Part shown: positions 1-64,000 of the stretch, piece after piece
How the letters are laid out: each line of letters starts with the position of its first letter
Numbering within the stretch: position 1 is the first letter of the stretch
Source: Pseudomonadota bacterium
GTDB taxonomy: Bacteria > Pseudomonadota > Gammaproteobacteria > Burkholderiales > Rhodocyclaceae
Length of the DNA: 64,000 bases
Direction of reading: 5' to 3'
Assembly (NCBI GenBank): GCA_018262095.1
Contig: JAGTRW010000025.1
Location: 1 to 64,000 of the forward strand
The notes under the pieces: model-generated
Database searches by the model: none
What the model was told of the DNA's origin: nothing
The model's input: the letters and a program-made list of their open reading frames with translations, nothing else
Program-made: the position numbers and the translations under genes

Positions 1-288
1 CCGGTCATCGACCGCCTTGCCGTTCTGCACGCCGCGCAGCAGCACCGTGAACAGCCCGTCCTGCTCGTTGAGGCGGTCGGCGATGCCGCGCGAGAGCGGC
101 TGCGCCAGCGTCACTTCGCCGTTGAACAGCCCGGCGCCGTTGGCCACGTCGATCATCCAGTCGGCAAAAGCGCGCAGGAAGTTGCCGTCGCCGATCTGCA
201 GGATGCGAACAGGCTTGAGATTCGAAGCCGCACTGGCTTCAACATTGAACTTGCCTTGGGCAAGGTCGCTTCGATTCAGAACACGCAT
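1..288 (-). CDS. uxaB: Tagaturonate reductase (altronate oxidoreductase), N-terminal part; runs off the window
   Basis: The 96 visible codons match the N-terminus of the UxaB branch of the mannitol dehydrogenase family: an opening MRVLNRSDL, then the NAD-binding motif QIGDGNFLRAFADW and a downstream DGLFTVLLRG. UxaB reduces D-tagaturonate to D-altronate with NADH in cytoplasmic hexuronate breakdown. The start is ATG at 288, with GGAGGA just upstream. It is the distal gene of a minus-strand run with a zinc dehydrogenase and a TRAP transporter. UxuB (fructuronate reductase) is the main alternative, but the N-terminus looks more like UxaB. The C-terminal three quarters lie outside the window. 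Confidence 0.8.
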   Translation of the reverse strand, partial: MRVLNRSDLAQGKFNVEASAASNLKPVRILQIGDGNFLRAFADWMIDVANGAGLFNGEVTLAQPLSRGIADRLNEQDGLFTVLLRGVQNGKAVDDR

Positions 289-353
289 GGTCATTCCTCC
301 GAGTACAAAAACCGACCGCACGGGCGGATCGGGAACCACATCAGGCGCGCCGA

Positions 354-1367
354 TCAGAACAGGCAGGTCACCTTGAGATAGCGCTCAGGGTGTTCGGCGA
401 TGTCGACGACCGTCGCCGGCGTCTCGTCGATCGACACCGACTTGGTCAGCAGCGCCGCCACATTGATCTTGCCCTCGGCGATCAGCCGCAGGCTTTCGGG
501 GAACTGGCCGACGCTGTTGCGCGAACCGCGGATGGTCAGTTCCTTCTTGGTGATCAGCGCGGTCGGCAAGGCGATGTCGTTCTTCGGCCAGCCGACCAGC
601 GAAATCCGTCCCGCATAGGAAACGTAGTCGATCGCATTGCGAATCGCCGGCGCGGCACCCGACGCCTCGATCACCACCTCGGCCATACGTCCCTTGGTGA
701 TGACCTTGATCGCTTCCTGCGCATCGCTGCTCACCGGGTTGATCGTATGCGCAATTCCCAGGCTTTTAGCCAGCGCCAGGCGCTCGTCGACCGGATCGAC
801 GACGATAGCAATGGCGCCGATCGCCATCGCGTATTGCGCCGCCAGCAATCCGATCTGACCGGCGCCGAAAATCACCACGTGTTCGCCGGCGCGGGTTTCC
901 GACTGCTTGACGGCGTGCATCGAGATCACCAGCGGTTCGGCCATCGGCACCAGATTCCACGGAATGCTGTCGGGTACCTTGTGCAGCAGATGACGCGGAT
1001 GCGAGACGTATTCGGCCATGCCGCCCTCGATATGCACACCGCGAACGGTCAGGTTCTCGCAGCAATTGGTGTGTCCGATCGAACACGGGTAACAATGACC
1101 GCAGTAGACGTAGGGCTCGAGGATCACTCGATCGCCGGGCATCAGACCGACCTCGTCGTCGGGAACCTCGATCACTTCGCCGGCGATTTCATGGCCGATG
1201 ATTCGCGGATAGCTGACCAGCGGATTGACGCCCTTGTAGGCACCGATATCCGAGCCGCAGATCCCGGCGCTACGCACTTTGATCAGGATCTCGCCCTCGC
1301 CGCGCCGGGTCGGCGGAATATCAACCAGCGAGATTTCGCCGGGTTGCTTCAAACATACTGATTTCAT
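354..1367 (-). CDS. Zinc-dependent sugar-acid dehydrogenase (L-galactonate/L-gulonate 5-dehydrogenase-like)
   Basis: A 337-residue medium-chain dehydrogenase. Visible are GICGSD with catalytic-zinc Cys37, GHE with His59/Glu60, a structural-zinc cluster with spaced cysteines (YCGHCYPC and a following CC pair), and the Rossmann motif GAGQIG. ATG at 1367 is chosen because GGAGGA precedes it closely; an upstream extension has no family similarity. L-galactonate and L-gulonate 5-dehydrogenases of this family make tagaturonate or fructuronate. The neighbouring uxaB would then reduce tagaturonate, so L-galactonate is the favoured substrate. That assignment is inference from context; another polyol or sugar acid is possible. 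Confidence 0.75.
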   Translation of the reverse strand: MKSVCLKQPGEISLVDIPPTRRGEGEILIKVRSAGICGSDIGAYKGVNPLVSYPRIIGHEIAGEVIEVPDDEVGLMPGDRVILEPYVYCGHCYPCSIGHTNCCENLTVRGVHIEGGMAEYVSHPRHLLHKVPDSIPWNLVPMAEPLVISMHAVKQSETRAGEHVVIFGAGQIGLLAAQYAMAIGAIAIVVDPVDERLALAKSLGIAHTINPVSSDAQEAIKVITKGRMAEVVIEASGAAPAIRNAIDYVSYAGRISLVGWPKNDIALPTALITKKELTIRGSRNSVGQFPESLRLIAEGKINVAALLTKSVSIDETPATVVDIAEHPERYLKVTCLF

Positions 1368-1431
1368 GATTCCTCCAAAACAGACTGAAGGCGATGCAGA
1401 CGATGAGGCCATCCGCATCGCGAAACAAAAA

Positions 1432-2451
1432 CTAAACCGGCATCCAGTTGGCCAAAACCAGCGACAGCGGCGGATAGAAGGTGGTGACCATCAGCGTCAG
1501 ACCGAAGGCCACATAGAACGGTGCGATCTCGCGCATGTATTCGTCGACCTTGACCTTGGTGAGGTTGCAGGTCAGGAACATGGTCGTCCCGAACGGCGGC
1601 GTGATGGCGCCGATCGACAGGTTGAAGATCATCATGATGCCGAAATGCACCGGGTCGATACCCAGGGTCCGCACGGTCGGCATCAACAGCGGCGTCAGCA
1701 CGACGATCGCCGCGTTGCCGTCGAGGAACATGCCAACGACGATCAACAGGACATTGACGATCAGCAGAAAGACCACCGGACTCGCCGAGACGCCCATCAG
1801 CATTTCGGTGACGTCGGTGGCCACGCCTTCCCAGGTCAGGATCCAGGCAAAACCCGCCGACGCCATCAGGATCAGCATGATCGACCCGTTGGCGCGCGCC
1901 GATTCGGCGAGCGCGCTCTTGACGTCGGCCCAGGTGCATTCGCGGTAGGCAAAGCCGATGATCAGGCAGTAAATGCAGGTCACGGCGCCCGCTTCAGTCG
2001 GCGTGAAGATGCCGTAGCGGATCCCGCCGAGGATCAGCACCATCAGCATCAGCCCCCAGAACGCGCCGACCGAGGCCTTGGCGATTTCGCCGATGCCGGC
2101 CATCTTGGTCCGCGTCGGCTTGTAACCGCGCTTGCGCGCAACCCAATCGACGGCAACCATCAGCGCCAAGGTGCACAAGATCCCCGGCCCCAGTCCACCC
2201 ATGAACAGCTTGCCGATCGACGTATCGGACATCCCGGTGTAGTTGAGGATCGATCCGAGCATCATGAAGAACGGAATCGCCAACAGCGGCAGATTGTCGG
2301 CGCCGCCGATCATGCGCTGGATGACCATCACCGCCGACATATCCTGGGCGGCGAAGAAATAGACAAAGGTTGCTGCGCAGATGGCGAACGCCACCGGAAC
2401 GTTGATGCCGAACAGCGCCAGCATCACGATAAAAGCTAACAGTACGCTCAT
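1432..2451 (-). CDS. TRAP transporter large permease (DctM-type) with internal in-frame deletion
   Basis: DctM-family membrane permease that would pair with the DctQ-like protein encoded just upstream. It has only 339 residues against about 425 for the family. The N-terminal part up to about Thr77 and the part from Ser78 (SIGKLFMGG) each read as normal DctM, but the roughly 86 residues that usually separate them are absent. The missing stretch normally carries the GxSGS-type hairpin and adjacent helices used in sodium-coupled transport. The join is near base 2220 and keeps the frame. The start overlaps the dctQ stop (ATGA). The protein is probably non-functional, or the sequence is misassembled here. 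Confidence 0.85.
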   Translation of the reverse strand: MSVLLAFIVMLALFGINVPVAFAICAATFVYFFAAQDMSAVMVIQRMIGGADNLPLLAIPFFMMLGSILNYTGMSDTSIGKLFMGGLGPGILCTLALMVAVDWVARKRGYKPTRTKMAGIGEIAKASVGAFWGLMLMVLILGGIRYGIFTPTEAGAVTCIYCLIIGFAYRECTWADVKSALAESARANGSIMLILMASAGFAWILTWEGVATDVTEMLMGVSASPVVFLLIVNVLLIVVGMFLDGNAAIVVLTPLLMPTVRTLGIDPVHFGIMMIFNLSIGAITPPFGTTMFLTCNLTKVKVDEYMREIAPFYVAFGLTLMVTTFYPPLSLVLANWMPV

Positions 2452-2963
2452 TGCTGCGACTCCTCTTGAACGTCGAGTTCGGTGGTGTTTCCTTTGCCCC
2501 GCAGGCTGTTCCAGAACATCCGGCCGTAATACATGAACATGAACGAACAGCAGACCGGAATCGAGGCATCGATATAGCTATACGGCAAGCCGAGAATCGG
2601 CGTGAGCTTGGTCTGGCCCTTGATGGTCAGAATGATGCCGAACCAGATGAGCAGCGCCAGCGTCACCAGAACGATGAGATCACTCACGATGCTGGTGATC
2701 CGCCGCCACCTCGGTGACATGCGCAAAACCATCACGTCGATGCTGCAATGGCCTTCGACGTGAATCACCGCCGAAGCGCCAAGCATCGTCAGCCAGACAA
2801 AGATGAAGACGGTGACTTCCTCGACCCAGCCCCAGGGACTGCCCATCACATAGCGCATGAAGACATTGGCGCACGCCAGCAGGACGATGAAAGCCATGGC
2901 TGCCATCCCCAGGAAGTTGTCGAGCTTCCTGATCAAATCGTAAAACGTTCGCAATAATTGCAT
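2448..2963 (-). CDS. TRAP transporter small permease (DctQ-type)
   Basis: A 171-residue membrane protein with four hydrophobic segments and the DctQ pattern MRYVMGSPWGWVEEVTVF followed by WLTMLGAS. DctQ proteins form the TRAP membrane complex with DctM. ATG at 2963 is preferred over an upstream TTG because the family begins near this point. The ribosome site (GGGAA) is weak. The stop overlaps the dctM start by 4 bases, indicating translational coupling. About 145 bases separate it from dctP, with an imperfect GC hairpin near 3000-3020 that could dampen read-through. The operon context suggests sugar-acid uptake. Confidence 0.88.
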   Translation of the reverse strand: MQLLRTFYDLIRKLDNFLGMAAMAFIVLLACANVFMRYVMGSPWGWVEEVTVFIFVWLTMLGASAVIHVEGHCSIDVMVLRMSPRWRRITSIVSDLIVLVTLALLIWFGIILTIKGQTKLTPILGLPYSYIDASIPVCCSFMFMYYGRMFWNSLRGKGNTTELDVQEESQQ

Positions 2964-3107
2964 AAGAAAATTCCCGGTTATCGGCAACAGAGGTCCCTGA
3001 CACCGCCTTCTAGAGGGGGTGCTGCACCGAAATACAGAGTGAAAATGAATGCTGAAGCGACGCTGCTTCGAAGCGCCGACCCGACGACTGCGAGCCGGCG
3101 CAGCAAG

Positions 3108-4106
3108 TTACTTTTGCCCGATGATCGAATAGACCTTGTTCATCACTTCAGGCGGGAATTCCTTGGCAAAGCGGTTCGGGAAGTCCTTCATCGCGGCCTT
3201 GAACGCAGCGCGATCGACTTCGACGACCTTGACGCCAGCCGCTTGCATCTTCTGCAAAGCGTCCTTGTCGGCAGTCTCGTTTTCCTTGTCGAGGAACTTG
3301 CCGGCTTCTTCACCCGTTTCCTTGAGCATCTTGACGACTTCGGGCGGTAACTTGGCGATGAATTTGGTTCCGGCGATCCACGACGACAGGTTGACCTGGT
3401 GCTTGGTCAGCAACAGGAACTTGGCGCCTTCGTACATCTTGCCGCCGTAGAGCACCGGGATCGGATTCTCGGCGCCGTTGATGACGCCCTGCATCAGCGC
3501 CGGATAGGCTTCGGCCAGCGGCATCGGCGTTGCCGTCGCACCCATGGCGTTCATCATTTCGTTGGAGATGCGGATATTCGGAACGCGGATCTTGAGGCCC
3601 TTGAGCTCTTCGGGCTTGGTCGCCGATTTGGTCGCCAGCATATTGCGGACGCCGTAGATCCACTTGCTATGAACGATGTAGAGGCCCTTGGTTTCGAGCT
3701 TCTTCGACAGGTCCTTGAACAGGTCGCTATCGACCAGCTTGAAGAGCTGTTCCTTGTTGTCGTAAATGTACGGCAGGTAGGTGACGCCGAATTCGGGGAC
3801 GTAATCCATCAGGAAACCGCCGTCGGAAATGGTGATCACGTTCGAACCGATCGTCAGCTGTTCGGTGACGTCTTTCTGCGAACCGAGCATCGAGCTCGGG
3901 AAATACTGGAACTCGACCTGGCCTTTGCTGCGCTCCTTCATCAAACGACCCCACTCGCGCACCGCCTTGTCGTTGGGTTCGCCGACGTTGTTGCCGTAAG
4001 CGATCTTGATCTTGATGACGTCGGCCGCCAAAACGCCGCCTGCCGCCAGGCACAATGCAGCGCCCATCGCACAGACCATCAGTTTCTTGCTGATTCCTGA
4101 AAACAT
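3108..4106 (-). CDS. TRAP transporter substrate-binding protein (DctP-type)
   Basis: A 332-residue periplasmic receptor. A signal peptide is clear: a lysine near the start, a hydrophobic core, and a likely cut after VLAA near residue 28. The mature part has the DctP fold signatures, including GLKIRVPN, whose Arg usually salt-bridges the substrate carboxylate, followed by a PLAEAYPALMQGVINGAENP-type segment. It is the first gene of the operon dctP-dctQ-dctM-dehydrogenase-uxaB, read from a sigma-54 promoter about 100 bases upstream. The ligand is probably a hexonate or hexuronate, inferred from the enzymes downstream. Confidence 0.9.
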   Translation of the reverse strand: MFSGISKKLMVCAMGAALCLAAGGVLAADVIKIKIAYGNNVGEPNDKAVREWGRLMKERSKGQVEFQYFPSSMLGSQKDVTEQLTIGSNVITISDGGFLMDYVPEFGVTYLPYIYDNKEQLFKLVDSDLFKDLSKKLETKGLYIVHSKWIYGVRNMLATKSATKPEELKGLKIRVPNIRISNEMMNAMGATATPMPLAEAYPALMQGVINGAENPIPVLYGGKMYEGAKFLLLTKHQVNLSSWIAGTKFIAKLPPEVVKMLKETGEEAGKFLDKENETADKDALQKMQAAGVKVVEVDRAAFKAAMKDFPNRFAKEFPPEVMNKVYSIIGQK

Positions 4107-4203
4107 TTTCTTACCCCTCTTTGTCGAGTTTTGTCCGACCGGCGTGTCGCCGATCCTGCCCAGTGAGGCCCGCTACTGCAGACCGAGTCCTCCGCAGACA
4201 TAT

Positions 4204-4219
4204 AGCAATCGCCATGCCA
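4204..4219 (-). promoter_or_regulatory. Sigma-54 promoter (-24/-12) for the TRAP/sugar-acid operon
   Basis: On the minus strand the bases read TGGCATG, four bases, then TTGCT. This matches every position of the sigma-54 consensus TGGCAYG-N4-TTGCW. It lies about 100 bases upstream of the dctP start and faces it. The divergent gene encodes a sigma-54 activator, which supports the call. Confidence 0.85.
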
Positions 4220-4259
4220 AAGCTAAGCCCTTGTTTATAAAAGGCCAAAAAAATCAGCT

Positions 4260-4300
4260 TGTTTCACAAATGAAACATTTGAAATTACACAAATGAAACA
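4260..4300 (-). promoter_or_regulatory. Candidate activator-binding sites (UAS) for the PrpR-like regulator
   Basis: Positions 4260-4277 form a perfect inverted repeat, TGTTTCA-CAAA-TGAAACA. A second, less perfect site follows at about 4280-4300 and ends in the same TGAAACA half. Both lie 40-100 bases upstream of the -24/-12 element, the usual place for enhancer sites of sigma-54 activators. They also sit just ahead of the regulator's own start, so autoregulation is possible. Confidence 0.65.
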
Positions 4301-4345
4301 CCCTGTTACAATAACGCCATCTAGACCATCCACTGCGAGACGCCC

Positions 4346-6208
4346 GTGCTCCCGATCCTGCTCTTGAGTCCGATGCAAAGCATCACCGACATTGCGCCCG
4401 ACGTCGCACGCGAACTGGGAATTCAAATCCATATTGAAACGTCGGACGACGCCAGTGCGATCGAGCGCGTTCGCCGCCATCCGGGCGTCGAAGTGGTGGT
4501 GACGCGCGGCGGACTCGCTGAGCTGGTACGCCAGATCCCGGGAATCAACGTCGTCGAAATCGCCATGTCGCTCAACGAACTGCTCAGCAACCTCGCTGAC
4601 CTCACCGGCAGGGGGCTCAAGCGCATCGGCATTGTCAGCCGCGCCAACCTGTTTGCCGGCGCGGTCGGCGATTTTCGCATTCTCGACGCGCAGGTCAGCA
4701 TCCGACCGCAGGCCGACGAAGCCGGGATTCAGTCGACCATCAGGCAACTGGTCGGCGAAGGCTTTGAAGCGATCATCGGCTGCCGGGTCGCTTTCAGGAC
4801 GGCGCGCGAGCTGGGCGTCGAGGCGGTGTTTCTCGAAGGCGGGCCGGTCTCGATCCGCACCGCACTGCACGAGGCGATACGCATCCTCAAGGCCAAGGAG
4901 CGCGAACAGCTGCAGGCGGCACAGCTCTCGGCGATCATCGACAACATCGACGAGGCGGTGATCGCGGTCACCCCCGAACATGAAGTCAGTTTCTTCAACC
5001 GCCATGCGCGACGCCTGTGCTCGATCAGCCCGGCGAGCCCGCCCGATTTCAAACACGCGCTGGCCGTCTTCGACTCGGGAGAAAAGGAACAGATCACGAC
5101 GATCAACGGCAACAGCGTGATCGCCCGCAGCATCCCGCTCGAGTTCAACAAGGCGGTACGCGGCAAGGTGCTGACGCTGCACGAAGTGACGCGGATCCAG
5201 GCGTCCGAATCGAAGATCCGTTCGTCCTTCTACCAAAAAGGGCTTTATGCGCGCTATCAGTTCAAGGACGTGATCGGCGACTCGCAGGTCATGCAGCAGG
5301 TGCTGGCTCGTGCCAGGACCTATGCCGGGCACGACTCCAACCTGCTGATTTACGGCGAAACCGGAACCGGCAAGGAAGTCTTCGCGCAGAGCATTCACAA
5401 CTTCAGCAAGCGCAGCAAAGGCCCGTTCGTCTCGATCAATATCGCGTCGATTGCGCCAAGCCTGCTCGAGAGCGAGCTTTTCGGCTACGTCGACGGCGCC
5501 TTCACCGGCGCGCGCAAGGGCGGCAAACCCGGGCTCTTTGAACTCGCGCACCAGGGAACGCTGTTTCTCGACGAAATCGGCGAACTCGCCCCCGAAATCC
5601 AGAGCCGCTTTCTGCGCGTGTTGCAGGAACGCGAAATCATGCGCATCGGCGACGACAAGATCATCCCGATCGACGTTCGCATCATCTCGGCGACCAACCG
5701 CGACCTCTTTCAGCAAACCTTGGCGGGAAGCTTCCGCCAGGATCTCTATTACCGGATTCACGTGGTCGGCCTGCGCATCCCGCCGCTGCGCGCACGCGCC
5801 GACGACGTGCCGCAGATCTTCGAACACTATCTGCAACGCTTCGCCGGCCAAGCCGGTCGCCAGGCCATGCTGACCGAAGATGCCAAAGAGTTGCTCAAAA
5901 CCAATTCATGGCCCGGCAACATTCGGCAGTTGCGCAATCTCGCCGAAGTCGTCGCTTACGGCGAAAGTGAGCGGATTGATGCCGAGCAGATTTCCGAGGT
6001 GCTCGGCGAACAGGAGCACACCACCGGCGAATCGACTTTCATCACCATTCCCGAAAGCGGCTCGCTCAAACAGATGGAGTCGGAAATCATCCGCAACCTG
6101 CTGTCCAGACTCCCCGCCGACGACGTCTGCTCACGCCTGGGGATCAGCCGCGTCACGCTGTGGCGCAAGATGAAAAAGATGGCGGCATTCCCCAACGACC
6201 AGACCTGA
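4346..6208 (+). CDS. Sigma-54-dependent transcriptional activator, PrpR-type
   Basis: A 620-residue enhancer-binding protein. Roughly residues 1-190 form a PrpR N-terminal sensor domain, 195-300 a PAS-like domain, 310-540 the AAA+ domain and the last 50 a Fis-type helix-turn-helix. The AAA+ core is complete: Walker A GETGTGKE, the sigma-54 contact loop GAFTGA, Walker B LFLDEIGEL and the arginine-finger region. It starts at GTG 4346 with only a weak ribosome site. It is divergent from the TRAP operon, whose sigma-54 promoter and palindromes lie between the two, so it very likely activates that operon in response to a sugar-acid ligand. Confidence 0.92.
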   Translation: MLPILLLSPMQSITDIAPDVARELGIQIHIETSDDASAIERVRRHPGVEVVVTRGGLAELVRQIPGINVVEIAMSLNELLSNLADLTGRGLKRIGIVSRANLFAGAVGDFRILDAQVSIRPQADEAGIQSTIRQLVGEGFEAIIGCRVAFRTARELGVEAVFLEGGPVSIRTALHEAIRILKAKEREQLQAAQLSAIIDNIDEAVIAVTPEHEVSFFNRHARRLCSISPASPPDFKHALAVFDSGEKEQITTINGNSVIARSIPLEFNKAVRGKVLTLHEVTRIQASESKIRSSFYQKGLYARYQFKDVIGDSQVMQQVLARARTYAGHDSNLLIYGETGTGKEVFAQSIHNFSKRSKGPFVSINIASIAPSLLESELFGYVDGAFTGARKGGKPGLFELAHQGTLFLDEIGELAPEIQSRFLRVLQEREIMRIGDDKIIPIDVRIISATNRDLFQQTLAGSFRQDLYYRIHVVGLRIPPLRARADDVPQIFEHYLQRFAGQAGRQAMLTEDAKELLKTNSWPGNIRQLRNLAEVVAYGESERIDAEQISEVLGEQEHTTGESTFITIPESGSLKQMESEIIRNLLSRLPADDVCSRLGISRVTLWRKMKKMAAFPNDQT

Positions 6209-6238
6209 CGCGGCGCGGGCCGCGCGCGGCGAGGTGCT

Positions 6239-6430
6239 TCAGGCCGCACGCAACGCTGTCGGCGCCGCCTGCGGCGCGCGCTCGACCACCGGCATGTGAC
6301 AACCGGCCAGCGAGCATTGACAAGCTGCCGGACAGCCGTTGTCGAGCCTGCACTCTGCCTCGGTCTGATCGGTCACCACCATGATTTTCATGACTTCGCA
6401 GCGGCCGACCGGAACATCGAAATAACTCAT
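6239..6430 (-). CDS. Small Cys-rich hypothetical protein
   Basis: A 63-residue protein of unknown function. It begins MSYFDVPVGRCEVMKIMVV and has a Cys cluster in its middle (ECRLDNGCPAACQC, then GCH), spaced like a metal or redox site. CAGGAG lies just before two tandem ATGs (6433 and 6430); the second gives better spacing. It is convergent with the regulator gene, whose stop is 30 bases away. No family is recognised with certainty. The good ribosome site and the clustered cysteines make it more likely real than not. Confidence 0.5.
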   Translation of the reverse strand: MSYFDVPVGRCEVMKIMVVTDQTEAECRLDNGCPAACQCSLAGCHMPVVERAPQAAPTALRAA

Positions 6431-6573
6431 CATCAACTCCTGTTCAACGGATCAATTTCCCGGTATTCGGGACTACCCGGTCAAGGGTACGAATCTAAAG
6501 ATAAGCAGAATGTTGCAGCGCAGCAAACGATTCGTTATGATGTGACGCTTAAGCGAAACTAAGGCATCGGAAA

Positions 6574-7527
6574 ATGAGTTATCGCCTTCCCCCGCTGACC
6601 GCATTGCGCGCCTTCGAGTCGGCCGCCCGGCACCTGAGCTTCAAAAAAGCGGCGCTTGAACTGCACGTCACGCCCGCGGCGATCAGCCAGCAGATCAAGG
6701 CACTCGAGGACTACCTGGGCCTCGCCGTGTTTCGTCGGCTGACGCGGGCGCTCGAATTGACGCCGCACGGGCTGGCGATGCTGCCCAAGATTCGTGAGGC
6801 CTTCGAAAATCTGGCCGACGCCATTGAGACGACGCGCGGGTTCGACGACGGCCCGCTGACGATCGCCGCCCCGCCCTCGTTTGCCTCGCGCTGGCTGGTC
6901 CCTCGCCTGCCGCGCTTTTCAAGCGCGCACCCCGAGGTCGAGTTGCGCATTACGAGCCGTTCCGACAGCATCGACCGGCGCGGCGAGACCGCCTTCTTCG
7001 ACGACGGGCTGATCGACCTGCGCAGCGCTTCGAGCCAGGTCGCGATCCGTTTCGGCGTCGGCGCCTACCCGGGCTTTCGCGTCGACAAGATTTTTTCCCC
7101 CACCTACGTCGCGGTCTGCAGCCCACAGCTGCCCAGCCGCGAACGCCCGCTGGGCTGCCCCGACGACCTGCGTCAGCACGTGCTGATCCATGACGATACG
7201 GTCAACGACGACGGACATCTGGCGCTGTGGGCGCAGTGGTTGGACGTTGCCGGGGTCGATTCGATCGACACCCGACGCGGGCCGCGTTTTTCAAACGCGG
7301 TGCTCGCCGTCGAAGCAGCGCTCGACGGACAGGGCATCGCGCTGGCGCTCAGGCCGCTGGTCGAGAGCGACCTCGCCGCCGGACGCCTGATCGCCCCCTT
7401 GGCGATCGCCATCCCTTCGCGCTACGCGTATTTTTTGGTGGTCCCGGAACCGGTCGCCAGACGGACCTCGGTCGCCGCCTTCAGCGCCTGGCTGCTCGAC
7501 GAGGGCCGCCGGGTCGAGCCGGCCTAG
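6574..7527 (+). CDS. LysR-family transcriptional regulator (GcvA-like)
   Basis: A 317-residue LysR protein opening MSYRLPPLTALRAFESAARH, with the helix-turn-helix AALELHVTPAAISQQIKALE. This start is typical of the GcvA subgroup. The rest is a substrate-binding-type effector domain. No ligand can be named. It does not sit divergent to an obvious target. The next gene downstream on the same strand is the ACP-ligase-acyltransferase fusion, 116 bases away, which could be its target. Confidence 0.85.
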   Translation: MSYRLPPLTALRAFESAARHLSFKKAALELHVTPAAISQQIKALEDYLGLAVFRRLTRALELTPHGLAMLPKIREAFENLADAIETTRGFDDGPLTIAAPPSFASRWLVPRLPRFSSAHPEVELRITSRSDSIDRRGETAFFDDGLIDLRSASSQVAIRFGVGAYPGFRVDKIFSPTYVAVCSPQLPSRERPLGCPDDLRQHVLIHDDTVNDDGHLALWAQWLDVAGVDSIDTRRGPRFSNAVLAVEAALDGQGIALALRPLVESDLAAGRLIAPLAIAIPSRYAYFLVVPEPVARRTSVAAFSAWLLDEGRRVEPA

Positions 7528-7643
7528 GCAGCTTGAGCCGACGGCCAGACGGCAGCACGGCACGCCGTCGTCTATTCTGCAGATAGCCCGCCAGCATAAG
7601 CACGGCAAACCTGGCGTCCACAAACTTCTGCCGATCAACCATC

Positions 7644-10445
7644 ATGCCGCCCGAAAAGACGATCGATTCTGACCATCAAGCCAGACTATTGCGCGTGCTG
7701 AGCACGCTGGTCGCGCAGACGCAGCCGGCGCGTTCCGGCCGCGTCGCGCTCGATAGCCAGTTCGAGCGCGACCTCGGCCTCGACAGCCTGGCGCGTGTCG
7801 AACTGCTGCTGCGCGTCGGCAACGAATTCGGCGCCCCGCTGCCCGATGCCGCGCTGGAGCAAGCGCAAACGCCGCGCGATCTGTTGCACTTCATCGGCCA
7901 GGCGGCAGACCAGACCGAGCTACCCGGCCGCACCGCGCCGCTAACGCAAGAGACCATCAGCGCACCGCCGCCGCAGGCCGCGACGCTGATCGAGGTTCTG
8001 CAATGGCACGCCGACCATCATCCGCAGCGTACTCACGTCCTGCTCTACGGCGAGCGCGAACAGGCGCAATCGATCACCTATGGACAGTTGTTGAACGAGG
8101 CGAATCAAATCGCCGCCGGGCTGTTGATGCGCGGCTTACCGCCGCGCCAGACGGTGGCGCTGATGCTGCCGACCGGACGTCGCTATCTGACCAGTTTCTT
8201 CGGCGTCATGCTGGCCGGCGGAATTCCGGTGCCGATCTATCCGCCGGCACGGCTGGCGCAGATCGACGACCATCTGCGCCGCCACGCGCACATCCTGGCT
8301 AACGCGCAGACGGTCTTCCTCGTCACCGTTCCCGAGGCCAAAGGCGTCGCCGCACTGCTGCGCGCCGCGGCCCCTGCGCTGCGCGACATCCTGACGCCTG
8401 ACGAACTCGTCGCCGCGCCGATCGACCAACGCTTACGCGCCGCGCCCGACGATATCGCCTTCCTGCAATACACTTCGGGCAGTACCGGCAACCCGAAGGG
8501 AGTCGTTCTCTCGCACGCCAACCTGCTCGCCAACCTGCGCGCCATGGGCCAGGCCTTGAACGCGAGCAGCGACGACGTGTTCGTTTCGTGGCTGCCGCTC
8601 TACCACGACATGGGACTGATCGGCGCCTGGTTCGGCGCGCTCTACTTCGGCTTCCCGCTGGTACTGATGAGCCCGCTCGCCTTCCTGGCGCGTCCGTCGC
8701 GCTGGCTGGCAGCGATCTCGCGGCACCGCGCGACGATTTCTGCGGCGCCCAATTTCGCTTATGAACTGTGCGCCAGAAAACTCGCCGACGCCGACCTGCG
8801 CGGACTCGATCTGTCGACCTGGCGGCTGGCGCTCAACGGCGCCGAGCCGGTCAGCGCCGACACGCTCGACGCCTTTGCCGCGCGCTTTGCGCCTTGCGGC
8901 CTGCGGCGCGAAGCGATCACGCCGGTTTATGGCCTGGCCGAATGCTCGGTCGGTCTCGCCTTCCCGCCGCCCGAGCGCGGGCCGCGCATCGACGCCATCG
9001 CGCGCGCGACCTTCGTCAGCGAGCAGCGCGCCGTTGCGGTCGACGAAACGACCGTCGGCGAAGCGGCGATGCGCGTCGTGTCCTGCGGCCGTGCGCTGCC
9101 CGGACACGAAATCCGCATCGTCGACGCGACCGGCAGCGAAGTCCCCGAGCGTCATGTCGGCCGCCTGCAGTTCCGCGGCCCGTCGGCGACCGCGGGCTAT
9201 TACCGCAGCCCGGACGCGACGCGCGGCCTGATCGACGCCGGCTGGCTCGATTCGGGCGACCTTGCCTACAGCGCCGCAGGCGAGATCTACCTCACCGGCC
9301 GAGTCAAGGATCTGATCATCCGCGGCGGACGCAATATCTACCCCTACGACCTCGAACACGCGATCGGCGCCATCGCCGGTCTGCGCCCGGGGGGCGTCGC
9401 CGTCTTCGCGAGCAGCGACCCGGCCACCGCCGGCGAGCTGCTGGTGGTGCTGGCCGAGACCCCCGCCTGCGACCCGGCACAGCGCGAGACGCTGCGCCGA
9501 AAGATCAGCGACACGGCGCTTGACGTGATCGGCCAGCCCGTCGACGAAATCGTTCTGCTGCCGCCGCATTCGGTGCTCAAGACGTCGAGCGGCAAGATCC
9601 GCCGCGCCGCCTCGCGCGACGCCTACGAACGCGGGCTGATCGGTGCGCCCGCGCCGGCGCCCTGGCAGATCAGCTGGCGTCTTGGCCGCGCCAGGCTGTA
9701 CGCGGGCTGCGCCGAACTGGCGCGGCGCGTCAGGCGCTGGGCGTTTGCCATCTGGTGCTGGCTGATTTTCACGCTACTCGCGCTGCCGGTCGCCACGCTG
9801 GTCATCGTGCTGCGCAACCCGCCGCTCGGGCGCTATCTGGTCGCCGCCGCGGCGCGTCTCCTGGTCGCCCTGAGCGGCATGCCGCTGGCGATCGACGGGC
9901 TCGAAAAACTGGGCGACAATTCCCCTTTACTGCTCGTCAATCACTGCAGCTATCTCGACGCGTTGATTCTCTGCGCGGCCTTGCCGCCGAGACTCGGCTA
10001 TCGCTTCGTCGCCAAACGCGAACTCGTCGCGCAGCCGGCAATACGCGCCTTTCTGCGCGGACTCGGCACGCTCTTCGTCGAACGCTTGGCGGCGACCGGC
10101 AGCGTGCGCGACGTCGAGGAAATGGTCGCTGCGCTGCGCCGCGGCGAACGCCTGCTCATCTTTCCCGAAGGAACATTCTCACGCGAGGCCGGGCTCAAAG
10201 CCTTTCACCTCGGCGCCTTCGTCGCCGCAACCGACGCCGGCGTAGCGGTCAGGGTCGGTGCGCTGCGCGGAACGCGGCTCGCGCTACGCGATCAGACGTG
10301 GCTGCCGCGCCGCGCAAGAATCAGCATGACGGTCGGCGAACGACTCGAGCCCGACGGCGCAGACTGGGCCGCCGCCGTCCGCCTGCGCGACGCAGCGCGC
10401 GCCCAGATGCTGCAGCTATGCGGCGAACACGATCTCTCGCTTTGA
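7644..10445 (+). CDS. Acyl carrier protein - fatty acyl-AMP ligase - PlsC acyltransferase fusion
   Basis: A 933-residue three-part protein. Residues about 10-95 are an acyl carrier domain with LGLDSLARVE (phosphopantetheine site Ser48). About 110-665 are an FAAL-type adenylation domain with QYTSGSTGNPKG, then WLPLYHDMGLIG, then GWLDSGDLAY and a C-terminal GGRNIYPYDLE. A transmembrane segment follows near 695-720. About 740-930 form a PlsC-like acyltransferase with NHCSYLD (His766/Asp771) and FPEGTFSR. The order implies activation of a fatty acid, loading on the built-in ACP and transfer to a lipid acceptor at the membrane. The real substrate and acceptor are not known. The neighbouring usp gene is convergent. 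Confidence 0.85.
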   Translation: MPPEKTIDSDHQARLLRVLSTLVAQTQPARSGRVALDSQFERDLGLDSLARVELLLRVGNEFGAPLPDAALEQAQTPRDLLHFIGQAADQTELPGRTAPLTQETISAPPPQAATLIEVLQWHADHHPQRTHVLLYGEREQAQSITYGQLLNEANQIAAGLLMRGLPPRQTVALMLPTGRRYLTSFFGVMLAGGIPVPIYPPARLAQIDDHLRRHAHILANAQTVFLVTVPEAKGVAALLRAAAPALRDILTPDELVAAPIDQRLRAAPDDIAFLQYTSGSTGNPKGVVLSHANLLANLRAMGQALNASSDDVFVSWLPLYHDMGLIGAWFGALYFGFPLVLMSPLAFLARPSRWLAAISRHRATISAAPNFAYELCARKLADADLRGLDLSTWRLALNGAEPVSADTLDAFAARFAPCGLRREAITPVYGLAECSVGLAFPPPERGPRIDAIARATFVSEQRAVAVDETTVGEAAMRVVSCGRALPGHEIRIVDATGSEVPERHVGRLQFRGPSATAGYYRSPDATRGLIDAGWLDSGDLAYSAAGEIYLTGRVKDLIIRGGRNIYPYDLEHAIGAIAGLRPGGVAVFASSDPATAGELLVVLAETPACDPAQRETLRRKISDTALDVIGQPVDEIVLLPPHSVLKTSSGKIRRAASRDAYERGLIGAPAPAPWQISWRLGRARLYAGCAELARRVRRWAFAIWCWLIFTLLALPVATLVIVLRNPPLGRYLVAAAARLLVALSGMPLAIDGLEKLGDNSPLLLVNHCSYLDALILCAALPPRLGYRFVAKRELVAQPAIRAFLRGLGTLFVERLAATGSVRDVEEMVAALRRGERLLIFPEGTFSREAGLKAFHLGAFVAATDAGVAVRVGALRGTRLALRDQTWLPRRARISMTVGERLEPDGADWAAAVRLRDAARAQMLQLCGEHDLSL

Positions 10446-10481
10446 GCACCAGAGCGCGGCGCCGCGCTCGAATAGCCCGAC

Positions 10482-10925
10482 TCAGCGCAAGACGAGTACG
10501 GGAATCTTCGAGTGGGTGAGCACTTTCGTCGTCTCGCTGCCCAGCAACAGCGCGGAGAGGCCACGCCGCCCGTGCGAGGCCATGCAGATCAGGTCGCACC
10601 CGCGCTTGCTGGCAGAATCGATGATCGCGTCGTGCACAACGTCGCTGGTCAGCGAAACCTTGTCGCACGAAACCCCCGCCTCCTGGCAAAGTCCGGCGAC
10701 GAAGCCGAGAATCCGCTGCGCTTCCTGTTCGTCGAGCTCGTCATAGCGGTTCGGCGATGGCAAGTTGAACTCGACTCCTTCGACGTAGTAATGCACCGGG
10801 TGCGGCGGCTTGACGTAAAGCGCAGTGACGCGCGCGCCCACCCCTTTGGCGAAGGAAACCGCCTGCCGCGCCGCCGCCTGCGAGAACTCAGAACCATCGG
10901 AAGGAACAAGAATGTGCTTATACAT
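10482..10925 (-). CDS. Universal stress protein (UspA family)
   Basis: A 147-residue single-domain Usp. It opens MYKHILVPSDGSEFSQAA and ends with SKIPVLVLR, both typical. The ATP-binding signature is present in the form ASHG-N9-GS, with Ala in place of the first Gly. Single-domain ATP-binding Usps respond to starvation, hypoxia and other stress. It is monocistronic and convergent with the acyltransferase fusion. Its location beside a two-component system and a chaperone island fits a stress role. Confidence 0.9.
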   Translation of the reverse strand: MYKHILVPSDGSEFSQAAARQAVSFAKGVGARVTALYVKPPHPVHYYVEGVEFNLPSPNRYDELDEQEAQRILGFVAGLCQEAGVSCDKVSLTSDVVHDAIIDSASKRGCDLICMASHGRRGLSALLLGSETTKVLTHSKIPVLVLR

Positions 10926-11016
10926 GACGACCCCTTTCGTTTGCCGTTGAAGGAACTTCCAATACGAACAAGCACCGCGCTGAAAAACTCTCGAATCGCC
11001 CGACCGACGCCATCGA

Positions 11017-11661
11017 CTAGGTCGACGTCAAGCCATTTCTGACCGCATATTTGGTGAGTTCGGCAATGCTGTGCAATTCGAGTTTTCGCATCAGGTTGCG
11101 CCGATGGACTTCGACCGTGCTGGTCGCAATGTGCAATCGTTTTCCGATTTCCGGCGAGGTCAGGCCGTCGGCCAGCAGTTGCAGCACTTCGCGCTCGCGA
11201 CGACCGATCGGATCGCCGGCCGGGTTGTCCACCTGCTTCTTGCCGCGCAGGCTTTCAACGAGCACCGCCGAGGCATCGGGGCAGAGGTAGGTCCTGCCGT
11301 AGGCGACGGCACGGATCGCCCGCAGCAGTTCGTCGCGCCCCGCCGATTTGACGACATAACCGCGCGCGCCGGCGTCGAGCATTTGCAGAACGATGCGGCG
11401 ATCGGAGAAGGTCGACAGCGCGACCACCTTGACCTCGGGATGCTCGGCGACTAGGCTGCGCGTCGCGTCGATGCCGCCCAGGATCGGCAGCCCAATGTCC
11501 ATCAGCGCCACGTCGGGCCGCAGTTCCCTGGCCAGCTTGAGCCCCTCGGCACCATCGTTGGCCTCGCCGACCACGGTGATGTCCTGCTCGCGCTCGAGCA
11601 CCCCCCTCAAGGCGTCACGAAGGATCTTGTGATCGTCGACCAACAGCACGCGGATGCTCAT
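11017..11661 (-). CDS. NarL/LuxR-family response regulator
   Basis: A 214-residue regulator. The receiver domain has the acidic pair Asp9/Asp10, phospho-acceptor Asp55 (LMDIGLP) and the switch lysine in YVVKSAG. The C-terminal GerE/LuxR helix-turn-helix reads LTSPEIGKRLHIATSTVEVH. It lies 15 bases downstream of the hybrid kinase, so the two form an operon and presumably a cognate pair. As a NarL-type protein it would bind inverted repeats as a dimer. It is a candidate for the factor behind the AAATAC-N10-GTATTT promoters at 16-36 kb, but nothing in the sequence proves this. Confidence 0.93.
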   Translation of the reverse strand: MSIRVLLVDDHKILRDALRGVLEREQDITVVGEANDGAEGLKLARELRPDVALMDIGLPILGGIDATRSLVAEHPEVKVVALSTFSDRRIVLQMLDAGARGYVVKSAGRDELLRAIRAVAYGRTYLCPDASAVLVESLRGKKQVDNPAGDPIGRREREVLQLLADGLTSPEIGKRLHIATSTVEVHRRNLMRKLELHSIAELTKYAVRNGLTST

Positions 11662-11676
11662 TTTGCCCCCCCTGCA

Positions 11677-14600
11677 TTAAACGTTCGGTTCGGCCGGAAA
11701 CAAAATAGTGATGGTCGTTCCGTAGCCAGGCATCGTATCGATGGTCATCCTGCCGCCGATGAATTCGATGCGCTCGCGCACGCTGATCAAGCCGAAACCC
11801 GAGTCCTTGGCGGGGCTTGACAGCGCGCGCTCCGCGTCGAACCCGAGGCCCTGGTCGGTCACCGAAATCGAGAGCTGGCCGTCAGTCGGCTGATGGCAAT
11901 TGATTTGCGCCACATTCGTCTGCGCATGCTTGGCGACGTTGATCAACAGTTCCCGGATGGCGCGAAAAATCGTCGTTCGCGCCGGCTCTTCGAGCGCCGG
12001 CAGGTCGCCGTCCTTGTCGATGCGCACGGCCAGCCCGTAGATGCGTTCCATTTCTTCGCCCAGCCACTCGAGCGCCGGAACCAGCCCGAGCGTCTGCAAG
12101 GCGGGCGGGCTCAACTGCAGCATCAGCGAACGCGCCGAGCGGTTGGCCTGATCGACCAGCGTTTCGATCTCCTGCAACGGCCCCTTGAGCGCGCCGCGCC
12201 GTTCGCTTTCCTCGAGCGAGGTCAGCTTGATCTTGATGATCGCCAACACCTGGCCGAGGTCGTCGTGCAGGTCGCGCGCCAGAACCCGGCGCTCGCGCTC
12301 CTCGGTCAGCGCCAGTTCGGCAGTCAGCGCGCGCAGTTGCGCGGTTCGCTCACGCACGCGGTCCTCAAGCGACGCCGCCATGGCGCGCTGGGCGGCAGCC
12401 GCCGCCTCGGACGTCCGCTTGGCCTCGGTGATGTCGGTATAGGTGATGACCACGCCGCCAATTTGATCGCGGTCGCTGCGATAGAGGACGACACGGCGCA
12501 GATAGCACCGCTCGTCCGGCGAGTTGAGTTCGCGCTGCACTGGCGTCAGCGTCTGCAGCACCTGCGCGGCGTCCTCAACGATATCGCAGCCCAGGCCACT
12601 GGTCGAAAAATCCGAGATCGGGCGACCGACGTCGCCGACGATCATGTGGCTGATCGTCTTCATGCTTGGCGAAAACCATCGGATACGGTTTTCTCGATCG
12701 AGGCAGAGCGTGGCAATCTGGCTGCTGGCCAACAGATTGTTGATGTCGTTGTTGCTCGTTTCGAGGTCGGCGACTTTCATCTGCAGCTGCAGATTGACGG
12801 TCGTGAGCTCCTCGTTGAGCGACTGCAGCTCTTCCTTGGAGCTTTCCAACTCCTCGTTGGCCGAAACGACTTCCTCGTGCGAAATCTTCAATTCCTCGTT
12901 CGACGTCTCGAGCCGCTCGACAGAACTCTTGAGGTCGTCGCGGGTCGAGCGCAGATCTTCTTCGAGCTGCTGCACCAGTGCGCCTTCGTTGCCGCCCGCA
13001 TCGACGGTGCGCGGCAGGTCCTCAAAAACGACCAGGTAGAGCGGCGGCATTTCACCGGCGCTCGGGACCGGAACGACGGACAGTCGAACCGGCCGGAAGC
13101 CTTCGTGGCGACGCACGCGAGCGTCATCGACGACGACCGTGACGCCGCTCGCGACAGCCTGCTGCAGCGCCTTGCGCAAACGTGAGCGCAGGCCGTCGCG
13201 CGCCTGCGCCAAAAGATTCTGGCTGGGAACGCCGGGCGGCATCTGCAGGTAGTTTTCGGTCGCCCCCGAAAAATAGAGTATTTCGCAGCGCGAATTGACC
13301 AGCACCGCCGCCGGCGAAAATTTCGCCAAGAGCAGTTGCTGCGTCATCCGGGTCAGCTGCGAGGCCGACTGCGCGGGCTTGTCATCGGCCTCTCGCCAAG
13401 CGAAATCGCATCCGGCCAGCGCCTTTCCTGACGGCAGGATGGGCAGCCGCGGCACGCCCGGCCCTTCCCCTGTCGGACGATAAATTCGCCATTTTTTTGC
13501 TATCGGCGCGAACATCTGCGGATACTTGCCCAGTGTTTCCGAACTGCCAAGAAAAAGGCTGCCGCCCGGCAGCAGCGCGAAACGAAACAGCGCGACGACT
13601 TGTTCCTGGATCGCCGATTCAAGATAGATCAACAGATTGCGGCAGCAGATCATGTCCACTCGCGAGAACGGCGGATCGCTCATCAGGTTCTGATGACCGA
13701 AGACGACGGCGCTGCGCAGCGTCTTGTTGACCTGATAGTGGTGATTGGTCGTGCTTTCAATAAAATAGCGTTGCAGGATCTCGGCGCCGATCTGCGTGCT
13801 GATTCCCGAAGGATAGTTGCCAAGACGCCCGATCTGCAATGCCTCCTCGTTGCTGTCGGTGGCGAAAACGACCAGCGGGCAAGGCTTGTCGGCCACGCGC
13901 AGCTGTTCAAGGATGAGGATCGCTACGCTGTAGGCCTCTTCACCCGTCGAGCAACCCGGCACCCAGACGCGGATCGTCTCGGCCGGCTGCTTGGCCTCGA
14001 CCAGCGGCGCGATCACCGACGTCCTGAGCGCCTGCCAGGCCTCGGGGTCCCTGAAAAACTCGGTAAACCCGATCAACAGATCCTTGAACAGCAGATCGAC
14101 TTCAGCCGCGTCATCGTTGAGCAAAGCGGCATAGTCGGCGAGCGAATTGATCGAGCGCAGCCCCATGCGGCGCCGAATGCGGCGGCTGATGGTGTCGCGC
14201 AGGTAGCCGCTAAAGTCGTTGCCGCGCCGCCGCAGCAGGAGCTTGAGAATTTCGTCGAGCTGGGCTTGCTCTGCCGGCTTGGCGGCGTCCGGATCGCGCA
14301 CATAGCCATGACGCGCATAACGGACCAGCGCGGCCGGCATCTCGGCAACCGCCAGCACGCCATGCACCCGCCCGCTGGCGATCGCGCTGCGCGGCATGCT
14401 GTCGAACTGCGCGCTATCAGGTGACTGGACCAGCACGATACCACCGTTGGCTTCGATCGATTTGAGTCCCAGCGCTCCGTCGCTGCCACTGCCGGACAGC
14501 ACGATGCCGATCGCGCGTTCGCGCTGATCGCGGCCCAGCGAAGCAAAGAAGTGATCGATCGGCAAGCGCGGCCCCGCCTTGTTCTTCGGTTCTTCGAGGT

Positions 14601-14976
14601 GCAATCGTCCGCAATCGAGCGAAGGATAGGTGTTGGGCGGAATGGTGTAGATATGATTGGGTTCGACACGCATTCCCTCCTCAGCCGGCACGGCGCTGAT
14701 CGCCGTGCGCTTGCCGATGATCTCGGCGGCGAGACTCTTCTGCGTCGGGTGAAGATGCTGGATGACGACGAAAGCAATCCCGCTGTCGGCCGGCATCGCC
14801 GCAAAGAACTCACAAATCGCCTCAAGACCTCCCGCTGATGCGCCAACCCCGGCAACGCAGAAACGGGCAACGACCGGTGGTAGCGCCTGCGCGGCGTCGG
14901 AGGCAAGCGGAAGGCTGGGCATCGGCACGGCCGGCTCTGTCCTGACCGGGGCTACTGGCGCACGCGTCTTTTTCAA
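11677..14976 (-). CDS. CheB-CheR-PAS hybrid sensor histidine kinase (HisKA_3 type)
   Basis: A 1099-residue multidomain sensor. Domains in order: CheB methylesterase (about 40-230; GASAGGLEA, QHLHP and SGSGSDGA hold the Ser/His/Asp triad), CheR methyltransferase (about 240-500; GCSTGEEAYS SAM site), PAS, a long heptad coiled coil (about 660-760), a second PAS, a HisKA_3 dimerisation helix with RDLHDDLGQ, and HATPase_c ending in a GFGLISVRER box. It starts at TTG 14976, backed by GAGGGGAG at good spacing. It has no receiver, so the NarL-type regulator downstream is the likely partner. It sits outside any chemotaxis operon. Its input signal is unknown. Confidence 0.9.
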   Translation of the reverse strand: MKKTRAPVAPVRTEPAVPMPSLPLASDAAQALPPVVARFCVAGVGASAGGLEAICEFFAAMPADSGIAFVVIQHLHPTQKSLAAEIIGKRTAISAVPAEEGMRVEPNHIYTIPPNTYPSLDCGRLHLEEPKNKAGPRLPIDHFFASLGRDQRERAIGIVLSGSGSDGALGLKSIEANGGIVLVQSPDSAQFDSMPRSAIASGRVHGVLAVAEMPAALVRYARHGYVRDPDAAKPAEQAQLDEILKLLLRRRGNDFSGYLRDTISRRIRRRMGLRSINSLADYAALLNDDAAEVDLLFKDLLIGFTEFFRDPEAWQALRTSVIAPLVEAKQPAETIRVWVPGCSTGEEAYSVAILILEQLRVADKPCPLVVFATDSNEEALQIGRLGNYPSGISTQIGAEILQRYFIESTTNHHYQVNKTLRSAVVFGHQNLMSDPPFSRVDMICCRNLLIYLESAIQEQVVALFRFALLPGGSLFLGSSETLGKYPQMFAPIAKKWRIYRPTGEGPGVPRLPILPSGKALAGCDFAWREADDKPAQSASQLTRMTQQLLLAKFSPAAVLVNSRCEILYFSGATENYLQMPPGVPSQNLLAQARDGLRSRLRKALQQAVASGVTVVVDDARVRRHEGFRPVRLSVVPVPSAGEMPPLYLVVFEDLPRTVDAGGNEGALVQQLEEDLRSTRDDLKSSVERLETSNEELKISHEEVVSANEELESSKEELQSLNEELTTVNLQLQMKVADLETSNNDINNLLASSQIATLCLDRENRIRWFSPSMKTISHMIVGDVGRPISDFSTSGLGCDIVEDAAQVLQTLTPVQRELNSPDERCYLRRVVLYRSDRDQIGGVVITYTDITEAKRTSEAAAAAQRAMAASLEDRVRERTAQLRALTAELALTEERERRVLARDLHDDLGQVLAIIKIKLTSLEESERRGALKGPLQEIETLVDQANRSARSLMLQLSPPALQTLGLVPALEWLGEEMERIYGLAVRIDKDGDLPALEEPARTTIFRAIRELLINVAKHAQTNVAQINCHQPTDGQLSISVTDQGLGFDAERALSSPAKDSGFGLISVRERIEFIGGRMTIDTMPGYGTTITILFPAEPNV

Positions 14977-15054
14977 GACTGCTCCCCTCTGCTCTATCTG
15001 CGGAAAGATTCCCCAACGAAGAATGCTGTGGCTTACGGGTTCATGCTAACAAAT

Positions 15055-15076
15055 GATTACCTGAAATCAAGTATCC
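15055..15076 (-). promoter_or_regulatory. Weak copy of the stress-island palindrome upstream of the kinase gene
   Basis: On the minus strand this reads GGATAC-N10-GTAATC, one mismatch per half from GAATAC-N10-GTATTC and with the same 10-base gap. It is about 80 bases upstream of the kinase start. The expected -10 element at 18-19 bases is poor, so this is a tentative autoregulation site. Confidence 0.35.
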
Positions 15077-15175
15077 AACGCCGTAGCGATCAATTCAATC
15101 ATCATAATGACATAAGCAAATCGAGTGAGCGAGCAATATAATCGCCTCAAGGCGTCTTTGAAAGCCGGAGTAGCT

Positions 15176-15850
15176 TCAGCCTTCCGCCTCGCCGATCAGC
15201 GGCACGAACGCCACCGGCAGGATACGAGTCTCTTCGATGCGGCCACGCAGATCCTTGCTGACCAGCAGCAATTGCTGGCCGAAAATCCGCTCGCCCACCG
15301 GGATCACCAGCGCGCCGCCCGGCTTGAGCTGTTCGATCAACGCCGGCGGGATCCCGGTCGGTGCTGCGGTGACCACGATGGCGTCGTACGGCGCATGCTC
15401 CGGCCAGCCCAGGCGACCGTTGCCCGAGCGCACCGCAACGTTCTCATAGCCCAGGCGCTGCAATCGTTCGCGCGCCGCCACCGCCAATTCGTCGACGATT
15501 TCCAGCGAGTACACCTGGCGCACCAATTCGGCCAGGATCGCCGCCTGATACCCCGACCCGGTGCCGACTTCGAGCACTACAGCATCGTCGCGCGGCCGGA
15601 TCAAATCGGTCATCAGGGCGACGATGTAGGGCTGAGAAATGGTCTGCCCGTAGCCGATCGGCAGCGGATGGTTGTCGTAGGCACGATCCTGCAACTGATC
15701 GCCGACGAAGGCGTGACGAGGCACCCGACGCATGGCGTCGAGCACGCGCGGATCGAGCGCCGAGCAGCCGGTGAACTCGCGCGTTTCACGCACCTCGTAG
15801 CAGATGTCGTCGAGCAGCATGTCCACGCGACGATCGCGATCGCTTTTCAT
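15176..15850 (-). CDS. pcm: Protein-L-isoaspartate O-methyltransferase
   Basis: A 224-residue SAM-dependent repair enzyme that methylates isoaspartyl residues in damaged proteins. Family marks: VPRHAFVG, then LPIGYGQTISQPYIVALM around the substrate site, the SAM motif LEVGTGSGYQAAILA, and PYDAIVVTAA. The length is normal. It stands alone, with about 200 bases to the kinase gene on one side and about 280 bases to the plus-strand hsp20 operon on the other. Protein repair fits the nearby quality-control genes. Confidence 0.93.
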   Translation of the reverse strand: MKSDRDRRVDMLLDDICYEVRETREFTGCSALDPRVLDAMRRVPRHAFVGDQLQDRAYDNHPLPIGYGQTISQPYIVALMTDLIRPRDDAVVLEVGTGSGYQAAILAELVRQVYSLEIVDELAVAARERLQRLGYENVAVRSGNGRLGWPEHAPYDAIVVTAAPTGIPPALIEQLKPGGALVIPVGERIFGQQLLLVSKDLRGRIEETRILPVAFVPLIGEAEG

Positions 15851-16018
15851 CCCTACCTATCCTCCCAGTCAGTAGACTCATCGCTGCCTGCCCGCCTTCC
15901 GCCGCAGCCAGCGAACCCGGGCTAGGCGATGCCGCCATGCTCCATCCATAGCCGATCTGAGCATGAATACCAGCACTTCTAGCAGGGCGGCGTCAAATCA
16001 CCTCAATGCCGTTAGCGC

Positions 16019-16065
16019 GAATACCCGATTGCTGGTATTCCCGACCGCAGTCGCCTGACTAGACT
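16019..16065 (+). promoter_or_regulatory. Stress-island promoter, copy A (palindrome plus -10)
   Basis: 16019-16040 is a perfect inverted repeat GAATAC-N10-GTATTC. Eighteen bases later comes CTAGACT (16059-16065), a -10-like element. No TTGACA-like -35 is seen. This would start transcription near 16072 and drive the 16136 gene and hsp20. See the matching copies at 17882, 28397, 28818, 35988 and 36059. Confidence 0.7.
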
Positions 16066-16135
16066 GAGGTCGTGCAAGGCTCTTCGACGTAGCTCTCGCA
16101 AATATTGAGCACAAGCCATTTCGCCGGAGTTGATG

Positions 16136-16573
16136 ATGTCCAGATCGCCGTTGCTGATTTCGCTGCTGGCCGTAATAAGCTGGTTGTCTGCTGCCGGCCT
16201 GTCTCTGGCGGCCGACCAGCGGGCCAATGCAGTCGCCATCCCGCATGAGAGCAGCGGCATCGGTGACGACGATCCGCTGGCGGCGATCGCCGGCGGCTAC
16301 AATCTGCAACTGGTTTTCGCAGCGCAGGGCAGCGGCGAGTATCTGGCCGACATCAAAGTGCTGATCGCCGATGCCAAGGGCAATACGCTGCTCGACGAAA
16401 AATCGCCCGGCCCCATTTTTTTCGTCAGACTGCCGGCCGGGACGTATCGGATCAGCGCCGATTTTGACGGCATGCCGTTGCGAAAATCGGTGACGGTCAG
16501 CGATCGCCGGCTGCAAAACCTGTACTTCCACTGGCCGCTGCCGGCCAGCGAAACTGAAAAGAGGAGGCCCTGA
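16136..16573 (+). CDS. Exported hypothetical protein, carboxypeptidase-regulatory-like fold
   Basis: A 145-residue protein with an N-terminal signal peptide (MSRSPLLISLLAVISWLSAA, likely cut after LSLAAD). The mature part, with SGEYLADIKVLIADAKGN and a final LPAGTYRISADFDG, resembles the small beta-sandwich of carboxypeptidase regulatory-like domains. Its function is unknown; it would be periplasmic or outer-membrane associated. GGAG precedes tandem ATGs at 16133/16136. It lies 2 bases ahead of hsp20, so the two are co-transcribed from the palindrome promoter at 16019-16065. Confidence 0.7.
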   Translation: MSRSPLLISLLAVISWLSAAGLSLAADQRANAVAIPHESSGIGDDDPLAAIAGGYNLQLVFAAQGSGEYLADIKVLIADAKGNTLLDEKSPGPIFFVRLPAGTYRISADFDGMPLRKSVTVSDRRLQNLYFHWPLPASETEKRRP

Positions 16574-16575
16574 CC

Positions 16576-17079
16576 ATGCTCGATTCCTTGAAAGAAGCGG
16601 GAAAGAACATCGGCCACGAGATCGGCCGCGCCTGGGACGTGGTGTCGGACGGCTGGCGCGAACTGTTTAGCCGCAGCAGCAACGCACTGACGCACTTTTC
16701 GCACACCCGCGACGTCAGCCCGCCGCCCGGCGCGATCTTCGCGCCCTACCCGCGCTGGAGCCTGCTGGCCAGCGAGGTCGAGGAAACGGAAAAGGAAATC
16801 GTCGTTCGCATCGAGCTTCCCGGCATGGACAAGAAGGACTGCCAGGTCACGATCGAGGGTAACCGACTGATTCTGACCGGCCGGAAACATTTTGAACGAG
16901 TCAGCGACGACAGCGAATTCCACGTCATGGAGCGCGCCTACGGGGCGTTCCAGCGCAGCATCGCGTTGCCGAAAAACGTTCGCGATGAACTCGCCGAGGC
17001 GAGCTACCGCAACGGCGTGCTGACGATCCGCCTGCCCAAACAGGAAACAGCGCAGTCAAGGTCGATTCCGGTCGCCTGA
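16576..17079 (+). CDS. Hsp20/alpha-crystallin family small heat-shock protein
   Basis: A 167-residue sHsp. The first 60 or so residues are a variable, amphipathic N-terminal arm. The alpha-crystallin domain spans about 65-160, with VVRIELPGMDKKDCQVTIEG and the conserved closing motif YRNGVLTIRLPK, then an IPV tail motif that links oligomers. sHsps hold unfolding proteins in a refoldable state. It is directly downstream of the exported small protein. It is one of four Hsp20-type genes in the window, and its long N-terminal arm is unlike the others. Confidence 0.93.
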   Translation: MLDSLKEAGKNIGHEIGRAWDVVSDGWRELFSRSSNALTHFSHTRDVSPPPGAIFAPYPRWSLLASEVEETEKEIVVRIELPGMDKKDCQVTIEGNRLILTGRKHFERVSDDSEFHVMERAYGAFQRSIALPKNVRDELAEASYRNGVLTIRLPKQETAQSRSIPVA

Positions 17080-17135
17080 GCCGAGATATCGACGATATCG
17101 CAGGCCAAACTCGCCGGCCAAATACCGATCGCTTT

Positions 17136-17702
17136 TCAATTGCCGCCCAGAGTCCACGCACCCAGTGGCTCATAGACCGAGCCACCAGGACCGGAGCGCG
17201 AGCGCAAGAGAACGAAGTCGCGATACCGCCAGCGGATCGGCACGTTTTTCAGCGCGTCCAGATCGCCAGCTGGCGGCCGGACCGTGAGCCGGCGAAGCAG
17301 CGTCACATGCGCGACAAAAGGCCGCGCTTCCAGGGTAAAGCCCCTGGCGAGCAGACTGCGGCGCAAACCCTCGGCCAGCGCGCCAAGCGGCGGCGAGCAA
17401 TGCTCGCTGGCCGCCCACAGCATCTTGCCGGCGGGGTGATGATGCAGACGATTGAGAACCACCGAGCCGCCAGCCGTCGCCTGCGCGACCTCGCCGGCTG
17501 CTGCCCGCAGACCGGGCAGACGATCCAGCCCGACCTCGCCGACAAAGACCAGCGTCAGGTGCAGCGTTTCCTTCGGCATCGGCCGGCCGCCCAGACGCGC
17601 AGCGAAGTCGTTGGCGACGGCGAACAAGCGGCGGCGGCAGCGCTCGCCAGGCGACAACGCAAAAAACACCCGGGCCCCATCAGGTTTGCCGACCACATTC
17701 AT
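17136..17702 (-). CDS. thpR: RNA 2',3'-cyclic phosphodiesterase (2'-5' RNA ligase family)
   Basis: A 188-residue 2H phosphoesterase. Both catalytic H-x-T-x motifs are visible: LHLTLVFVG near residue 48 and AHVTLLRR near residue 131. These enzymes hydrolyse RNA 2',3'-cyclic phosphates. A half-site GTATTC followed 19 bases later by ATAGACT lies directly upstream (17741 to 17710), only about 8 bases before the ATG. If that is the promoter, the transcript would be leaderless or the true start lies a little further in. Confidence 0.88.
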   Translation of the reverse strand: MNVVGKPDGARVFFALSPGERCRRRLFAVANDFAARLGGRPMPKETLHLTLVFVGEVGLDRLPGLRAAAGEVAQATAGGSVVLNRLHHHPAGKMLWAASEHCSPPLGALAEGLRRSLLARGFTLEARPFVAHVTLLRRLTVRPPAGDLDALKNVPIRWRYRDFVLLRSRSGPGGSVYEPLGAWTLGGN

Positions 17703-17709
17703 GAACGCT

Positions 17710-17741
17710 AGTCTATAAGCCCAGCCAAAATCATCGAATAC
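17710..17741 (-). promoter_or_regulatory. Partial stress-type promoter (half-site plus -10) before thpR
   Basis: Minus-strand GTATTC (17741-17736), 19 bases, then ATAGACT (17716-17710). Spacing and -10 match the stress-island promoters, but the distal half of the palindrome is missing. It is a weak call. Confidence 0.3.
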
Positions 17742-17881
17742 ACGGACGCACTGAAATGACCTACATCACGACCGGTAGTCGGAACGCCGTACTTCCGCCG
17801 ATCGCGGCGCCGACCACGGCTTTTGGCAGACTGCGGCGAGCGCTGACTCGAGATCGGAAAACCCCGGAAAATGCCTAATCG

Positions 17882-17928
17882 AAATACCCGCAAACGCGTA
17901 TTTTGAGCGAACCCGAAGCGTCTAAACT
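17882..17928 (+). promoter_or_regulatory. Stress-island promoter, copy B
   Basis: AAATAC (17882-17887), 10 bases, GTATTT (17898-17903), 18 bases, CTAAACT (17922-17928). The architecture is the same as at 16019. It would start transcription about 55 bases ahead of the mini-ORF and the DnaJ-like gene. Confidence 0.7.
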
Positions 17929-17992
17929 TGAACCCGTTAGCGCGGCGCCCGTCATCGCTTGCTGGGTCGCTGAGCAGTGCAGGAGGTGAGCG

Positions 17993-18019
17993 ATGAGTCG
18001 GCCCAGGACACCACCGTGA
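17993..18019 (+). CDS. Eight-codon mini-ORF overlapping the DnaJ-like start
   Basis: ATG at 17993 has the strongest ribosome site in the neighbourhood (AGGAGGT, good spacing), yet the frame stops after eight codons (MSRPRTPP). Its TGA overlaps the GTG at 18016 that opens the DnaJ-like frame (GTGA). It may couple translation of the two frames, or mark a frameshift that moved the original start out of frame. Confidence 0.4.
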   Translation: MSRPRTPP

Positions 18020-18858
18020 AACGAACGACCGTCGCGGCGCCGAACCCGGGCCTAAAGCGCGGAGCGGATATCGAAGCGAGCCTGCACGTCGCGCTCGAAC
18101 GCGTCGCCCGCGGCGGCGAAGAGAATCTGCACCTTTGCCGTCCAGCGGCCTGCCCCTCGTGCCGCGGCAGCGGCGGCCGGGATGGCGCGCCTCGGCGCCG
18201 TTGCGAGGCCTGCCAGGGCACCGGACACATCACGCACAGCCTGCGCGGCGACGGGCAGGCTGTGCTGATCCAGCGCATCACCCCGTGTCCTGCCTGCTAC
18301 GGCCGCGGCAGCCTCATCGACCACCCTTGCCAGGCGTGCCGTGGCACCGGGACGATCGCGCGCGAAGCAACCTTGACCGTCACCATCCCGCGCGGCATCG
18401 CCGACGACACGGTGCTGCGCATTACCGGTCAGGGCGCGCCCAGCCCCGACCCGGCCGGCGGTGCCGGTGACCTGCTGGTTCTCGTACAGACGCAGCGCGA
18501 TCCGCGCTTCGAACGCGACGGCGCCAACCTGCTGTACCGTGAAACCATTGCCTTGACCGACGCCGTACTCGGCACGACGCGCGCGGTGCCGACGCTCGAC
18601 GAAGCAGCCACCAGCGTGCTGATCCCGCCCGGAACGCAAGCCGGCGCCGTGCTGCGCCTGCCGGGCAAGGGTTTACCCGGGCTCGACGGCGGGCGGCGCG
18701 GCGAACTGCAGGTGCACATCCGGGTGCACGTGCCGCAGACCTTGTCGCACGAGGAGCGCGCGCTCTACGAACGGCTGCGCGTCCTGGCCAGCCGGCCGGC
18801 GATTGACGGCGACGACAGCGCAGCGCACAGCGAAGAGCGTCGCTTGCCGGGCGGCTGA
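18016..18858 (+). CDS. DnaJ-like co-chaperone without a J domain
   Basis: About 280 residues. There is no J domain or HPD motif. From the N-terminus it runs straight into the DnaJ substrate-binding region (LKRGADIEASLHVALERVAR), with four zinc-binding repeats CPSCRGSG, CEACQGTG, CPACYGRG and CQACRGTG, then the second beta domain ending around RRGELQVHIRVHVP. Such a protein could bind unfolded clients but not stimulate DnaK by itself. GTG 18016 is chosen because AGGA lies 7 bases upstream and it couples to the mini-ORF; GTG 17977 is an alternative. Palindrome promoter B lies upstream. Confidence 0.82.
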   Translation: MKRTTVAAPNPGLKRGADIEASLHVALERVARGGEENLHLCRPAACPSCRGSGGRDGAPRRRCEACQGTGHITHSLRGDGQAVLIQRITPCPACYGRGSLIDHPCQACRGTGTIAREATLTVTIPRGIADDTVLRITGQGAPSPDPAGGAGDLLVLVQTQRDPRFERDGANLLYRETIALTDAVLGTTRAVPTLDEAATSVLIPPGTQAGAVLRLPGKGLPGLDGGRRGELQVHIRVHVPQTLSHEERALYERLRVLASRPAIDGDDSAAHSEERRLPGG

Positions 18859-18889
18859 GCATGGCGCTGTCTTTTTTGGTTTGAGGGCC

Positions 18890-19984
18890 ATGGCGATTCT
18901 CGAAATCCGCAACGTCACCCGCCGCTTCGCCAGCCTCAAGGCCGTCGACGACGTTTCGCTGTCGATCGAAGCCGGCGAGTTCTTCACCCTGCTCGGTCCC
19001 TCGGGCTGCGGCAAGACGACGCTGTTGCGCCTGATCGCCGGTTTCGACGAGCCCGATGATGGCGCGCTATTCCTCGACGGCGCGCCGCTGGCCGGCATCC
19101 CGCCCGAGAAGCGGCCGGTGCATACCGTTTTCCAGAGCTACGCGTTGTTCCCGCACTTGAGCGTCGCGCACAACATCGCCTTTCCGCTGCGCATGGCCGG
19201 CCAGAACGACGAGCAAATCCGCCAGCTGCTCAAGGAGACGCTCGAACTCGTTCATCTTGCCGACAAGGCGCAGCATTTCCCGCACGAACTCTCGGGCGGC
19301 CAGAAGCAGCGCGTCGCGCTGGCGCGCGGCCTGATCAACAAGCCGCGCCTGCTGCTGCTCGACGAGCCGCTCGGCGCGCTTGACGCCAAGTTGCGCGAAC
19401 AGATGGAGGGCGAATTGATCGCGCTGCAGCGCGAAGTCGGCATCACCTTCGTTTTCGTCACCCACTCGCAGCAGGAGGCGCTGGCTTTGTCGCACCGCAT
19501 CGCGGTGATGAATTGTGGGCGCATCGAGCAGGTCGATTGCCCAGAACAGATCTACGGCTTCCCCAAAAACCGTTTCGTCGCCGACTTCATCGGCACCATC
19601 AACCTGTTGCCCGTCGAGGTGCGCGAAGCGAGCCATGGCCGCCTGCGTCTGGCCGTTGACGGACTTGGCGAAATCATCGCCGCGCCGGCCGCCGGGCTCA
19701 AGACAGGCGAGCGCGGCAGTTTCGCGCTGCGTCCCGAGCAGGTTCGCGTCGCCGCAGCGGGCGGACACCACGAGATACCCGAACTGCACAACCACTTTCA
19801 TGGCCGGGTTCGCGACTTCCTCTATCTGGGCGATGTCACCGTCTACAAACTTGAACTCGACAACGGCGTACTGATCGAAGCGCTGCTCGCCAACTCGGCG
19901 CCGGGACGCGCCAAGTTCTTTGAGATCGGCGACACGGTCAGCGTCGGCTGGCGATGCGATGCCGGAGTCTACCTTCGTGACTAA
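18890..19984 (+). CDS. potA: Polyamine-type ABC transporter ATP-binding protein
   Basis: A 364-residue ABC ATPase. Walker A GPSGCGKTT, signature LSGGQKQRVALARG, Walker B LLLLDEPLGALD and the switch His in FVTHSQQEA are all present, followed by a TOBE-type C-terminal domain. It is the first of four overlapping genes, potABCD-like, for uptake of spermidine or putrescine (inferred from the PotD-like receptor). The potB-like start lies inside its 3' end. It starts 31 bases after the DnaJ-like gene, so read-through from the stress promoter is possible. Confidence 0.9.
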   Translation: MAILEIRNVTRRFASLKAVDDVSLSIEAGEFFTLLGPSGCGKTTLLRLIAGFDEPDDGALFLDGAPLAGIPPEKRPVHTVFQSYALFPHLSVAHNIAFPLRMAGQNDEQIRQLLKETLELVHLADKAQHFPHELSGGQKQRVALARGLINKPRLLLLDEPLGALDAKLREQMEGELIALQREVGITFVFVTHSQQEALALSHRIAVMNCGRIEQVDCPEQIYGFPKNRFVADFIGTINLLPVEVREASHGRLRLAVDGLGEIIAAPAAGLKTGERGSFALRPEQVRVAAAGGHHEIPELHNHFHGRVRDFLYLGDVTVYKLELDNGVLIEALLANSAPGRAKFFEIGDTVSVGWRCDAGVYLRD

Positions 19985-20810
19985 GCGCGGCTTGCGCGGC
20001 GACCTCACGCGCTGGCTGGTGAGCCTGCCGCCGACGGTCTTCCTGCTCGTTTTCTTCCTGGCGCCGACGCTGATCATGGTCACCGCGTCGTTCCAGAACC
20101 CGGGCGAGTTCGGCGGCCTCGCGCCACTGTTCGCAGAAGGCCAGGCCAGGCTGACGCTGGAAACCTACCGCTTCTTCTTCGGCGACTGGATCTACGCCGA
20201 GATTTTTCTGCGCTCGTTCCTGGTCGCCGGCGCGACGACGCTGATCTGCCTGATCTTTGCCTACCCGCTGGCGCTGACCATCGCGGCTAGCCCGAAACGC
20301 CACCGCGACCTGCTGGTGCTGCTGGTCATCCTGCCTTTCGCCAGCAATTTCCTGATCCGCGTTTACGCCTGGATCATCCTGCTCGGCCCGGCTGGCCTGC
20401 TGTACACGCCGATCGCGGTGATCGCCGGGATGGTCTATGTACACCTGCCGTTCATGATCCTGCCGCTCTACACCAACCTCGAAAAGCACGACCCGACACT
20501 GCTCGAAGCCGCGCAGGACCTGGGCGCCGGCGCCTGGACCCGCTTCTGGCGCGTCACCTGGCCGCTCTCGCTGCCCGGCATCTGGTCCGGCACCGCGCTG
20601 GTCTTCATCCCGGTGCTCGGCATGTTCGCCATTCCCGAACTGCTCGGCGGCACCGGCGACATCCTGATCGGCAACCTGATCAAGGAGCAGTTTCTCGAGA
20701 GCCGCGACTGGCCGCTCGGCTCGACGCTGTCGCTGCTGCTGACGCTCGCCGTGCTGGCGCTGGCGGCGCTCTCGGCCTGGGCCGCAAGCCCCCGGCGCCA
20801 GCGCTCATGA
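19959..20810 (+). CDS. potB: Polyamine-type ABC transporter permease (PotB-like)
   Basis: A 283-residue inner-membrane permease with about six helices and the ABC permease EAA loop (EAAQDLGAGAWTRFWRVTWP) that contacts the ATPase. It begins 26 bases inside the potA-like gene and its stop overlaps the next start (ATGA). The family handles putrescine, spermidine and related cations. The exact substrate is not visible in the sequence. Confidence 0.9.
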   Translation: MPESTFVTKRGLRGDLTRWLVSLPPTVFLLVFFLAPTLIMVTASFQNPGEFGGLAPLFAEGQARLTLETYRFFFGDWIYAEIFLRSFLVAGATTLICLIFAYPLALTIAASPKRHRDLLVLLVILPFASNFLIRVYAWIILLGPAGLLYTPIAVIAGMVYVHLPFMILPLYTNLEKHDPTLLEAAQDLGAGAWTRFWRVTWPLSLPGIWSGTALVFIPVLGMFAIPELLGGTGDILIGNLIKEQFLESRDWPLGSTLSLLLTLAVLALAALSAWAASPRRQRS

Positions 20811-21595
20811 AACACCGCACGCCCTGGCTGTGGGGCGCCGCGCTGGCGGTCTATGCCTTCCTCTACCTGCCGCTGGCGGTGGTCGTCATCTTTTCGTTCA
20901 ACGATTCGCAGCTCAACGCGCAGTGGGTCGGGTTCACCACGCGCTGGTACGCCAAGCTCTTCGCCGACGGTGAGATGCTGCACGCCGCCGCCAACTCGCT
21001 GGCCATCGCGCTCACTGCCGCGAGCGTCGCCACCGTGCTCGGCACGATGGCCGGAATCGCCATGCAGCGCTGGCCAACCGGCGTGCTGCGCGCGCTGCCC
21101 GGGCTGGTGCTGACGCCGGTGGCAATGCCCGAGATCCTGCTCGGCGTCTCGCTGCTGCTCTTTTTCCGCGAAGTCCTCGACCTCACGCTCGGGCTCGTCT
21201 CGATTCTCGTTGCGCACATCACCTTCTCGATCGGCTTCGTCGCGATCATCGTTCGCGCCCGCCTGGCCGGAATGGACGAGAGCATCTTCGAAGCCGCCCG
21301 CGACCTCGGTGCAAGTCCGTGGCAGACCTTCCGCTGCGTCACGCTGCCGCTGATCGCACCCGGCATCCTGGCCGGCTTCCTGATGAGCTTCACGCTGTCG
21401 ATCGACGACTTCGTGATCACCTTCTTCGTCGCCGGCGTCGGCGTCACCACGCTGCCGCTGCAGATCTATTCGATGATCAAGGTCGCCGTCAGTCCGGAGG
21501 TCAACGCCGTGTCGACGCTGCTGATGGCGCTGACGCTGACGCTGATTTTCATCGCCTCGCGCCTGGCGCCCGACGCGCTCAAGGTCAAGCCATGA
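20807..21595 (+). CDS. potC: Polyamine-type ABC transporter permease (PotC-like)
   Basis: A 262-residue second permease, with an EAA loop (EAARDLGASPWQTFRCVTLP) and the typical FSFNDS motif after the first helix. It overlaps both neighbours by 4 bases (ATGA at each end). With the PotB-like protein it forms the membrane channel of the transporter. Confidence 0.9.
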   Translation: MKHRTPWLWGAALAVYAFLYLPLAVVVIFSFNDSQLNAQWVGFTTRWYAKLFADGEMLHAAANSLAIALTAASVATVLGTMAGIAMQRWPTGVLRALPGLVLTPVAMPEILLGVSLLLFFREVLDLTLGLVSILVAHITFSIGFVAIIVRARLAGMDESIFEAARDLGASPWQTFRCVTLPLIAPGILAGFLMSFTLSIDDFVITFFVAGVGVTTLPLQIYSMIKVAVSPEVNAVSTLLMALTLTLIFIASRLAPDALKVKP

Positions 21596-22647
21596 AGGCG
21601 CTGCTGCTCGCCGCTCTGCTGCTCGCCGCGCCGGCGCGCGGCGAAGACGTGCTCTACCTCTACAACTGGAACAACTACATTTCCGACGACACCGTGCAAC
21701 GCTTCGAAACGTCGTGCAAGTGCCGCCTCAAGCAGGACTACTACTCGGACAACGAGGAGATGCTGGCCAAGCTCGAAGCCGGCGCCGCCGGTTACGACCT
21801 CATCGTGCCGACCGGCAACGCCGTCGAATCACTGATCCGCCGCCAGGCGCTGCGCCCGCTCGACAAGACGCTGCTGCCGCACCTTCCGAATATCAAGCGC
21901 GAGTACCTCGACCCCTGGTACGACCCCGGCAACCGCTATTCAGTGCCTTACGCGACCACCGTCACGCTGCTCGGCTTCAACGTCACCCGGCTCGCCGAAC
22001 TCGGCCTGCCGACCGACAGCTGGGCACTGATTTTCGAACCCGAGTACCTGGCCAAGCTCAAGGGCCGCGTCACCGTGCTCAACAGCCAGCGCGAACTGAT
22101 GGCCGCCGCGATGCGCTACCTCGGCCACTCGGTGCACACCCGCGACCCGGCGCAATGGGACGAGGCCAAGCGTCTGATCCTGCGCGCCAAGCCCTACTGG
22201 GCGACGTTCTCGAACAGCACCTACATCAAGGACCTGGCGATCGGAACGATCTGGGTCGCGCACGGCTACTCGAGCGACATGTATCGCGCGCAGCAGGACG
22301 CCCGCCAAGCTAAGCGCCCCTTTGCGATCGGGTTTACGACGCCCAAGGAAGGCGCCGTGCTGGCGGTCGACAACTTCGTTCTGCACAAGTCGGGGCGCCG
22401 GCCAGATCTCGCGCACCGCTTCATCGACTTCATGCTCGACGGCGCCAATGCCGCCGACATCTCCAACCTGATCGGCGCCGGCAATCCCAACGCGGCAGCG
22501 ACGCCGTACATTGCCCCCGAGATTGCCGGCAACCCGGCGATCTTCCCGTCGCCAGCGCAAATGCAGCGACTCGAAATGCTGCGCGATCTCGACCCGGCGA
22601 CCCGCCGATCGCTGTCGCGCATGTGGACCGAAATCAAGGTCCGCTAA
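21592..22647 (+). CDS. potD: Polyamine-binding periplasmic protein (PotD/PotF-like)
   Basis: A 351-residue receptor. The signal peptide is short (MKALLLAALLLAAPARG). The mature protein begins EDVLYLYNWNNYI, the hallmark start of PotD/PotF receptors, and has GYDLIVPTGNAV near residue 65. In this family acidic and aromatic residues bind the polyamine amines. The ATG overlaps the potC-like stop. It is followed 10 bases later by a P-type ATPase, which suggests a shared transcript. Confidence 0.9.
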   Translation: MKALLLAALLLAAPARGEDVLYLYNWNNYISDDTVQRFETSCKCRLKQDYYSDNEEMLAKLEAGAAGYDLIVPTGNAVESLIRRQALRPLDKTLLPHLPNIKREYLDPWYDPGNRYSVPYATTVTLLGFNVTRLAELGLPTDSWALIFEPEYLAKLKGRVTVLNSQRELMAAAMRYLGHSVHTRDPAQWDEAKRLILRAKPYWATFSNSTYIKDLAIGTIWVAHGYSSDMYRAQQDARQAKRPFAIGFTTPKEGAVLAVDNFVLHKSGRRPDLAHRFIDFMLDGANAADISNLIGAGNPNAAATPYIAPEIAGNPAIFPSPAQMQRLEMLRDLDPATRRSLSRMWTEIKVR

Positions 22648-22657
22648 GGACAAAATC

Positions 22658-25354
22658 ATGGCCGACCTGTCAATGCACCTGCAGGAAGTGTCCGTCGACC
22701 AGTGCCTGGCCAGCCTCAAAAGCTCGCCGTCCGGGCTCGACTCGGCCGAGGCCGCGCGCCGGCTCGCCGAATTCGGACCCAACCACGTCGAGGAAGTCGG
22801 GCGCGAGTCGCTGCTGCTGCGTTTTGCCCGCGAATTCACGCATTTTTTCGCGATCATCCTGTGGATCGGCGCCGCGCTGGCGTTCATCGCCGATCATTTC
22901 GACCCGGACCAGGGGATGTCGCGGCTCGGCGTCGCCATCGTCGGGGTGATCGTCATCAACGGCGTCTTCTCCTTCTGGCAGGAGTACAAGGCGCAGCGCG
23001 CCATCGCCGCCTTGCGCCAGCTGCTGCCGCCGCGAGTCAAGGTTGAACGCGCCGGGCGCAACGTCGAGATTCCCGCCGCCGAACTGGTTCCCGGCGACAT
23101 CGTGCTGCTCGACGAGGGCGACTTCATCGCCGCCGACTGCCGCGTCATCGAAGCCTACGCACTGCGCGTCAATAGCGCGACGGTGACCGGCGAATCGCTG
23201 CCCAACGGGCGCAACGCCGAAGCCGCCCGCGAGCAGTCGGCGCTGTTCGCCAAGAACATCGTTCTGGCCGGAACCTCGGTCGTCGCCGGGCGCGGGCGAG
23301 CGGTGGTCTATGCGACCGGGATGCGCACCGAATTCGGCAAGATCGCGCACCTGACGCAGACCGTCGGCGCGGTGAGTTCGCCGCTGCAGCGCGAGATCGC
23401 CCGGCTGTCGAGGATCGTCGCGGCTCTCGCGACGGGGATCGGCCTGGCGATGTTCGTAGTCGGCCAGGCGATCGGACTGCCGCTCTGGGAAAACCTGCTG
23501 TTCGCCATCGGCATCATCGTCGCCAACGTTCCCGAAGGGCTGTTGCCGACGGTGACGCTGTCGCTGGCCATGGCGACGCAGCGCATGGCCAGGCGCAACG
23601 CGCTGGTGCGCCACCTGCCGGCAGTCGAGGCGCTCGGCTCGACAACGGTCATCTGCAGCGACAAGACCGGGACGCTGACGCAGGACAGGATGTCGGTCCA
23701 GCGCCTGTGGCTCGGCGGTCGCTGGTTGTCAGCCGGCGATCTGCGGCCGCTGCCGCCGGCGCCACAGCGATCGGAAGCGCTGCTCTTCGAAAACGCCGCG
23801 CTGTGCCACAACCTCGACGAGCTCGAGATCGACGGCAAACGCACGCTGCGCGGCGACGCGATGGAGATCGCGCTGGTGCAGACGAGCCGCCAGCTGATCG
23901 GCGAGGCGCGCGACGGTTCGCTGATCGACGAACTGCCCTTCGACACCGAACGCAAGCGCATGTCGGTGCTGTGCGCGACGCCGCGCGGCCAGATGCTTTA
24001 CTGCAAGGGCGCGCTGGAAACGGTGCTGCCGTGCTGCGATTTCTTGCAGCTCGGCGACGTCGCGGTAGCGCTCGACGACGCGGCGCGCGACCGTCTTGGC
24101 AAAGCGCAGGACGAAATGGCCGACGCGGGCCTGCGCGTCATCGCCTTCGCCCATCGCGCAGCGCCCGAAGGCTTGCCAAAAAGCGAGAGCGGGCTGACCT
24201 TGAGCGGACTGATCGGCCTTGCCGACCCGCCGCGCCCCGAGGTGCCCGGCGCCGTCGCGCGCTGCGCTCAGGCCGGAATCCGCGTGATCATGGTCACCGG
24301 CGACAACCGCCACACCGCGCTGGCGATTGCACGCCAGATCGGGCTGGTGCGCGGCGACAATCCAGTGATCATTTCAGGCCCCGAATTGCGAACGCTCTCG
24401 CCGGCCCAGCTGCAGCTCGCGCTCGACGCCAAGGAGGTGATCTTCGCGCGCGTCGCCGCCGAGCAGAAGATGCGAATCGTCGAGGCCTTGCAGAAGAAAG
24501 GCGAGATCGTCGCGGTCACCGGCGACGGCGTCAACGACGCGCCGGCGCTCAAGGCCGCCGACATCGGCATCGCCATGGGGATCTCCGGAACCGACGTCGC
24601 GCGCGAGGCCGCCGACCTCATCCTGCTCGACGACAACTTCGCCAGCATCGTCAGCGCGATCGAGGAAGGCCGCGCCGTTTTTGACAACATCCGCAAGTTC
24701 CTGACCTACATCCTCTCGTCGAACATCCCGGAGCTGATCCCCTACCTCGCCTACGTGCTGCTGCGGATCCCGCTGCCGCTGACCATCATCCAGATCCTGG
24801 CGGTTGATCTGGGCACCGACATGCTGCCGGCGCTGGCGCTCGGCGCCGAACAGCCCGACCCCGACGTCATGCGCCGCCCACCGCGCGCGCGCGAAGACCG
24901 GCTGCTGTCGTGGACTCTGCTGGCGCGCGCCTACCTCTTCCTCGGCGCGCTCGAAGCGGCCGGATCGATGGCGATTTTCCTGATCGTGCTGCACGGCGCC
25001 GGCTGGCGCTACGGCGAGTTGCCGAGCCGCCTCGACCCGCTCTACCTGCAAGCGACCACCGCCTGCCTGTCGACCATCGTGATCATGCAGGTGGCCAACG
25101 TCTTTCTCTGCCGCCATCCGATAAAATCGTCGTTTACCTTCCGCCTGTTCGGCAACCCCTATCTGCTGTTCGGCGTCGCCGCCGAGCTCGCGCTGATCGC
25201 CTTCATCGTCTATACGGCTGCCGGCAACTGGCTGTTCGGCACCGCGCCGTTCGGCGCAGAAGTCTGGCTGCTGGCGCTGCTCGGCGCGCTGTTGATGCTC
25301 GTCTGCGAAGAAGCGCGCAAGATCTGGGCGCGACGGCGGATCAAACGGCCTTGA
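22658..25354 (+). CDS. P-type cation-transporting ATPase (P2, Na+/K+- or Ca2+-like)
   Basis: An 898-residue ion pump with the cation ATPase N-terminal domain, the actuator TGES motif (VTGESLP), phosphorylated Asp335 in CSDKTGTLTQ, the hinge TGDGVNDAPALKAADIG and about ten transmembrane helices. The M4 stretch NVPEGLLPTVTLSLA matches the Na+/K+-ATPase-like P2C pattern more than bacterial Mg2+ or heavy-metal pumps. The ion is not certain. It closely follows the polyamine receptor gene. Its 3' end overlaps the convergent kinase-like gene by 14 bases. Confidence 0.9.
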   Translation: MADLSMHLQEVSVDQCLASLKSSPSGLDSAEAARRLAEFGPNHVEEVGRESLLLRFAREFTHFFAIILWIGAALAFIADHFDPDQGMSRLGVAIVGVIVINGVFSFWQEYKAQRAIAALRQLLPPRVKVERAGRNVEIPAAELVPGDIVLLDEGDFIAADCRVIEAYALRVNSATVTGESLPNGRNAEAAREQSALFAKNIVLAGTSVVAGRGRAVVYATGMRTEFGKIAHLTQTVGAVSSPLQREIARLSRIVAALATGIGLAMFVVGQAIGLPLWENLLFAIGIIVANVPEGLLPTVTLSLAMATQRMARRNALVRHLPAVEALGSTTVICSDKTGTLTQDRMSVQRLWLGGRWLSAGDLRPLPPAPQRSEALLFENAALCHNLDELEIDGKRTLRGDAMEIALVQTSRQLIGEARDGSLIDELPFDTERKRMSVLCATPRGQMLYCKGALETVLPCCDFLQLGDVAVALDDAARDRLGKAQDEMADAGLRVIAFAHRAAPEGLPKSESGLTLSGLIGLADPPRPEVPGAVARCAQAGIRVIMVTGDNRHTALAIARQIGLVRGDNPVIISGPELRTLSPAQLQLALDAKEVIFARVAAEQKMRIVEALQKKGEIVAVTGDGVNDAPALKAADIGIAMGISGTDVAREAADLILLDDNFASIVSAIEEGRAVFDNIRKFLTYILSSNIPELIPYLAYVLLRIPLPLTIIQILAVDLGTDMLPALALGAEQPDPDVMRRPPRAREDRLLSWTLLARAYLFLGALEAAGSMAIFLIVLHGAGWRYGELPSRLDPLYLQATTACLSTIVIMQVANVFLCRHPIKSSFTFRLFGNPYLLFGVAAELALIAFIVYTAAGNWLFGTAPFGAEVWLLALLGALLMLVCEEARKIWARRRIKRP

Positions 25355-26966
25355 GCGCGCAGCGCTCGAGCAGCTGTTCGAGCGAATCGCGATCGCTGTC
25401 AAAGGTGATCGCCAGTTGCTGTTCGGCGGCAGACAGCGGATCGTTGTTCAGCAGCTGATGGTCGAGGATCGCCAGATCAGCTTCCGACGCGTCGCACCCG
25501 GACTGCTCGCGAGCGACGAGTCGGCTGCGCAGCGTCGCGTCGTCGGCACAACACGAAATGATTCGCCAAGGCACATCCAATTGCGCCGCCAGCTCATAAA
25601 ACATCTCGCGTTGCCAGCGGCGCAGACACGCCGCGTCGACCAGCACCGGAAAGCCAGCGGCGAGCACCTCGCGTGCGCACTCGGCAAGCGACTGGTAGGT
25701 GGCGCGCGTCATCTGCTCATCGTACAGCCCGCAATCGACCGCCGACGCGCTGCGCGCCAGCGCCGGCAGGCCGCACAAGCGCTTGCGCTCGACATCGGAA
25801 CGCAGGCGCAGCGCGCCGAGATGTTCGATGAGCGCTTGCGACGCCCAGGTCTTCCCCGACCCCGAGACGCCGTGCATGAGCAACAGTTGGCGGCTGCGCG
25901 GCAAGATCGCGCGCCCGGCGAAGGCCAGGTATTGCGCGCGGATTTCGAGTTGCCGCCGAGCCGCCGCCGTGCTCGCTTCCTGTGCGGCGCGCAGGCTCGC
26001 GACCTTGGCGCGAACCAGCGCGCGATAGACCAGATAGAAAGGCAGCGCGCGCAAGCCGGCGTAATCGCCGCAGATCTCGAGATAGCGGTTAATGAGGCGA
26101 TGCGCGAAGTCGGCTCGTCCGCGCTCGCCAAGATCCATGCACAGGAAAGCGACCTCGCTGATCACGTCGATCCAGCGCAGCGCTGGATTGAATTCGATGC
26201 AGTCGAAAATCACCGGCTTGCCGTCGATCAGCGCGATGTTGCCCAGATGCAGGTCGCCGTGGCACTCGCGAACGAAGCCGGCGCGGCGGCGCTCAGCGAA
26301 CCACGCTTCGAGCCGCGCATATTCGTTGCGGCTCCAGTTGGCGAGCGTCTCCAGCCGCGCCGCATCGGCCGCATCGCTAGCCACCGCAGGCAGCTGGCTG
26401 AAGTTCTCGGCGGCCATCCGCCAGATCACCGCCGGCGTTCCGAACTCGCCGGCAGGCGGCGCGCTCGCCACCTGCGCGTGGAATGCGGCGACTACGTCGG
26501 CGAGCGCGTCGATTTGCTGCGCCGAGAGATCGCCGCGCGCCAAACGCCCGTCGAGCAAGGCTGACTGCGGGAATTCGACCATTTTGACGGCGTATTCAAT
26601 CGTTTCAATCGCCTCAATCGGCGCGCTGCGCTCGCCAACATCGGCGCCGATGCGTGGTTCGCGCGCCGAGCCGTAGATCGGAACGACGGCAAGATAGAGC
26701 TGCGGCGCCAGCCGGCGGTTGAGGCGCAACTCGTCGGCGCAGAACCGACGGCGCTTTTCGAGCGTGGAAAAATCGAGAAAGCCGAAGTCGACCGCTTTCT
26801 TGATCTTGTAGGCGAAAGACCCGGTCAGCAGCACGTATGAAATATGCGTTTCGAGCAGCGTCACCTGCGCCACCGGGTCTGGGTAGCGCGCCGGGTCCTG
26901 CAGCGCTTTGATCAGTGTGCGCTGCGCAGCGGCGACATCAGCGAGATTCACATTGACGGTGGTCAT
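25341..26966 (-). CDS. Bifunctional aminoglycoside phosphotransferase-like / P-loop kinase protein
   Basis: A 541-residue two-domain protein. The N-terminal 320 or so residues are APH/choline-kinase-like, with the catalytic pattern CHGDLHLGNIALIDGKPVIFDCIEF. The C-terminal 180 residues carry a P-loop (MHGVSGSGKTWAS), like zeta-toxin or gluconate-kinase folds. The fusion is found widely in proteobacteria without a firm function and is not evidence of antibiotic resistance. ATG 26966 is chosen for family length; an upstream extension looks spurious. It overlaps the P-type ATPase gene tail to tail. Confidence 0.8.
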   Translation of the reverse strand: MTTVNVNLADVAAAQRTLIKALQDPARYPDPVAQVTLLETHISYVLLTGSFAYKIKKAVDFGFLDFSTLEKRRRFCADELRLNRRLAPQLYLAVVPIYGSAREPRIGADVGERSAPIEAIETIEYAVKMVEFPQSALLDGRLARGDLSAQQIDALADVVAAFHAQVASAPPAGEFGTPAVIWRMAAENFSQLPAVASDAADAARLETLANWSRNEYARLEAWFAERRRAGFVRECHGDLHLGNIALIDGKPVIFDCIEFNPALRWIDVISEVAFLCMDLGERGRADFAHRLINRYLEICGDYAGLRALPFYLVYRALVRAKVASLRAAQEASTAAARRQLEIRAQYLAFAGRAILPRSRQLLLMHGVSGSGKTWASQALIEHLGALRLRSDVERKRLCGLPALARSASAVDCGLYDEQMTRATYQSLAECAREVLAAGFPVLVDAACLRRWQREMFYELAAQLDVPWRIISCCADDATLRSRLVAREQSGCDASEADLAILDHQLLNNDPLSAAEQQLAITFDSDRDSLEQLLERCALKAV

Positions 26967-27050
26967 GATGTTCTCAACATAGACGCCGACGCCTGTGAAG
27001 GCCAGAACGCACGCACCGAAAGCCGCTGAGCAGGGGCGCCAAGCCATCGA

Positions 27051-27098
27051 AAATGCTCGGCTTCACGGTATTGACAGCGCCTCCGGGAGCGCTGCATT
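27051..27098 (+). promoter_or_regulatory. Degenerate stress-type promoter before cbpA
   Basis: AAATGC (27051-27056), 11 bases, GTATTG (27068-27073), 18 bases, CTGCATT (27092-27098). The layout is the same as in the stress-island promoters but with one extra spacer base and a poor -10. It is 42 bases before the cbpA start. A tentative call. Confidence 0.35.
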
Positions 27099-27139
27099 GT
27101 GCACCGGTCGATGCTGCCGCGATGAGATGAGGCCGAGAC

Positions 27140-28099
27140 ATGGAATTCAAGGACTACTACAAGACGTTGGGCGTGCCCCGCGAGGCGAGCGCCGACGAGA
27201 TCAAGAAGGCATTCCGCCGCCTGGCGCGCAAGTACCATCCCGACATTTCCAAGGAGCCCAACGCCGAGTCGCGGATGAAAGAGGTCAACGAGGCGTATAC
27301 CGTGCTCTCCGACGCCGAGAAACGCGCCGCCTACGACCAGCTTGGCCGCGGCTACCGGCCCGGCCAAGATTTCCAGCCGCCGCCCGACTGGGACAGCGGT
27401 TTCGAGTATTCGACGCACGGCTTCTCGCCGGGCGAAACGGCCGACTTCTCCGACTTTTTCGCCGAGCTGTTCGGGCGCATGGGCGGAATGCATCCCCACG
27501 ATCGCGGTGCCGGCTTCCGGACACGCGGTGAGGACCACCGCGCCAAGGTGCTGCTCGACCTCGAAGACGCCTTCAACGGCGCGACGCGGCAGATCTCGCT
27601 GCGCGTCCCGCGCCAGGACAGCCAGGGGCACGTTCATATCGAGACGCGGACGCTCAACGTCAAAATCCCGCGCGGCGTGCGCGAAGGGCAGATCATCCGC
27701 CTCGCCGGCCAGGGTTCGCCAGGCCACGGCAGTGCGGCGGCCGGCGACCTGCTGCTCGACGTGCATTTCAAGCCGCACCCGCGCTTTCGCGTCGACGGGC
27801 GCGACCTCCACCTCACGCTGCGCGTCGCGCCCTGGGAAGCTGCGCTCGGCGCAGTCGTCGCCGTCGACCTGCCGCAGGGCCGCCTCAAGGTGCGCATCCC
27901 GGAGGGCGCGCAGAGCGGCCGCCAGTTGCGGGTGCGCGGACGCGGCATTCCCGGCGAACCGCCGGGCGACCTGCTGCTCGATATCCTGGTGGTGCTGCCT
28001 TCAGCCGAATCGCCGCACGCCCGGGTGCTCTACGAGACGATGGCGCGCGAACTCGCCTTCGATCCGCGTCACGAAACGCAAGGGAGCAGTCATGGATGA
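27140..28099 (+). CDS. cbpA: Curved DNA-binding protein / DnaJ-type co-chaperone
   Basis: A 319-residue type II J protein. Residues 1-70 are a complete J domain with YHPDISKEP (HPD motif), then a Gly/Phe-rich linker and two DnaJ C-terminal beta domains; the zinc-finger region is absent. CbpA stimulates DnaK and also binds curved DNA. It overlaps cbpM by 8 bases, the standard pairing. The window thus has one J protein without zinc repeats and one zinc-repeat protein without J (18016). Confidence 0.93.
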
Positions 28100-28406
28100 C
28101 AATGACTTTCTGATTGGCAGCGTGATGGAAGACGCCTGGCTGACGCTCGAACAGATCGCCGCCGCGTGCACGGCGGACCCCGAATGGCTGGCGCAGCGCC
28201 TCGGCGAAGGCTGCTTCCCCGACGCCGAAAGCGTCGCCGGCGTCTGGCGCTTCTCGACGTCGTCCATCCTGCGCGCACGCCGCATGCGGCAGTTCGAGCG
28301 CGATTTCGACGCCGCTCCCGAGCTCGCCGCGCTGATCGCCGACCTGCTCGAAGAGACTGACAGCCTTCGCGCCAGACTGCGCCGCGCCGGCGTCGATAAT
28401 ACATAA
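28092..28406 (+). CDS. cbpM: CbpA modulator CbpM (MerR-like fold)
   Basis: A 104-residue protein matching the CbpM/chaperone-modulator family: an N-terminal MerR-like helical part ([20 protein letters not shown]) and a C-terminal coiled helix ([14 protein letters not shown]). CbpM binds the J domain of CbpA and blocks its action on DnaK. Its start lies within the end of cbpA. Its last codons run into the palindrome of promoter C (28397-28418). Confidence 0.9.
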
Positions 28407-28444
28407 ATCCGAGTATTTTCGGCCGACAAGCGCATCGCTAGACT
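28397..28444 (+). promoter_or_regulatory. Stress-island promoter, copy C
   Basis: TAATAC (28397-28402), 10 bases, GTATTT (28413-28418), 19 bases, CTAGACT (28438-28444). It straddles the cbpM stop and would drive the small gene at 28549. Confidence 0.65.
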
Positions 28445-28548
28445 TCGCCCAAGGGTTGAGCACCGGCCTGCTTATTCGATTCACAGTGACTTGGCGCCCC
28501 CCTTTGCAACGATTTCCCTACTGTCAAAAAACCAAAGTGAATTATCAA

Positions 28549-28752
28549 ATGAAACTCGAAAAGTATGTCGGGCGCATCGTCCGTTTGAATCAGCGAGCCT
28601 TCCAGGAAATCGCCAGGCGCGCGAAGCGCCGCGGAGCGGCGTTGGAAAACTGTTTTCTGGTGGCGGGGGTAAGTCGCGAGATGCGCAAACTGATCTGCTA
28701 CGGCGCAAACCTTCGAATCGTCGTCGGCGCCGCTGATGTGGTCCTGGTTTGA
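28549..28752 (+). CDS. Small basic hypothetical protein
   Basis: 67 residues beginning MKLEKYVGRIVRLNQRAF and rich in Arg/Lys in its first half, with a hydrophobic end (LRIVVGAADVVLV). The family is not recognised. The ribosome site is weak (AAGTGAA far upstream). It lies about 100 bases after promoter C, which supports expression. It could be a small RNA- or protein-binding factor, but nothing specific is visible. Confidence 0.55.
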   Translation: MKLEKYVGRIVRLNQRAFQEIARRAKRRGAALENCFLVAGVSREMRKLICYGANLRIVVGAADVVLV

Positions 28753-28817
28753 GTTCGGAACTCGTCGCAGACTTCACTGAGGGAGCTGGCCAACGCGTAC
28801 CCGGCGTCAGGTAAGCA

Positions 28818-28865
28818 CAATACGTCCATGCACGTATAGGTTTTCCCCTGTCACGGCTCTATATT
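28818..28865 (+). promoter_or_regulatory. Stress-island promoter, copy D
   Basis: CAATAC (28818-28823), 10 bases, GTATAG (28834-28839), 19 bases, CTATATT (28859-28865), which contains a near-consensus -10 TATATT. It would start transcription about 60 bases before the 28933 gene and continue into hsp20 and beyond. Confidence 0.65.
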
Positions 28866-28932
28866 TGAGGCGACGGCCCAAGCAGCGGCCGGCGTAGCGA
28901 CTTGATGCGGATGTGCGGGGAGCGAAGCAAGA

Positions 28933-29223
28933 ATGAGCTGGCCGCAACTGTTATCCCGCTTGGCAATAGGCTTGCTCATCGTCGGTGGCCAGGCCCACGG
29001 AATGGCCGACAGCACTGACGAAGCCGTCCCGAAAGAGCCGCCGGATAGCGTTTCCCTGCCGTCGATCGAAAAAAGCGAAGCCGGTGACGAAAGCCAATCC
29101 GTCGAACGCAGCGAAGAGGCTTCCAGTTCGACGCAAGCGACGAAAGGAGGCGATCACCAGGAAATCGATCAGCGCGATGCGTTGTTGATCTTGCTTTTGG
29201 AAATTCTGCGGTCTTCAAATTGA
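28933..29223 (+). CDS. Small exported acidic hypothetical protein
   Basis: 96 residues. It has an N-terminal hydrophobic signal (LLSRLAIGLLIVGGQAHGMA), then a Ser/Glu-rich, apparently disordered middle, then a short hydrophobic C-terminal helix (RDALLILLLEILRS). GGGAG lies 10 bases or so ahead of the ATG. It is 25 bases upstream of hsp20 and downstream of promoter D, like the exported small protein paired with hsp20 at 16136. Function unknown. Confidence 0.6.
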   Translation: MSWPQLLSRLAIGLLIVGGQAHGMADSTDEAVPKEPPDSVSLPSIEKSEAGDESQSVERSEEASSSTQATKGGDHQEIDQRDALLILLLEILRSSN

Positions 29224-29248
29224 GGCCCGCAACATTAGGAGACGGATT

Positions 29249-29770
29249 ATGGCAAACGATACCAAGACTGAAATCGCCGTGACGACGGCACCCAAGACCG
29301 AAATTGCCGAACGGCGGCCCGCACAGGTCTTCGGCCCGCTGGACGAAGTTGAACGTTTGTTCGATCGCTTGATGCCGCGCACCTGGATGCGCCCGATGAT
29401 GTGGAATTGGCCGATGTGGAGCGGTCTGGAATCAACGCTCGGCAATGTCCGCGTCCCGCAATTGGACGTCATCGACCGCGACAAGGATATTCTGGTTCGA
29501 GTCGAAGTCCCCGGCGTCGAGAAGAAGGATATCGACGTTTCGATCAGCGATAACACGCTGCTCATCAAGGGCAGCGTGAAGCACGAGTCGAAAGAGCAAC
29601 GCAAAGACTATTTCCGTTGCGAGATCGAGCAGGGCAATTTTTCCAGGAGCCTCGCCCTGCCCGGCGCCGTCGACAAAGCAAAGATCTCTGCCAACCTCAA
29701 AGATGGCATTCTTGAGATCATCCTGCCGAAGGAAGAAGACGCGCAACGTCGCTCCGTCGAGGTCAAGTAG
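29249..29770 (+). CDS. Hsp20/alpha-crystallin family small heat-shock protein
   Basis: A 173-residue sHsp with a Met/Trp-rich N-terminal arm (PRTWMRPMMWNWPMW), the alpha-crystallin domain from about 70 to 165 (VRVEVPGVEKKDIDVSISD) and the closing motif LKDGILEIILPK. It has a clear TTAGGAG ribosome site. The likely operon continues with the radical SAM gene 91 bases downstream. The domain sequence is closer to the Hsp20 at 36185 than to the one at 16576. Confidence 0.93.
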   Translation: MANDTKTEIAVTTAPKTEIAERRPAQVFGPLDEVERLFDRLMPRTWMRPMMWNWPMWSGLESTLGNVRVPQLDVIDRDKDILVRVEVPGVEKKDIDVSISDNTLLIKGSVKHESKEQRKDYFRCEIEQGNFSRSLALPGAVDKAKISANLKDGILEIILPKEEDAQRRSVEVK

Positions 29771-29861
29771 TCTTGAAGCTCGCCGCGCCAGGGCGCCCGG
29801 CGGCCGACGATGATCGGCGTCCGCGCCTGGCCCGGTCGGCACGAGAAAGAGCGGTGTCACC

Positions 29862-30959
29862 ATGGATGAAGTAATCGGCGTTTCCCAACGTCATCCGGCG
29901 AAGTACTGGCACGTCCTCGGTGATGGCCGCATTCAATGTGATGTCTGTCCGCGTGACTGCAAGCTCCACGAAGGGCAACGCGGCGCCTGCTTTGTGCGTG
30001 GACGCGTCGACAATCGGATGGTACTGACGACCTACGGCCGCTCGTCGGGATTCTGCATCGACCCGATCGAGAAAAAACCGCTCAATCACTTTTTTCCCGG
30101 CTCCAGCGTTTTTTCTTTTGGCACGGCGGGCTGCAATCTGGCGTGCAAATTCTGCCAGAACTGGGATATTTCCAAGTCGCGCGAGATGGACCGACTGATG
30201 GATTCAGCCTCGCCGAAAGCCATTGCCGCGGCAGCTCGCGCCCATGACAGCCTGAGCGTCGCCTTCACCTACAACGATCCGGTCGTTTTTTTCGAGTATG
30301 CGCTCGACACCGCCGACGCCTGCCACCAACGCGGCCTGATGACCGTCGCGGTGACTGCGGGTTATGTCCACGAGGCGCCGCGTCGCGAGTTCTTCGCCAA
30401 GATGGACGCCGCCAATATCGATCTCAAGAGCTTCAGCGACGACTTTTACGTCAAGCTTTGCGGCGGTCATCTGCAGCCGGTTCTCGACACGCTGAGCTAT
30501 GTTCATCATGAGACCAAATGCTGGCTTGAGGTCACCACGCTGCTGATCCCCGGACACAACGACTCGGATCAGGAACTCGGCGCGCTCACGAGATGGCTGG
30601 CGCAGGAACTGGGGCCCGAGGTGCCGCTGCATTTGAGCGCCTTTCACCCCGACTGGAAGATGACCGAGCTTCCGCCGACGCCGTCGGCGACCTTGGGCCG
30701 CGCTCGACGCATCGCCCTCGACGCCGGTCTGCATTACGTCTATACGGGAAACATTCACGACCCCGAGGGCGGCACCACCTATTGCCCCTCCTGCCGTCAT
30801 GCGACGATCGTTCGCGACTGGTACGACATTCACCACTACGACCTGACCCCGCAGGGCTGTTGCCCGCAGTGCGGCAGCTCGATTGCCGGGCACTTCGGGA
30901 CGCTAGCCAAACCGTTCGGCCGCCATTGCCTTCCCGTCCACCTGGGGCTTGACGCATGA
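29862..30959 (+). CDS. AmrS-type radical SAM protein
   Basis: A 365-residue radical SAM enzyme. Residues about 26-43 have a Cys motif (CDVCPRDC with a later GAC). The cluster motif CNLACKFC gives Cys91, Cys95 and Cys98. A C-terminal rubredoxin-like pair (YCPSC and CCPQCG) closes the protein. This is the AmrS (AmmeMemoRadiSam system) pattern, formerly listed as pyruvate formate-lyase activase. The usual partners MEMO1 and AMMECR1 are not in the window. It sits instead in an hsp20-lon run; its target is unknown. Confidence 0.85.
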   Translation: MDEVIGVSQRHPAKYWHVLGDGRIQCDVCPRDCKLHEGQRGACFVRGRVDNRMVLTTYGRSSGFCIDPIEKKPLNHFFPGSSVFSFGTAGCNLACKFCQNWDISKSREMDRLMDSASPKAIAAAARAHDSLSVAFTYNDPVVFFEYALDTADACHQRGLMTVAVTAGYVHEAPRREFFAKMDAANIDLKSFSDDFYVKLCGGHLQPVLDTLSYVHHETKCWLEVTTLLIPGHNDSDQELGALTRWLAQELGPEVPLHLSAFHPDWKMTELPPTPSATLGRARRIALDAGLHYVYTGNIHDPEGGTTYCPSCRHATIVRDWYDIHHYDLTPQGCCPQCGSSIAGHFGTLAKPFGRHCLPVHLGLDA

Positions 30960-31162
30960 ACCTCTCGTTGCCGGAAAGCGCCTGCGCGCGGCGGATACTC
31001 GCCGGGACAGTCATCGTTCTGGGCGCCGTGCTGATTTTTATCGCGCCGGAAACTTGGCCGGGGATGGCGCTGCTGGCGCTTGGCGTACTGGTTGAATTGA
31101 TCGGCATGTGGCTGGCCCATCATCGGCGTTCTCATCTGAAACAGTTTCACGACTCGCCCTAG
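30956..31162 (+). CDS. Small two-helix membrane protein
   Basis: 68 residues with two hydrophobic helices (ILAGTVIVLGAVLIFIAP and ALLALGVLVELIGMWLA) and a basic tail (HHRRSHLK). The ATG overlaps the radical SAM stop (ATGA), so it is translationally coupled. It is not a recognised family. It may anchor or regulate a neighbour, but that is speculation. Confidence 0.65.
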   Translation: MNLSLPESACARRILAGTVIVLGAVLIFIAPETWPGMALLALGVLVELIGMWLAHHRRSHLKQFHDSP

Positions 31163-31177
31163 AAAGGGATATTTGCC

Positions 31178-31579
31178 ATGCGGCGCCGAAACACGGGATT
31201 CTGGATATGGGCCGAGGCGCTCGACTTGCTGCGCAACGCCGAACGCCTGCAGTACCGGCTCGTCGCGCGCGACGCCTTGCAGCGCGTGCCCTGCTGGGAA
31301 CCTGCCGTCGACATGTACCAGCACGATGACGAGCTCACGCTCTTTGTCGCCTTGCCTGGCGTCAACCCGCGGCAATTCGAGGTAATCGTCGAGGGCGCCG
31401 GATTGATCGTACACGGCAGTCGTCCGATCCCGTCAGCGCTGCAGCGCGCCGCGATCCATCGCCTTGAAATCCCTTACGGCCGGTTCGAGCGCCGGATACC
31501 CCTTCCCCCGGGCAACTTCCGGGTGCACCAGCAGTATTTCGAGGACGGCTGTCTGGTCCTCATTCTGCACCACCTTTGA
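31178..31579 (+). CDS. Divergent Hsp20-like protein
   Basis: 133 residues. The alpha-crystallin pattern is present but reduced: PAVDMYQHDDELTLFVALPG, then FEVIVEGAGLIVHG and a closing YFEDGCLVLILHHL, where the usual NGVL becomes DGCLVL. It ends without the IxI/V tail seen in typical sHsps, which would limit oligomer assembly. It lies 13 bases upstream of lon. It could be a substrate-handling partner of Lon. Confidence 0.75.
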   Translation: MRRRNTGFWIWAEALDLLRNAERLQYRLVARDALQRVPCWEPAVDMYQHDDELTLFVALPGVNPRQFEVIVEGAGLIVHGSRPIPSALQRAAIHRLEIPYGRFERRIPLPPGNFRVHQQYFEDGCLVLILHHL

Positions 31580-31592
31580 GAGTGACGCGATC

Positions 31593-33989
31593 ATGCCCAG
31601 CGAGCCCACGGCAGAAAGCACCGAAAGCAGTGCGCACAAGCGCGACAGCGGCGTTCTGGTGATTCCCGACGGCGCCATGATCATCGTGGCGATGCGCAAT
31701 GTCGTGCTGTTCCCCGGGATGATCCTGCCGCTCACCATCGGCCGCCCGCAGTCCGTCGCCGCCGCACAGCAGGCAGTGAAAATGGAGCGCCCGATCGGCA
31801 TCCTGCTGCAGCGCGACCCCGAGGTCCAAACCCCCGGCCCGGACGATCTTTGCCGCGTCGGGACAGTCGCCAACATCCTGCGCTACGTGACCTTGCCCGA
31901 CGATTCGCATGTCATTGTCTGCCAGGGGCAGCAGCGCTTTCGCGTCAGCGAGTACCTCGACGCTTACCCCTTCCCCGTCGCGCACATCGTTCGCCTCGAC
32001 GAACCCGAGGCCAGCGACACCGAGATCGAAGCGCGCGCCATCCAGCTCAGGGAGCGTGCGCTCGAAGTCCTGCAGTTGCTGCCGCAAGCCTCTGACGAGA
32101 TGTCCAACGTCGTGCGCAGCATTTCTTCGCCGGGGGCATTGGCCGACCTGATCGCCGGCCTCGTCGAGCTCAAGGCCGAAGAAAGGCAGGCCGTGCTTGA
32201 AGCCGTCGACCTCGTGCCGCGACTCGATCTGGTGCTCGGCTATCTCATCAAACGCCTCGAAGTGCTCAAGATTTCGCGCAAGATCGACGAACGCACCAAA
32301 GCCAGTATCGACGAACGCCAGCGCGAATTTCTCTTGCGCGAGCAGCTCAAATCGATCCAGAACGAGCTCGGCGAGGGTGACAGCGGCAACTCCGCCGAGA
32401 TCGCCGAGTTGCGCAAGACCATCGCCGAGGCGCAAATGCCCGAAGAGGTCGAGCGTCAGGCGACCAAGGAACTCAAGCGACTCGAGCACATGTCCGAGGC
32501 TTCGGCCGAGTACTCGATGGTGCGCTCCTACATCGACTGGCTGATCGAGCTGCCGTGGAAGGCGCCGGATCCCGATCGCATCGACATTGCCGAAGCGCGC
32601 AACATCCTCGATCACGACCATTTCGGACTCGACCGGGTCAAGAAGCGCATCGTCGAATTTCTCGCGGTGCGCAAACTCAACCCCGAGGGGCACGGCCCTA
32701 TCCTCTGCTTTGTCGGCCCGCCCGGCGTCGGCAAGACGTCGCTCGGTCAGTCGATTGCCCGCGCGCTCGGGCGCAAGTTCGTCCGCGCCTCGCTCGGCGG
32801 CGTGCACGACGAGGCCGAGATCCGCGGCCACCGACGCACCTATATCGGCGCGCTGCCCGGCAACATCGTTCAGGCGATCGCCAAGGCCGGCTCGCGCGGC
32901 TGCGTGCTGATGCTCGACGAGATCGACAAGCTGGGCAGCGGCATCCACGGCGACCCCTCGTCGGCGCTGCTCGAGGTGCTCGACCCGGAGCAGAACAATA
33001 CCTTCCGCGACAACTACCTGGCGCTGCCCTACGACCTGTCACGGGTGCTGTTCATCACCACCGCCAACGTGCTCGACAATATTCCGGGACCACTGCGCGA
33101 CCGCATGGAAGTCATCACCTTGCCCGGCTACACGCAGGAGGAAAAACGCGAAATTGCGCAGCGTTATCTCATCGCGCGCCAGATCGAGCAGAACGGTCTG
33201 CAACAAGGTCAGTTCGAAATTTCAGACGCCGCGCTGGTGGCGATTATCCGCGACTACACGCGCGAGGCCGGCGTGCGCACGCTCGAACGCCAGATCGGCG
33301 CGGTCTGCCGCCGCGCGGCAGTGAGTATCGCCGAAGGCACCGTCGCTTCGCTCAAGATCGACGAAGGCGACCTCGCCGCCATTCTCGGCCCGACCCAATA
33401 CGAAAACGAAGTGGCGCTGCGCATCGGCATGCCAGGCGTCGCCACCGGACTCGCGTGGACGCCGGTCGGCGGCGACATCCTGTTCATCGAGGCCAGTCGC
33501 ATGGCCGGTGACGGCCATCTGATCCTGACCGGCCAACTCGGCGACGTGATGAAGGAATCCGCGCAAGCGGCGCTCACGCTGCTCAAGACGCGAGCGACCG
33601 ACCTCGGGATCGACGCTGCCGTATTTGAAAAAACCACCGTCCATGTCCATGTCCCGGCCGGCGCCATCCCCAAGGACGGCCCGAGCGCCGGCGTCGCGAT
33701 GTATATCGCGCTCGCCTCGCTGTTCTGCGAACGCACGGTACGCAGCGACACGGCGATGACCGGCGAGATCAGCCTGCGCGGGCTGGTGCTGCCGGTCGGC
33801 GGGATCAAGGAGAAGGTGCTCGCCGCGATGCGTGCCGGTATCCGCCGCGTGTTGTTGCCGGCCAGGAACCGCCGGGATCTCGAAGAAGTCCCGCCGGAGG
33901 CGAGAGGAAAGCTCGAATTCGTATTTCTCGACAACGTCGACGACGCCGCCAGCCAGGCGATGGAGCAGCCGAACAACGCCGGGCGCTGA
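31593..33989 (+). CDS. lon: ATP-dependent protease Lon
   Basis: A 798-residue LonA. It has an N-terminal substrate domain (about 1-220), an AAA+ domain with Walker A GPPGVGKTS near residue 375 and Walker B CVLMLDEIDKLG, and a serine protease domain with PKDGPSAG (Ser698) and KEKV (Lys741) as the catalytic dyad. Lon degrades unfolded and regulatory proteins. ATG 31593 follows the hsp20-like stop by 13 bases. A lon copy embedded in an hsp20 operon is unlike the usual clpX-lon-hupB locus, so this may be a second, stress-dedicated copy; only the whole genome can tell. Confidence 0.95.
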   Translation: MPSEPTAESTESSAHKRDSGVLVIPDGAMIIVAMRNVVLFPGMILPLTIGRPQSVAAAQQAVKMERPIGILLQRDPEVQTPGPDDLCRVGTVANILRYVTLPDDSHVIVCQGQQRFRVSEYLDAYPFPVAHIVRLDEPEASDTEIEARAIQLRERALEVLQLLPQASDEMSNVVRSISSPGALADLIAGLVELKAEERQAVLEAVDLVPRLDLVLGYLIKRLEVLKISRKIDERTKASIDERQREFLLREQLKSIQNELGEGDSGNSAEIAELRKTIAEAQMPEEVERQATKELKRLEHMSEASAEYSMVRSYIDWLIELPWKAPDPDRIDIAEARNILDHDHFGLDRVKKRIVEFLAVRKLNPEGHGPILCFVGPPGVGKTSLGQSIARALGRKFVRASLGGVHDEAEIRGHRRTYIGALPGNIVQAIAKAGSRGCVLMLDEIDKLGSGIHGDPSSALLEVLDPEQNNTFRDNYLALPYDLSRVLFITTANVLDNIPGPLRDRMEVITLPGYTQEEKREIAQRYLIARQIEQNGLQQGQFEISDAALVAIIRDYTREAGVRTLERQIGAVCRRAAVSIAEGTVASLKIDEGDLAAILGPTQYENEVALRIGMPGVATGLAWTPVGGDILFIEASRMAGDGHLILTGQLGDVMKESAQAALTLLKTRATDLGIDAAVFEKTTVHVHVPAGAIPKDGPSAGVAMYIALASLFCERTVRSDTAMTGEISLRGLVLPVGGIKEKVLAAMRAGIRRVLLPARNRRDLEEVPPEARGKLEFVFLDNVDDAASQAMEQPNNAGR

Positions 33990-33992
33990 ATC

Positions 33993-34919
33993 ATGAAATT
34001 CGAGCCGAGCAACGCGCTACACCAGCCTGCCAGGCGCTGCTTGCCTGAGCCGGTTCGACGCTTTGCGGGCGACGACGACACGCGGTTCGAAAACGTCGTT
34101 TTTGCCGGCGGCGGCAATCGCTGCTTCTGGCAGGCCGGCTTCTGGTCGGTGGCAGCTCAAGCCTTGGCTCTGAAGCCAACCCGGGTGACTGCCGTCAGCG
34201 CCGGTTCGGCGATCGCCTGCACGCTTTTTTCGGATAGTTTCGACAGCGGTTTTCGTCACTACAAGAAAGCGCTTGCCGCCAACGGCAGCAACGTCTATTT
34301 GCGCAACCTGTTGCGCGACCAGCCGGTATTCCCGCACGGCACCATGTACCGCGACGCGATCCTCGCCTGCATCGACGAGGCAGCGCTCATGCGTTTGCGT
34401 TGCGCTTCGCCGCAGATCAGCGTGCTGATTTCGTGTCCGCCGCGCTGGGCATCACCAGGAATGGCACTGATGCTCGGAATGATCGCCACCGGGATCGACG
34501 ATTTGGGCAGTGAATGCGTCCACGCATCGTGCGGCTGTCGGATCGGCTTCTCCCCGTTGTTCGTCTCGGTACGCGAGTGCGCCACTCCCGCATCGCTTGC
34601 CGACCTGATCATTGCCTCGTCCTGTGTCCCGCCGCTGACGCCGCAAGCGCGGCGCAACGGCATCGCGCTGTTCGACGGCGGCTTCGTCAGCAACGTGCCG
34701 ACGCAAGGCGTGGGCGGCGCCGACGGCCAGACCCTGGTGCTGCTCACCCGCCCGTTCGCGCAGCTGCCGTCGATTCCCGGGCGAACCTACGTCCAGCCGT
34801 CACACCCCGTTCCGGTCGCGGCGTGGGACTACACCGATCCGGCGGCGCTGCAAGCGACCTTCGACCTCGGCCGGCGTGACGGCGAACGCTTCTGCACCAC
34901 GCTCGGCGTCACGGCGTGA
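33993..34919 (+). CDS. Patatin-like phospholipase family protein
   Basis: 308 residues. The oxyanion loop GGGNRCFWQAG and the nucleophile motif AVSAGSA (GxSxG type with Val-Ser-Ala) occur near residues 40-75, and the catalytic Asp in FDGGFVSNVP lies further on. These give the Ser-Asp dyad of patatins, which cut phospholipids or other acyl esters. It starts 3 bases after lon, so it is in the same operon. The first glycine of the GxSxG motif is replaced, so activity should be tested. Confidence 0.82.
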   Translation: MKFEPSNALHQPARRCLPEPVRRFAGDDDTRFENVVFAGGGNRCFWQAGFWSVAAQALALKPTRVTAVSAGSAIACTLFSDSFDSGFRHYKKALAANGSNVYLRNLLRDQPVFPHGTMYRDAILACIDEAALMRLRCASPQISVLISCPPRWASPGMALMLGMIATGIDDLGSECVHASCGCRIGFSPLFVSVRECATPASLADLIIASSCVPPLTPQARRNGIALFDGGFVSNVPTQGVGGADGQTLVLLTRPFAQLPSIPGRTYVQPSHPVPVAAWDYTDPAALQATFDLGRRDGERFCTTLGVTA

Positions 34920-35913
34920 GCACCGCTGCACCCTGAAACTCGCCGCGCCGCAGCTGCGCCAACGCCTCGTTGGCGTCGGCCAGCGCAAAGCGCTGAACCT
35001 TGGTGCGCAACACCACGCGCGGCGCCAGATCGAGGAATTCCAGTCCGTCGCGGCGAGTCAGGTTGGCCACCGAGCGGATGCTGCGTTCGCCCCATAGCAA
35101 GGCATAGGGAAAGGCCGGGATGTCGCTCATGTGGATCCCGGCGCAGACCACGACACCGCCCTTCTCGAGGTGGCTCAGAGCGACCGGAACGAGCGCTCCG
35201 GCGGGAGCGAAGATGAGCGCCGCGTCGAATCGCGCCGGCGGACTCTGCGCGGAATCGCCGGCCCAGGCGGCGCCGAGGTGACGCGCGAAATCCTGGCTGG
35301 CGTCATCGCCGGGGCGCGTGAAAGCATAGAACTCGCGGCCCTGGAACCTGGCGATCTGCGCGACGATATGTGCGGCGGCGCCAAAACCGTAGATACCGAG
35401 CCGGCGCGCCTGGTGCGCCTCGCCGCACAGGCGCAGGGCGCGATAGCCGATCAGGCCGGCGCACAGCAAGGGCGCCAGTAGCGCGGCATCGCCAAAATCG
35501 GAAAGCGGGAAACAGTAGCGCGCGTCGGCGACACAGAACTCGGCATAGCCGCCGTCGATCTGGTAACCCGTAAAGCGCGCCAGATCGCAGAGGTTCTCAC
35601 GGCCGCTGAGACAGAAGCGGCATTTGCCGCAGGTCCAGCCGAGCCAGGGAACGCCGATGCGCTGGCCGAGCCGGAAAGACGAAACCTCGGCGCCGAGCTC
35701 GGCGACGCGACCGACGACTTCGTGGCCGGGGATGATCGGCAACACCGGGTCGGGCAATTCGCCGTCGACCAGATGCAGGTCGGTGCGGCAGACGCCGCAG
35801 GCCTCAACCTCGATCAAGACCTTGCCGCGGCTCGGCTGCGGTAGCGGCAGCTCGGCCAGGCGCAAGGGCAAACCCGGCTGCTCGAGAATCATGGCTCGCA
35901 TGCTGCGCTTCAT
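34909..35913 (-). CDS. Zinc-dependent alcohol dehydrogenase (AdhP/AdhA-like)
   Basis: A 334-residue medium-chain dehydrogenase with catalytic-zinc motif ACGVCRTDLH, GHEVVG, a structural-zinc set (CGKCRFCLSGRENLC) and the Rossmann motif IYGFGAAAH, where the usual final Gly is Ala. It belongs to the zinc-binding alcohol dehydrogenase group that reduces short aldehydes. It is convergent with the patatin gene (11-base overlap) and divergent from hsp20 at 36185. The palindrome promoter E lies upstream. Confidence 0.85.
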   Translation of the reverse strand: MKRSMRAMILEQPGLPLRLAELPLPQPSRGKVLIEVEACGVCRTDLHLVDGELPDPVLPIIPGHEVVGRVAELGAEVSSFRLGQRIGVPWLGWTCGKCRFCLSGRENLCDLARFTGYQIDGGYAEFCVADARYCFPLSDFGDAALLAPLLCAGLIGYRALRLCGEAHQARRLGIYGFGAAAHIVAQIARFQGREFYAFTRPGDDASQDFARHLGAAWAGDSAQSPPARFDAALIFAPAGALVPVALSHLEKGGVVVCAGIHMSDIPAFPYALLWGERSIRSVANLTRRDGLEFLDLAPRVVLRTKVQRFALADANEALAQLRRGEFQGAAVLTP

Positions 35914-35960
35914 TATTCCTCCCTGCGGATGTCGCCGCTCTTGAACGAGGTCATGCGCTC

Positions 35961-36009
35961 AACATACGCCGCACGGTAGCGGCCGGGAAATACACCCGTC
36001 GCCGTATTT
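35961..36009 (-). promoter_or_regulatory. Stress-island promoter, copy E (for adh)
   Basis: AAATAC-N10-GTATTT at 35988-36009. Read on the minus strand, 19 bases later comes CGTATGT(T), containing a TATGTT -10. It is about 50 bases ahead of the adh start. It is paired back-to-back with copy F, which faces hsp20. Confidence 0.65.
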
Positions 36010-36058
36010 TTGCTCGCCAGGCGCCGGCGCGCCGCGGCCTAAGGTAATCAGGTAGCGA

Positions 36059-36106
36059 GAATAGAGGGGACCGAGTATTCCCGCTGGCCGGGGCTACGGC
36101 TAGTTT
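36059..36106 (+). promoter_or_regulatory. Stress-island promoter, copy F (for hsp20)
   Basis: GAATAG (36059-36064), 10 bases, GTATTC (36075-36080), 19 bases, CTAGTTT (36100-36106). One mismatch in the left half. It would start transcription roughly 70 bases before hsp20 at 36185. Confidence 0.65.
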
Positions 36107-36184
36107 GTACTCGCAGGTGCTGCCAGCATCGGCTTGCCACCCGCGTGACCAGAACTGCAACCATCAGACATTGGAGGACTCATC

Positions 36185-36634
36185 ATGGCCAACATCACCC
36201 GCTTCGATCCGCTCAACGAACTGGCGCGTCTCGATCCGTTCAACGACATCGACAACCTGTTCAAGGGCTTCATGGTCCGTCCGCTGTTCCAGGGATCAAC
36301 GGCCGCCGCGCCGCAGCTCAAGCTTGAGGTCAGTGAGGACGACAAGAACTACACCATCAAGGCCGAAATTCCGGGGGTCAAGAAAGAGGACATCCGCATC
36401 TCGGTCGACGGCAATCTGGTTTCGATCAGCGCCGAGGTCAAGAGAGAATCAGAGCAGAAAGAAGGCAAGAAACTGATCCACAGCGAGCGCTATTACGGCC
36501 AGGTCGCGCGCAGCTTCACGCTCGACAGCGAGGTCGACGAAGCTGCGGCACAAGCCAAGTACACCGATGGCGTACTCGAGGCCGTACTGCCCAAGAAGCA
36601 GCAGGCGCCGGCCAAGCGCATCACCATCGCGTGA
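36185..36634 (+). CDS. Hsp20/alpha-crystallin family small heat-shock protein
   Basis: A 149-residue sHsp starting MANITRFDPLNELARLDPFN, with the crystallin domain at about 42-140 (LEVSEDDKNYTIKAEIPGVK) and closing YTDGVLEAVLPK, then a basic tail. A GGAGG-like ribosome site lies close to the ATG. It appears monocistronic, driven by promoter F. It is the most canonical of the four Hsp20-type genes here. Confidence 0.95.
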   Translation: MANITRFDPLNELARLDPFNDIDNLFKGFMVRPLFQGSTAAAPQLKLEVSEDDKNYTIKAEIPGVKKEDIRISVDGNLVSISAEVKRESEQKEGKKLIHSERYYGQVARSFTLDSEVDEAAAQAKYTDGVLEAVLPKKQQAPAKRITIA

Positions 36635-36707
36635 ACGATAGGCGCCGGTCGGTCAGCAAAAGTGCTTGGCCGGCAGAGGCTTCTGTTCCCGCCCGGGAGG
36701 GCTCACC

Positions 36708-37301
36708 TTGGTCTCGTTCACCGCGAGCATTTCACCGCAACCGACGGACGCGCTGTTGATCGTCGACGTGCAGCGCGACTTTCTGGCTGGCGGCGCGCTG
36801 GCGGTCCCGGCCGCCGAGACCGTGATCGCGCCGCTCAATGCCTGGATCGCGCAATTTGTCGCCGCGCGTTTGCCGGTATTTGCCACGCGCGACTGGCATC
36901 CGCCCGATCATTGCTCGTTCCGCGCCCAGGGCGGCGACTGGCCGGAGCACTGCGTCGCCGGAACGCCAGGCGCGCAGTTTCCCGCCGTCCTCGACCTGCC
37001 GGCGACCACCCAGGTGATCTCCAAGGAGACGCAAAGCGACGCCGACAGCTACTCGGGCTTTGCCGCTACCGACCTGCACCAGCAGCTGCAGCGTCTGGGC
37101 GTGCGGCGACTATTCGTCGGCGGACTGGCGACCGACTACTGCGTTCGCCATACGGTTCTCGACGCCCTGCGCCTGGGCTACGGCGTGATACTGCTGCTCG
37201 ACGGCATGCGCCCGGTCGACCTGCGGATCGGCGACGGCGAGCGCGCCATCGCCGCGATGCTCGCCGCCGGCGCGAGTACCGCGACCGGCCCGCATCGATG
37301 A
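36708..37301 (+). CDS. pncA: Nicotinamidase
   Basis: A 197-residue isochorismatase-fold hydrolase that turns nicotinamide into nicotinate in NAD salvage. Asp in LLIVDVQRDF, the metal site DWHPPDHCSF and the nucleophile Cys in GLATDYCVRHT make the catalytic set. The start is taken as TTG 36708, because GGGAGG lies 7 bases upstream and the family begins about here; no in-frame ATG fits. Its stop overlaps the pncB start (ATGA), so the two are coupled. Confidence 0.9.
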   Translation: MVSFTASISPQPTDALLIVDVQRDFLAGGALAVPAAETVIAPLNAWIAQFVAARLPVFATRDWHPPDHCSFRAQGGDWPEHCVAGTPGAQFPAVLDLPATTQVISKETQSDADSYSGFAATDLHQQLQRLGVRRLFVGGLATDYCVRHTVLDALRLGYGVILLLDGMRPVDLRIGDGERAIAAMLAAGASTATGPHR

Positions 37302-38638
37302 GCGCCAACGACGAGCGCGCGCTGCTCACCGACCTCTACCAGCTCACCATGCTGCAGGCCTATTTCGACCAGGGCATGGCGGAAACGGCAGTCTTCGAGT
37401 TCTTCGTTCGCAAGCTGCCGGCGGGGCGAAATTTCCTGGTCGCCGCCGGGCTCGAACAGGTCATCGATTATCTCGAAACGTTGCACTTTGGCGCTGACGA
37501 ACTCGATTGGCTGGCCGGCTGCGGCAGATTCGATCGGCGCTTCGTCGACTCGCTCGCAAAGCTGCGCTTTACCGGCGACGTACAGGCCGTTCCCGAAGGC
37601 ACGGTGTTTTTCGTCGACGAACCGATCCTGCGCGTGATCGCGCCGCTGCCTCAGGCCCAGCTGGTCGAGACGCGTCTGATCAACCTGTTGCAGTTCCAGA
37701 CGCTAATCGCTTCCAAGGCGGCGCGCGTGCGGCTGGCCGCGCGCGACGGACTGCTGGTGGACTTTGGCATGCGCCGCGCGCACGGCGCCGAAGCTGCGCT
37801 GCTTTCGGCGCGCGCCAGTTTCATCGCCGGCTTCGACGGCACTTCGAACGTGCTCGCCGGAATGCGCTGGGACCTGCCGCTGTTCGGCACCATGGCGCAT
37901 TCCTTCATCCAGACGCACGACGACGAGCTGGCCGCTTTCGAACACTTCGCGCGCTCGCACTCCAAGGCCTGCACGCTGCTGATCGATACCTACGACACCG
38001 AGGCCGCGGCGCACGCGCTGCTTCCGCTGGCCCGCCGGATGGCGGCGGCCGGCTCGCCGCTCCAGGCGGTACGCATCGACAGCGGCGATCTTGGCGAGCA
38101 TTCGCGCCGGGTGCGCGCCATCCTCGACGCCGGCGGCGAGCGCGCCATCAGGATCTTCGCCAGCGGCAATCTCGACGAATACGCCGTGCACGCGCTGCGC
38201 GACGCGCAAGCGCCGATCGACGGCTTCGGTGTCGGCACGCGAATGAACACCTCGGCCGACCAGCCCTACCTCGACTGCGCCTACAAGCTGCAGGAATACG
38301 CCGGCCGCCCGCGGCGCAAGCGCTCCGAGGGCAAGGCCACCTGGCCCGGCCGCAAGCAGATTTTCCGCCATCGCGACAAAACCGGCACGATGACCGGCGA
38401 CACGCTGACGCTCGCCGGCGACACCCCGCCGGGAACCCCGCTGCTGGCCACGGTAATGCAGGGCGGACGGCGCCTGACTGCGGCGCCTTCACTCGCGACG
38501 CTGCGCGACCACGTCAAGACGCAACTCGCCGCGCTGCCGCCCGAACTGCGCCGCCTCGACCCGGCACCACCCTATCGCGTCGAAATCTCAGCGCAGCTGC
38601 GCGAGCTGGCGCGACAGGTGGACGCCCGTCAGCGCTGA
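37298..38638 (+). CDS. pncB: Nicotinate phosphoribosyltransferase
   Basis: A 446-residue enzyme that joins nicotinate to PRPP, making nicotinate mononucleotide for NAD synthesis. Family marks are LLTDLYQLTMLQAYF at the start, DFGMRRAHG, the loop around the catalytic His (GTMAHSFIQTHDDE) and RIDSGDLGEHSRRVR for the phosphoribosyl site. With pncA it forms a two-gene salvage operon that recovers NAD from nicotinamide. It is convergent with leuD, with only 1 base between them. Confidence 0.93.
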   Translation: MSANDERALLTDLYQLTMLQAYFDQGMAETAVFEFFVRKLPAGRNFLVAAGLEQVIDYLETLHFGADELDWLAGCGRFDRRFVDSLAKLRFTGDVQAVPEGTVFFVDEPILRVIAPLPQAQLVETRLINLLQFQTLIASKAARVRLAARDGLLVDFGMRRAHGAEAALLSARASFIAGFDGTSNVLAGMRWDLPLFGTMAHSFIQTHDDELAAFEHFARSHSKACTLLIDTYDTEAAAHALLPLARRMAAAGSPLQAVRIDSGDLGEHSRRVRAILDAGGERAIRIFASGNLDEYAVHALRDAQAPIDGFGVGTRMNTSADQPYLDCAYKLQEYAGRPRRKRSEGKATWPGRKQIFRHRDKTGTMTGDTLTLAGDTPPGTPLLATVMQGGRRLTAAPSLATLRDHVKTQLAALPPELRRLDPAPPYRVEISAQLRELARQVDARQR

Positions 38639-38639
38639 C

Positions 38640-39278
38640 TCAGGCAAAAAACCAGGGCTGCGCCGACTTGCTGCGCGCCTCGAAGGCGCGAATCTCGTCG
38701 GCATGGACCAGGGTCAGGCCGATCTCGTCGAGACCGTTGGCCAGGCAATGCTTGCGCTGCGGCGTGATGTCGAACTTGAAGCTGAAGCCCGACGGCGAAG
38801 TCACCGTCTGCGCGGCGAGGTCGACGTCGAGCGAATAGCCTTCGCTCGCCGCGCACTCCTGGAACAGCCGGTCGACGACGTCGCTCGCAGCGACGATCGG
38901 CAGCACGCCGTTCTTGTAGGTATTGGCGAAGAAGATGTCGGCGAACGACGGCGCGATGATCACGCGGAACCCGTAATTCTCGATCGCCCACGGCGCGTGC
39001 TCGCGGCTCGAACCGCAGCCGAAGTTCTCGCGCGCGAGCAGGATCTGCGCGCCCTGGTAACGCGGCTGGTTGAGAACGAAATCGGGCTTCTTCGGCCGGT
39101 GGGTACAGTCCATCCCGGGCTCGCCATGGTCGGTATAGCGCCATTCGTCGAACAGGTAGGGGCCGTAGCCGCTGCGCGCGATCGATTTGAGGAACTGCTT
39201 GGGAATGATCGCGTCGGTATCGACGTTGCTGCGGTCGATCGGGCAGACCAGCCCGCTGAGTCGGGTAAAGGGTTTCAT
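38640..39278 (-). CDS. leuD: 3-isopropylmalate dehydratase small subunit
   Basis: A 212-residue swivel-domain subunit. Typical start [22 protein letters not shown] and the motif [14 protein letters not shown] for substrate binding. With LeuC it isomerises 2- to 3-isopropylmalate in leucine synthesis. It lies 16 bases after leuC on the same strand. leuB is not adjacent in this window. Confidence 0.95.
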
Positions 39279-39294
39279 GGGTTCATCTCCTCAA

Positions 39295-40701
39295 TCAGGC
39301 GTGGCGAATATCGACAAAATGGCCGGCGACGGCAGCGGCGGCGGCCATCGCCGGGCTGACCAGATGGGTGCGTCCGCCGGGACCTTGGCGGCCTTCGAAG
39401 TTGCGGTTGGACGTCGACGCGCAGCGCTCGCCGGCGGTCAGGCGGTCGGCGTTCATCGCCAGACACATCGAACAACCGGGTTCGCGCCATTCAAAGCCGG
39501 CTTCGGTGAAGATCTTGTCGAGCCCCTCGGCCTCGGCCTGACGCTTGACCATTCCCGATCCGGGAACGACCAGCGCCAGCTTGACGTTGGCGGCGATCTT
39601 TTTGCCCTTGGCGACGGCGGCCGCGGCGCGCAAGTCCTCGATCCGCGAATTGGTGCACGAACCGATGAAGACCTTGTCGATGGCGATCTCGGTGAGCGGC
39701 GTTCCGGCAGAGAGGCCCATGTACTGCAAGGCGCGGACTATGCTCGCGCGCTTGGCCGGGTCGGACTCGTCGGCCGGATTCGGCACTTTGCCGCCGACCG
39801 CCAGCACCTGCTCGGGCGAGGTTCCCCAGGTCACCTGCGGCTCGATGTCTTCGGCGCGGAGCGCAACCACCGTATCGAACACCGCGTCAGCGTCCGAGTG
39901 CAGCGTCTGCCAGTGCGCCACCGCACGTTCCCAGTCGGCGCCCTTGGGCGCATGCAGCCGCCCTTTGAGATAGGCGACGGTGGTGTCGTCGGCGGCGATG
40001 ATTCCGGCGCGCGCGCCGGCCTCGATGGTGAGGTTGCAGACGGTCATTCGCCCTTCCATCGACAGATCGCGGATCGCCGATCCGGCAAACTCGATGCAAT
40101 AGCCGGTGCCGCCCGCCGTACCGATCTTGCCGATGATCGCCAACGCCACGTCCTTGGCCGAAACGCACGGCGCCAACTGGCCGTCGACGGTAATCAGCAT
40201 CGTTTTCGACTTCTTCTGGATCAGCGTCTGCGTCGCCAGCACGTGCTCGACTTCGGAGGTGCCGATGCCGTGCGCCAGCGCCGCGAAAGCGCCGTGCGTC
40301 GCAGTGTGGCTATCGCCGCAGACGACGGTCATTCCCGGCAGCGTCGCGCCGTTTTCCGGGGCGATCACGTGGATGATCCCCTGATTGGCGTGCTTGAACG
40401 GGAAATAGACCAGCGCGCCGAATTCCTTGATGTTGCTGTCGAGGGTATCGACCTGGCACTTGGCGACCGGGTCCTCGATGCCGCGATCCCAGTGATTGGT
40501 CGGCGTGTTGTGATCGGCGACGGCGACGATCGAGTCCTTGCGCCAAGGCTTGCGCCCGGTCAAGCGCAAGCCTTCAAAAGCTTGCGGGCTGGTCACTTCG
40601 TGCACCAGGTGGCGATCGATGTAGAGCAGGCAGGTGCCGTCGTCTTCCTGACGGACGACGTGGCTGTCCCACAACTTGTCGTAAAGGGTTTTTCCGGCCA
40701 T
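39295..40701 (-). CDS. leuC: 3-isopropylmalate dehydratase large subunit
   Basis: A 468-residue aconitase-family subunit. The three iron-sulfur cysteines are visible: one in [12 protein letters not shown] and two in [36 protein letters not shown] is the usual substrate loop (present, longer than quoted in most tables). ATG 40701 is chosen because GGAGGA sits 9 bases upstream; the other ATG abuts the ribosome site. It forms the leuCD operon. Confidence 0.95.
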
Positions 40702-40856
40702 GACTTTCATTCCTCCAAAGGGGCGCCAGCGCGGCGCATGGTCTGAGTAACGGAGCACCAGCCCCGAAGCACGGAAGCAATGCTATACGGCGGCCTGTAC
40801 CCTGACAAGACAACAGTTTATGCTAGTACCAAAAGTAATAGCGAGACGAGGAACGA

Positions 40857-41690
40857 ATGAAGATCGACGCGCTCAGCGCACGCCGCAAGGAGCTTGGCGA
40901 GTTCCTGCAGGTCATCCGTAGCCGCAACCAGCCCGCCGACTTCGGCTTCCCTGCCGGCAACCGGCGCCGCACCGCCGGACTGCGGCGCGAAGAAGTGGCG
41001 CAGTTGGTCGGCATCAGCCCGACCTGGTACACCTGGATCGAGCAGGGGCGCGAGGTCAATGTCTCGGCCGAGGCGCTGGGCCGACTCGCCGTCACTTTCC
41101 GCCTGAGCCGCAGCGAGCGCGCCTATCTTTTCGAGATGGCCGACCGCCGCGACCCGCAGGAGAGCCTGCCGGAGACCGACGACGCGCCGCCGCTGCTGAT
41201 CGAGCTGCTCGCCGAAATCAAGGTTCCCGCCTACCTGATGGGCCGCTACTGGGACATCCTGGGCTGGAACGAAGCCGCCGCGGCGCTGTTCACCGGCTGG
41301 CTCGATTCGCCCAGAAGCGAAGGCGACCCCAAACCCAATATGCTGCGCTTCATTTTCCTCGAGCCGCTGGCGCGCGAATTCCTGCTCGACTGGGACGTCC
41401 GCGCGCGACGAATCACCGCCGAGTTTCGCGCCGATTGCCGCAGCCGCCTCGATGAACCGGCACTCGTCCGCCTGGTCGACGAGCTCTCGGCGGCCAGCGC
41501 CGACTTCGCGCGCTTCTGGAAGCTGCACGATGTGCTTGAGCGCCAGGGCGGCACTCGCGGCTTCCACCACGCCGCGCGCGGCCTGATCCACTACCAGCAG
41601 GTCACGCTGTTCCCCGGCGAGCACGAGCACCTCAAATTCGTGATGCTCAAGCCGTTGGCGGCGGCAGGAACTCAGGGAATCGGCGCATGA
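40857..41690 (+). CDS. XRE-family regulator with MmyB-like ligand domain
   Basis: A 277-residue regulator. The N-terminal HTH (about 10-75) reads RRTAGLRREEVAQLVGISPTWYTWIEQGR, a common mark of this group (quoted in part). The C-terminal 180 residues match the MmyB-like ligand-binding domain, thought to bind fatty acids. It overlaps the downstream methyltransferase-like gene by 4 bases (ATGA), so that gene is its likely target or partner. It is divergent from leuC. Confidence 0.85.
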   Translation: MKIDALSARRKELGEFLQVIRSRNQPADFGFPAGNRRRTAGLRREEVAQLVGISPTWYTWIEQGREVNVSAEALGRLAVTFRLSRSERAYLFEMADRRDPQESLPETDDAPPLLIELLAEIKVPAYLMGRYWDILGWNEAAAALFTGWLDSPRSEGDPKPNMLRFIFLEPLAREFLLDWDVRARRITAEFRADCRSRLDEPALVRLVDELSAASADFARFWKLHDVLERQGGTRGFHHAARGLIHYQQVTLFPGEHEHLKFVMLKPLAAAGTQGIGA

Positions 41691-42181
41691 GCCCGTCGAA
41701 TCAGCGCTGGTGGCGCGGTCGGCGCGGCGAGTGGTACGTCGTTGCCCAGTTCGCCTTGTTCCTCGTCATCACTCTGGGACCGAAAACACTGGCAGGATTG
41801 CCGCCGTGGCCGGAGCGCCTGATCAACGCATCCTCGATCGTCGGGACGGTACTGCTGACGCTTGGCGGGCTGGTGTCGCTACTCGCCGTCGTGAATCTGG
41901 GGTCGAACCTGACGCCGCTACCGCATCCGAAAGAGCGCGCGACGCTGATCGTTAGCGGGATGTACCGCTTCGTCCGCCACCCGATCTATTTCGGCGTCAT
42001 CGTCATGGCCGCCGGATTTGCCTTGTCGGTTCACGGCTGGCTGACCTTGGCCGAGGCGGCGGCACTGGCGCTGTTTTTCGACATCAAGTCGCGGCGCGAG
42101 GAAATCTGGCTGGACGAACACTTTCCGGCTTACAACGCCTACCGGCAGCGTGTTCGCAAGCTGATTCCATTCCTCTACTGA
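41687..42181 (+). CDS. Isoprenylcysteine carboxyl methyltransferase-family membrane protein
   Basis: A 164-residue protein with about four membrane helices and the ICMT/phospholipid methyltransferase signature MYRFVRHPIYFGVIVMAAGF, then DEHFPAYNAYRQRVRKLIPF. Bacterial members probably methylate lipids or small molecules with SAM; the substrate is not known. It is coupled to the MmyB-like regulator. The last 7 bases overlap the convergent LysR gene. Confidence 0.85.
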   Translation: MSPSNQRWWRGRRGEWYVVAQFALFLVITLGPKTLAGLPPWPERLINASSIVGTVLLTLGGLVSLLAVVNLGSNLTPLPHPKERATLIVSGMYRFVRHPIYFGVIVMAAGFALSVHGWLTLAEAAALALFFDIKSRREEIWLDEHFPAYNAYRQRVRKLIPFLY

Positions 42182-43095
42182 TTCCGGGCTTGTTCATTGT
42201 CATACCCCTGGCGCAGCTTGGACATCAGCAACTTGGACGTTTTCAGGAAGGCATGTACCGCCGGGCTCGCATGCTTAAGGCTCGGGACGGCGAGGCCGAT
42301 CGACCTTGTCGCCACCGGCGTTAGCGGTTTCTTGATCGCCCCCGGACACATTGCCAGCACCTGATCCGACACCGCCAAATCGGCAAGAATCGACACGCCC
42401 GCGCCGGATTCGACCATTTTAATAATGGTCAGGATCTGCGAGTAGCGATGCTTGATTTTCGGCCTGAGAGCAGCCGACTCGAATAGCCTCTCGACCTGCA
42501 CCGTGGCGCCCGCAGCGGTCATGATGAACGGCGAATTGCACAAGTCGGACAAACGGACAGACTTCTGCCTGGCCAGCGGATGGTTGATGGGAACAACGGC
42601 TACATACTGATCTTGGACCAGAGCTTGAGTGTCAAAACGCTCATCAGGCAGAACCACGAAGCCCACATCAACCCGACGTTCGGTGATCCACTGGGCGACC
42701 GCGTCATCCGGCCCTTCATCAACGAAAATCTCGATTTCCGGGTAGCTGATCCGATACTGCTCGAGGATTCGAGGTAGTAAAAATAAAGATGAGGCCGGAC
42801 CAAACGAGCCGATTCGCAAGACGCCACGGTTCAATCCACGAACGGCTGAAACCTCTTGATGTATTGCCTCGGCAACGCCAAGCAATTCCCGAACGCGAAC
42901 GAGCAGACTCTTGCCAACTTCGGTCAGTTCGACGCCTGATTTACTGCGCGAAAGTAACGCGACGCCCCATTCGCTCTCCAGTTGCTTCAAGGCATGCGAA
43001 ACCGCAGACTGGCTGATCCCCAGCCGTTCACCTGCCGCCGTAAAACCGCCCAGCTCAACAACCAAAACGAATATTTCGAGTTGCGTGAAAGTCAT
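42175..43095 (-). CDS. LysR-family transcriptional regulator
   Basis: A 306-residue LysR protein, with the HTH GFTAAGERLGISQSAVSHAL and a PBP2-type effector domain. ATG 43095 is preferred: AGAGGA sits 6 bases upstream and MTFTQLEIFV is a standard LysR start. It is divergent from the two small genes at 43217 and 43523, with 121 bases between, which could hold its binding site. Ligand unknown. Confidence 0.88.
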   Translation of the reverse strand: MTFTQLEIFVLVVELGGFTAAGERLGISQSAVSHALKQLESEWGVALLSRSKSGVELTEVGKSLLVRVRELLGVAEAIHQEVSAVRGLNRGVLRIGSFGPASSLFLLPRILEQYRISYPEIEIFVDEGPDDAVAQWITERRVDVGFVVLPDERFDTQALVQDQYVAVVPINHPLARQKSVRLSDLCNSPFIMTAAGATVQVERLFESAALRPKIKHRYSQILTIIKMVESGAGVSILADLAVSDQVLAMCPGAIKKPLTPVATRSIGLAVPSLKHASPAVHAFLKTSKLLMSKLRQGYDNEQARNQ

Positions 43096-43216
43096 TGCCG
43101 TCCTCTGCATTGCATGAGTATTTACTTGTTTTTCTATGAGTTGAGACAAGCAATAGTATATCGATGTGCGCGACGGAAACGAACGCATCTTTCATCATCA
43201 CCAAGGAGACTAATTC

Positions 43217-43477
43217 ATGAAATACCGTTATCAGTGGTCCGACTATTTTGCCGCCTTCTCGATCGTCGTCGGTGCCGCTCTCTCGTGTTCGCTCTGCTTT
43301 ACCCATGGCGACAGGGGAGCCTGTGCCGGCGTGTTGCTGGTGTTTGGCATGGCGTTGATCGGGGTTCTTGGCGGCCGTTCAGAGAGGCGCCTGATGTCGC
43401 CAGTTCAACGTCGCAGCGTATTGGAAAAACAAACGACACACCGCGCCTATTCCTCTTTCGCCCTGGCTAGGCCGTAG
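43217..43477 (+). CDS. Small membrane hypothetical protein
   Basis: 86 residues with two hydrophobic segments (YFAAFSIVVGAALSCSLC and ACAGVLLVFGMALIGVLG) and a basic, polar tail. AAGGAG lies at a good distance from the ATG. It is divergent from the LysR gene, which may control it. No family is recognised. Confidence 0.6.
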   Translation: MKYRYQWSDYFAAFSIVVGAALSCSLCFTHGDRGACAGVLLVFGMALIGVLGGRSERRLMSPVQRRSVLEKQTTHRAYSSFALARP

Positions 43478-43522
43478 CACTGAAACCCATTTCGAACAAC
43501 CAAGACCAATCAGGTAGAAATC

Positions 43523-43804
43523 ATGAGCTCACGTCAAATCTTCGGCCAGGTCGCGCTGCATTATGGCGAGGCACTCCCCATCGAGGTCCTGGACGGAGAC
43601 ATGGGGTTTTATATCGGGACCCGTAAAGACGGCCTGCCGTTTTCGCGAGAATCTGACGAATACTTCGCGACACGAGCGCAAGTTCAGCTGGCGCTCGCAA
43701 CGGGTTCCTGGACCCAGAGAGAGTGCAGTTATCCGGGCGCGGCGAAAACGCTTACCTTGCTGACGGTCTCCAGAAGATCGGTTTTTGATCAGTTGCTGCG
43801 TTGA
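43523..43804 (+). CDS. Hypothetical protein
   Basis: 93 residues, starting MSSRQIFGQVALHYGEALPI, with FYIGTRKDGLPFSRESDEYF in the middle. It seems to be a small soluble alpha/beta protein. Homology is not recognised. It follows the small membrane protein by 45 bases on the same strand. The ribosome site is only fair (GGTAGAAAT). Confidence 0.55.
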   Translation: MSSRQIFGQVALHYGEALPIEVLDGDMGFYIGTRKDGLPFSRESDEYFATRAQVQLALATGSWTQRECSYPGAAKTLTLLTVSRRSVFDQLLR

Positions 43805-44292
43805 TCGAACTGCCTTACTCGGCGAAGCGGATTTCGGACAACGGCAGAGCATTATCGTTTTGCCAAAAATGGTGAAGCCATGTGGGCAGGCTGACTTTGG
43901 CCGAATGGCACAGGCGGCGATGGGGCGGGCCTTAAACAAAGGTAGCCACTGCCCCGCCCAGCTCCCTTGCCAAGAATCTTCTGTGTGAAAATGCTGGGCG
44001 CGTATGCGCTACGGGAGAACGGCGTTGCTAAGTTGCCGAGTAGCTGCGCGGTATTGCCTTGCTGCCCAGCTACCTGCCGTGCAGCTTGAGAGGTGGCGAG
44101 CGGCAGCTGTCCTTTGTGGCGAATGCGCGCTCCTTGTCCTTTTCGGTCAGATAGCTTTCTCCTGCGCAGCCGGTCCGGGAGATTTCGGTCTATTTTCAGC
44201 AGGCATGTCGATTCGGGCGGGGCCGGATCGTCGTGGCGTTAGAACCCGGAATACATCGGCGTTTGCATCGTATCTGTACACAGGAGACGCTC
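43805..44292. other. Intergenic stretch without a supported gene
   Basis: About 490 bases. Open frames here are short and lack family similarity or a good ribosome site. No tRNA, clear terminator or repeat was found. It marks the border between the LysR-linked small genes and the ECF42/DGPF island. Confidence 0.6.
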
Positions 44293-44703
44293 ATGCGCTA
44301 CATGATCATCGTCAAGGCCACCCTCGAGACAGAGGCTGAAACTACTCCGATTTCGGCCGACGCCGGCCTACTGACCGAAATGGCCAACTACCACGAGCAG
44401 CTGACGAAGGCCGGCGCGCTGCTCGACGGCTCTGGACTCAAGCCGAGTTCTCAGGGCTGGCGCATCCAGTACGACGGCGACAAACGTAGCCTGATTGACG
44501 GCCCGTTCGCTGAAACCAAGGACTTGATCGCCGGCTACACCCTCATTGAGGTGAAATCGCGCGAAGAGGCGATGGAATGGGCGCGCCGGTACCCCAATCC
44601 AGCCGGGCGCGGCAAGCCGGCCGAAATCGAAGTGCGGCCGTTATACGAACTCGACGACTTCGCGCCCTCGCCGGAGATCGAACGCATGCGCAACATTCTC
44701 TGA
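44293..44703 (+). CDS. YciI/DGPF-domain protein
   Basis: A 136-residue YciI-like protein. The start is MRYMIIVKATLETEAE and the name-giving motif appears as LIDGPFAETKDLIAGYTLIE. DGPF proteins are small soluble alpha/beta proteins. They are a known genomic partner of ECF42 sigma factors, one of which lies at 48900. CAGGAG precedes the ATG. It is the first gene of the island. Confidence 0.88.
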   Translation: MRYMIIVKATLETEAETTPISADAGLLTEMANYHEQLTKAGALLDGSGLKPSSQGWRIQYDGDKRSLIDGPFAETKDLIAGYTLIEVKSREEAMEWARRYPNPAGRGKPAEIEVRPLYELDDFAPSPEIERMRNIL

Positions 44704-44746
44704 GTTGTACGGTCGTATATTCATTGTTCTTTGAAGGAGCCTGGTC

Positions 44747-45217
44747 ATGAACGCCACCGTTTCACCGATCCCCGAAGGCATGCACAGCCTCACCCCGCAT
44801 ATCGTCTGCCGCGACGCCAACGCCGCGATGGACTTCTACGTCCGCGCCTTCGCTGCCGTCGATCGCGGCCGCCTGCCCGGTCCCGACGGCAAACTCATGC
44901 ACGGCCTGATGCACATCGGCGATTCATCGCTGATGTTGGTCGACGAAAACGCCGAATGGCACATGAACTCGCCGCTCGCGCTCGGCGGCACGCCGGTCAC
45001 GCTGCATCTCTATGTCGCGGATGCCGACGCTGCGCTGGCGCGGGCAGTCGCGGCCGGCGCCACGCTGACGATGCCCGCCGCCGACACGTTCTGGGGCGAC
45101 CGCTACGGCCAGGTGCGCGATCCGTTCGGGCATAGGTGGTCCATCGCCACGCACCTCCGCGATGTGAGCCCGGAAGAAATCCAAGCCGCCGCCAAGCGCG
45201 GTTGCCCGGGGGGCTGA
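44747..45217 (+). CDS. VOC-family protein (PhnB/glyoxalase-like)
   Basis: A 156-residue VOC-fold protein. The start IPEGMHSLTPHIVCRDANAA and the end GQVRDPFGHRWSIATHLRDV are typical of the PhnB-like group often near ECF42 sigma genes. VOC proteins bind metal and act as lyases, dioxygenases or resistance proteins; none of these can be assigned here. AAGGAG sits ahead of the ATG. Confidence 0.85.
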   Translation: MNATVSPIPEGMHSLTPHIVCRDANAAMDFYVRAFAAVDRGRLPGPDGKLMHGLMHIGDSSLMLVDENAEWHMNSPLALGGTPVTLHLYVADADAALARAVAAGATLTMPAADTFWGDRYGQVRDPFGHRWSIATHLRDVSPEEIQAAAKRGCPGG

Positions 45218-45293
45218 AACGAAGTGTTGCGCGCGGCAACCGCATCTCCCGCAGCGCCGTGACCATTCCCTGCCCACCCCAAGGAGCCGCGCC

Positions 45294-45447
45294 GTGACCA
45301 TTCACCGAGTCTTCGCCTATCGGTGCGTCGGCGATGCTGATCTCCCAAGCCGTCGCAGCCGGCGCGACGCTCGAACGCGCGGCCGACGACCTGTTCTCCG
45401 GCGAGCGCTCGGGCCGCGTGCGCGACCCGACGGCCATCGCGGGCTGA
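45294..45447 (+). pseudogene. Remnant of a second PhnB-like VOC gene
   Basis: AAGGAG and GTG at 45294 open a frame reading TIHRVFAYRCVGDADL, recalling the VYVxDADAL strand of VOC proteins. After a frameshift the next frame (45334-45447) gives SQAVAAGATLERAADDLF and then GRVRDP, closely like the end of the intact VOC gene at 44747, and stops before the GHRWSI motif. The first 80 or so residues are missing. It is a decayed paralogue, not a working gene. Confidence 0.7.
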
Positions 45448-45626
45448 TCGGTCAGGCCAGCGAAACGGTGACGCCGCCGCAAATGCAACGCCGCGATGTC
45501 GCTTTGCTCGACATCGGCAGATAAGTTATCAGCCGATGTCGAAAACCGCCCAGGTCGCGCGTCGTAAACGTGCAGAGATTGCCTCTGCGCGCGGGCCATG
45601 AACCCCTGCCAGACAAGGAGCAGCGC

Positions 45627-46007
45627 ATGAACAACCCGGTCATCTGGTTTGAAATTTACGTCGAAGACATGCCGCGGGCGCGCGCTTTCTACGAGCGCGT
45701 GTTGGCAATCACGCTGGAAAAACTGAAGAACCCGGACAGCCTGGAGGAACACGAAATGTGGGCTTTCCCCATGGCAATGGATCGCGTCGGCGCAGGCGGC
45801 ACGCTGTTGAAAATGAACGGCGTGCGTCCGGGGGGCAGGGGCACGCTGGTGTATTTCGCCTGCGCTGATTGCGCGGTCGAGGCGCAGCGCGCGTTCGAAG
45901 CCGGCGACGCGCTGTTCAAGGCAAAAATGCCGATCGGCGAATACGGTCACGTCGCGCTCGTCCACGACACCGAGGGCAAGCTCGTCGGCCTGCATTCGCT
46001 GCAATGA
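45627..46007 (+). CDS. VOC-family protein
   Basis: A 126-residue VOC-fold protein: start MNNPVIWFEIYVEDMPRARA, then FYERVL and a closing GHVALVHDTEGKLVGLHS. A clear AAGGAG precedes the ATG. It resembles the small glyoxalase-like enzymes common next to AHSA1 and DGPF genes. No substrate can be assigned. Confidence 0.83.
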   Translation: MNNPVIWFEIYVEDMPRARAFYERVLAITLEKLKNPDSLEEHEMWAFPMAMDRVGAGGTLLKMNGVRPGGRGTLVYFACADCAVEAQRAFEAGDALFKAKMPIGEYGHVALVHDTEGKLVGLHSLQ

Positions 46008-46057
46008 ACCAGGCCAAATGGTGGAAATCCCTTCCCTAACCCAGCGAGGACGCTGCT

Positions 46058-46414
46058 ATGAAATTCATGGTGATGATCGTCGAGCCGCGCGGCCAGCGCG
46101 ACGCTCGCAGCGAGGACGAGGGGCGTGCGCTCTACGCCGAAATGGTCGAGTTTGGCCAGCTGCTTGCCGCGCATGGCCAGTTGCTGGCCAGCGAATCGCT
46201 GCGCCCGGACAGCCACGGCGTGCGCGTCCAGCGGCGCGGCGAGCAGGTCAGTCTGATCGACGGGCCGTTCGCCGAGGCGCGCGAAATGGTTGGCGGTTTT
46301 TTCCTGATTGAGTGCGACAGCCGTGAGCAAGCACTGGAAGTTGCCAAAACCTGTCCCGCAGCGCGCTTCGCCAGCGTCGAGCTGCGCGAATGCGCGCCGT
46401 GCTACGTGCAGTGA
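46058..46414 (+). CDS. YciI/DGPF-domain protein
   Basis: 118 residues, the second DGPF protein here: MKFMVMIVEPRGQRDARSED at the start and SLIDGPFAEAREMVGGFFLI in the middle. It lies 50 bases after a VOC gene and 16 before another. Its role with the ECF42 sigma factor is inferred from context. Confidence 0.88.
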   Translation: MKFMVMIVEPRGQRDARSEDEGRALYAEMVEFGQLLAAHGQLLASESLRPDSHGVRVQRRGEQVSLIDGPFAEAREMVGGFFLIECDSREQALEVAKTCPAARFASVELRECAPCYVQ

Positions 46415-46430
46415 AACCCGGAGGAATGCC

Positions 46431-46916
46431 ATGATCACTACCGCCAAGAACATCGTTTGCCTTTGGTACGACGGAACCGCAGAAGAAGCGGCGCGGTTCT
46501 ACGCCGAAACCTTTCCGGACTCTTCGGTCGACGCGGTGTATCGCGCCCCGGGAGACTATCCATCCGGGAAGATTGGGGATGTGTTGACAGTCAGTTTCAA
46601 GGTGATGGGAATCCCGTGCCTCGGACTCAACGGCGGCCCCGCGTTCAGCCACAGCCCAGCATTCTCGTTTCAAGTCGCAACCGTCGACCAGGCTGAAACG
46701 GATCGCTACTGGGATGCGATCGTCAGCAATGGCGGCCGGGAGAGCGAGTGCGGCTGGTGCCAGGACAAATGGGGGTTGTCCTGGCAAATCACGCCGCGCG
46801 CGCTGATGGAAGCGATCGCCGATCCCGATCCTGCAGCCGCCAAACGCGCGTTTGATTCGATGATGACGATGCGCAAGATCGACATCGCGACGATCGAGGC
46901 GGCGCGCCGTGGTTGA
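46431..46916 (+). CDS. VOC-family protein (3-demethylubiquinone methyltransferase-like, PhnB type)
   Basis: 161 residues beginning with ITTAKNIVCLWYDGTAEEAA and including FKVMGIPCLGLNGGPAFSHS and CGWCQDKWGLSWQITP, all marks of the family often annotated as 3-demethylubiquinone-9 3-methyltransferase. That name is historic; these are VOC-fold proteins without proven methyltransferase activity. GGAGG lies before the ATG. Confidence 0.85.
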   Translation: MITTAKNIVCLWYDGTAEEAARFYAETFPDSSVDAVYRAPGDYPSGKIGDVLTVSFKVMGIPCLGLNGGPAFSHSPAFSFQVATVDQAETDRYWDAIVSNGGRESECGWCQDKWGLSWQITPRALMEAIADPDPAAAKRAFDSMMTMRKIDIATIEAARRG

Positions 46917-46979
46917 AATTTGTGGAGTCCGAGCCAAGCGTCGGGCGGCACGGCGGTTTGGTTGGCAACGGGGATTGCG

Positions 46980-47699
46980 ATGAGCAAATTGCGTGTGGCG
47001 AGTTTTTCGATGTCTATCGATGGATTCGGGGCGGGCCCGAAGCAGAGTCTAGAAAATCCGCTCGGTGTTGGAGGGAAGGCGCTGCATCAGTGGGTTTTTC
47101 CGACCGCCACGTTCCAGCGGATGTTCGGCAATGAAGCGGGAACGACGGGCATTGATGACGACTTCGCGGCGCGAGGCTTTCGCAACGTAGGCGCCTGGAT
47201 CCTTGGTCGAAACATGTTTGGCCCGATTCGTGGGCCGTGGCCAGACGGCAGCTGGAAAGGGTGGTGGGGTGACAATCCGCCGTATCACACCCCCGTGTTC
47301 GTGCTGACTCACCAGGCCCGTGCCCCGATCACCATGGCTGGCGGAACGACCTTTCACTTCGTCACCGATGGCATCCACTCAGCGCTGAGCCGTGCCAAGG
47401 AAGCGGCGAACGGATCGGATGTGCGGATTGGCGGTGGGGTCGCGACAATCCAGCAATATTTGCGAGCGGGCCTGATCGACGAGCTACACATCGCGATTGC
47501 GCCGGTTCTGCTCGGCTCCGGCGAGAAATTGTTCTCTGATATCGATTTAGTCTCGCTCGGCTACCAGTGCGTGGAGCACGTGGCCACCAACGAGGCGACT
47601 CACGTTGTCCTCAGCAAACTTGAGTGCTTGTCATCGCCGTCGCCCGACAAGGCGCTACGCAGGGACGCTACGACTGGCAAGTCGGCTGCACGACCGTGA
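46980..47699 (+). CDS. Dihydrofolate reductase-family protein (RibD C-terminal fold)
   Basis: 239 residues. RVASFSMSIDGFGAGPKQS near the start and GGGVATIQQYLRAGLIDELH later are typical of the RibD_C/DHFR-like family, NADPH-binding reductases of unknown substrate that often accompany VOC and DGPF genes. The last 25 or so residues (PSPDKALRRDATTGKSAARP) look non-native, so the original stop may have been lost. Confidence 0.83.
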   Translation: MSKLRVASFSMSIDGFGAGPKQSLENPLGVGGKALHQWVFPTATFQRMFGNEAGTTGIDDDFAARGFRNVGAWILGRNMFGPIRGPWPDGSWKGWWGDNPPYHTPVFVLTHQARAPITMAGGTTFHFVTDGIHSALSRAKEAANGSDVRIGGGVATIQQYLRAGLIDELHIAIAPVLLGSGEKLFSDIDLVSLGYQCVEHVATNEATHVVLSKLECLSSPSPDKALRRDATTGKSAARP

Positions 47700-47731
47700 G
47701 TTTGAACATTGGCCATCCAGGGAATCTTGAA

Positions 47732-48280
47732 ATGGCAAAAACAGATGCGTCTACATTCAAAACGAAGCTGCTTCGTCCGGCAAAGCCCGGTAAGGACGAT
47801 TCTTGGGCCTTTCTTGTTCTACCGAAAATCGCCAGTGATACCTTGCCAAGGCGCGGCAGAACCTCCGTCGAGGGCACCCTCAACGGTCACCCTTTTCAAG
47901 CGACACTTGAGCCGGACGGCCAGTTAAGCCATTGGCTCAGGGTGAGCCGGGATCTGCGCGAGGGCGCCCAGGCGAGTATCGGTGAGGTGGTTAGCGTTCA
48001 CATCGCTCCGGCCAGCCCGGAACCGGAGCCGCAGCTACCCGACGACCTGCAGAAAGCGCTTGCGGCGTGTCCGGCAGCCAAGGCGACCTGGAATGACACC
48101 ACGACCATCGCCCGCGTGGACTGGATACACTGGGTTGAGTCTGCCAAACAAGCCAAGACCCGAAAAAGTCGGGTGAAAGCCGCCCTTGACATGCTTTCTT
48201 CCGGCAAAAGGCGCGTTTGCTGCTTTGATCAATCAGGTTTTTATAGCAAGAGCCTAAGTTCGCCCCCGGCGGCAGACTAG
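47732..48280 (+). CDS. YdeI/DUF1905-type protein
   Basis: 182 residues. The N-terminal 95 or so residues match DUF1905 (FKTKLLRPAKPGKDDSWAFL, then VEGTLNGHPFQATLEPDG), and the rest matches the YdeI/OmpD-associated C-terminal helix set (DLQKALAACPAAKATWNDTT). The end (KRRVCCFDQSGFYSKSLS) departs from the family and may reflect a changed 3' end. Function unknown. Confidence 0.78.
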   Translation: MAKTDASTFKTKLLRPAKPGKDDSWAFLVLPKIASDTLPRRGRTSVEGTLNGHPFQATLEPDGQLSHWLRVSRDLREGAQASIGEVVSVHIAPASPEPEPQLPDDLQKALAACPAAKATWNDTTTIARVDWIHWVESAKQAKTRKSRVKAALDMLSSGKRRVCCFDQSGFYSKSLSSPPAAD

Positions 48281-48419
48281 CGGCATGCTGTCTGATCCGC
48301 CCGGCAAGGCGCTCCAGCGAGGCATTCGGCGGCAAATCGACGACGCCGAATTCACCGCACAGGCGAGTAGGCAACGCCGCAATACCGAACGAAACGCCAT
48401 CATCATTGAGGAGCTTTTC

Positions 48420-48824
48420 ATGAAAGTGACCGTTGAAACCGTCGTGCTAGCACCGATCGACAACGTCTGGCGCACCTATACAACGCCCGCGGACATCATG
48501 CAATGGAACGCCGCATCTGACGACTGGCACACCACCGCTGCCAGCGTGGACCTGCGCGAAGGCGGGGGCTTTTCGTCGCGCATGGAAGCCAAGGACGGCA
48601 GCCAAGGATTCGATTTTTCGGGCATCTACACCCGCATCGTTCCTCAGCGCCTGATCGAATACTCGTTCGGCGACCGCAGCGGACGGGTCGAGTTCGATGA
48701 AACGTCCGACGGCGTGCGGGTGCGCGTTTCCTTCGATCCAGAAACCACGTTTCCGATCGAACACCAGCGTTCAGGCTGGCAAGCGATTCTCGACAACTTC
48801 GCGCGCCACGCGGCGGCGCGCTGA
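48420..48824 (+). CDS. SRPBCC/AHSA1-family protein
   Basis: 134 residues with the START-like fold: MKVTVETVVLAPIDNVWRTY at the start, and WHTTAASVDLREGGGFSSRM and GWQAILDNFARHAA later, the usual AHSA1 (activator of Hsp90 homologue) ends. GAGGAG precedes the ATG. These proteins bind hydrophobic ligands. They often accompany DGPF genes and ECF sigma genes. Confidence 0.87.
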   Translation: MKVTVETVVLAPIDNVWRTYTTPADIMQWNAASDDWHTTAASVDLREGGGFSSRMEAKDGSQGFDFSGIYTRIVPQRLIEYSFGDRSGRVEFDETSDGVRVRVSFDPETTFPIEHQRSGWQAILDNFARHAAAR

Positions 48825-48847
48825 TCCTTCCGCACAAGGAGAGCAAG

Positions 48848-48895
48848 ATGCCTCGTTCCGCCGGTCGTTCTCTCGGTCTGCCCGCTGGGAGCTAA
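48848..48895 (+). CDS. 15-codon mini-ORF before the sigma gene
   Basis: AAGGAG at good spacing leads to ATG 48848, giving a 15-residue peptide (MPRSAGRSLGLPAGS) and TAA 4 bases before the sigma-factor ATG. The sigma gene itself has only a weak site. It may couple translation or be the relic of a lost gene. Confidence 0.4.
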   Translation: MPRSAGRSLGLPAGS

Positions 48896-48899
48896 GCGG

Positions 48900-50168
48900 A
48901 TGACGGCGGTTGCCGATACGCTCGCCGCGATCTGGCATATCGAGTCAGCCAAGGTCGCCGCCGCCGCCGCCCGGCTCACGCGCGACCTGGCGCTGGCCGA
49001 AGAGTGTGCGCAGGACGCGTTGGTCGCTGCGCTGGAGCACTGGCCGACGCAAGGCGTTCCGGACAATCCTGCCGCCTGGCTGACCACTGCCGCCAAGCGG
49101 CGCGCACTCGACCTGCTGCGCCACCGAACCCAGGCCGCGCCCAAACACGCCGAACTCGCGGTCGAACTCGACACGCAGAACGCCATCCGTGAAGCCGATT
49201 TCGCCGAAGCGGTGGACGATGCGCTCGACGACGACATCGGCGACGACCTGCTCGCGCTGGTGTTCACCGCCTGCCATCCGTTGCTGCCGCCCGAGGCACG
49301 TGCGGCGCTGACGCTGAAAGTGGTCGGCGGCCTGTCGGTCGAGGAGATCGCGCGTGCCTATCTCAAGCCCGCCGCCACCGTCGCGCAACGGATCGTGCGC
49401 GCCAAGCGCACCCTGGCCGAAGCGCGCGTTCCCTTCGCGACGCCGCGCGGCGCTGAGCTGACTGCGCGGCTGCCGTCGGTGTTGGAAGTGCTCTACCTGA
49501 TCTTTAACGAAGGCTATGCCGCGACGACGGGTAACGACTGGATCCGTCCCGCGCTGTGCGAGGAAGCGCAACGTCTGGGCCGCGCGCTCGCCGGCCGCCT
49601 GCCCGCCGTCGCCGAGGTGCATGGCCTGCTCGCGCTGATGGAAATCCAGGCGTCCCGACTTGCCGCGCGCGTCGATGCGTCGGGTCAACCGGTGCTGTTG
49701 ATGGATCAGGACCGCACACGGTGGGATCGCCTGTTGATCCGTCGCGGGCTGGCTGCGCTGGCGCACGCCGAGGGTTTGCCGGGTCCGTCCGGGCCCTACA
49801 CCCTGCAGGCCGCCATCGCCGCCTGTCATGCCCGGGCCACCATTGCCGCCGACACCGACTGGTCGCGCATCACCGCGTTCTATGACGCGTTGGTGCAGGT
49901 CGCCCCGTCGCCGGTGGTGGCACTCAATCGCGCCGTCGCCGTCGGCATGGCCTTCGGTGCCGCCGCCGGGCTGGAACTGGTCGAGGCGCTCGCCACCGAT
50001 CCGGCGCTAAAGACCTATCACCTGCTACCGGCGGTGCGCGGCGACCTGCTGGCCAAGCTGGATCGCCGCGAAGAAGCGCGCGCCGAATTCGCGCGCGCCG
50101 CGCAGTTGGCGCAGAACGCGCGGGAAAGGGCAATGTTGCAGGCGCGGGCGGCAACAACCGGGACGTGA
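48900..50168 (+). CDS. ECF sigma factor, ECF42 type, with C-terminal TPR-like extension
   Basis: 422 residues, twice the length of a simple ECF sigma. The N-terminal 175 residues have sigma regions 2 (AEECAQDALVAALEHWP) and 4 (GGLSVEEIARAYLKPAATVA). The remaining 240 or so form the helical SnoaL-less, TPR-like extension typical of group ECF42. ECF42 genes are known to sit with DGPF-protein genes and have no classical anti-sigma factor; the extension controls activity. Both traits fit. Its targets are probably the DGPF/VOC genes upstream. Confidence 0.9.
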   Translation: MTAVADTLAAIWHIESAKVAAAAARLTRDLALAEECAQDALVAALEHWPTQGVPDNPAAWLTTAAKRRALDLLRHRTQAAPKHAELAVELDTQNAIREADFAEAVDDALDDDIGDDLLALVFTACHPLLPPEARAALTLKVVGGLSVEEIARAYLKPAATVAQRIVRAKRTLAEARVPFATPRGAELTARLPSVLEVLYLIFNEGYAATTGNDWIRPALCEEAQRLGRALAGRLPAVAEVHGLLALMEIQASRLAARVDASGQPVLLMDQDRTRWDRLLIRRGLAALAHAEGLPGPSGPYTLQAAIAACHARATIAADTDWSRITAFYDALVQVAPSPVVALNRAVAVGMAFGAAAGLELVEALATDPALKTYHLLPAVRGDLLAKLDRREEARAEFARAAQLAQNARERAMLQARAATTGT

Positions 50169-50874
50169 GTCCGGCCCGGCCCGCCCTGGCACGCGCAGGA
50201 ACAGCCGCCCGAGAAACGCAGCGACCTCGTAGCCGACTTCCTGGGCGATCGCCTTCGCTGGCGATCCACGGGAGTCAACTGGGCCTGATTCAACCAAAAT
50301 GCAGTTGCAATGGTGGACAGAGAGAATTCCACACAATGTAGTGGATACCGTACTGAGCGCCTCTATTCTCCACAGAATTTCAGGATACTGATTGCCTTGA
50401 ACGTGGAATGTCAGCCCCTCCAATTTTGGTTTTGCTTGGCTGATCTCGCCTGTACAACACAAAAGTGGGTTCTAGTGTGGCCGGAGTACAGTTTTCTGCA
50501 GTTATTGGCCAACACAATGTCCGCAATGGCCGAGTTGCACGCAAGGGCTGTCTGGCTGCTTTCAAAGGGAACATTCATCTGTGTGGCCGTTTCATGGAGG
50601 AGGTGACGTTCCGTTCGTTGCCGGGAGTGTGAGTAGGCGCCTGCGCCAGTAAGCCGACACTCGCCAAACCCCGCGTTTTTCGAACGACGACAATGTGGCG
50701 CGAGCCCCTCTGGGTATTTCCGGCCAGCAGCAGATGTTCGTGGCGGGGCGCCAAAACGGGCAAAGGCTGGACTGCCGAGAGTGTCGGCCGGTCGCTCAAC
50801 GGCCGAACCGAGGCTTACGATTCTCTCGCAACGAGCGCTTCGAAGTATGCAATAATTGCCTCGAAATGAAGCGC

Positions 50875-50906
50875 AAAAAAAATCCCAAGCCCTTAGGCTC
50901 GGGATT
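50875..50906 (-). terminator. Rho-independent terminator (minus strand), no gene identified upstream
   Basis: On the minus strand an 11-bp stem (AATCCCGAGCC / GGCTTGGGATT, one G-U pair) with a TAAG loop is followed by a run of Ts. It is a strong terminator, but no clear gene ends here. An untranslated RNA or a lost gene may lie upstream on that strand. Confidence 0.7.
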
Positions 50907-51375
50907 AAAGATCTCATCGTTGCGATGGATCAAGGAGGGGTCAAACATTGCCAGCGGGGGACGCTGAAGCAACGTGACCATGATAAGAATGATTAGCAGG
51001 CCCGTCTGTTGCAACTATTTAGTGCTTACGTAACGAAATGTGCGGCGAAGAATTTCTCCGCATTTTTCGTGCCCCCCCCCCAGGTTGCCATGACACTCAG
51101 CTCAATGTGGCAGACAGTTGAATGCCACAATTATCTCGTTTGGCATCTGGGTATGTGGAAATATGGTAAGCCCCTGTTCTGCAGTGTTTAGTGATGAGTG
51201 ACAGGTGTAAGACGGTATTGCTGACCGAAACGGTCAAGCTCATGAGCGTCTGCAAAGGCCGACCACCTGTCTGCCGACAGCCACGGCGAATTCACACAGT
51301 TCGGCCTTTGCCGACCTTCAGTTTCTGACCGGGCTCGGGCGGCAATGAGTTGGTAGCAGGAACGTTTGGCCATAC

Positions 51376-51543
51376 ATGCCGAAGTCCCCTCCGGTTGCGA
51401 TGCCGGAGCCTATTCCGGTGCTGGCCTCTCCCATCGCCTCGCAGGAGCGGTATGATGCTTGGCTTCCTGCCCAAACAACATGGACTTACCCACGAGCCAC
51501 CGCCTTTCGTAATGCACCGATCAAGGTTGATCTAAAGCTGTAA
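51376..51543 (+). CDS. Possible 55-residue ORF in the decayed region
   Basis: The frame reads MPKSPPVAMPEPIPVLASPI at the start and ends FRNAPIKVDLKL. It has no good ribosome site and no recognised family. It may be the end of an older, truncated gene: the same frame stays open a little further upstream. Confidence 0.25.
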   Translation: MPKSPPVAMPEPIPVLASPIASQERYDAWLPAQTTWTYPRATAFRNAPIKVDLKL

Positions 51544-51874
51544 AAGGTCTTGCGCCCTTTGCCGTCCCATTCCCCCTCACAGGATCTTTCCTTTCCGTCA
51601 TCACGCCCATGCTACGCAGGTGATTTTTGAAAGTCTTTGAGGGTCACCCGCTGTAATCGGCGGGGCGTTGAGGATTCTCGCTCTGTTCCGGAAATATCCA
51701 GCCCGCCTGGATCATTGCCACATAATCGAGGAAGTCGTTCCGCGCAGGGATTGCTTGAGGTAATCACCTGCCATTTGTGGCGCACATAACGTGTCCCGCA
51801 AATGGATGGCCTCTCTTAAGCCAGAAATTGCCAAGAACAATCCCTGAATAGCCGCTTTAAGCGACTCACAATTG

Positions 51875-51895
51875 AAAGCCCCGGCTTTGCCGGGG
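51875..51895 (-). terminator. Terminator-like hairpin after the dehydratase gene
   Basis: CCCCGGC-AAA-GCCGGGG stem-loop on the minus strand, just after the stop at 51901, followed by CTTTC. The T-run is short, so termination may be partial. Confidence 0.55.
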
Positions 51896-51900
51896 GATTG

Positions 51901-53013
51901 TTACTCAATCAGTCGCTCTGCGATCTTGTGTGCCTCAAGTTTGACCCAGTCGAAATCCACACCAATTCCAGCTGTATCAGGCGCGACTGCAAGACAGTTC
52001 TCCACCACCAGAGGCCTGCGCGTATAGGTGTCGATCGGAAAACTATGGACTTCCAACCAACCGGCGTTGGATTGCGCGGACAAGAGGCTGACATGCAACT
52101 CCTGCATGCCATGGGTACACACCGGAATCCCGTATTTCCGCGACAATTCAGCGACACGCAGCCAGCCGGTAATACCCCCGCAATTTGATGCATCAGGCTG
52201 GATGAACGAAAGCTTGGCCTGTTCGAAGGCGTAGCCGAACTCATGGATCGTATGAAGGTTCTCTCCCATGGCCAGCGGCATCCCGGTCACCTCGGCAATA
52301 CGCGCGAACCCTTGAAAATCATCGGGAATGGTCGGTTCTTCGAACCAGTAAATATCGTAGGGCTTGAAAGCCAGGGCAGCGCGAATCGCTTGGTCGACGC
52401 TCATAGAATAGTTGGCGTCGACCATAAAGGTAATCTCCGGTCCTACCAGTTCTCGCACAGCCTTGACTCGAGAGACGTCATCAGCAAGTTCACTTTGACC
52501 GACTTTGATCTTGACGCCATTGAATCCACGCTCGAGATATCCTTGGACACTGCGTAGCAATTTGTCTTGCGGAAAGCCGAGGTCGATACCGCCACAATAA
52601 GCCTTGGTCTTGTTCGATGCACCGCCTGCGACTTTCCACAGTGGTTGCCCGAGCGACTTGCATCGTATGTCCCAAAGCGCAATATCAATTGCAGAAACGG
52701 CGAAGGATGCGATCCCGCCGCGACCAACATAGTGAACATGCCATTCCATGAAATCAAAGATCTGATCGATATCAGATCCTGCTCGGCCAAGAAGTGCAGG
52801 GGCTAGATCATGTTGAATCATGGCCAAAATTGCATGCCCCCCCTTTCCCCCCGTATAGGTATACCCAGTTCCCTGATTTCCGTCATTCAAGGTGATAGTT
52901 ACAGTTACCAGTTCAAAATGACTATGATCGCCGTGCTTGGCATCAGAAAGGATTTCCGGCAGCGGAACGCCATACAGTCGCGCCTCGATGCTTTTGATCG
53001 TTTTGTCTTCCAT
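51901..53013 (-). CDS. Enolase-superfamily sugar-acid dehydratase (L-talarate/galactarate type)
   Basis: A 370-residue mandelate-racemase-like enzyme. The catalytic set is visible: KIKVG (Lys-x-Lys), metal ligands in [13 protein letters not shown] and MGENLHTI, then QPDASNCGG and the His in CTHGMQELH. These favour an acid-sugar dehydratase such as L-talarate/galactarate dehydratase; the substrate needs testing. ATG 53013 is backed by GGAGG 7 bases upstream. It stands alone in a decayed region, far from the sugar-acid operon at 1-4 kb. Confidence 0.82.
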
Positions 53014-53081
53014 CGCAGTACCTCCATGCAGCACTTATAAAGGAACAATGAACCATTAAAAAAAACTGAAACCCCATAATA

Positions 53082-53096
53082 CGGAACAACGTTCCG
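53082..53096 (-). promoter_or_regulatory. Perfect palindrome upstream of the dehydratase gene (operator candidate)
   Basis: CGGAAC-AAC-GTTCCG, a perfect 15-base inverted repeat, sits 69 bases ahead of the start. GGAAC/GTTCC palindromes of this sort are used by IclR-type sugar-acid regulators. No such regulator is encoded in the window. Confidence 0.5.
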
Positions 53097-53099
53097 CAT

Positions 53100-53966
53100 A
53101 ACCCACCTACTCCAGTACCGCCCTGCGCCTGCTGGCACAAATCGTGTGCTGCGTTGAAAAATGCCGGCCACAGCAGAACTGGATACTGCGCAGTCCTTGC
53201 ATCTAGACAACCATTAGTTGTCGATCGGATGAGTAAGTTCGGCGGTGCAAGAAGCTGACGTTCCGGGGGGCTGCACGCCCACCAACAAGCATCCGCCGCA
53301 TTGATGACGTATACCGACGATCTACCGAACGTCGGCAAAAACCGAGTGGCACACACAGGCTATCTGGCAGGTTCTATCGCGGAGCAGTCGTCTGCGTTGC
53401 CGGTTCAGGGAACCGGCGACAGTCCGTTGATGACCGCCAACCGCCAAGGACGATGACTTTAGCATTCCGAAGAGCGTCAAGGAAGGCGAGTTGGCAGAAA
53501 TCAAAGGTCTGGATAAATTGGCATTTCTCAGTGTGTTGCCTCTGCGCCCAGAAAAGAGTCGATATCTCAGACGCCTCATCGCCGAGCTCCTCACTTTCCA
53601 ACCACGGCCGCTGGCAGAAACAGCAGCAGCTGCTTATTCGGCAAGGCCGTCGAAGCTCCTGCAAAACCCAGCCACCGGCTCATCGAGCGCATCGACGAAC
53701 AGACCAATCCCGCCGGCCTCGGCGTAGATGCGCTGCGCGCACGCCAAGGCATCGACCAGCCGCAGTCTGCCGCCCCCTTGCCTTGCTGCTCATCGTCGCG
53801 GGGTGAGCAGAAAAAACAACCCTAAATATTTCAGGGTGAAGGCAATCAGAAGGCCTGAATTTGGTACACTGCGCCCGCCAAAATTACCGACACAGTTCCG
53901 CAAAGAACTGCCAACTTTTTTCTATCCACATGTCCCGCTGGGACATCAATTTTTTTTCGACTACTC
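53100..53966. other. Gene-poor stretch upstream of the DUF3579 gene
   Basis: About 870 bases with only short, unsupported open frames on both strands. Fragments such as LIERIDEQTNPAGLGVDALR (around 53.67-53.73 kb) look protein-like and may be the end of a truncated gene, but no family is recognised. No repeats or RNA genes were seen. Confidence 0.5.
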
Positions 53967-53978
53967 CTTATACAAAAC

Positions 53979-54323
53979 ATGCAACTCATTCACAACATCC
54001 AATCACCATCAAACACATCATTCTTCATCGTCGGCCTAACTCACGAGGGCAAAAAATTCCGTCCCAGTGACTGGGCCGAAAGATTGTGCGGTCTTCTTTC
54101 TTTCTTCGATGATCAGAAAAAAATGAAGTATTCGCGCTATGTCAGCCCCATGCATCACAACGGCGAAAAAGTCGTTTTTGTCGATGGTCGACTCTACGAT
54201 AGCGAACCAATGGCCTATCGATTCTTGCTCAATTTCGCCAAGGACAACGAGTTGCAGCAGGTCGAGGGCAACAAAATTGGCCACGTTCAATTGAAGAGAG
54301 CTCCCGTGGCGCTTGCCGCATAG
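53979..54323 (+). CDS. DUF3579 domain-containing protein
   Basis: 114 residues. FFIVGLTHEGKKFRPSDWAE near the start and KVVFVDGRLYDSEPMAYRFL later match DUF3579, a short family mainly in betaproteobacteria, of unknown function. It ends 60 bases ahead of a bidirectional terminator. Its presence supports the betaproteobacterial call. Confidence 0.85.
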   Translation: MQLIHNIQSPSNTSFFIVGLTHEGKKFRPSDWAERLCGLLSFFDDQKKMKYSRYVSPMHHNGEKVVFVDGRLYDSEPMAYRFLLNFAKDNELQQVEGNKIGHVQLKRAPVALAA

Positions 54324-54384
54324 CGAATAATCGGAGACACGGTTTTTTCGCAGTGCAGACGATAGCCGTGGCCTGCCCCTAATA

Positions 54385-54419
54385 GCAAAAAGCCCAACTC
54401 AAAAGGTTGGGCTTTTTGC
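54385..54419. terminator. Bidirectional rho-independent terminator
   Basis: Perfect 14-bp inverted repeat (GCAAAAAGCCCAAC / GTTGGGCTTTTTGC) with a 7-base loop. A-runs and T-runs on the two sides let it end both the DUF3579 transcript and the minus-strand tRNA-Arg transcript. Confidence 0.9.
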
Positions 54420-54429
54420 TTGGCGTTGT

Positions 54430-54506
54430 TGGCCCGCCCGGACCGAATCGAACGGCCTACCCCTTGGTTCGAAGCCAAGTGCTCTATCCAAATGAGCTAC
54501 GGGCGG
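54430..54506 (-). tRNA. tRNA-Arg(TCG)
   Basis: 77 bases, full cloverleaf on the minus strand. The acceptor stem CCGCCCG pairs with CGGGCGG, a G discriminator and encoded CCA follow, and the anticodon stem CTTGG/CCAAG holds the loop CTTCGAA with anticodon TCG (reads CGA, Arg). The T-loop is TTCGATT. It is followed by the terminator at 54385-54419. Confidence 0.95.
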
Positions 54507-54543
54507 TAATGCTGAAAAACGGCGTGACGAACGACAGTTTATT

Positions 54544-55008
54544 TCAAATAAGCGTCGCGTTGGGTAGCGATGCCACATAGTCGCGGACTTCGTCGTGACT
54601 GGCAATCGCTTTGCTCAATTCCCAGGTTCGCCACAGAATGATCAGGCCGACGCCCATAAGCGGAACAAGCAAGACACCGATAATCAAGCCGGCCTTCTTC
54701 CACTTTCGCTTTGACGCCGGAACCTCGGTGCTCTTTGTCGCGAAGATCCCCGCGTCGCCGACCTTGATGGCGATCAGCCCGGCCGTTCCGCCAGCGTGCA
54801 GCACGACGTGAAGCTCGACGTCCTGGTCGGCCAGCGCGGCGCCCTTGAGCTTGTCGTTGAGGCCGGCTTCAGCGACCAGCTTGTCGATTCGCTGTCCGTC
54901 CGACATCTTGATATAGCTGTAGGTCGTAATCGGCACAGGCATCGTGGCGACAGGCGCCGACGACTCGCCCATGGCCTTGATTTTCCCTTTGAATACCTTG
55001 AGCTTCAT
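54544..55008 (-). CDS. Hypothetical membrane-anchored protein
   Basis: 154 residues. A soluble N-terminal half (TTYSYIKMSDGQRIDKLVAE) is followed by a basic patch (SKRKWKKAG) and one transmembrane helix (LIIGVLLVPLMGVGLIILW), then a short C-terminal tail. The family is not recognised. CCGCC-rich context and a fair GGAGG-type ribosome site support it. It may share a transcript with the small basic protein upstream (19 bases apart). Confidence 0.6.
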   Translation of the reverse strand: MKLKVFKGKIKAMGESSAPVATMPVPITTYSYIKMSDGQRIDKLVAEAGLNDKLKGAALADQDVELHVVLHAGGTAGLIAIKVGDAGIFATKSTEVPASKRKWKKAGLIIGVLLVPLMGVGLIILWRTWELSKAIASHDEVRDYVASLPNATLI

Positions 55009-55027
55009 TGCGCCTCCTTTGGCCTGT

Positions 55028-55333
55028 TCATTTCTTGGCGGCGGGCGCTTTGGCCTTGTGCTTCTTTGCCGGCGCCGCCTTCCCTTGCTTGGCCTTCGGC
55101 TTGTGGGTCGCAGACTTCGCCGCCTTGTGCGCTGCCGGCTTCACCGCTTTGTGCGCTGCCGGTTTCACCGGATTATTCGCCGCATCCTTGGCTATCGTCG
55201 CCCTGGTTGCCTCCATTGCGGCCTCGTTCTTGGGAACCTTGATCAGCGGTGGCGTGGTTTCTGATGCGGCAAACGAAGCTGAAGCGAAGCTTGCGGCAAG
55301 GACCAAGGCAAGAAAGGTTTTAATCGATTTCAT
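55028..55333 (-). CDS. Exported Lys/Ala/His-rich repeat protein
   Basis: 101 residues. A signal peptide (MKSIKTFLALVLAASFASAS, cut after FAA) is followed by a disordered basic region with AAHK-type repeats (VKPAAHKAVKPAAHKA) and a Lys/Ala-rich tail. This composition is like acid-shock protein Asr or histone H1-like tails. It should be periplasmic. GGAGTGACG precedes the ATG. Role unknown; polyanion or metal binding is possible. Confidence 0.65.
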   Translation of the reverse strand: MKSIKTFLALVLAASFASASFAASETTPPLIKVPKNEAAMEATRATIAKDAANNPVKPAAHKAVKPAAHKAAKSATHKPKAKQGKAAPAKKHKAKAPAAKK

Positions 55334-55429
55334 CGTCACTCCGATTGAATTACTTCCGGTTCTGCTGTGCGCGGACGACTTGGTATTGACTGAGCGGGGA
55401 ACACCAAGGGCGCACAGGATACCAGAAAG

Positions 55430-55457
55430 CAAAAAGCCCCGGCGATTTGCCGAGGCT
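55430..55457 (-). terminator. Terminator after tRNA-Met
   Basis: Minus-strand stem AGCCTCGGC / GCCGGGGCT (one mismatch) with a short loop and a TTTTT run, 16 bases after the tRNA-Met 3' end. Confidence 0.8.
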
Positions 55458-55473
55458 AAGTGCTTGAATCTAT

Positions 55474-55550
55474 TGGTGGTGATGGGCAGAATTGAACTGC
55501 CGACCTATGGGTTATGAATCCATCGCTCTAACCAACTGAGCTACATCACC
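55474..55550 (-). tRNA. tRNA-Met(CAT), elongator-type
   Basis: 77 bases on the minus strand. Acceptor GGTGATG/CATCACC with A discriminator and encoded CCA; anticodon loop TTCATAA gives CAT. The first acceptor pair is a normal G-C, so it is not an initiator tRNA, which lacks that pair. The anticodon stem has an A-C mismatch at its base next to the loop. A terminator follows. Confidence 0.93.
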
Positions 55551-55639
55551 GGGTAGGGCGCGAGATTATAGTGTTACGGACGCTCGGCGGTCAAGCGTTA
55601 CGCTCACACAAGGGGCACAAGCTTGACTATAATGGCGCC

Positions 55640-56002
55640 ATGCCTCTACCCGCATCCCTTGTCGCATCGATCATCAGCGCCATTATTGAAGCCGCGGCGC
55701 AAAGTTCGACTGCGACGGCAACGGCGAGCAAATACGAAATCTACTCGAACACCCGCACGCTGCCGCCTGAAGCCAAGCTGGGCGTGATGCTGCCGCCGCT
55801 CGGCGACGGCCAGGTGATCATCAACGGCAAGTCGATGACGCTGGCGCCGACCGCGCAGTTTCGCAGCCAGCAGAACCTGATCGTGATGTCGATGTCCATT
55901 CAGGATCCGAAGGACGTTGTGTACATCACTGATGCCTCAGGCGCAATCTATCGCGTCTGGATGATCAGCCCGGCTGAAATTTCGGCACGCCCCAAAAACT
56001 GA
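55640..56002 (+). CDS. Hypothetical protein upstream of miaB
   Basis: 120 residues: a short hydrophobic/alanine start ([20 protein letters not shown]), then a beta-rich part ([20 protein letters not shown]). No family is recognised. A TATAAT box ends 6 bases before the ATG (55628-55633), so the transcript may be leaderless; a start further upstream in the same frame is the alternative. It is 10 bases before miaB. Confidence 0.6.
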
Positions 56003-56012
56003 CCTGGAAAAC

Positions 56013-57350
56013 ATGGCAAAAAAACTGTTCATCCGCACTTTCGGGTGCCAGATGAACGAGTACGATTCGGACAAGATCGCCGACGTACTCGCTGCGTCTG
56101 AAGATATCGTCAAAACCGACACCCCGGAAGACGCCGACATCATTCTGTTCAATACCTGTTCGGTGCGCGAGAAGGCGCAGGAACGCGTTTTCCACGATCT
56201 GGGCCGGGTTCGGCTGCTCAAGCTCGCCAATCCCGACCTGGTGATCGGCGTCGGCGGCTGCGTCGCCAGCCAGGAAGGCGCGGCAATCGTCGCGCGCGCG
56301 CCCTACGTCGATGTCGTGTTCGGCCCGCAAACGCTGCACCGCCTACCGCAGATGATCGCCGACCGGCGCCGCCTGGGCAAATCGCAGGTCGATATCTCCT
56401 TTCCCGAAATCGAGAAGTTCGACAATCTGCCGCCGGCCAAGGTCGACGGTGCGTCGGCCTTCGTCTCGATCATGGAGGGCTGCAGCAAGTTCTGTTCGTT
56501 CTGCATCGTCCCCTACACGCGCGGCCAGGAAGTCTCGCGTCCCTTCGACGACGTGCTCACCGAGGTCGCCGGCCTCGCCGCGCAGGGCGTCAAAGAGATC
56601 ACCCTGCTCGGCCAGAACGTCAACGCCTACCGCGGCGCGATGGCCGGCGGCGAAGAAAAGGCTGACCTCGCGCTAGTCATCGAATACATCGCCGAGATCC
56701 CGGGGATCGAGCGCATCCGCTATACGACCTCGCATCCGCGCGAGCTGTCGCAGCGACTGATCGACGTCTATGCGAGCGTTCCCAAGCTGGTCTCGCACCT
56801 GCACCTGCCGGTCCAGTCGGGTTCCGACCGCGTGCTGGCGGCGATGAAGCGCGGCTATACGGCGATCGAATACAAGAGCCTGGTGCGCAAGCTGCGCGCT
56901 GCTCGCCCCGACCTCTCGCTGTCGTCCGACTTCATCGTCGGCTTCCCGGGCGAAACCCTGGATGACTTCGAGAAGACGATGAAGCTGATCGACGACGTCG
57001 GCTTTGACGCTTCTTTTTCCTTCCTCTACAGCGCGCGCCCCGGAACGCCTGCCGCCGAGCTTTCCGACGACACGCCGCACGAGGTGCAGATCGAACGCCT
57101 GATGCGCCTGCAAAAGCGCATCGAGGACCTGGCGCAGGCCGTTTCCGAGGCCATGGTCGGCAGCGTCCAGCGGGTGCTGGTCGAGGGCCTGTCGCGCAAG
57201 GACGACCAGGAACTCGCCGGGCGCACCGACAACAACCGCATCGTCAATTTCGTCGGCAACCCAAGGCTGGTGCACAGTTTCGTCGACCTCAAGATCACCG
57301 CCGCGCTGCCGCATTCGCTGCGCGGCGAAATGCTGACCCGCGAATCATGA
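56013..57350 (+). CDS. miaB: tRNA-2-methylthio-N6-dimethylallyladenosine synthase
   Basis: A 445-residue radical SAM methylthiotransferase that adds a methylthio group at A37 of tRNAs. The UPF0004 domain has Cys12 ([11 protein letters not shown]), Cys49 (NTCSVREKA) and Cys in GGCVASQEG; the radical SAM cluster is in [15 protein letters not shown]; a TRAM domain ends the protein. It opens the conserved block miaB-phoH-ybeY-corC-lnt. Its stop overlaps an ATG (ATGA). Confidence 0.96.
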
Positions 57351-57419
57351 CCGAAGGGAATCCTAGTGATGACTGAAAGGAATCCCCCCGGGATGACCGA
57401 GAAGAAATCCCCCGAGATG
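57347..57419 (+). repeat. Tandem start-region repeats at the miaB-phoH junction
   Basis: Three imperfect copies of a unit like ATGACCGAAGGGAATCC lie head to tail at 57347 (22 bases), 57369 (24) and 57393 (24), then a fourth ATG at 57417. Each copy starts with ATGAC. The first is out of frame and stops after nine codons, at 57376; the others are in the phoH frame. The start region seems to have been duplicated, giving up to three usable starts. Confidence 0.7.
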
Positions 57420-58430
57420 AGCGCCACGCCGCCGCACAAGCCAGCGGCAAAATCCACCGCCAAGCCGCGCGCGATCGAGCTCTTGCTCTCGCCGACCAAC
57501 AACCACCAGCTCGCCAACCTGTGCGGCGCGCTCGACGAGAACCTGCGCCAGATCGAGACCGCGCTCGACGTGACCATCGCGCGGCGTGGCGAGCGCTTTA
57601 CCTTGCGCGGCGAACAAGCGCAGACGGCGCTCGCCTCGGAAGCGCTGCAGATGTTCTACGCGCAGGCCAGAAGCACACTGTCGGTCGATGCCATCCAGCT
57701 CGGCCTGATCGAGATCATCAACCGCCCGGTACGCAAGGATCTGGCGCTCGCCGGCCTGTCGCCGGCGCTGATCACACGCAAGACCGAACTGCACGGCCGC
57801 ACGCCGCGCCAGGTCGAGTATCTGCAGCACATCCAGGAGCACGACATCACCTTCGGCGTCGGCCCGGCCGGCACCGGCAAGACCTATCTGGCGGTCGCTT
57901 CGGCGGTCGACGCGATCGAGCGCGAGCTGGTGCAGCGCATCGTCCTCACGCGCCCGGCGGTCGAGGCCGGCGAGCGGCTCGGCTTTCTGCCCGGCGATCT
58001 CGCGCAGAAGGTCGATCCCTATCTGCGTCCGCTCTACGACGCGCTCTACGACCTGATGGGTTTCGACAAGGTGGCCAAGCTCTTCGAACGCGGCGCCATC
58101 GAGATCGCGCCGCTCGCCTATATGCGCGGGCGAACGCTCAACCACGCTTTCATCATCCTCGACGAGGCGCAGAACACGACGCCCGAGCAGATGAAGATGT
58201 TCCTGACGCGCATCGGCATCGGCGCCAAGGCGGTAGTCACCGGCGACGTGACGCAGATCGACCTGCAGCGCGGGCAGAAGAGCGGACTGATCGAGGCGCG
58301 CCAGATCCTCAAGGAGGTGCGCGGAATCGCCTTCACCGAATTCCAGAAGGAAGACGTGGTGCGCCACCCGCTGGTCGCGCGCATCGTCTCGGCGTACGAG
58401 GCGCATACCGCCGCGCAGGAGCAAAAATGA
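57369..58430 (+). CDS. ybeZ: PhoH-like ATPase (YbeZ)
   Basis: A 353-residue PhoH-family ATPase with Walker [14 protein letters not shown] and Walker [21 protein letters not shown]. YbeZ acts with YbeY in RNA and ribosome quality control. ATG 57369 is picked because AAGGGA lies about 9 bases upstream; ATGs at 57393 and 57417 are also possible, so the first 16 residues are uncertain. The stop overlaps ybeY (ATGA). Confidence 0.93.
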
Positions 58431-58885
58431 CCAAGCGCCTTAACCTCAGCGTGCAATACGCTTGCAACAAGGATGACTTACCCTTGCGCCCGCAGATCCG
58501 CAGCTGGGTGCGCGCCGCGCTTGACGTCGACGGCGTTCGCGGCGGTCAGATCACCGTTCGCCTGGTCGACGCTGAAGAAGGACAAGAGCTCAACCGCGAC
58601 TATCGCGGCAAGGACTACGCGACCAACGTGCTGTCCTTCCCCTACGACGTCGAACCGGTGGTCTGCGGCGACCTAGTGCTGTGCGCGCCGGTCGTCGCGC
58701 GCGAAGCGGGCGAGCAGGGCAAGACACTTGAAGCCCACTACGCGCATCTGATCGTGCATGGCCTGCTGCACCTGCAGGGTTACGACCACGAAGCCGGCGA
58801 GGCGCAGGCCCGGCAGATGGAAGATCATGAGCGTACCATTCTCGCTGCGCTCGGCTTTACCGACCCCTACTTGGACGAAAAGTAG
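58427..58885 (+). CDS. ybeY: Endoribonuclease YbeY
   Basis: A 152-residue zinc RNase used in 16S rRNA 3' maturation and ribosome quality control. The zinc site [11 protein letters not shown] is complete. ATGA overlap with ybeZ and short distance to corC match the standard operon. Normal length. Confidence 0.95.
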
Positions 58886-58936
58886 GGATTCCTGACACAG
58901 GCCGCGAAGGCTTGCGTCTCACTCTTCACCCAATCC

Positions 58937-59782
58937 ATGGACATACACCCAGACACCCGACCCGGCTTTTTCGAAAGACTCTCTTCGCTGCTGCTGCGCG
59001 AGCCCGAAGACCGCGAACAACTGATCAAACTGCTGCACTCGGCGCACGAGCGCAATCTGCTCGACGCCGACGCGCTGTCGATCACCGAGGGCGCGCTCGC
59101 CGCATCCGAAATCAGCGTCTCCGACGTCATGGTGCCGCGCGCCCAGATGGAAGTGATCGACATCGACGACCCGCTCGACAAGATCGTCGCCTTGCTCAAC
59201 CGCACCGGGCACTCGCGCTTCCCGGTGATCGACGGCGATCGCGACAAGGTCATCGGCCTGCTGCTGGCCAAGGATTTTCTGCGCCTCAAGAGCAACACCC
59301 CGTTCAATCTGCGCAATTGGCTGCGCCCGGCGGTGTTCATCCCCGAGTCCAAGCGACTCAACGTGCTGTTGCGCGAGTTCCGCGTCTCGCACAATCACAT
59401 GGCGGTGGTGGTCGACGAATACGCTGGCGTCTGCGGCCTGATCACCATCGAGGACGTTCTCGAACAGATCGTCGGCGACATCGAGGACGAATACGATTTC
59501 GACGAAGCCGACGACAACATCCGGCTAGACCAAAGCGGCCGTTACCGCGTCAAGGCGCAAACGACGATCGAGGACTTCAACGAACACCTCGGCACCCATT
59601 TCGGCAACGACGAATGCCACACCGTCGGCGGACTGATCCTGCATCACCTGGGCCGGGTCCCCAAACGCAACGAGGGCGTCGACCTGGACGGCCTGCACTT
59701 CCATGTGCTGCGCGCCGACAGTCGGCGACTCTACACGTTGTCGGTGAGCGTTCTACCGGTCGCCGATGAATCGGCAGCCTAA
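58937..59782 (+). CDS. corC: CorC/HlyC-type CBS-domain protein
   Basis: A 281-residue cytoplasmic protein with two CBS domains (VSDVMVPRAQMEVIDIDD and MAVVVDEYAGVCGLITIED) and a C-terminal CorC_HlyC domain. Related proteins act in magnesium/cobalt efflux. No DUF21 membrane domain is present, as usual for CorC/YbeX. It overlaps lnt by 17 bases. Confidence 0.93.
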   Translation: MDIHPDTRPGFFERLSSLLLREPEDREQLIKLLHSAHERNLLDADALSITEGALAASEISVSDVMVPRAQMEVIDIDDPLDKIVALLNRTGHSRFPVIDGDRDKVIGLLLAKDFLRLKSNTPFNLRNWLRPAVFIPESKRLNVLLREFRVSHNHMAVVVDEYAGVCGLITIEDVLEQIVGDIEDEYDFDEADDNIRLDQSGRYRVKAQTTIEDFNEHLGTHFGNDECHTVGGLILHHLGRVPKRNEGVDLDGLHFHVLRADSRRLYTLSVSVLPVADESAA

Positions 59783-61268
59783 GCGGCTGCTCGGCGCGCT
59801 GCTGCTCGGCGCCGCGAGCGTCGCCGCCTTTGCGCCGCTCGCCTGGTTTGCGCTCGCCTGGCTGACGCTCGGCGGACTCTTCGCGCTGCTCAGCAGAGCG
59901 AAAAGCCCGCGCGAAGGCGCGCTGCTCGGCGCCGCCTTCGGCTTCGGCCTATTCATCGGCGGCGTCTCGTGGGTCTATGTCAGCCTCAGCGTTTTCGGCG
60001 GCATGATGGCGCCGCTCGCGGGACTCGCCACCGTCCTTTTCTGCGCCGTGCTGTCGATCTACCCGGCGCTCGCCGGCACCCTGTATGTGCGCTTCTTGCC
60101 GTCGCATTGGTGGCAACGCGGCGTGTTCTTCGCCGCGCTGTGGACGCTCGGCGAATGGCTGCGGGGCTGGGTATTTACCGGCTTCCCCTGGCTCGCCGTC
60201 GGCTATGCCCAGGTGCCGCAGAGTCCCTTGGCCGGCTACGCGCCGGTCGTCGGCGTTTTCGGCGTTTCGCTCTTGACCGTGCTGCTCGCCACCTTGCTCC
60301 ACGAGGCAGCGATCCGCTGGCTGGCGCGAAAACACGCGGCGCGAAGCGCAAGACAACTGGCCGGCCCGCTGTCAGCCGCGCTGCTGCTGCTCGTCGCTGG
60401 CGCGCTGTTGCGGCCGCTGCAGTGGACCTCGCCGGTCGGCGACCCGCTCTCCGTCTCCCTGCTGCAGGGCAATATCGCGCAGGACATCAAGTGGAGCCCC
60501 GAGGGATTCGAAGAGTCCTTGCTCAGCTACTACCGCCTGGCGCTCAGAAATCCGGCGCAGTTGATCGTTCTGCCCGAAGCCGCGTTTCCGGTCTTTCTCG
60601 ATCAGCTTCCCGAAGGCTATCTCGATGAACTGGCGAAAATTTCAGCGAAACAGCACGGCGACCTGCTGTTCGGCATCGTCACCGGCGACCTGAGCGAGTA
60701 CGCCAACAGCGCGATCAGCCTGGGAAGCTCGCCTGAGCAGCGTTACAGCAAGTCGCACCTGGTCCCCTTCGGCGAATTCGTCCCGCCCGGCTTCTCCTGG
60801 TTCCTGTCCATTGCCGACATCCCGATGTCCGGGTTCACGCCGGGCGCACTCAAACAAGCGCCGATGAACATCGCTGGGCAGAAGATCGCCGTCAATATCT
60901 GCTACGAGGACGCCTTCGGCGAGGAAATCATCCACGCGCTGCCCGACGCCACGCTGCTCGTCAATCTGTCCAACGTCGCCTGGTTCGGCGACTCGCTGGC
61001 CCCGGCGCAGCACCTGCAGATCGCCCAGATGCGCGCGCTCGAGACCGGCCGCATGATGCTGCGCGCGACCAATACCGGGATGACCGCAATCGTCGGTGCC
61101 GACGGCAAGGTCCAGGGCGTTCTGCCGCCGTTCACGCGCGGCGCGCTAAGCGGCGAAGTCCAGGGCTATACCGGCAGTACGCCGTACGCGCGCTGGGGCA
61201 ATTGGCTGACGATCATCGCTGCGCTGCTGCTTGCAGCTTTCATCGGCCGGCGCAACACGGTATCCTGA
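59766..61268 (+). CDS. lnt: Apolipoprotein N-acyltransferase
   Basis: A 500-residue inner-membrane enzyme that adds the third acyl chain to lipoproteins. It has about six N-terminal helices, then a nitrilase-fold domain with the catalytic Glu271 (VLPEAAFP), Lys329 (SKSHLVPFGEF) and Cys379 (NICYEDAF), then a last helix. The start lies inside corC, as in relatives. It ends the conserved operon. Confidence 0.96.
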   Translation: MNRQPKRLLGALLLGAASVAAFAPLAWFALAWLTLGGLFALLSRAKSPREGALLGAAFGFGLFIGGVSWVYVSLSVFGGMMAPLAGLATVLFCAVLSIYPALAGTLYVRFLPSHWWQRGVFFAALWTLGEWLRGWVFTGFPWLAVGYAQVPQSPLAGYAPVVGVFGVSLLTVLLATLLHEAAIRWLARKHAARSARQLAGPLSAALLLLVAGALLRPLQWTSPVGDPLSVSLLQGNIAQDIKWSPEGFEESLLSYYRLALRNPAQLIVLPEAAFPVFLDQLPEGYLDELAKISAKQHGDLLFGIVTGDLSEYANSAISLGSSPEQRYSKSHLVPFGEFVPPGFSWFLSIADIPMSGFTPGALKQAPMNIAGQKIAVNICYEDAFGEEIIHALPDATLLVNLSNVAWFGDSLAPAQHLQIAQMRALETGRMMLRATNTGMTAIVGADGKVQGVLPPFTRGALSGEVQGYTGSTPYARWGNWLTIIAALLLAAFIGRRNTVS

Positions 61269-61296
61269 CGCTGGCACAATAGCGGAGGATGGCCCG

Positions 61297-61722
61297 ATGG
61301 CACTGCTTTCCTGGTCAAACCAGTACTCGATCGGCGACGATCTCATCGACACGGAACACGAAGAATTGTTTCGGCTGGTCAATGCCTTTCACGACCACTG
61401 GCAGGAAAAACGCAATCAGCAATCGATCGCCGAGCTGCTCAATCAGTTGATCACTTACGCCGAAATGCATTTCCAGCACGAGGAAGCGATCATGCTCGAC
61501 GCCGGTTTCCCGAGGCTTGCCGAGCACCAGCAAGTCCACGAAGCGATGGTCGAAACGATTTTCAAATTGCGCCAGTCGTTCGAGGCGAACGATAGCCACC
61601 TGGAGATGAATACCATGAAATTCATCAAGACGTGGCTGCTTGAGCACATCATCCAGAACGATTACCTCTTTCGCGACTTTCTGGTTCGTCAGAAAAATTC
61701 GCTCGAAACAGCGGCCCCCTAA
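61297..61722 (+). CDS. Bacteriohemerythrin
   Basis: A 141-residue oxygen-binding di-iron protein. The iron ligands fit: His21, His58, Glu62, His77, His81, His117 and Asp122. GGAGG sits 8 bases ahead of the ATG. Single-domain bacteriohemerythrins carry oxygen or sense it in microaerobic cells. It is monocistronic, between lnt and a sugar-phosphate epimerase. Confidence 0.93.
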   Translation: MALLSWSNQYSIGDDLIDTEHEELFRLVNAFHDHWQEKRNQQSIAELLNQLITYAEMHFQHEEAIMLDAGFPRLAEHQQVHEAMVETIFKLRQSFEANDSHLEMNTMKFIKTWLLEHIIQNDYLFRDFLVRQKNSLETAAP

Positions 61723-61772
61723 CCCACTCACCCAGCGACCTACCCACCGCAGTCCACCAGGAGAAGCATCAA

Positions 61773-62681
61773 ATGTCAGCCCAGTGCGTTGTTGAACAGC
61801 TCGTCAAAAACACCGGAATCACCCAGAGCAACTCCACCGAACTCTACCCGGCACAGCATCGACCGGGCGACAAAGGGCTGCCGATGCTGGTCGTCGAAAA
61901 CGCGCTGGGCCGCGCCGTGATCGCGCTGCACGGCGCGCATCTGATGGCATTCAAAGCGACCGGCCAGCGTGAAATGTTCTGGGTCTCGCCGAAGACCGCG
62001 CTCGAAGCCGGCACGCCGATTCGCGGCGGCATCCCGCTGTGCCTGCCGTGGTTCGGCCCGGGGCCTGACGGGAAATCGATGCACGGCTTCGCGCGCACCA
62101 TGGACTGGACGGTGGTCGCCGCCGAACGGCTCGACAATGGCGCGACGCGACTGGTTCTCGGACTCGATGGCGACGCCTCGGTCAGCGCACTGTGGCCGCA
62201 CGCTTTCGCCTTCCGCCTCGAAGTGACGGTCGGCAGCGAACTGACGCTGAAGATGAGCGTGCACAACCGCGGCACCGACGCGGCGCCGCTGGCCTTCGCC
62301 TTCCACACCTACTTTGCCGTGCCGGACGTCGCCAAGGCCAGCGTCGGCGGTCTCGAAGGGACGACCTACATCGACAAGATGGACAACTTCACGCGCAAAA
62401 CGCAGCAGGGCGAGGTGACGATAGCCGCGGTGACCGACCGCATCTATCTCGACGTCCCTGCACAGCAAACCCTGAAGAGCGCCGCAGGCCGCTTCACCAT
62501 CGATTCCGCAGCAAGCTGCGCGGTGGTCTGGAACGCCTGGAGCAACGACAAGAACATCGCCGATCTGGGCGAAGGCAACCATGTCGGTTATATCTGCGTC
62601 GAACGCTGCGACGTCGCCGACCGCGCGCTGACGCTGGCGCCCGGCGGCGAATACCAGATGACGATGACGCTCTCTTACTGA
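61773..62681 (+). CDS. D-hexose-6-phosphate mutarotase (YeaD-like)
   Basis: A 302-residue aldose-1-epimerase-fold protein that interconverts alpha and beta hexose-6-phosphates. Family marks are [40 protein letters not shown] and [10 protein letters not shown], with a catalytic His in FHTYFAV. AGGAGAAG precedes the ATG. No operon partner. Confidence 0.92.
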
Positions 62682-62760
62682 GCAAGCGCAGGACGCCAGG
62701 TTCGCCTGGCTGCAAAAACCAAGTAAAATCGCCTTTTATTCAGCATCGACAAAGCCACAC

Positions 62761-63436
<676 letters not shown>

Positions 63437-63440
<4 letters not shown>

Positions 63441-64000
63441 ATAACAGCTTACTGATTGAACTGCGCACCGAAGAACTGCCGCCCAAATCGCTCAAGGCGC
63501 TGTCCGAATCCTTTGCCAGCGGCGTTTTCGCGGCGCTCAAGGAACAGGCCTTCGCCTCGGCACAGAGCGTGTGCACCGCGTACGCAACGCCGCGCCGGCT
63601 GGCGCTGCTGATTACCGACATCGCCGCCCAACAACCCGACCGCCTGATCGAAAAAAAGGGCCCGGCGGTGGCTAGCGGCATAGACGCCGACGGCCGCCCG
63701 ACGCGTGCGCTCGAAGGCTTCATGCGCTCGGCCGGCGTCAGTTTTGAACAGATGCACAAGGTCGCCGACGGCAAGGCCGAGTACTTCGTCGCGCGCAGCG
63801 AGAAGAAGGGCGAGCCGATCGACGCTCACCTCGCCGAAATCGTCAGCGCCGCGCTCAAAAAACTGCCGATCCAGAAGCTCATGCGCTGGGGCGACTCCGA
63901 AGTCCAGTTCGTTCGTCCGGTGCACGGCCTGATCATGCTGCACGGCAACCGCGTCGTTCCCGGGCAAGTGCTGGGCCTGACCGGCGGCAAGACGACGCTC
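63437..64000 (+). CDS. glyS: Glycyl-tRNA synthetase beta subunit, N-terminal part; runs off the window
   Basis: The 188 visible codons match Gly[21 protein letters not shown] at the start, then [20 protein letters not shown] and [20 protein letters not shown]. GlyS binds and charges tRNA-Gly with GlyQ. Its ATG overlaps the glyQ stop (ATGA). This gene itself seems intact as far as seen, so the damage is confined to glyQ. Confidence 0.95.

Follow-up and report, generated by a model that had tools for sequence, protein, structure and literature searches.

Response regulators of the NarL type recognise pairs of inverted heptamers in a 7-2-7 arrangement, and it is a NarL-type regulator that governs the hsp20/usp gene set of the DosR regulon, a gene set also found at the locus described here. 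EvgA is another regulator of the NarL family. Among clusters of stress genes, the locus of heat resistance (LHR/TLQC) is defined by ClpK together with YfdX-type genes. The NarL heptamer is given as TACYYMT (PMC4886647). EvgA was earlier reported to act on an LHR promoter; the study that mentions this did not itself find LHR expression to be EvgA-dependent (PMC8067161). The lxa locus of Burkholderia carries six universal stress proteins (PMC9104464), and the accessible text of the literature on lxa, the original paper aside, describes no control motif. Likewise, a search of the open-licence literature, whose scope does not extend to the original lxa paper, found no description of the operator and regulator system proposed below.

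Candidate operators in the chaperone and protease island

We analysed a 64,000 nucleotide stretch of a Rhodocyclaceae genome (the window), in which an inverted repeat, AATAC-N10-GTATT, precedes a series of chaperone and stress genes. We propose, with a probability of roughly 0.8, that a response regulator of the NarL/LuxR family uses this palindrome as its operator, the likeliest candidate being the product of 11017–11661 on the minus strand, and that this regulator is phosphorylated by the adjacent CheB-CheR-PAS-HisKA_3 kinase. The candidate sites and their predicted targets are as follows.

15056–15075, minus strand: weak copy resembling the operator, ahead of the kinase gene, score 8.9
16020–16039, plus strand: candidate operator, exact; −10 TAGACT at 16060–16065; exported protein (16130–16573) and hsp20 (16576–17079)
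17883–17902, plus strand: candidate operator, exact; −10 TAAACT at 17923–17928; DnaJ-like protein without a J domain (17977–18858)
28398–28417, plus strand: candidate operator, exact; −10 TAGACT at 28439–28444; small basic ORF (28549–28752)
28798–28813, plus strand: second TAC-N10-GTA (TACCCGGCGTCAGGTA), 23 bp upstream of the 28819 site
28819–28838, plus strand: candidate operator, one mismatch; −10 TATATT at 28860–28865; exported protein (28933–29223), hsp20, amrS, lon and patatin
35989–36008, minus strand: candidate operator, exact; −10 TATGTT at 35966–35961; adh (34909–35913, minus strand)
36060–36079, plus strand: candidate operator, one mismatch; −10 TAGTTT at 36101–36106; hsp20 (36185–36634)

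The original prediction had named six copies of a longer form, AAATAC-N10-GTATTT, sharing one layout at stress and chaperone promoters. All six are present, with two mismatches to that form at 16019, none at 17882, one at 28397, three at 28818, none at 35988 and three at 36059, and each is followed by a −10 element at 20–22 nt (20, 20, 21, 21, 22 and 21 nt from GTATT, in coordinate order). With transcription starts predicted 7 nt past the −10, the palindrome centres fall between −42.5 and −44.5, in agreement with the class II-like centre near −42 that had been suggested. The absence of a TTGACA-like −35 is also borne out, the best match at the six promoters reaching just 2–3 of 6 positions. 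TAnnnT is a −10 of the sigma-70 type. The layout is thus that of a class II activator-type sigma-70 promoter, having its centre near −42, a sigma-70-like −10 and no −35, with starts placed by prediction. The 28398 site overlaps the stop codon (28404–28406) of a cbpM-like gene.

At up to three mismatches the longer form has 11 matches in the window, against a mean of 4.36 over 100 shuffles (largest 10). A genome scan and a weight matrix had been suggested as checks, and both favour the six sites. The exact AATAC-N10-GTATT occurs four times in the 4.80 Mb genome, and all four copies lie at 16020–36008 of the window, within 20 kb; the exact reversed-pattern control occurs once in the same genome. 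When one mismatch is allowed there are 45 places genome-wide, six of them in the window, against 21 for the control, so that single-mismatch copies outside the window are largely background. It is the two one-mismatch copies at 28819 and 36060 that bring the window set to six. A matrix built from 19 sites in nine other genomes (sites chosen partly for having TAnnnT, and two of the genomes, G007 and G022, belonging to the genus of the window) ranks the six window sites 1–6, both by total score and by operator score alone, with operator scores of 14.8–23.9. Among 40 shuffles put through the matrix scan, one attained 26.1.

Weaker copies had been put forward in addition. Those before cbpA (27051) and thpR (a half-site at 17736) were rejected as operators: the former has a spacer of 11 rather than 10 and scores 3.3 with the operator matrix, and the latter scores below 0, against the 14.8–23.9 of the six. 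The copy before the kinase gene does exist, being the ninth best 20-mer in the window by the operator matrix, and weak copies also lie upstream of the kinase gene in three relatives (G515, G767 and G426); it is weak, however, and has no TAnnnT at 20–22 nt. Autoregulation of the kinase gene through this copy is possible.

The adjacent regulator and kinase

Three genes on the minus strand are of concern here.

10482–10925, minus strand: universal stress protein, adjoining the regulator
11017–11661, minus strand: response regulator with receiver and GerE/LuxR helix-turn-helix (Response_reg 5.6e-26, GerE 3.4e-19), the proposed site binder
11677–14976, minus strand: sensor kinase with CheB, CheR, PAS, HisKA_3 and HATPase (HATPase_c) domains, the proposed partner

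The motif had not been recognised as a CIRCE, ROSE, FNR, CRP, sigma-32 or sigma-54 site. It can nevertheless be placed, as TAC-N10-GTA is the geometry of a NarL/LuxR response-regulator operator. Three features of a NarL/LuxR (FixJ-class) regulon are found at the locus, namely a receiver plus GerE protein, an adjacent HisKA_3 kinase and the TAC-N10-GTA inverted repeat. The nearest solved relatives of the regulator include DevR (3c3w), and it also aligns with NarL (1a04). With 150.3 bits in the NarL equivalog model, where the cut-off is 250, it does not score as NarL itself.

Recurrence of the sites in related genomes

A blind scan of 101 genomes of the family detected 39 composites of site plus −10, in comparison to two for the reversed control; two palindromes were counted on both strands, leaving 37 distinct. 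The 23 genomes that carry the regulator hold 36 of the 39. Composites are present in 11/23 regulator genomes and 3/78 others (Fisher p = 2.1e-6) or, by genus, in 9/17 and 2/51 genera (p = 2.1e-5), tests that overstate independence because the genomes are related. The exact composite was not found in 12 of the 23 regulator genomes of the family.

In the wider order (399 genomes), composites occur in 51 genomes and the regulator, at E ≤ 1e-52, in 17. Here there is no association, the composite being found in 4/17 regulator genomes and 47/382 others (p = 0.16), and with four genomes having both, presence and absence at this depth give the link no support. By hand count the order holds 74 composites, the reversed control giving about 52, and we judge most of the order's matches to be background. 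Position does support the link at order depth, since G515 and G767, which have the best regulator matches beyond the window genome (77%), each carry two composites 4.5–8.5 kb from the regulator. We also considered whether the bare motif is in excess across the genomes of relatives and dismissed the idea: in 59 genomes its exact counts are small, and in many cases close to those of the reversed control. The composite of site and −10 at a set spacing is the better discriminator.

Individual sites in relatives show the same arrangement. In seven regulator-bearing genomes, picked for having the regulator, there are 20 exact sites (taken regardless of any −10), of which 10 are no more than 20 kb from the regulator, the 3/3 of Accumulibacter sp. 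66-26 among them. TAnnnT stands exactly 21 nt away in 11 of these 20 (P = 2.5e-13), compared to 2 of 30 control sites; the control comprises 29 loci, one of them from a genome with a related regulator (G033) and five (L070–L074) not assigned to a genome. Close to the regulator, Thauera, G854 and G847 carry both a tandem pair and a TAnnnT. Moreover, of 19 sites in relatives, 12 are accompanied by a second TAC-N10-GTA at −23, −22 or −21, the other examined offsets totalling two hits; in the window one of the six sites (28819) has such a partner.

These tandem sites bear on a reading in which an alternative sigma factor uses GTATT as its −35 element, the inverted repeat having no role of its own. 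GTATT does lie near the −35 position at a nearly fixed distance from the −10. Against this, the left half AATAC is conserved nearly as well as the right (in a set chosen by both halves), a second TAC-N10-GTA recurs 21–23 bp upstream, and TAnnnT is of the sigma-70 type, which makes such a sigma factor highly improbable.

Sites are not found at every regulator locus. In G010, whose regulator is 76% identical, no site at up to one mismatch occurs in the 40 kb round the regulator, and the best matrix hit is at chance level; E-values of matrix hits at relatives' loci are rough, each locus having been compared with a single simulated sequence of 200 kb. Neither of two 4.2 kb contigs (L099 and G864) contains a site. 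Conversely, a perfect site with TAGACT stands alone in G542, and the LuxR-like gene next to it is just 35% identical to the regulator. The recognition helix is much alike whether or not a relative has exact sites nearby, and no residue was linked to specificity. Several genomes of the family have two or more such regulators each, any of which may be the binder of a given site.

A different protein could in principle bind the sites, for instance another response regulator of the NarL/LuxR type encoded elsewhere, the neighbour being linked by co-inheritance only. The recognition helix is widely shared, and at E ≤ 1e-30 the regulator finds three other matches in the window genome; these are 33–38% identical, and the sites follow close relatives of the 11017–11661 regulator, often within 25 kb. 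We therefore regard a different response regulator as unlikely.

The palindrome might instead be the operator of an MbdR-like repressor of the TetR family, which would hold the genes silent until it bound a ligand, for example an aromatic acyl-CoA. The MbdR operator of Azoarcus sp. CIB, ATACN10GTAT, has the same core (PMC4424350), one that is exact in all four exact window copies, and TetR_N is matched 11 times in the genome, once below the cut-off of the family. None of the 11 is on the contig of the window, however, and no TetR gene lies beside the sites, unlike mbdR, which is located in the mbd cluster. Furthermore, the start and −10 lie within two of the MbdR footprints (+18 to −16 and −4 to −34), though the one at the PA promoter spans the −35 (PMC4424350); the sites here hold 20–22 nt to the −10, often with a second copy 21–23 bp upstream, and the composites track the response regulator within the family. 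Position and gene content thus disfavour MbdR here, and we consider a repressor of this kind improbable.

Proposed mechanism and comparison with described systems

Under the NarL/LuxR reading, the adjacent kinase would phosphorylate the 11017–11661 regulator, probably in response to a stress signal, and phosphorylated dimers would bind TAC-N10-GTA, extended here to AATAC-N10-GTATT. With its centre near −43, the bound dimer would take the place of a −35 element and recruit sigma-70 RNA polymerase to the TAnnnT −10, so that binding would probably activate rather than repress. In relatives, many promoters may have another dimer 21–23 bp, about two helical turns, further upstream. Small heat-shock proteins, the J-like protein, Lon, the radical-SAM enzyme, patatin and the alcohol dehydrogenase would be switched on jointly.

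This would give the chaperone and protease island a proposed regulator, an operator and a promoter rule, and within the family that rule found, blind, sites that go with the regulator. To our knowledge, the signal of this CheB-CheR-PAS kinase type has not been described; the proposal would tie the kinase to a concrete output, which would allow a simple reporter to be used in looking for that signal. We also entertain, as a doubtful extension, that a family of Betaproteobacteria has a dedicated proteostasis regulon with a cytosolic CheB/CheR-fused kinase and single or tandem operators, in which the methylase and methylesterase provide chemotaxis-like adaptation or memory. If true, a CheB-CheR kinase would drive hsp20, J-like protein and Lon genes, and chaperone expression would gain adaptation or memory.

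The locus resembles the DosR/DevR dormancy regulons in that DevR is among the nearest solved relatives of its regulator; the DosR operator and heme kinases differ from the operator and kinase here. It shares with Burkholderia lxa and the enterobacterial LHR the clustering of stress genes, but no Clp (ClpK) or YfdX family match came up for the 30 window proteins scanned with Pfam, so that among these proteins the ClpK and YfdX-type genes of LHR/TLQC were not found. The palindrome letters ATACN10GTAT are those of the MbdR operator, unlike which, as a repressor site lying over the start, −10 or −35 (PMC4424350), the sites here keep 20–22 nt to the −10 and have tandem copies in relatives. Finally, as in the NarL/NarP operators of E. 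coli, TAC-N10-GTA equals the outer spacing of a pair of inverted heptamers that start with TAC, and the regulator combines a receiver with a GerE domain in the manner of NarL. Unlike them, the sites here have conserved AA/TT flanks and often G at heptamer position 5, and they precede chaperones and proteases instead of genes of nitrate respiration.

Putative operator sites in the window and the assembly

The putative operator AATAC-N10-GTATT (core TAC-N10-GTA) forms, with a TAnnnT −10 element, a composite promoter. All six copies named in the original prediction (16019, 17882, 28397, 28818, 35988 and 36059; the operators themselves start 1 nt later) were found in place, and its −10 elements at fixed distance were borne out (20–22 nt from the operator), as was the absence of any −35 resembling TTGACA (best match 2–3 of 6). 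The genome scan it had proposed gave four exact copies in the whole 4.80 Mb assembly, all at 16020–36008 of the window, against one match for the reversed operator pattern used as a control; with at most one mismatch there were 45 places, six of them in the window, and 21 for the control. Of the weaker copies it listed, that at 27051 has a spacer of 11 bases, that at 17736 consists of a half-site only and that at 15055 is present but weak.

A weight matrix built from 19 sites of nine genomes other than the window genome ranked the six sites 1–6 in the window, with scores of 22.3 for the sixth and 12.2 for the next distinct site; on 40 shuffles the top score averaged 11.4 (largest, 26.1). Using the operator part alone, the six sites scored 14.8–23.9 and the next 13.5. 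The stop codon of the cbpM-like gene falls within the operator at 28398–28417, so that this coding end is under constraint from a regulatory site.

Genes behind the promoters

The genes facing the promoters are:
exported protein and hsp20
DnaJ-like protein lacking a J domain
small basic ORF
exported protein and hsp20, amrS, lon and patatin
alcohol dehydrogenase, opposite strand
third hsp20

Each of the window's three intact hsp20 genes lies behind such a promoter; contig C12, which carries the other intact hsp20 of the genome, has no operator with one mismatch or fewer. Between amrS and lon, 31313–31588(+) gives a weak Hsp20 match (29 bits) through two TGA stops and is likely a degenerate fourth hsp20. 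Among relatives, sites are followed downstream by same-strand hsp20 genes in G515, G767, G428, G856 and G874; other genes behind relatives' sites include those for PAS-GGDEF proteins, a PEBP-family protein, a transglycosylase, an HlyD-type protein, DUF2934 and a nitroreductase.

The small exported protein at 28933–29223(+), also behind an operator, has no match in Pfam or NCBIfam. Similar ORFs occur in G515, G427, G428 and G426, giving five genomes in which such an ORF follows an operator; the proteins (97–105 aa in the relatives, 17–28% identical to that of the window) have a C-terminal R-x3-(L/F)-x2-LL stretch and possibly constitute a new small family. The nicotinate phosphoribosyltransferase at 36662–38638(+) carries ∼210 unassigned N-terminal residues, an extension that seems shared, because the alignments with its relatives from G515, G767 and G610 span 625–635 residues.

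Candidate regulator and its co-occurrence with the sites

The proposed binder of the operators is:
11017–11661, (−), response regulator with receiver and GerE domains

Beside it lie a universal stress protein gene and a kinase whose domains are CheB, CheR, PAS, HisKA_3 and HATPase. The curated cut-off was not reached for any of the 25 NCBIfam families listed, of 102 matched. The helix (S/T)V(E/D)VHRRN(I/L)M recurs in many of the listed regulators, whether or not sites lie nearby, and so is not enough on its own to tell them apart.

When 101 genomes of the family were scanned blind for the operator followed by a −10, 14 of them yielded a total of 39 matches, against two for the reversed pattern; the regulator (E ≤ 1e-48) was found in 23 of the 101. 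The two co-occur within the family; over 399 genomes of the wider order, the presence/absence test fails to support the link.

Co-occurrence of regulator and motif
Family, by genome: both 11, regulator only 12, motif only 3, neither 75; p = 2.1e-6
Family, by genus: both 9, regulator only 8, motif only 2, neither 49; p = 2.1e-5
Order, by genome: both 4, regulator only 13, motif only 47, neither 335; p = 0.16

The order held 74 composite matches versus ∼52 for the reversed control (hand count). Setting the window genome aside, its best two matches to the regulator, in G515 and G767 (77%), each have two composites at a distance of 4.5 to 8.5 kb, and the islands contain further counterparts of window genes, among them the kinase, two hsp20 genes, pcm and NAPRT. 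Separately, locus L287 (9193–9829) of G542, a distant genome of the order, holds a single perfect operator immediately behind a LuxR-type regulator gene (35% identical); TAGACT follows this operator at 21 nt.

Every exact site (n = 20) was taken from seven genomes picked for having the regulator. Those within 20 kb of it numbered 3/3 in Accumulibacter sp. 66-26, 1/1 and 2/3 in two Azonexus MAGs, 2/4 in an uncultured beta-proteobacterium, 2/4 in G028, 0/4 in G010 and 0/1 in Niveibacterium. TAnnnT stood exactly 21 nt away at 11 of the 20, versus 2/30 control sites, and at 20–22 nt at 13/20 versus 3/30. Near the G010 regulator (76%), the 40 kb examined held no copy with one mismatch or fewer, and matrix matches were at chance level; locus L098 (regulator 68%) has weaker copies only, and L099 and G864, contigs of 4.2 kb each, have none.

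Tandem sites, mechanism and known systems

Upstream of relatives' sites, a second TAC-N10-GTA lies at 23 bp in 9/19, 22 bp in 1/19 and 21 bp in 2/19, with two matches in total over all the other offsets examined; among the six window sites, 28819 alone has such a partner. Three Thauera loci (L100–L102), G854 and G847 pair a good distal with a degenerate proximal site, 23–24 bp apart, again with TAnnnT at 21 nt. Site position and these tandem sites speak against binding of the palindrome by an MbdR-like TetR repressor, as does contig C78, on which the window lies and which has no TetR gene; the published MbdR operator (PMC4424350) has the same letters as the window palindrome, yet we regard this reading as improbable.

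Beyond the sites, their geometry and their co-occurrence with the regulator in the family, which the analysis shows, we infer instead that the regulator, putatively paired with the kinase and responding to a presumed signal, binds and activates these promoters. Once phosphorylated, it would act at about −43 by class II activation, joined at promoters that have a second site by another dimer some two turns further upstream. That the palindrome is its operator, with class II activation as predicted, we hold to be probable (roughly 80%), a confidence slightly lowered because the order-wide test gives no support.

The solved structures nearest to the regulator are VraR, NarL and DevR. NarL heptamer pairs are arranged 7-2-7, and the operator core TAC-N10-GTA has the same spacing as two such inverted heptamers. 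The heptamer itself is given as TACYYMT in PMC4886647.
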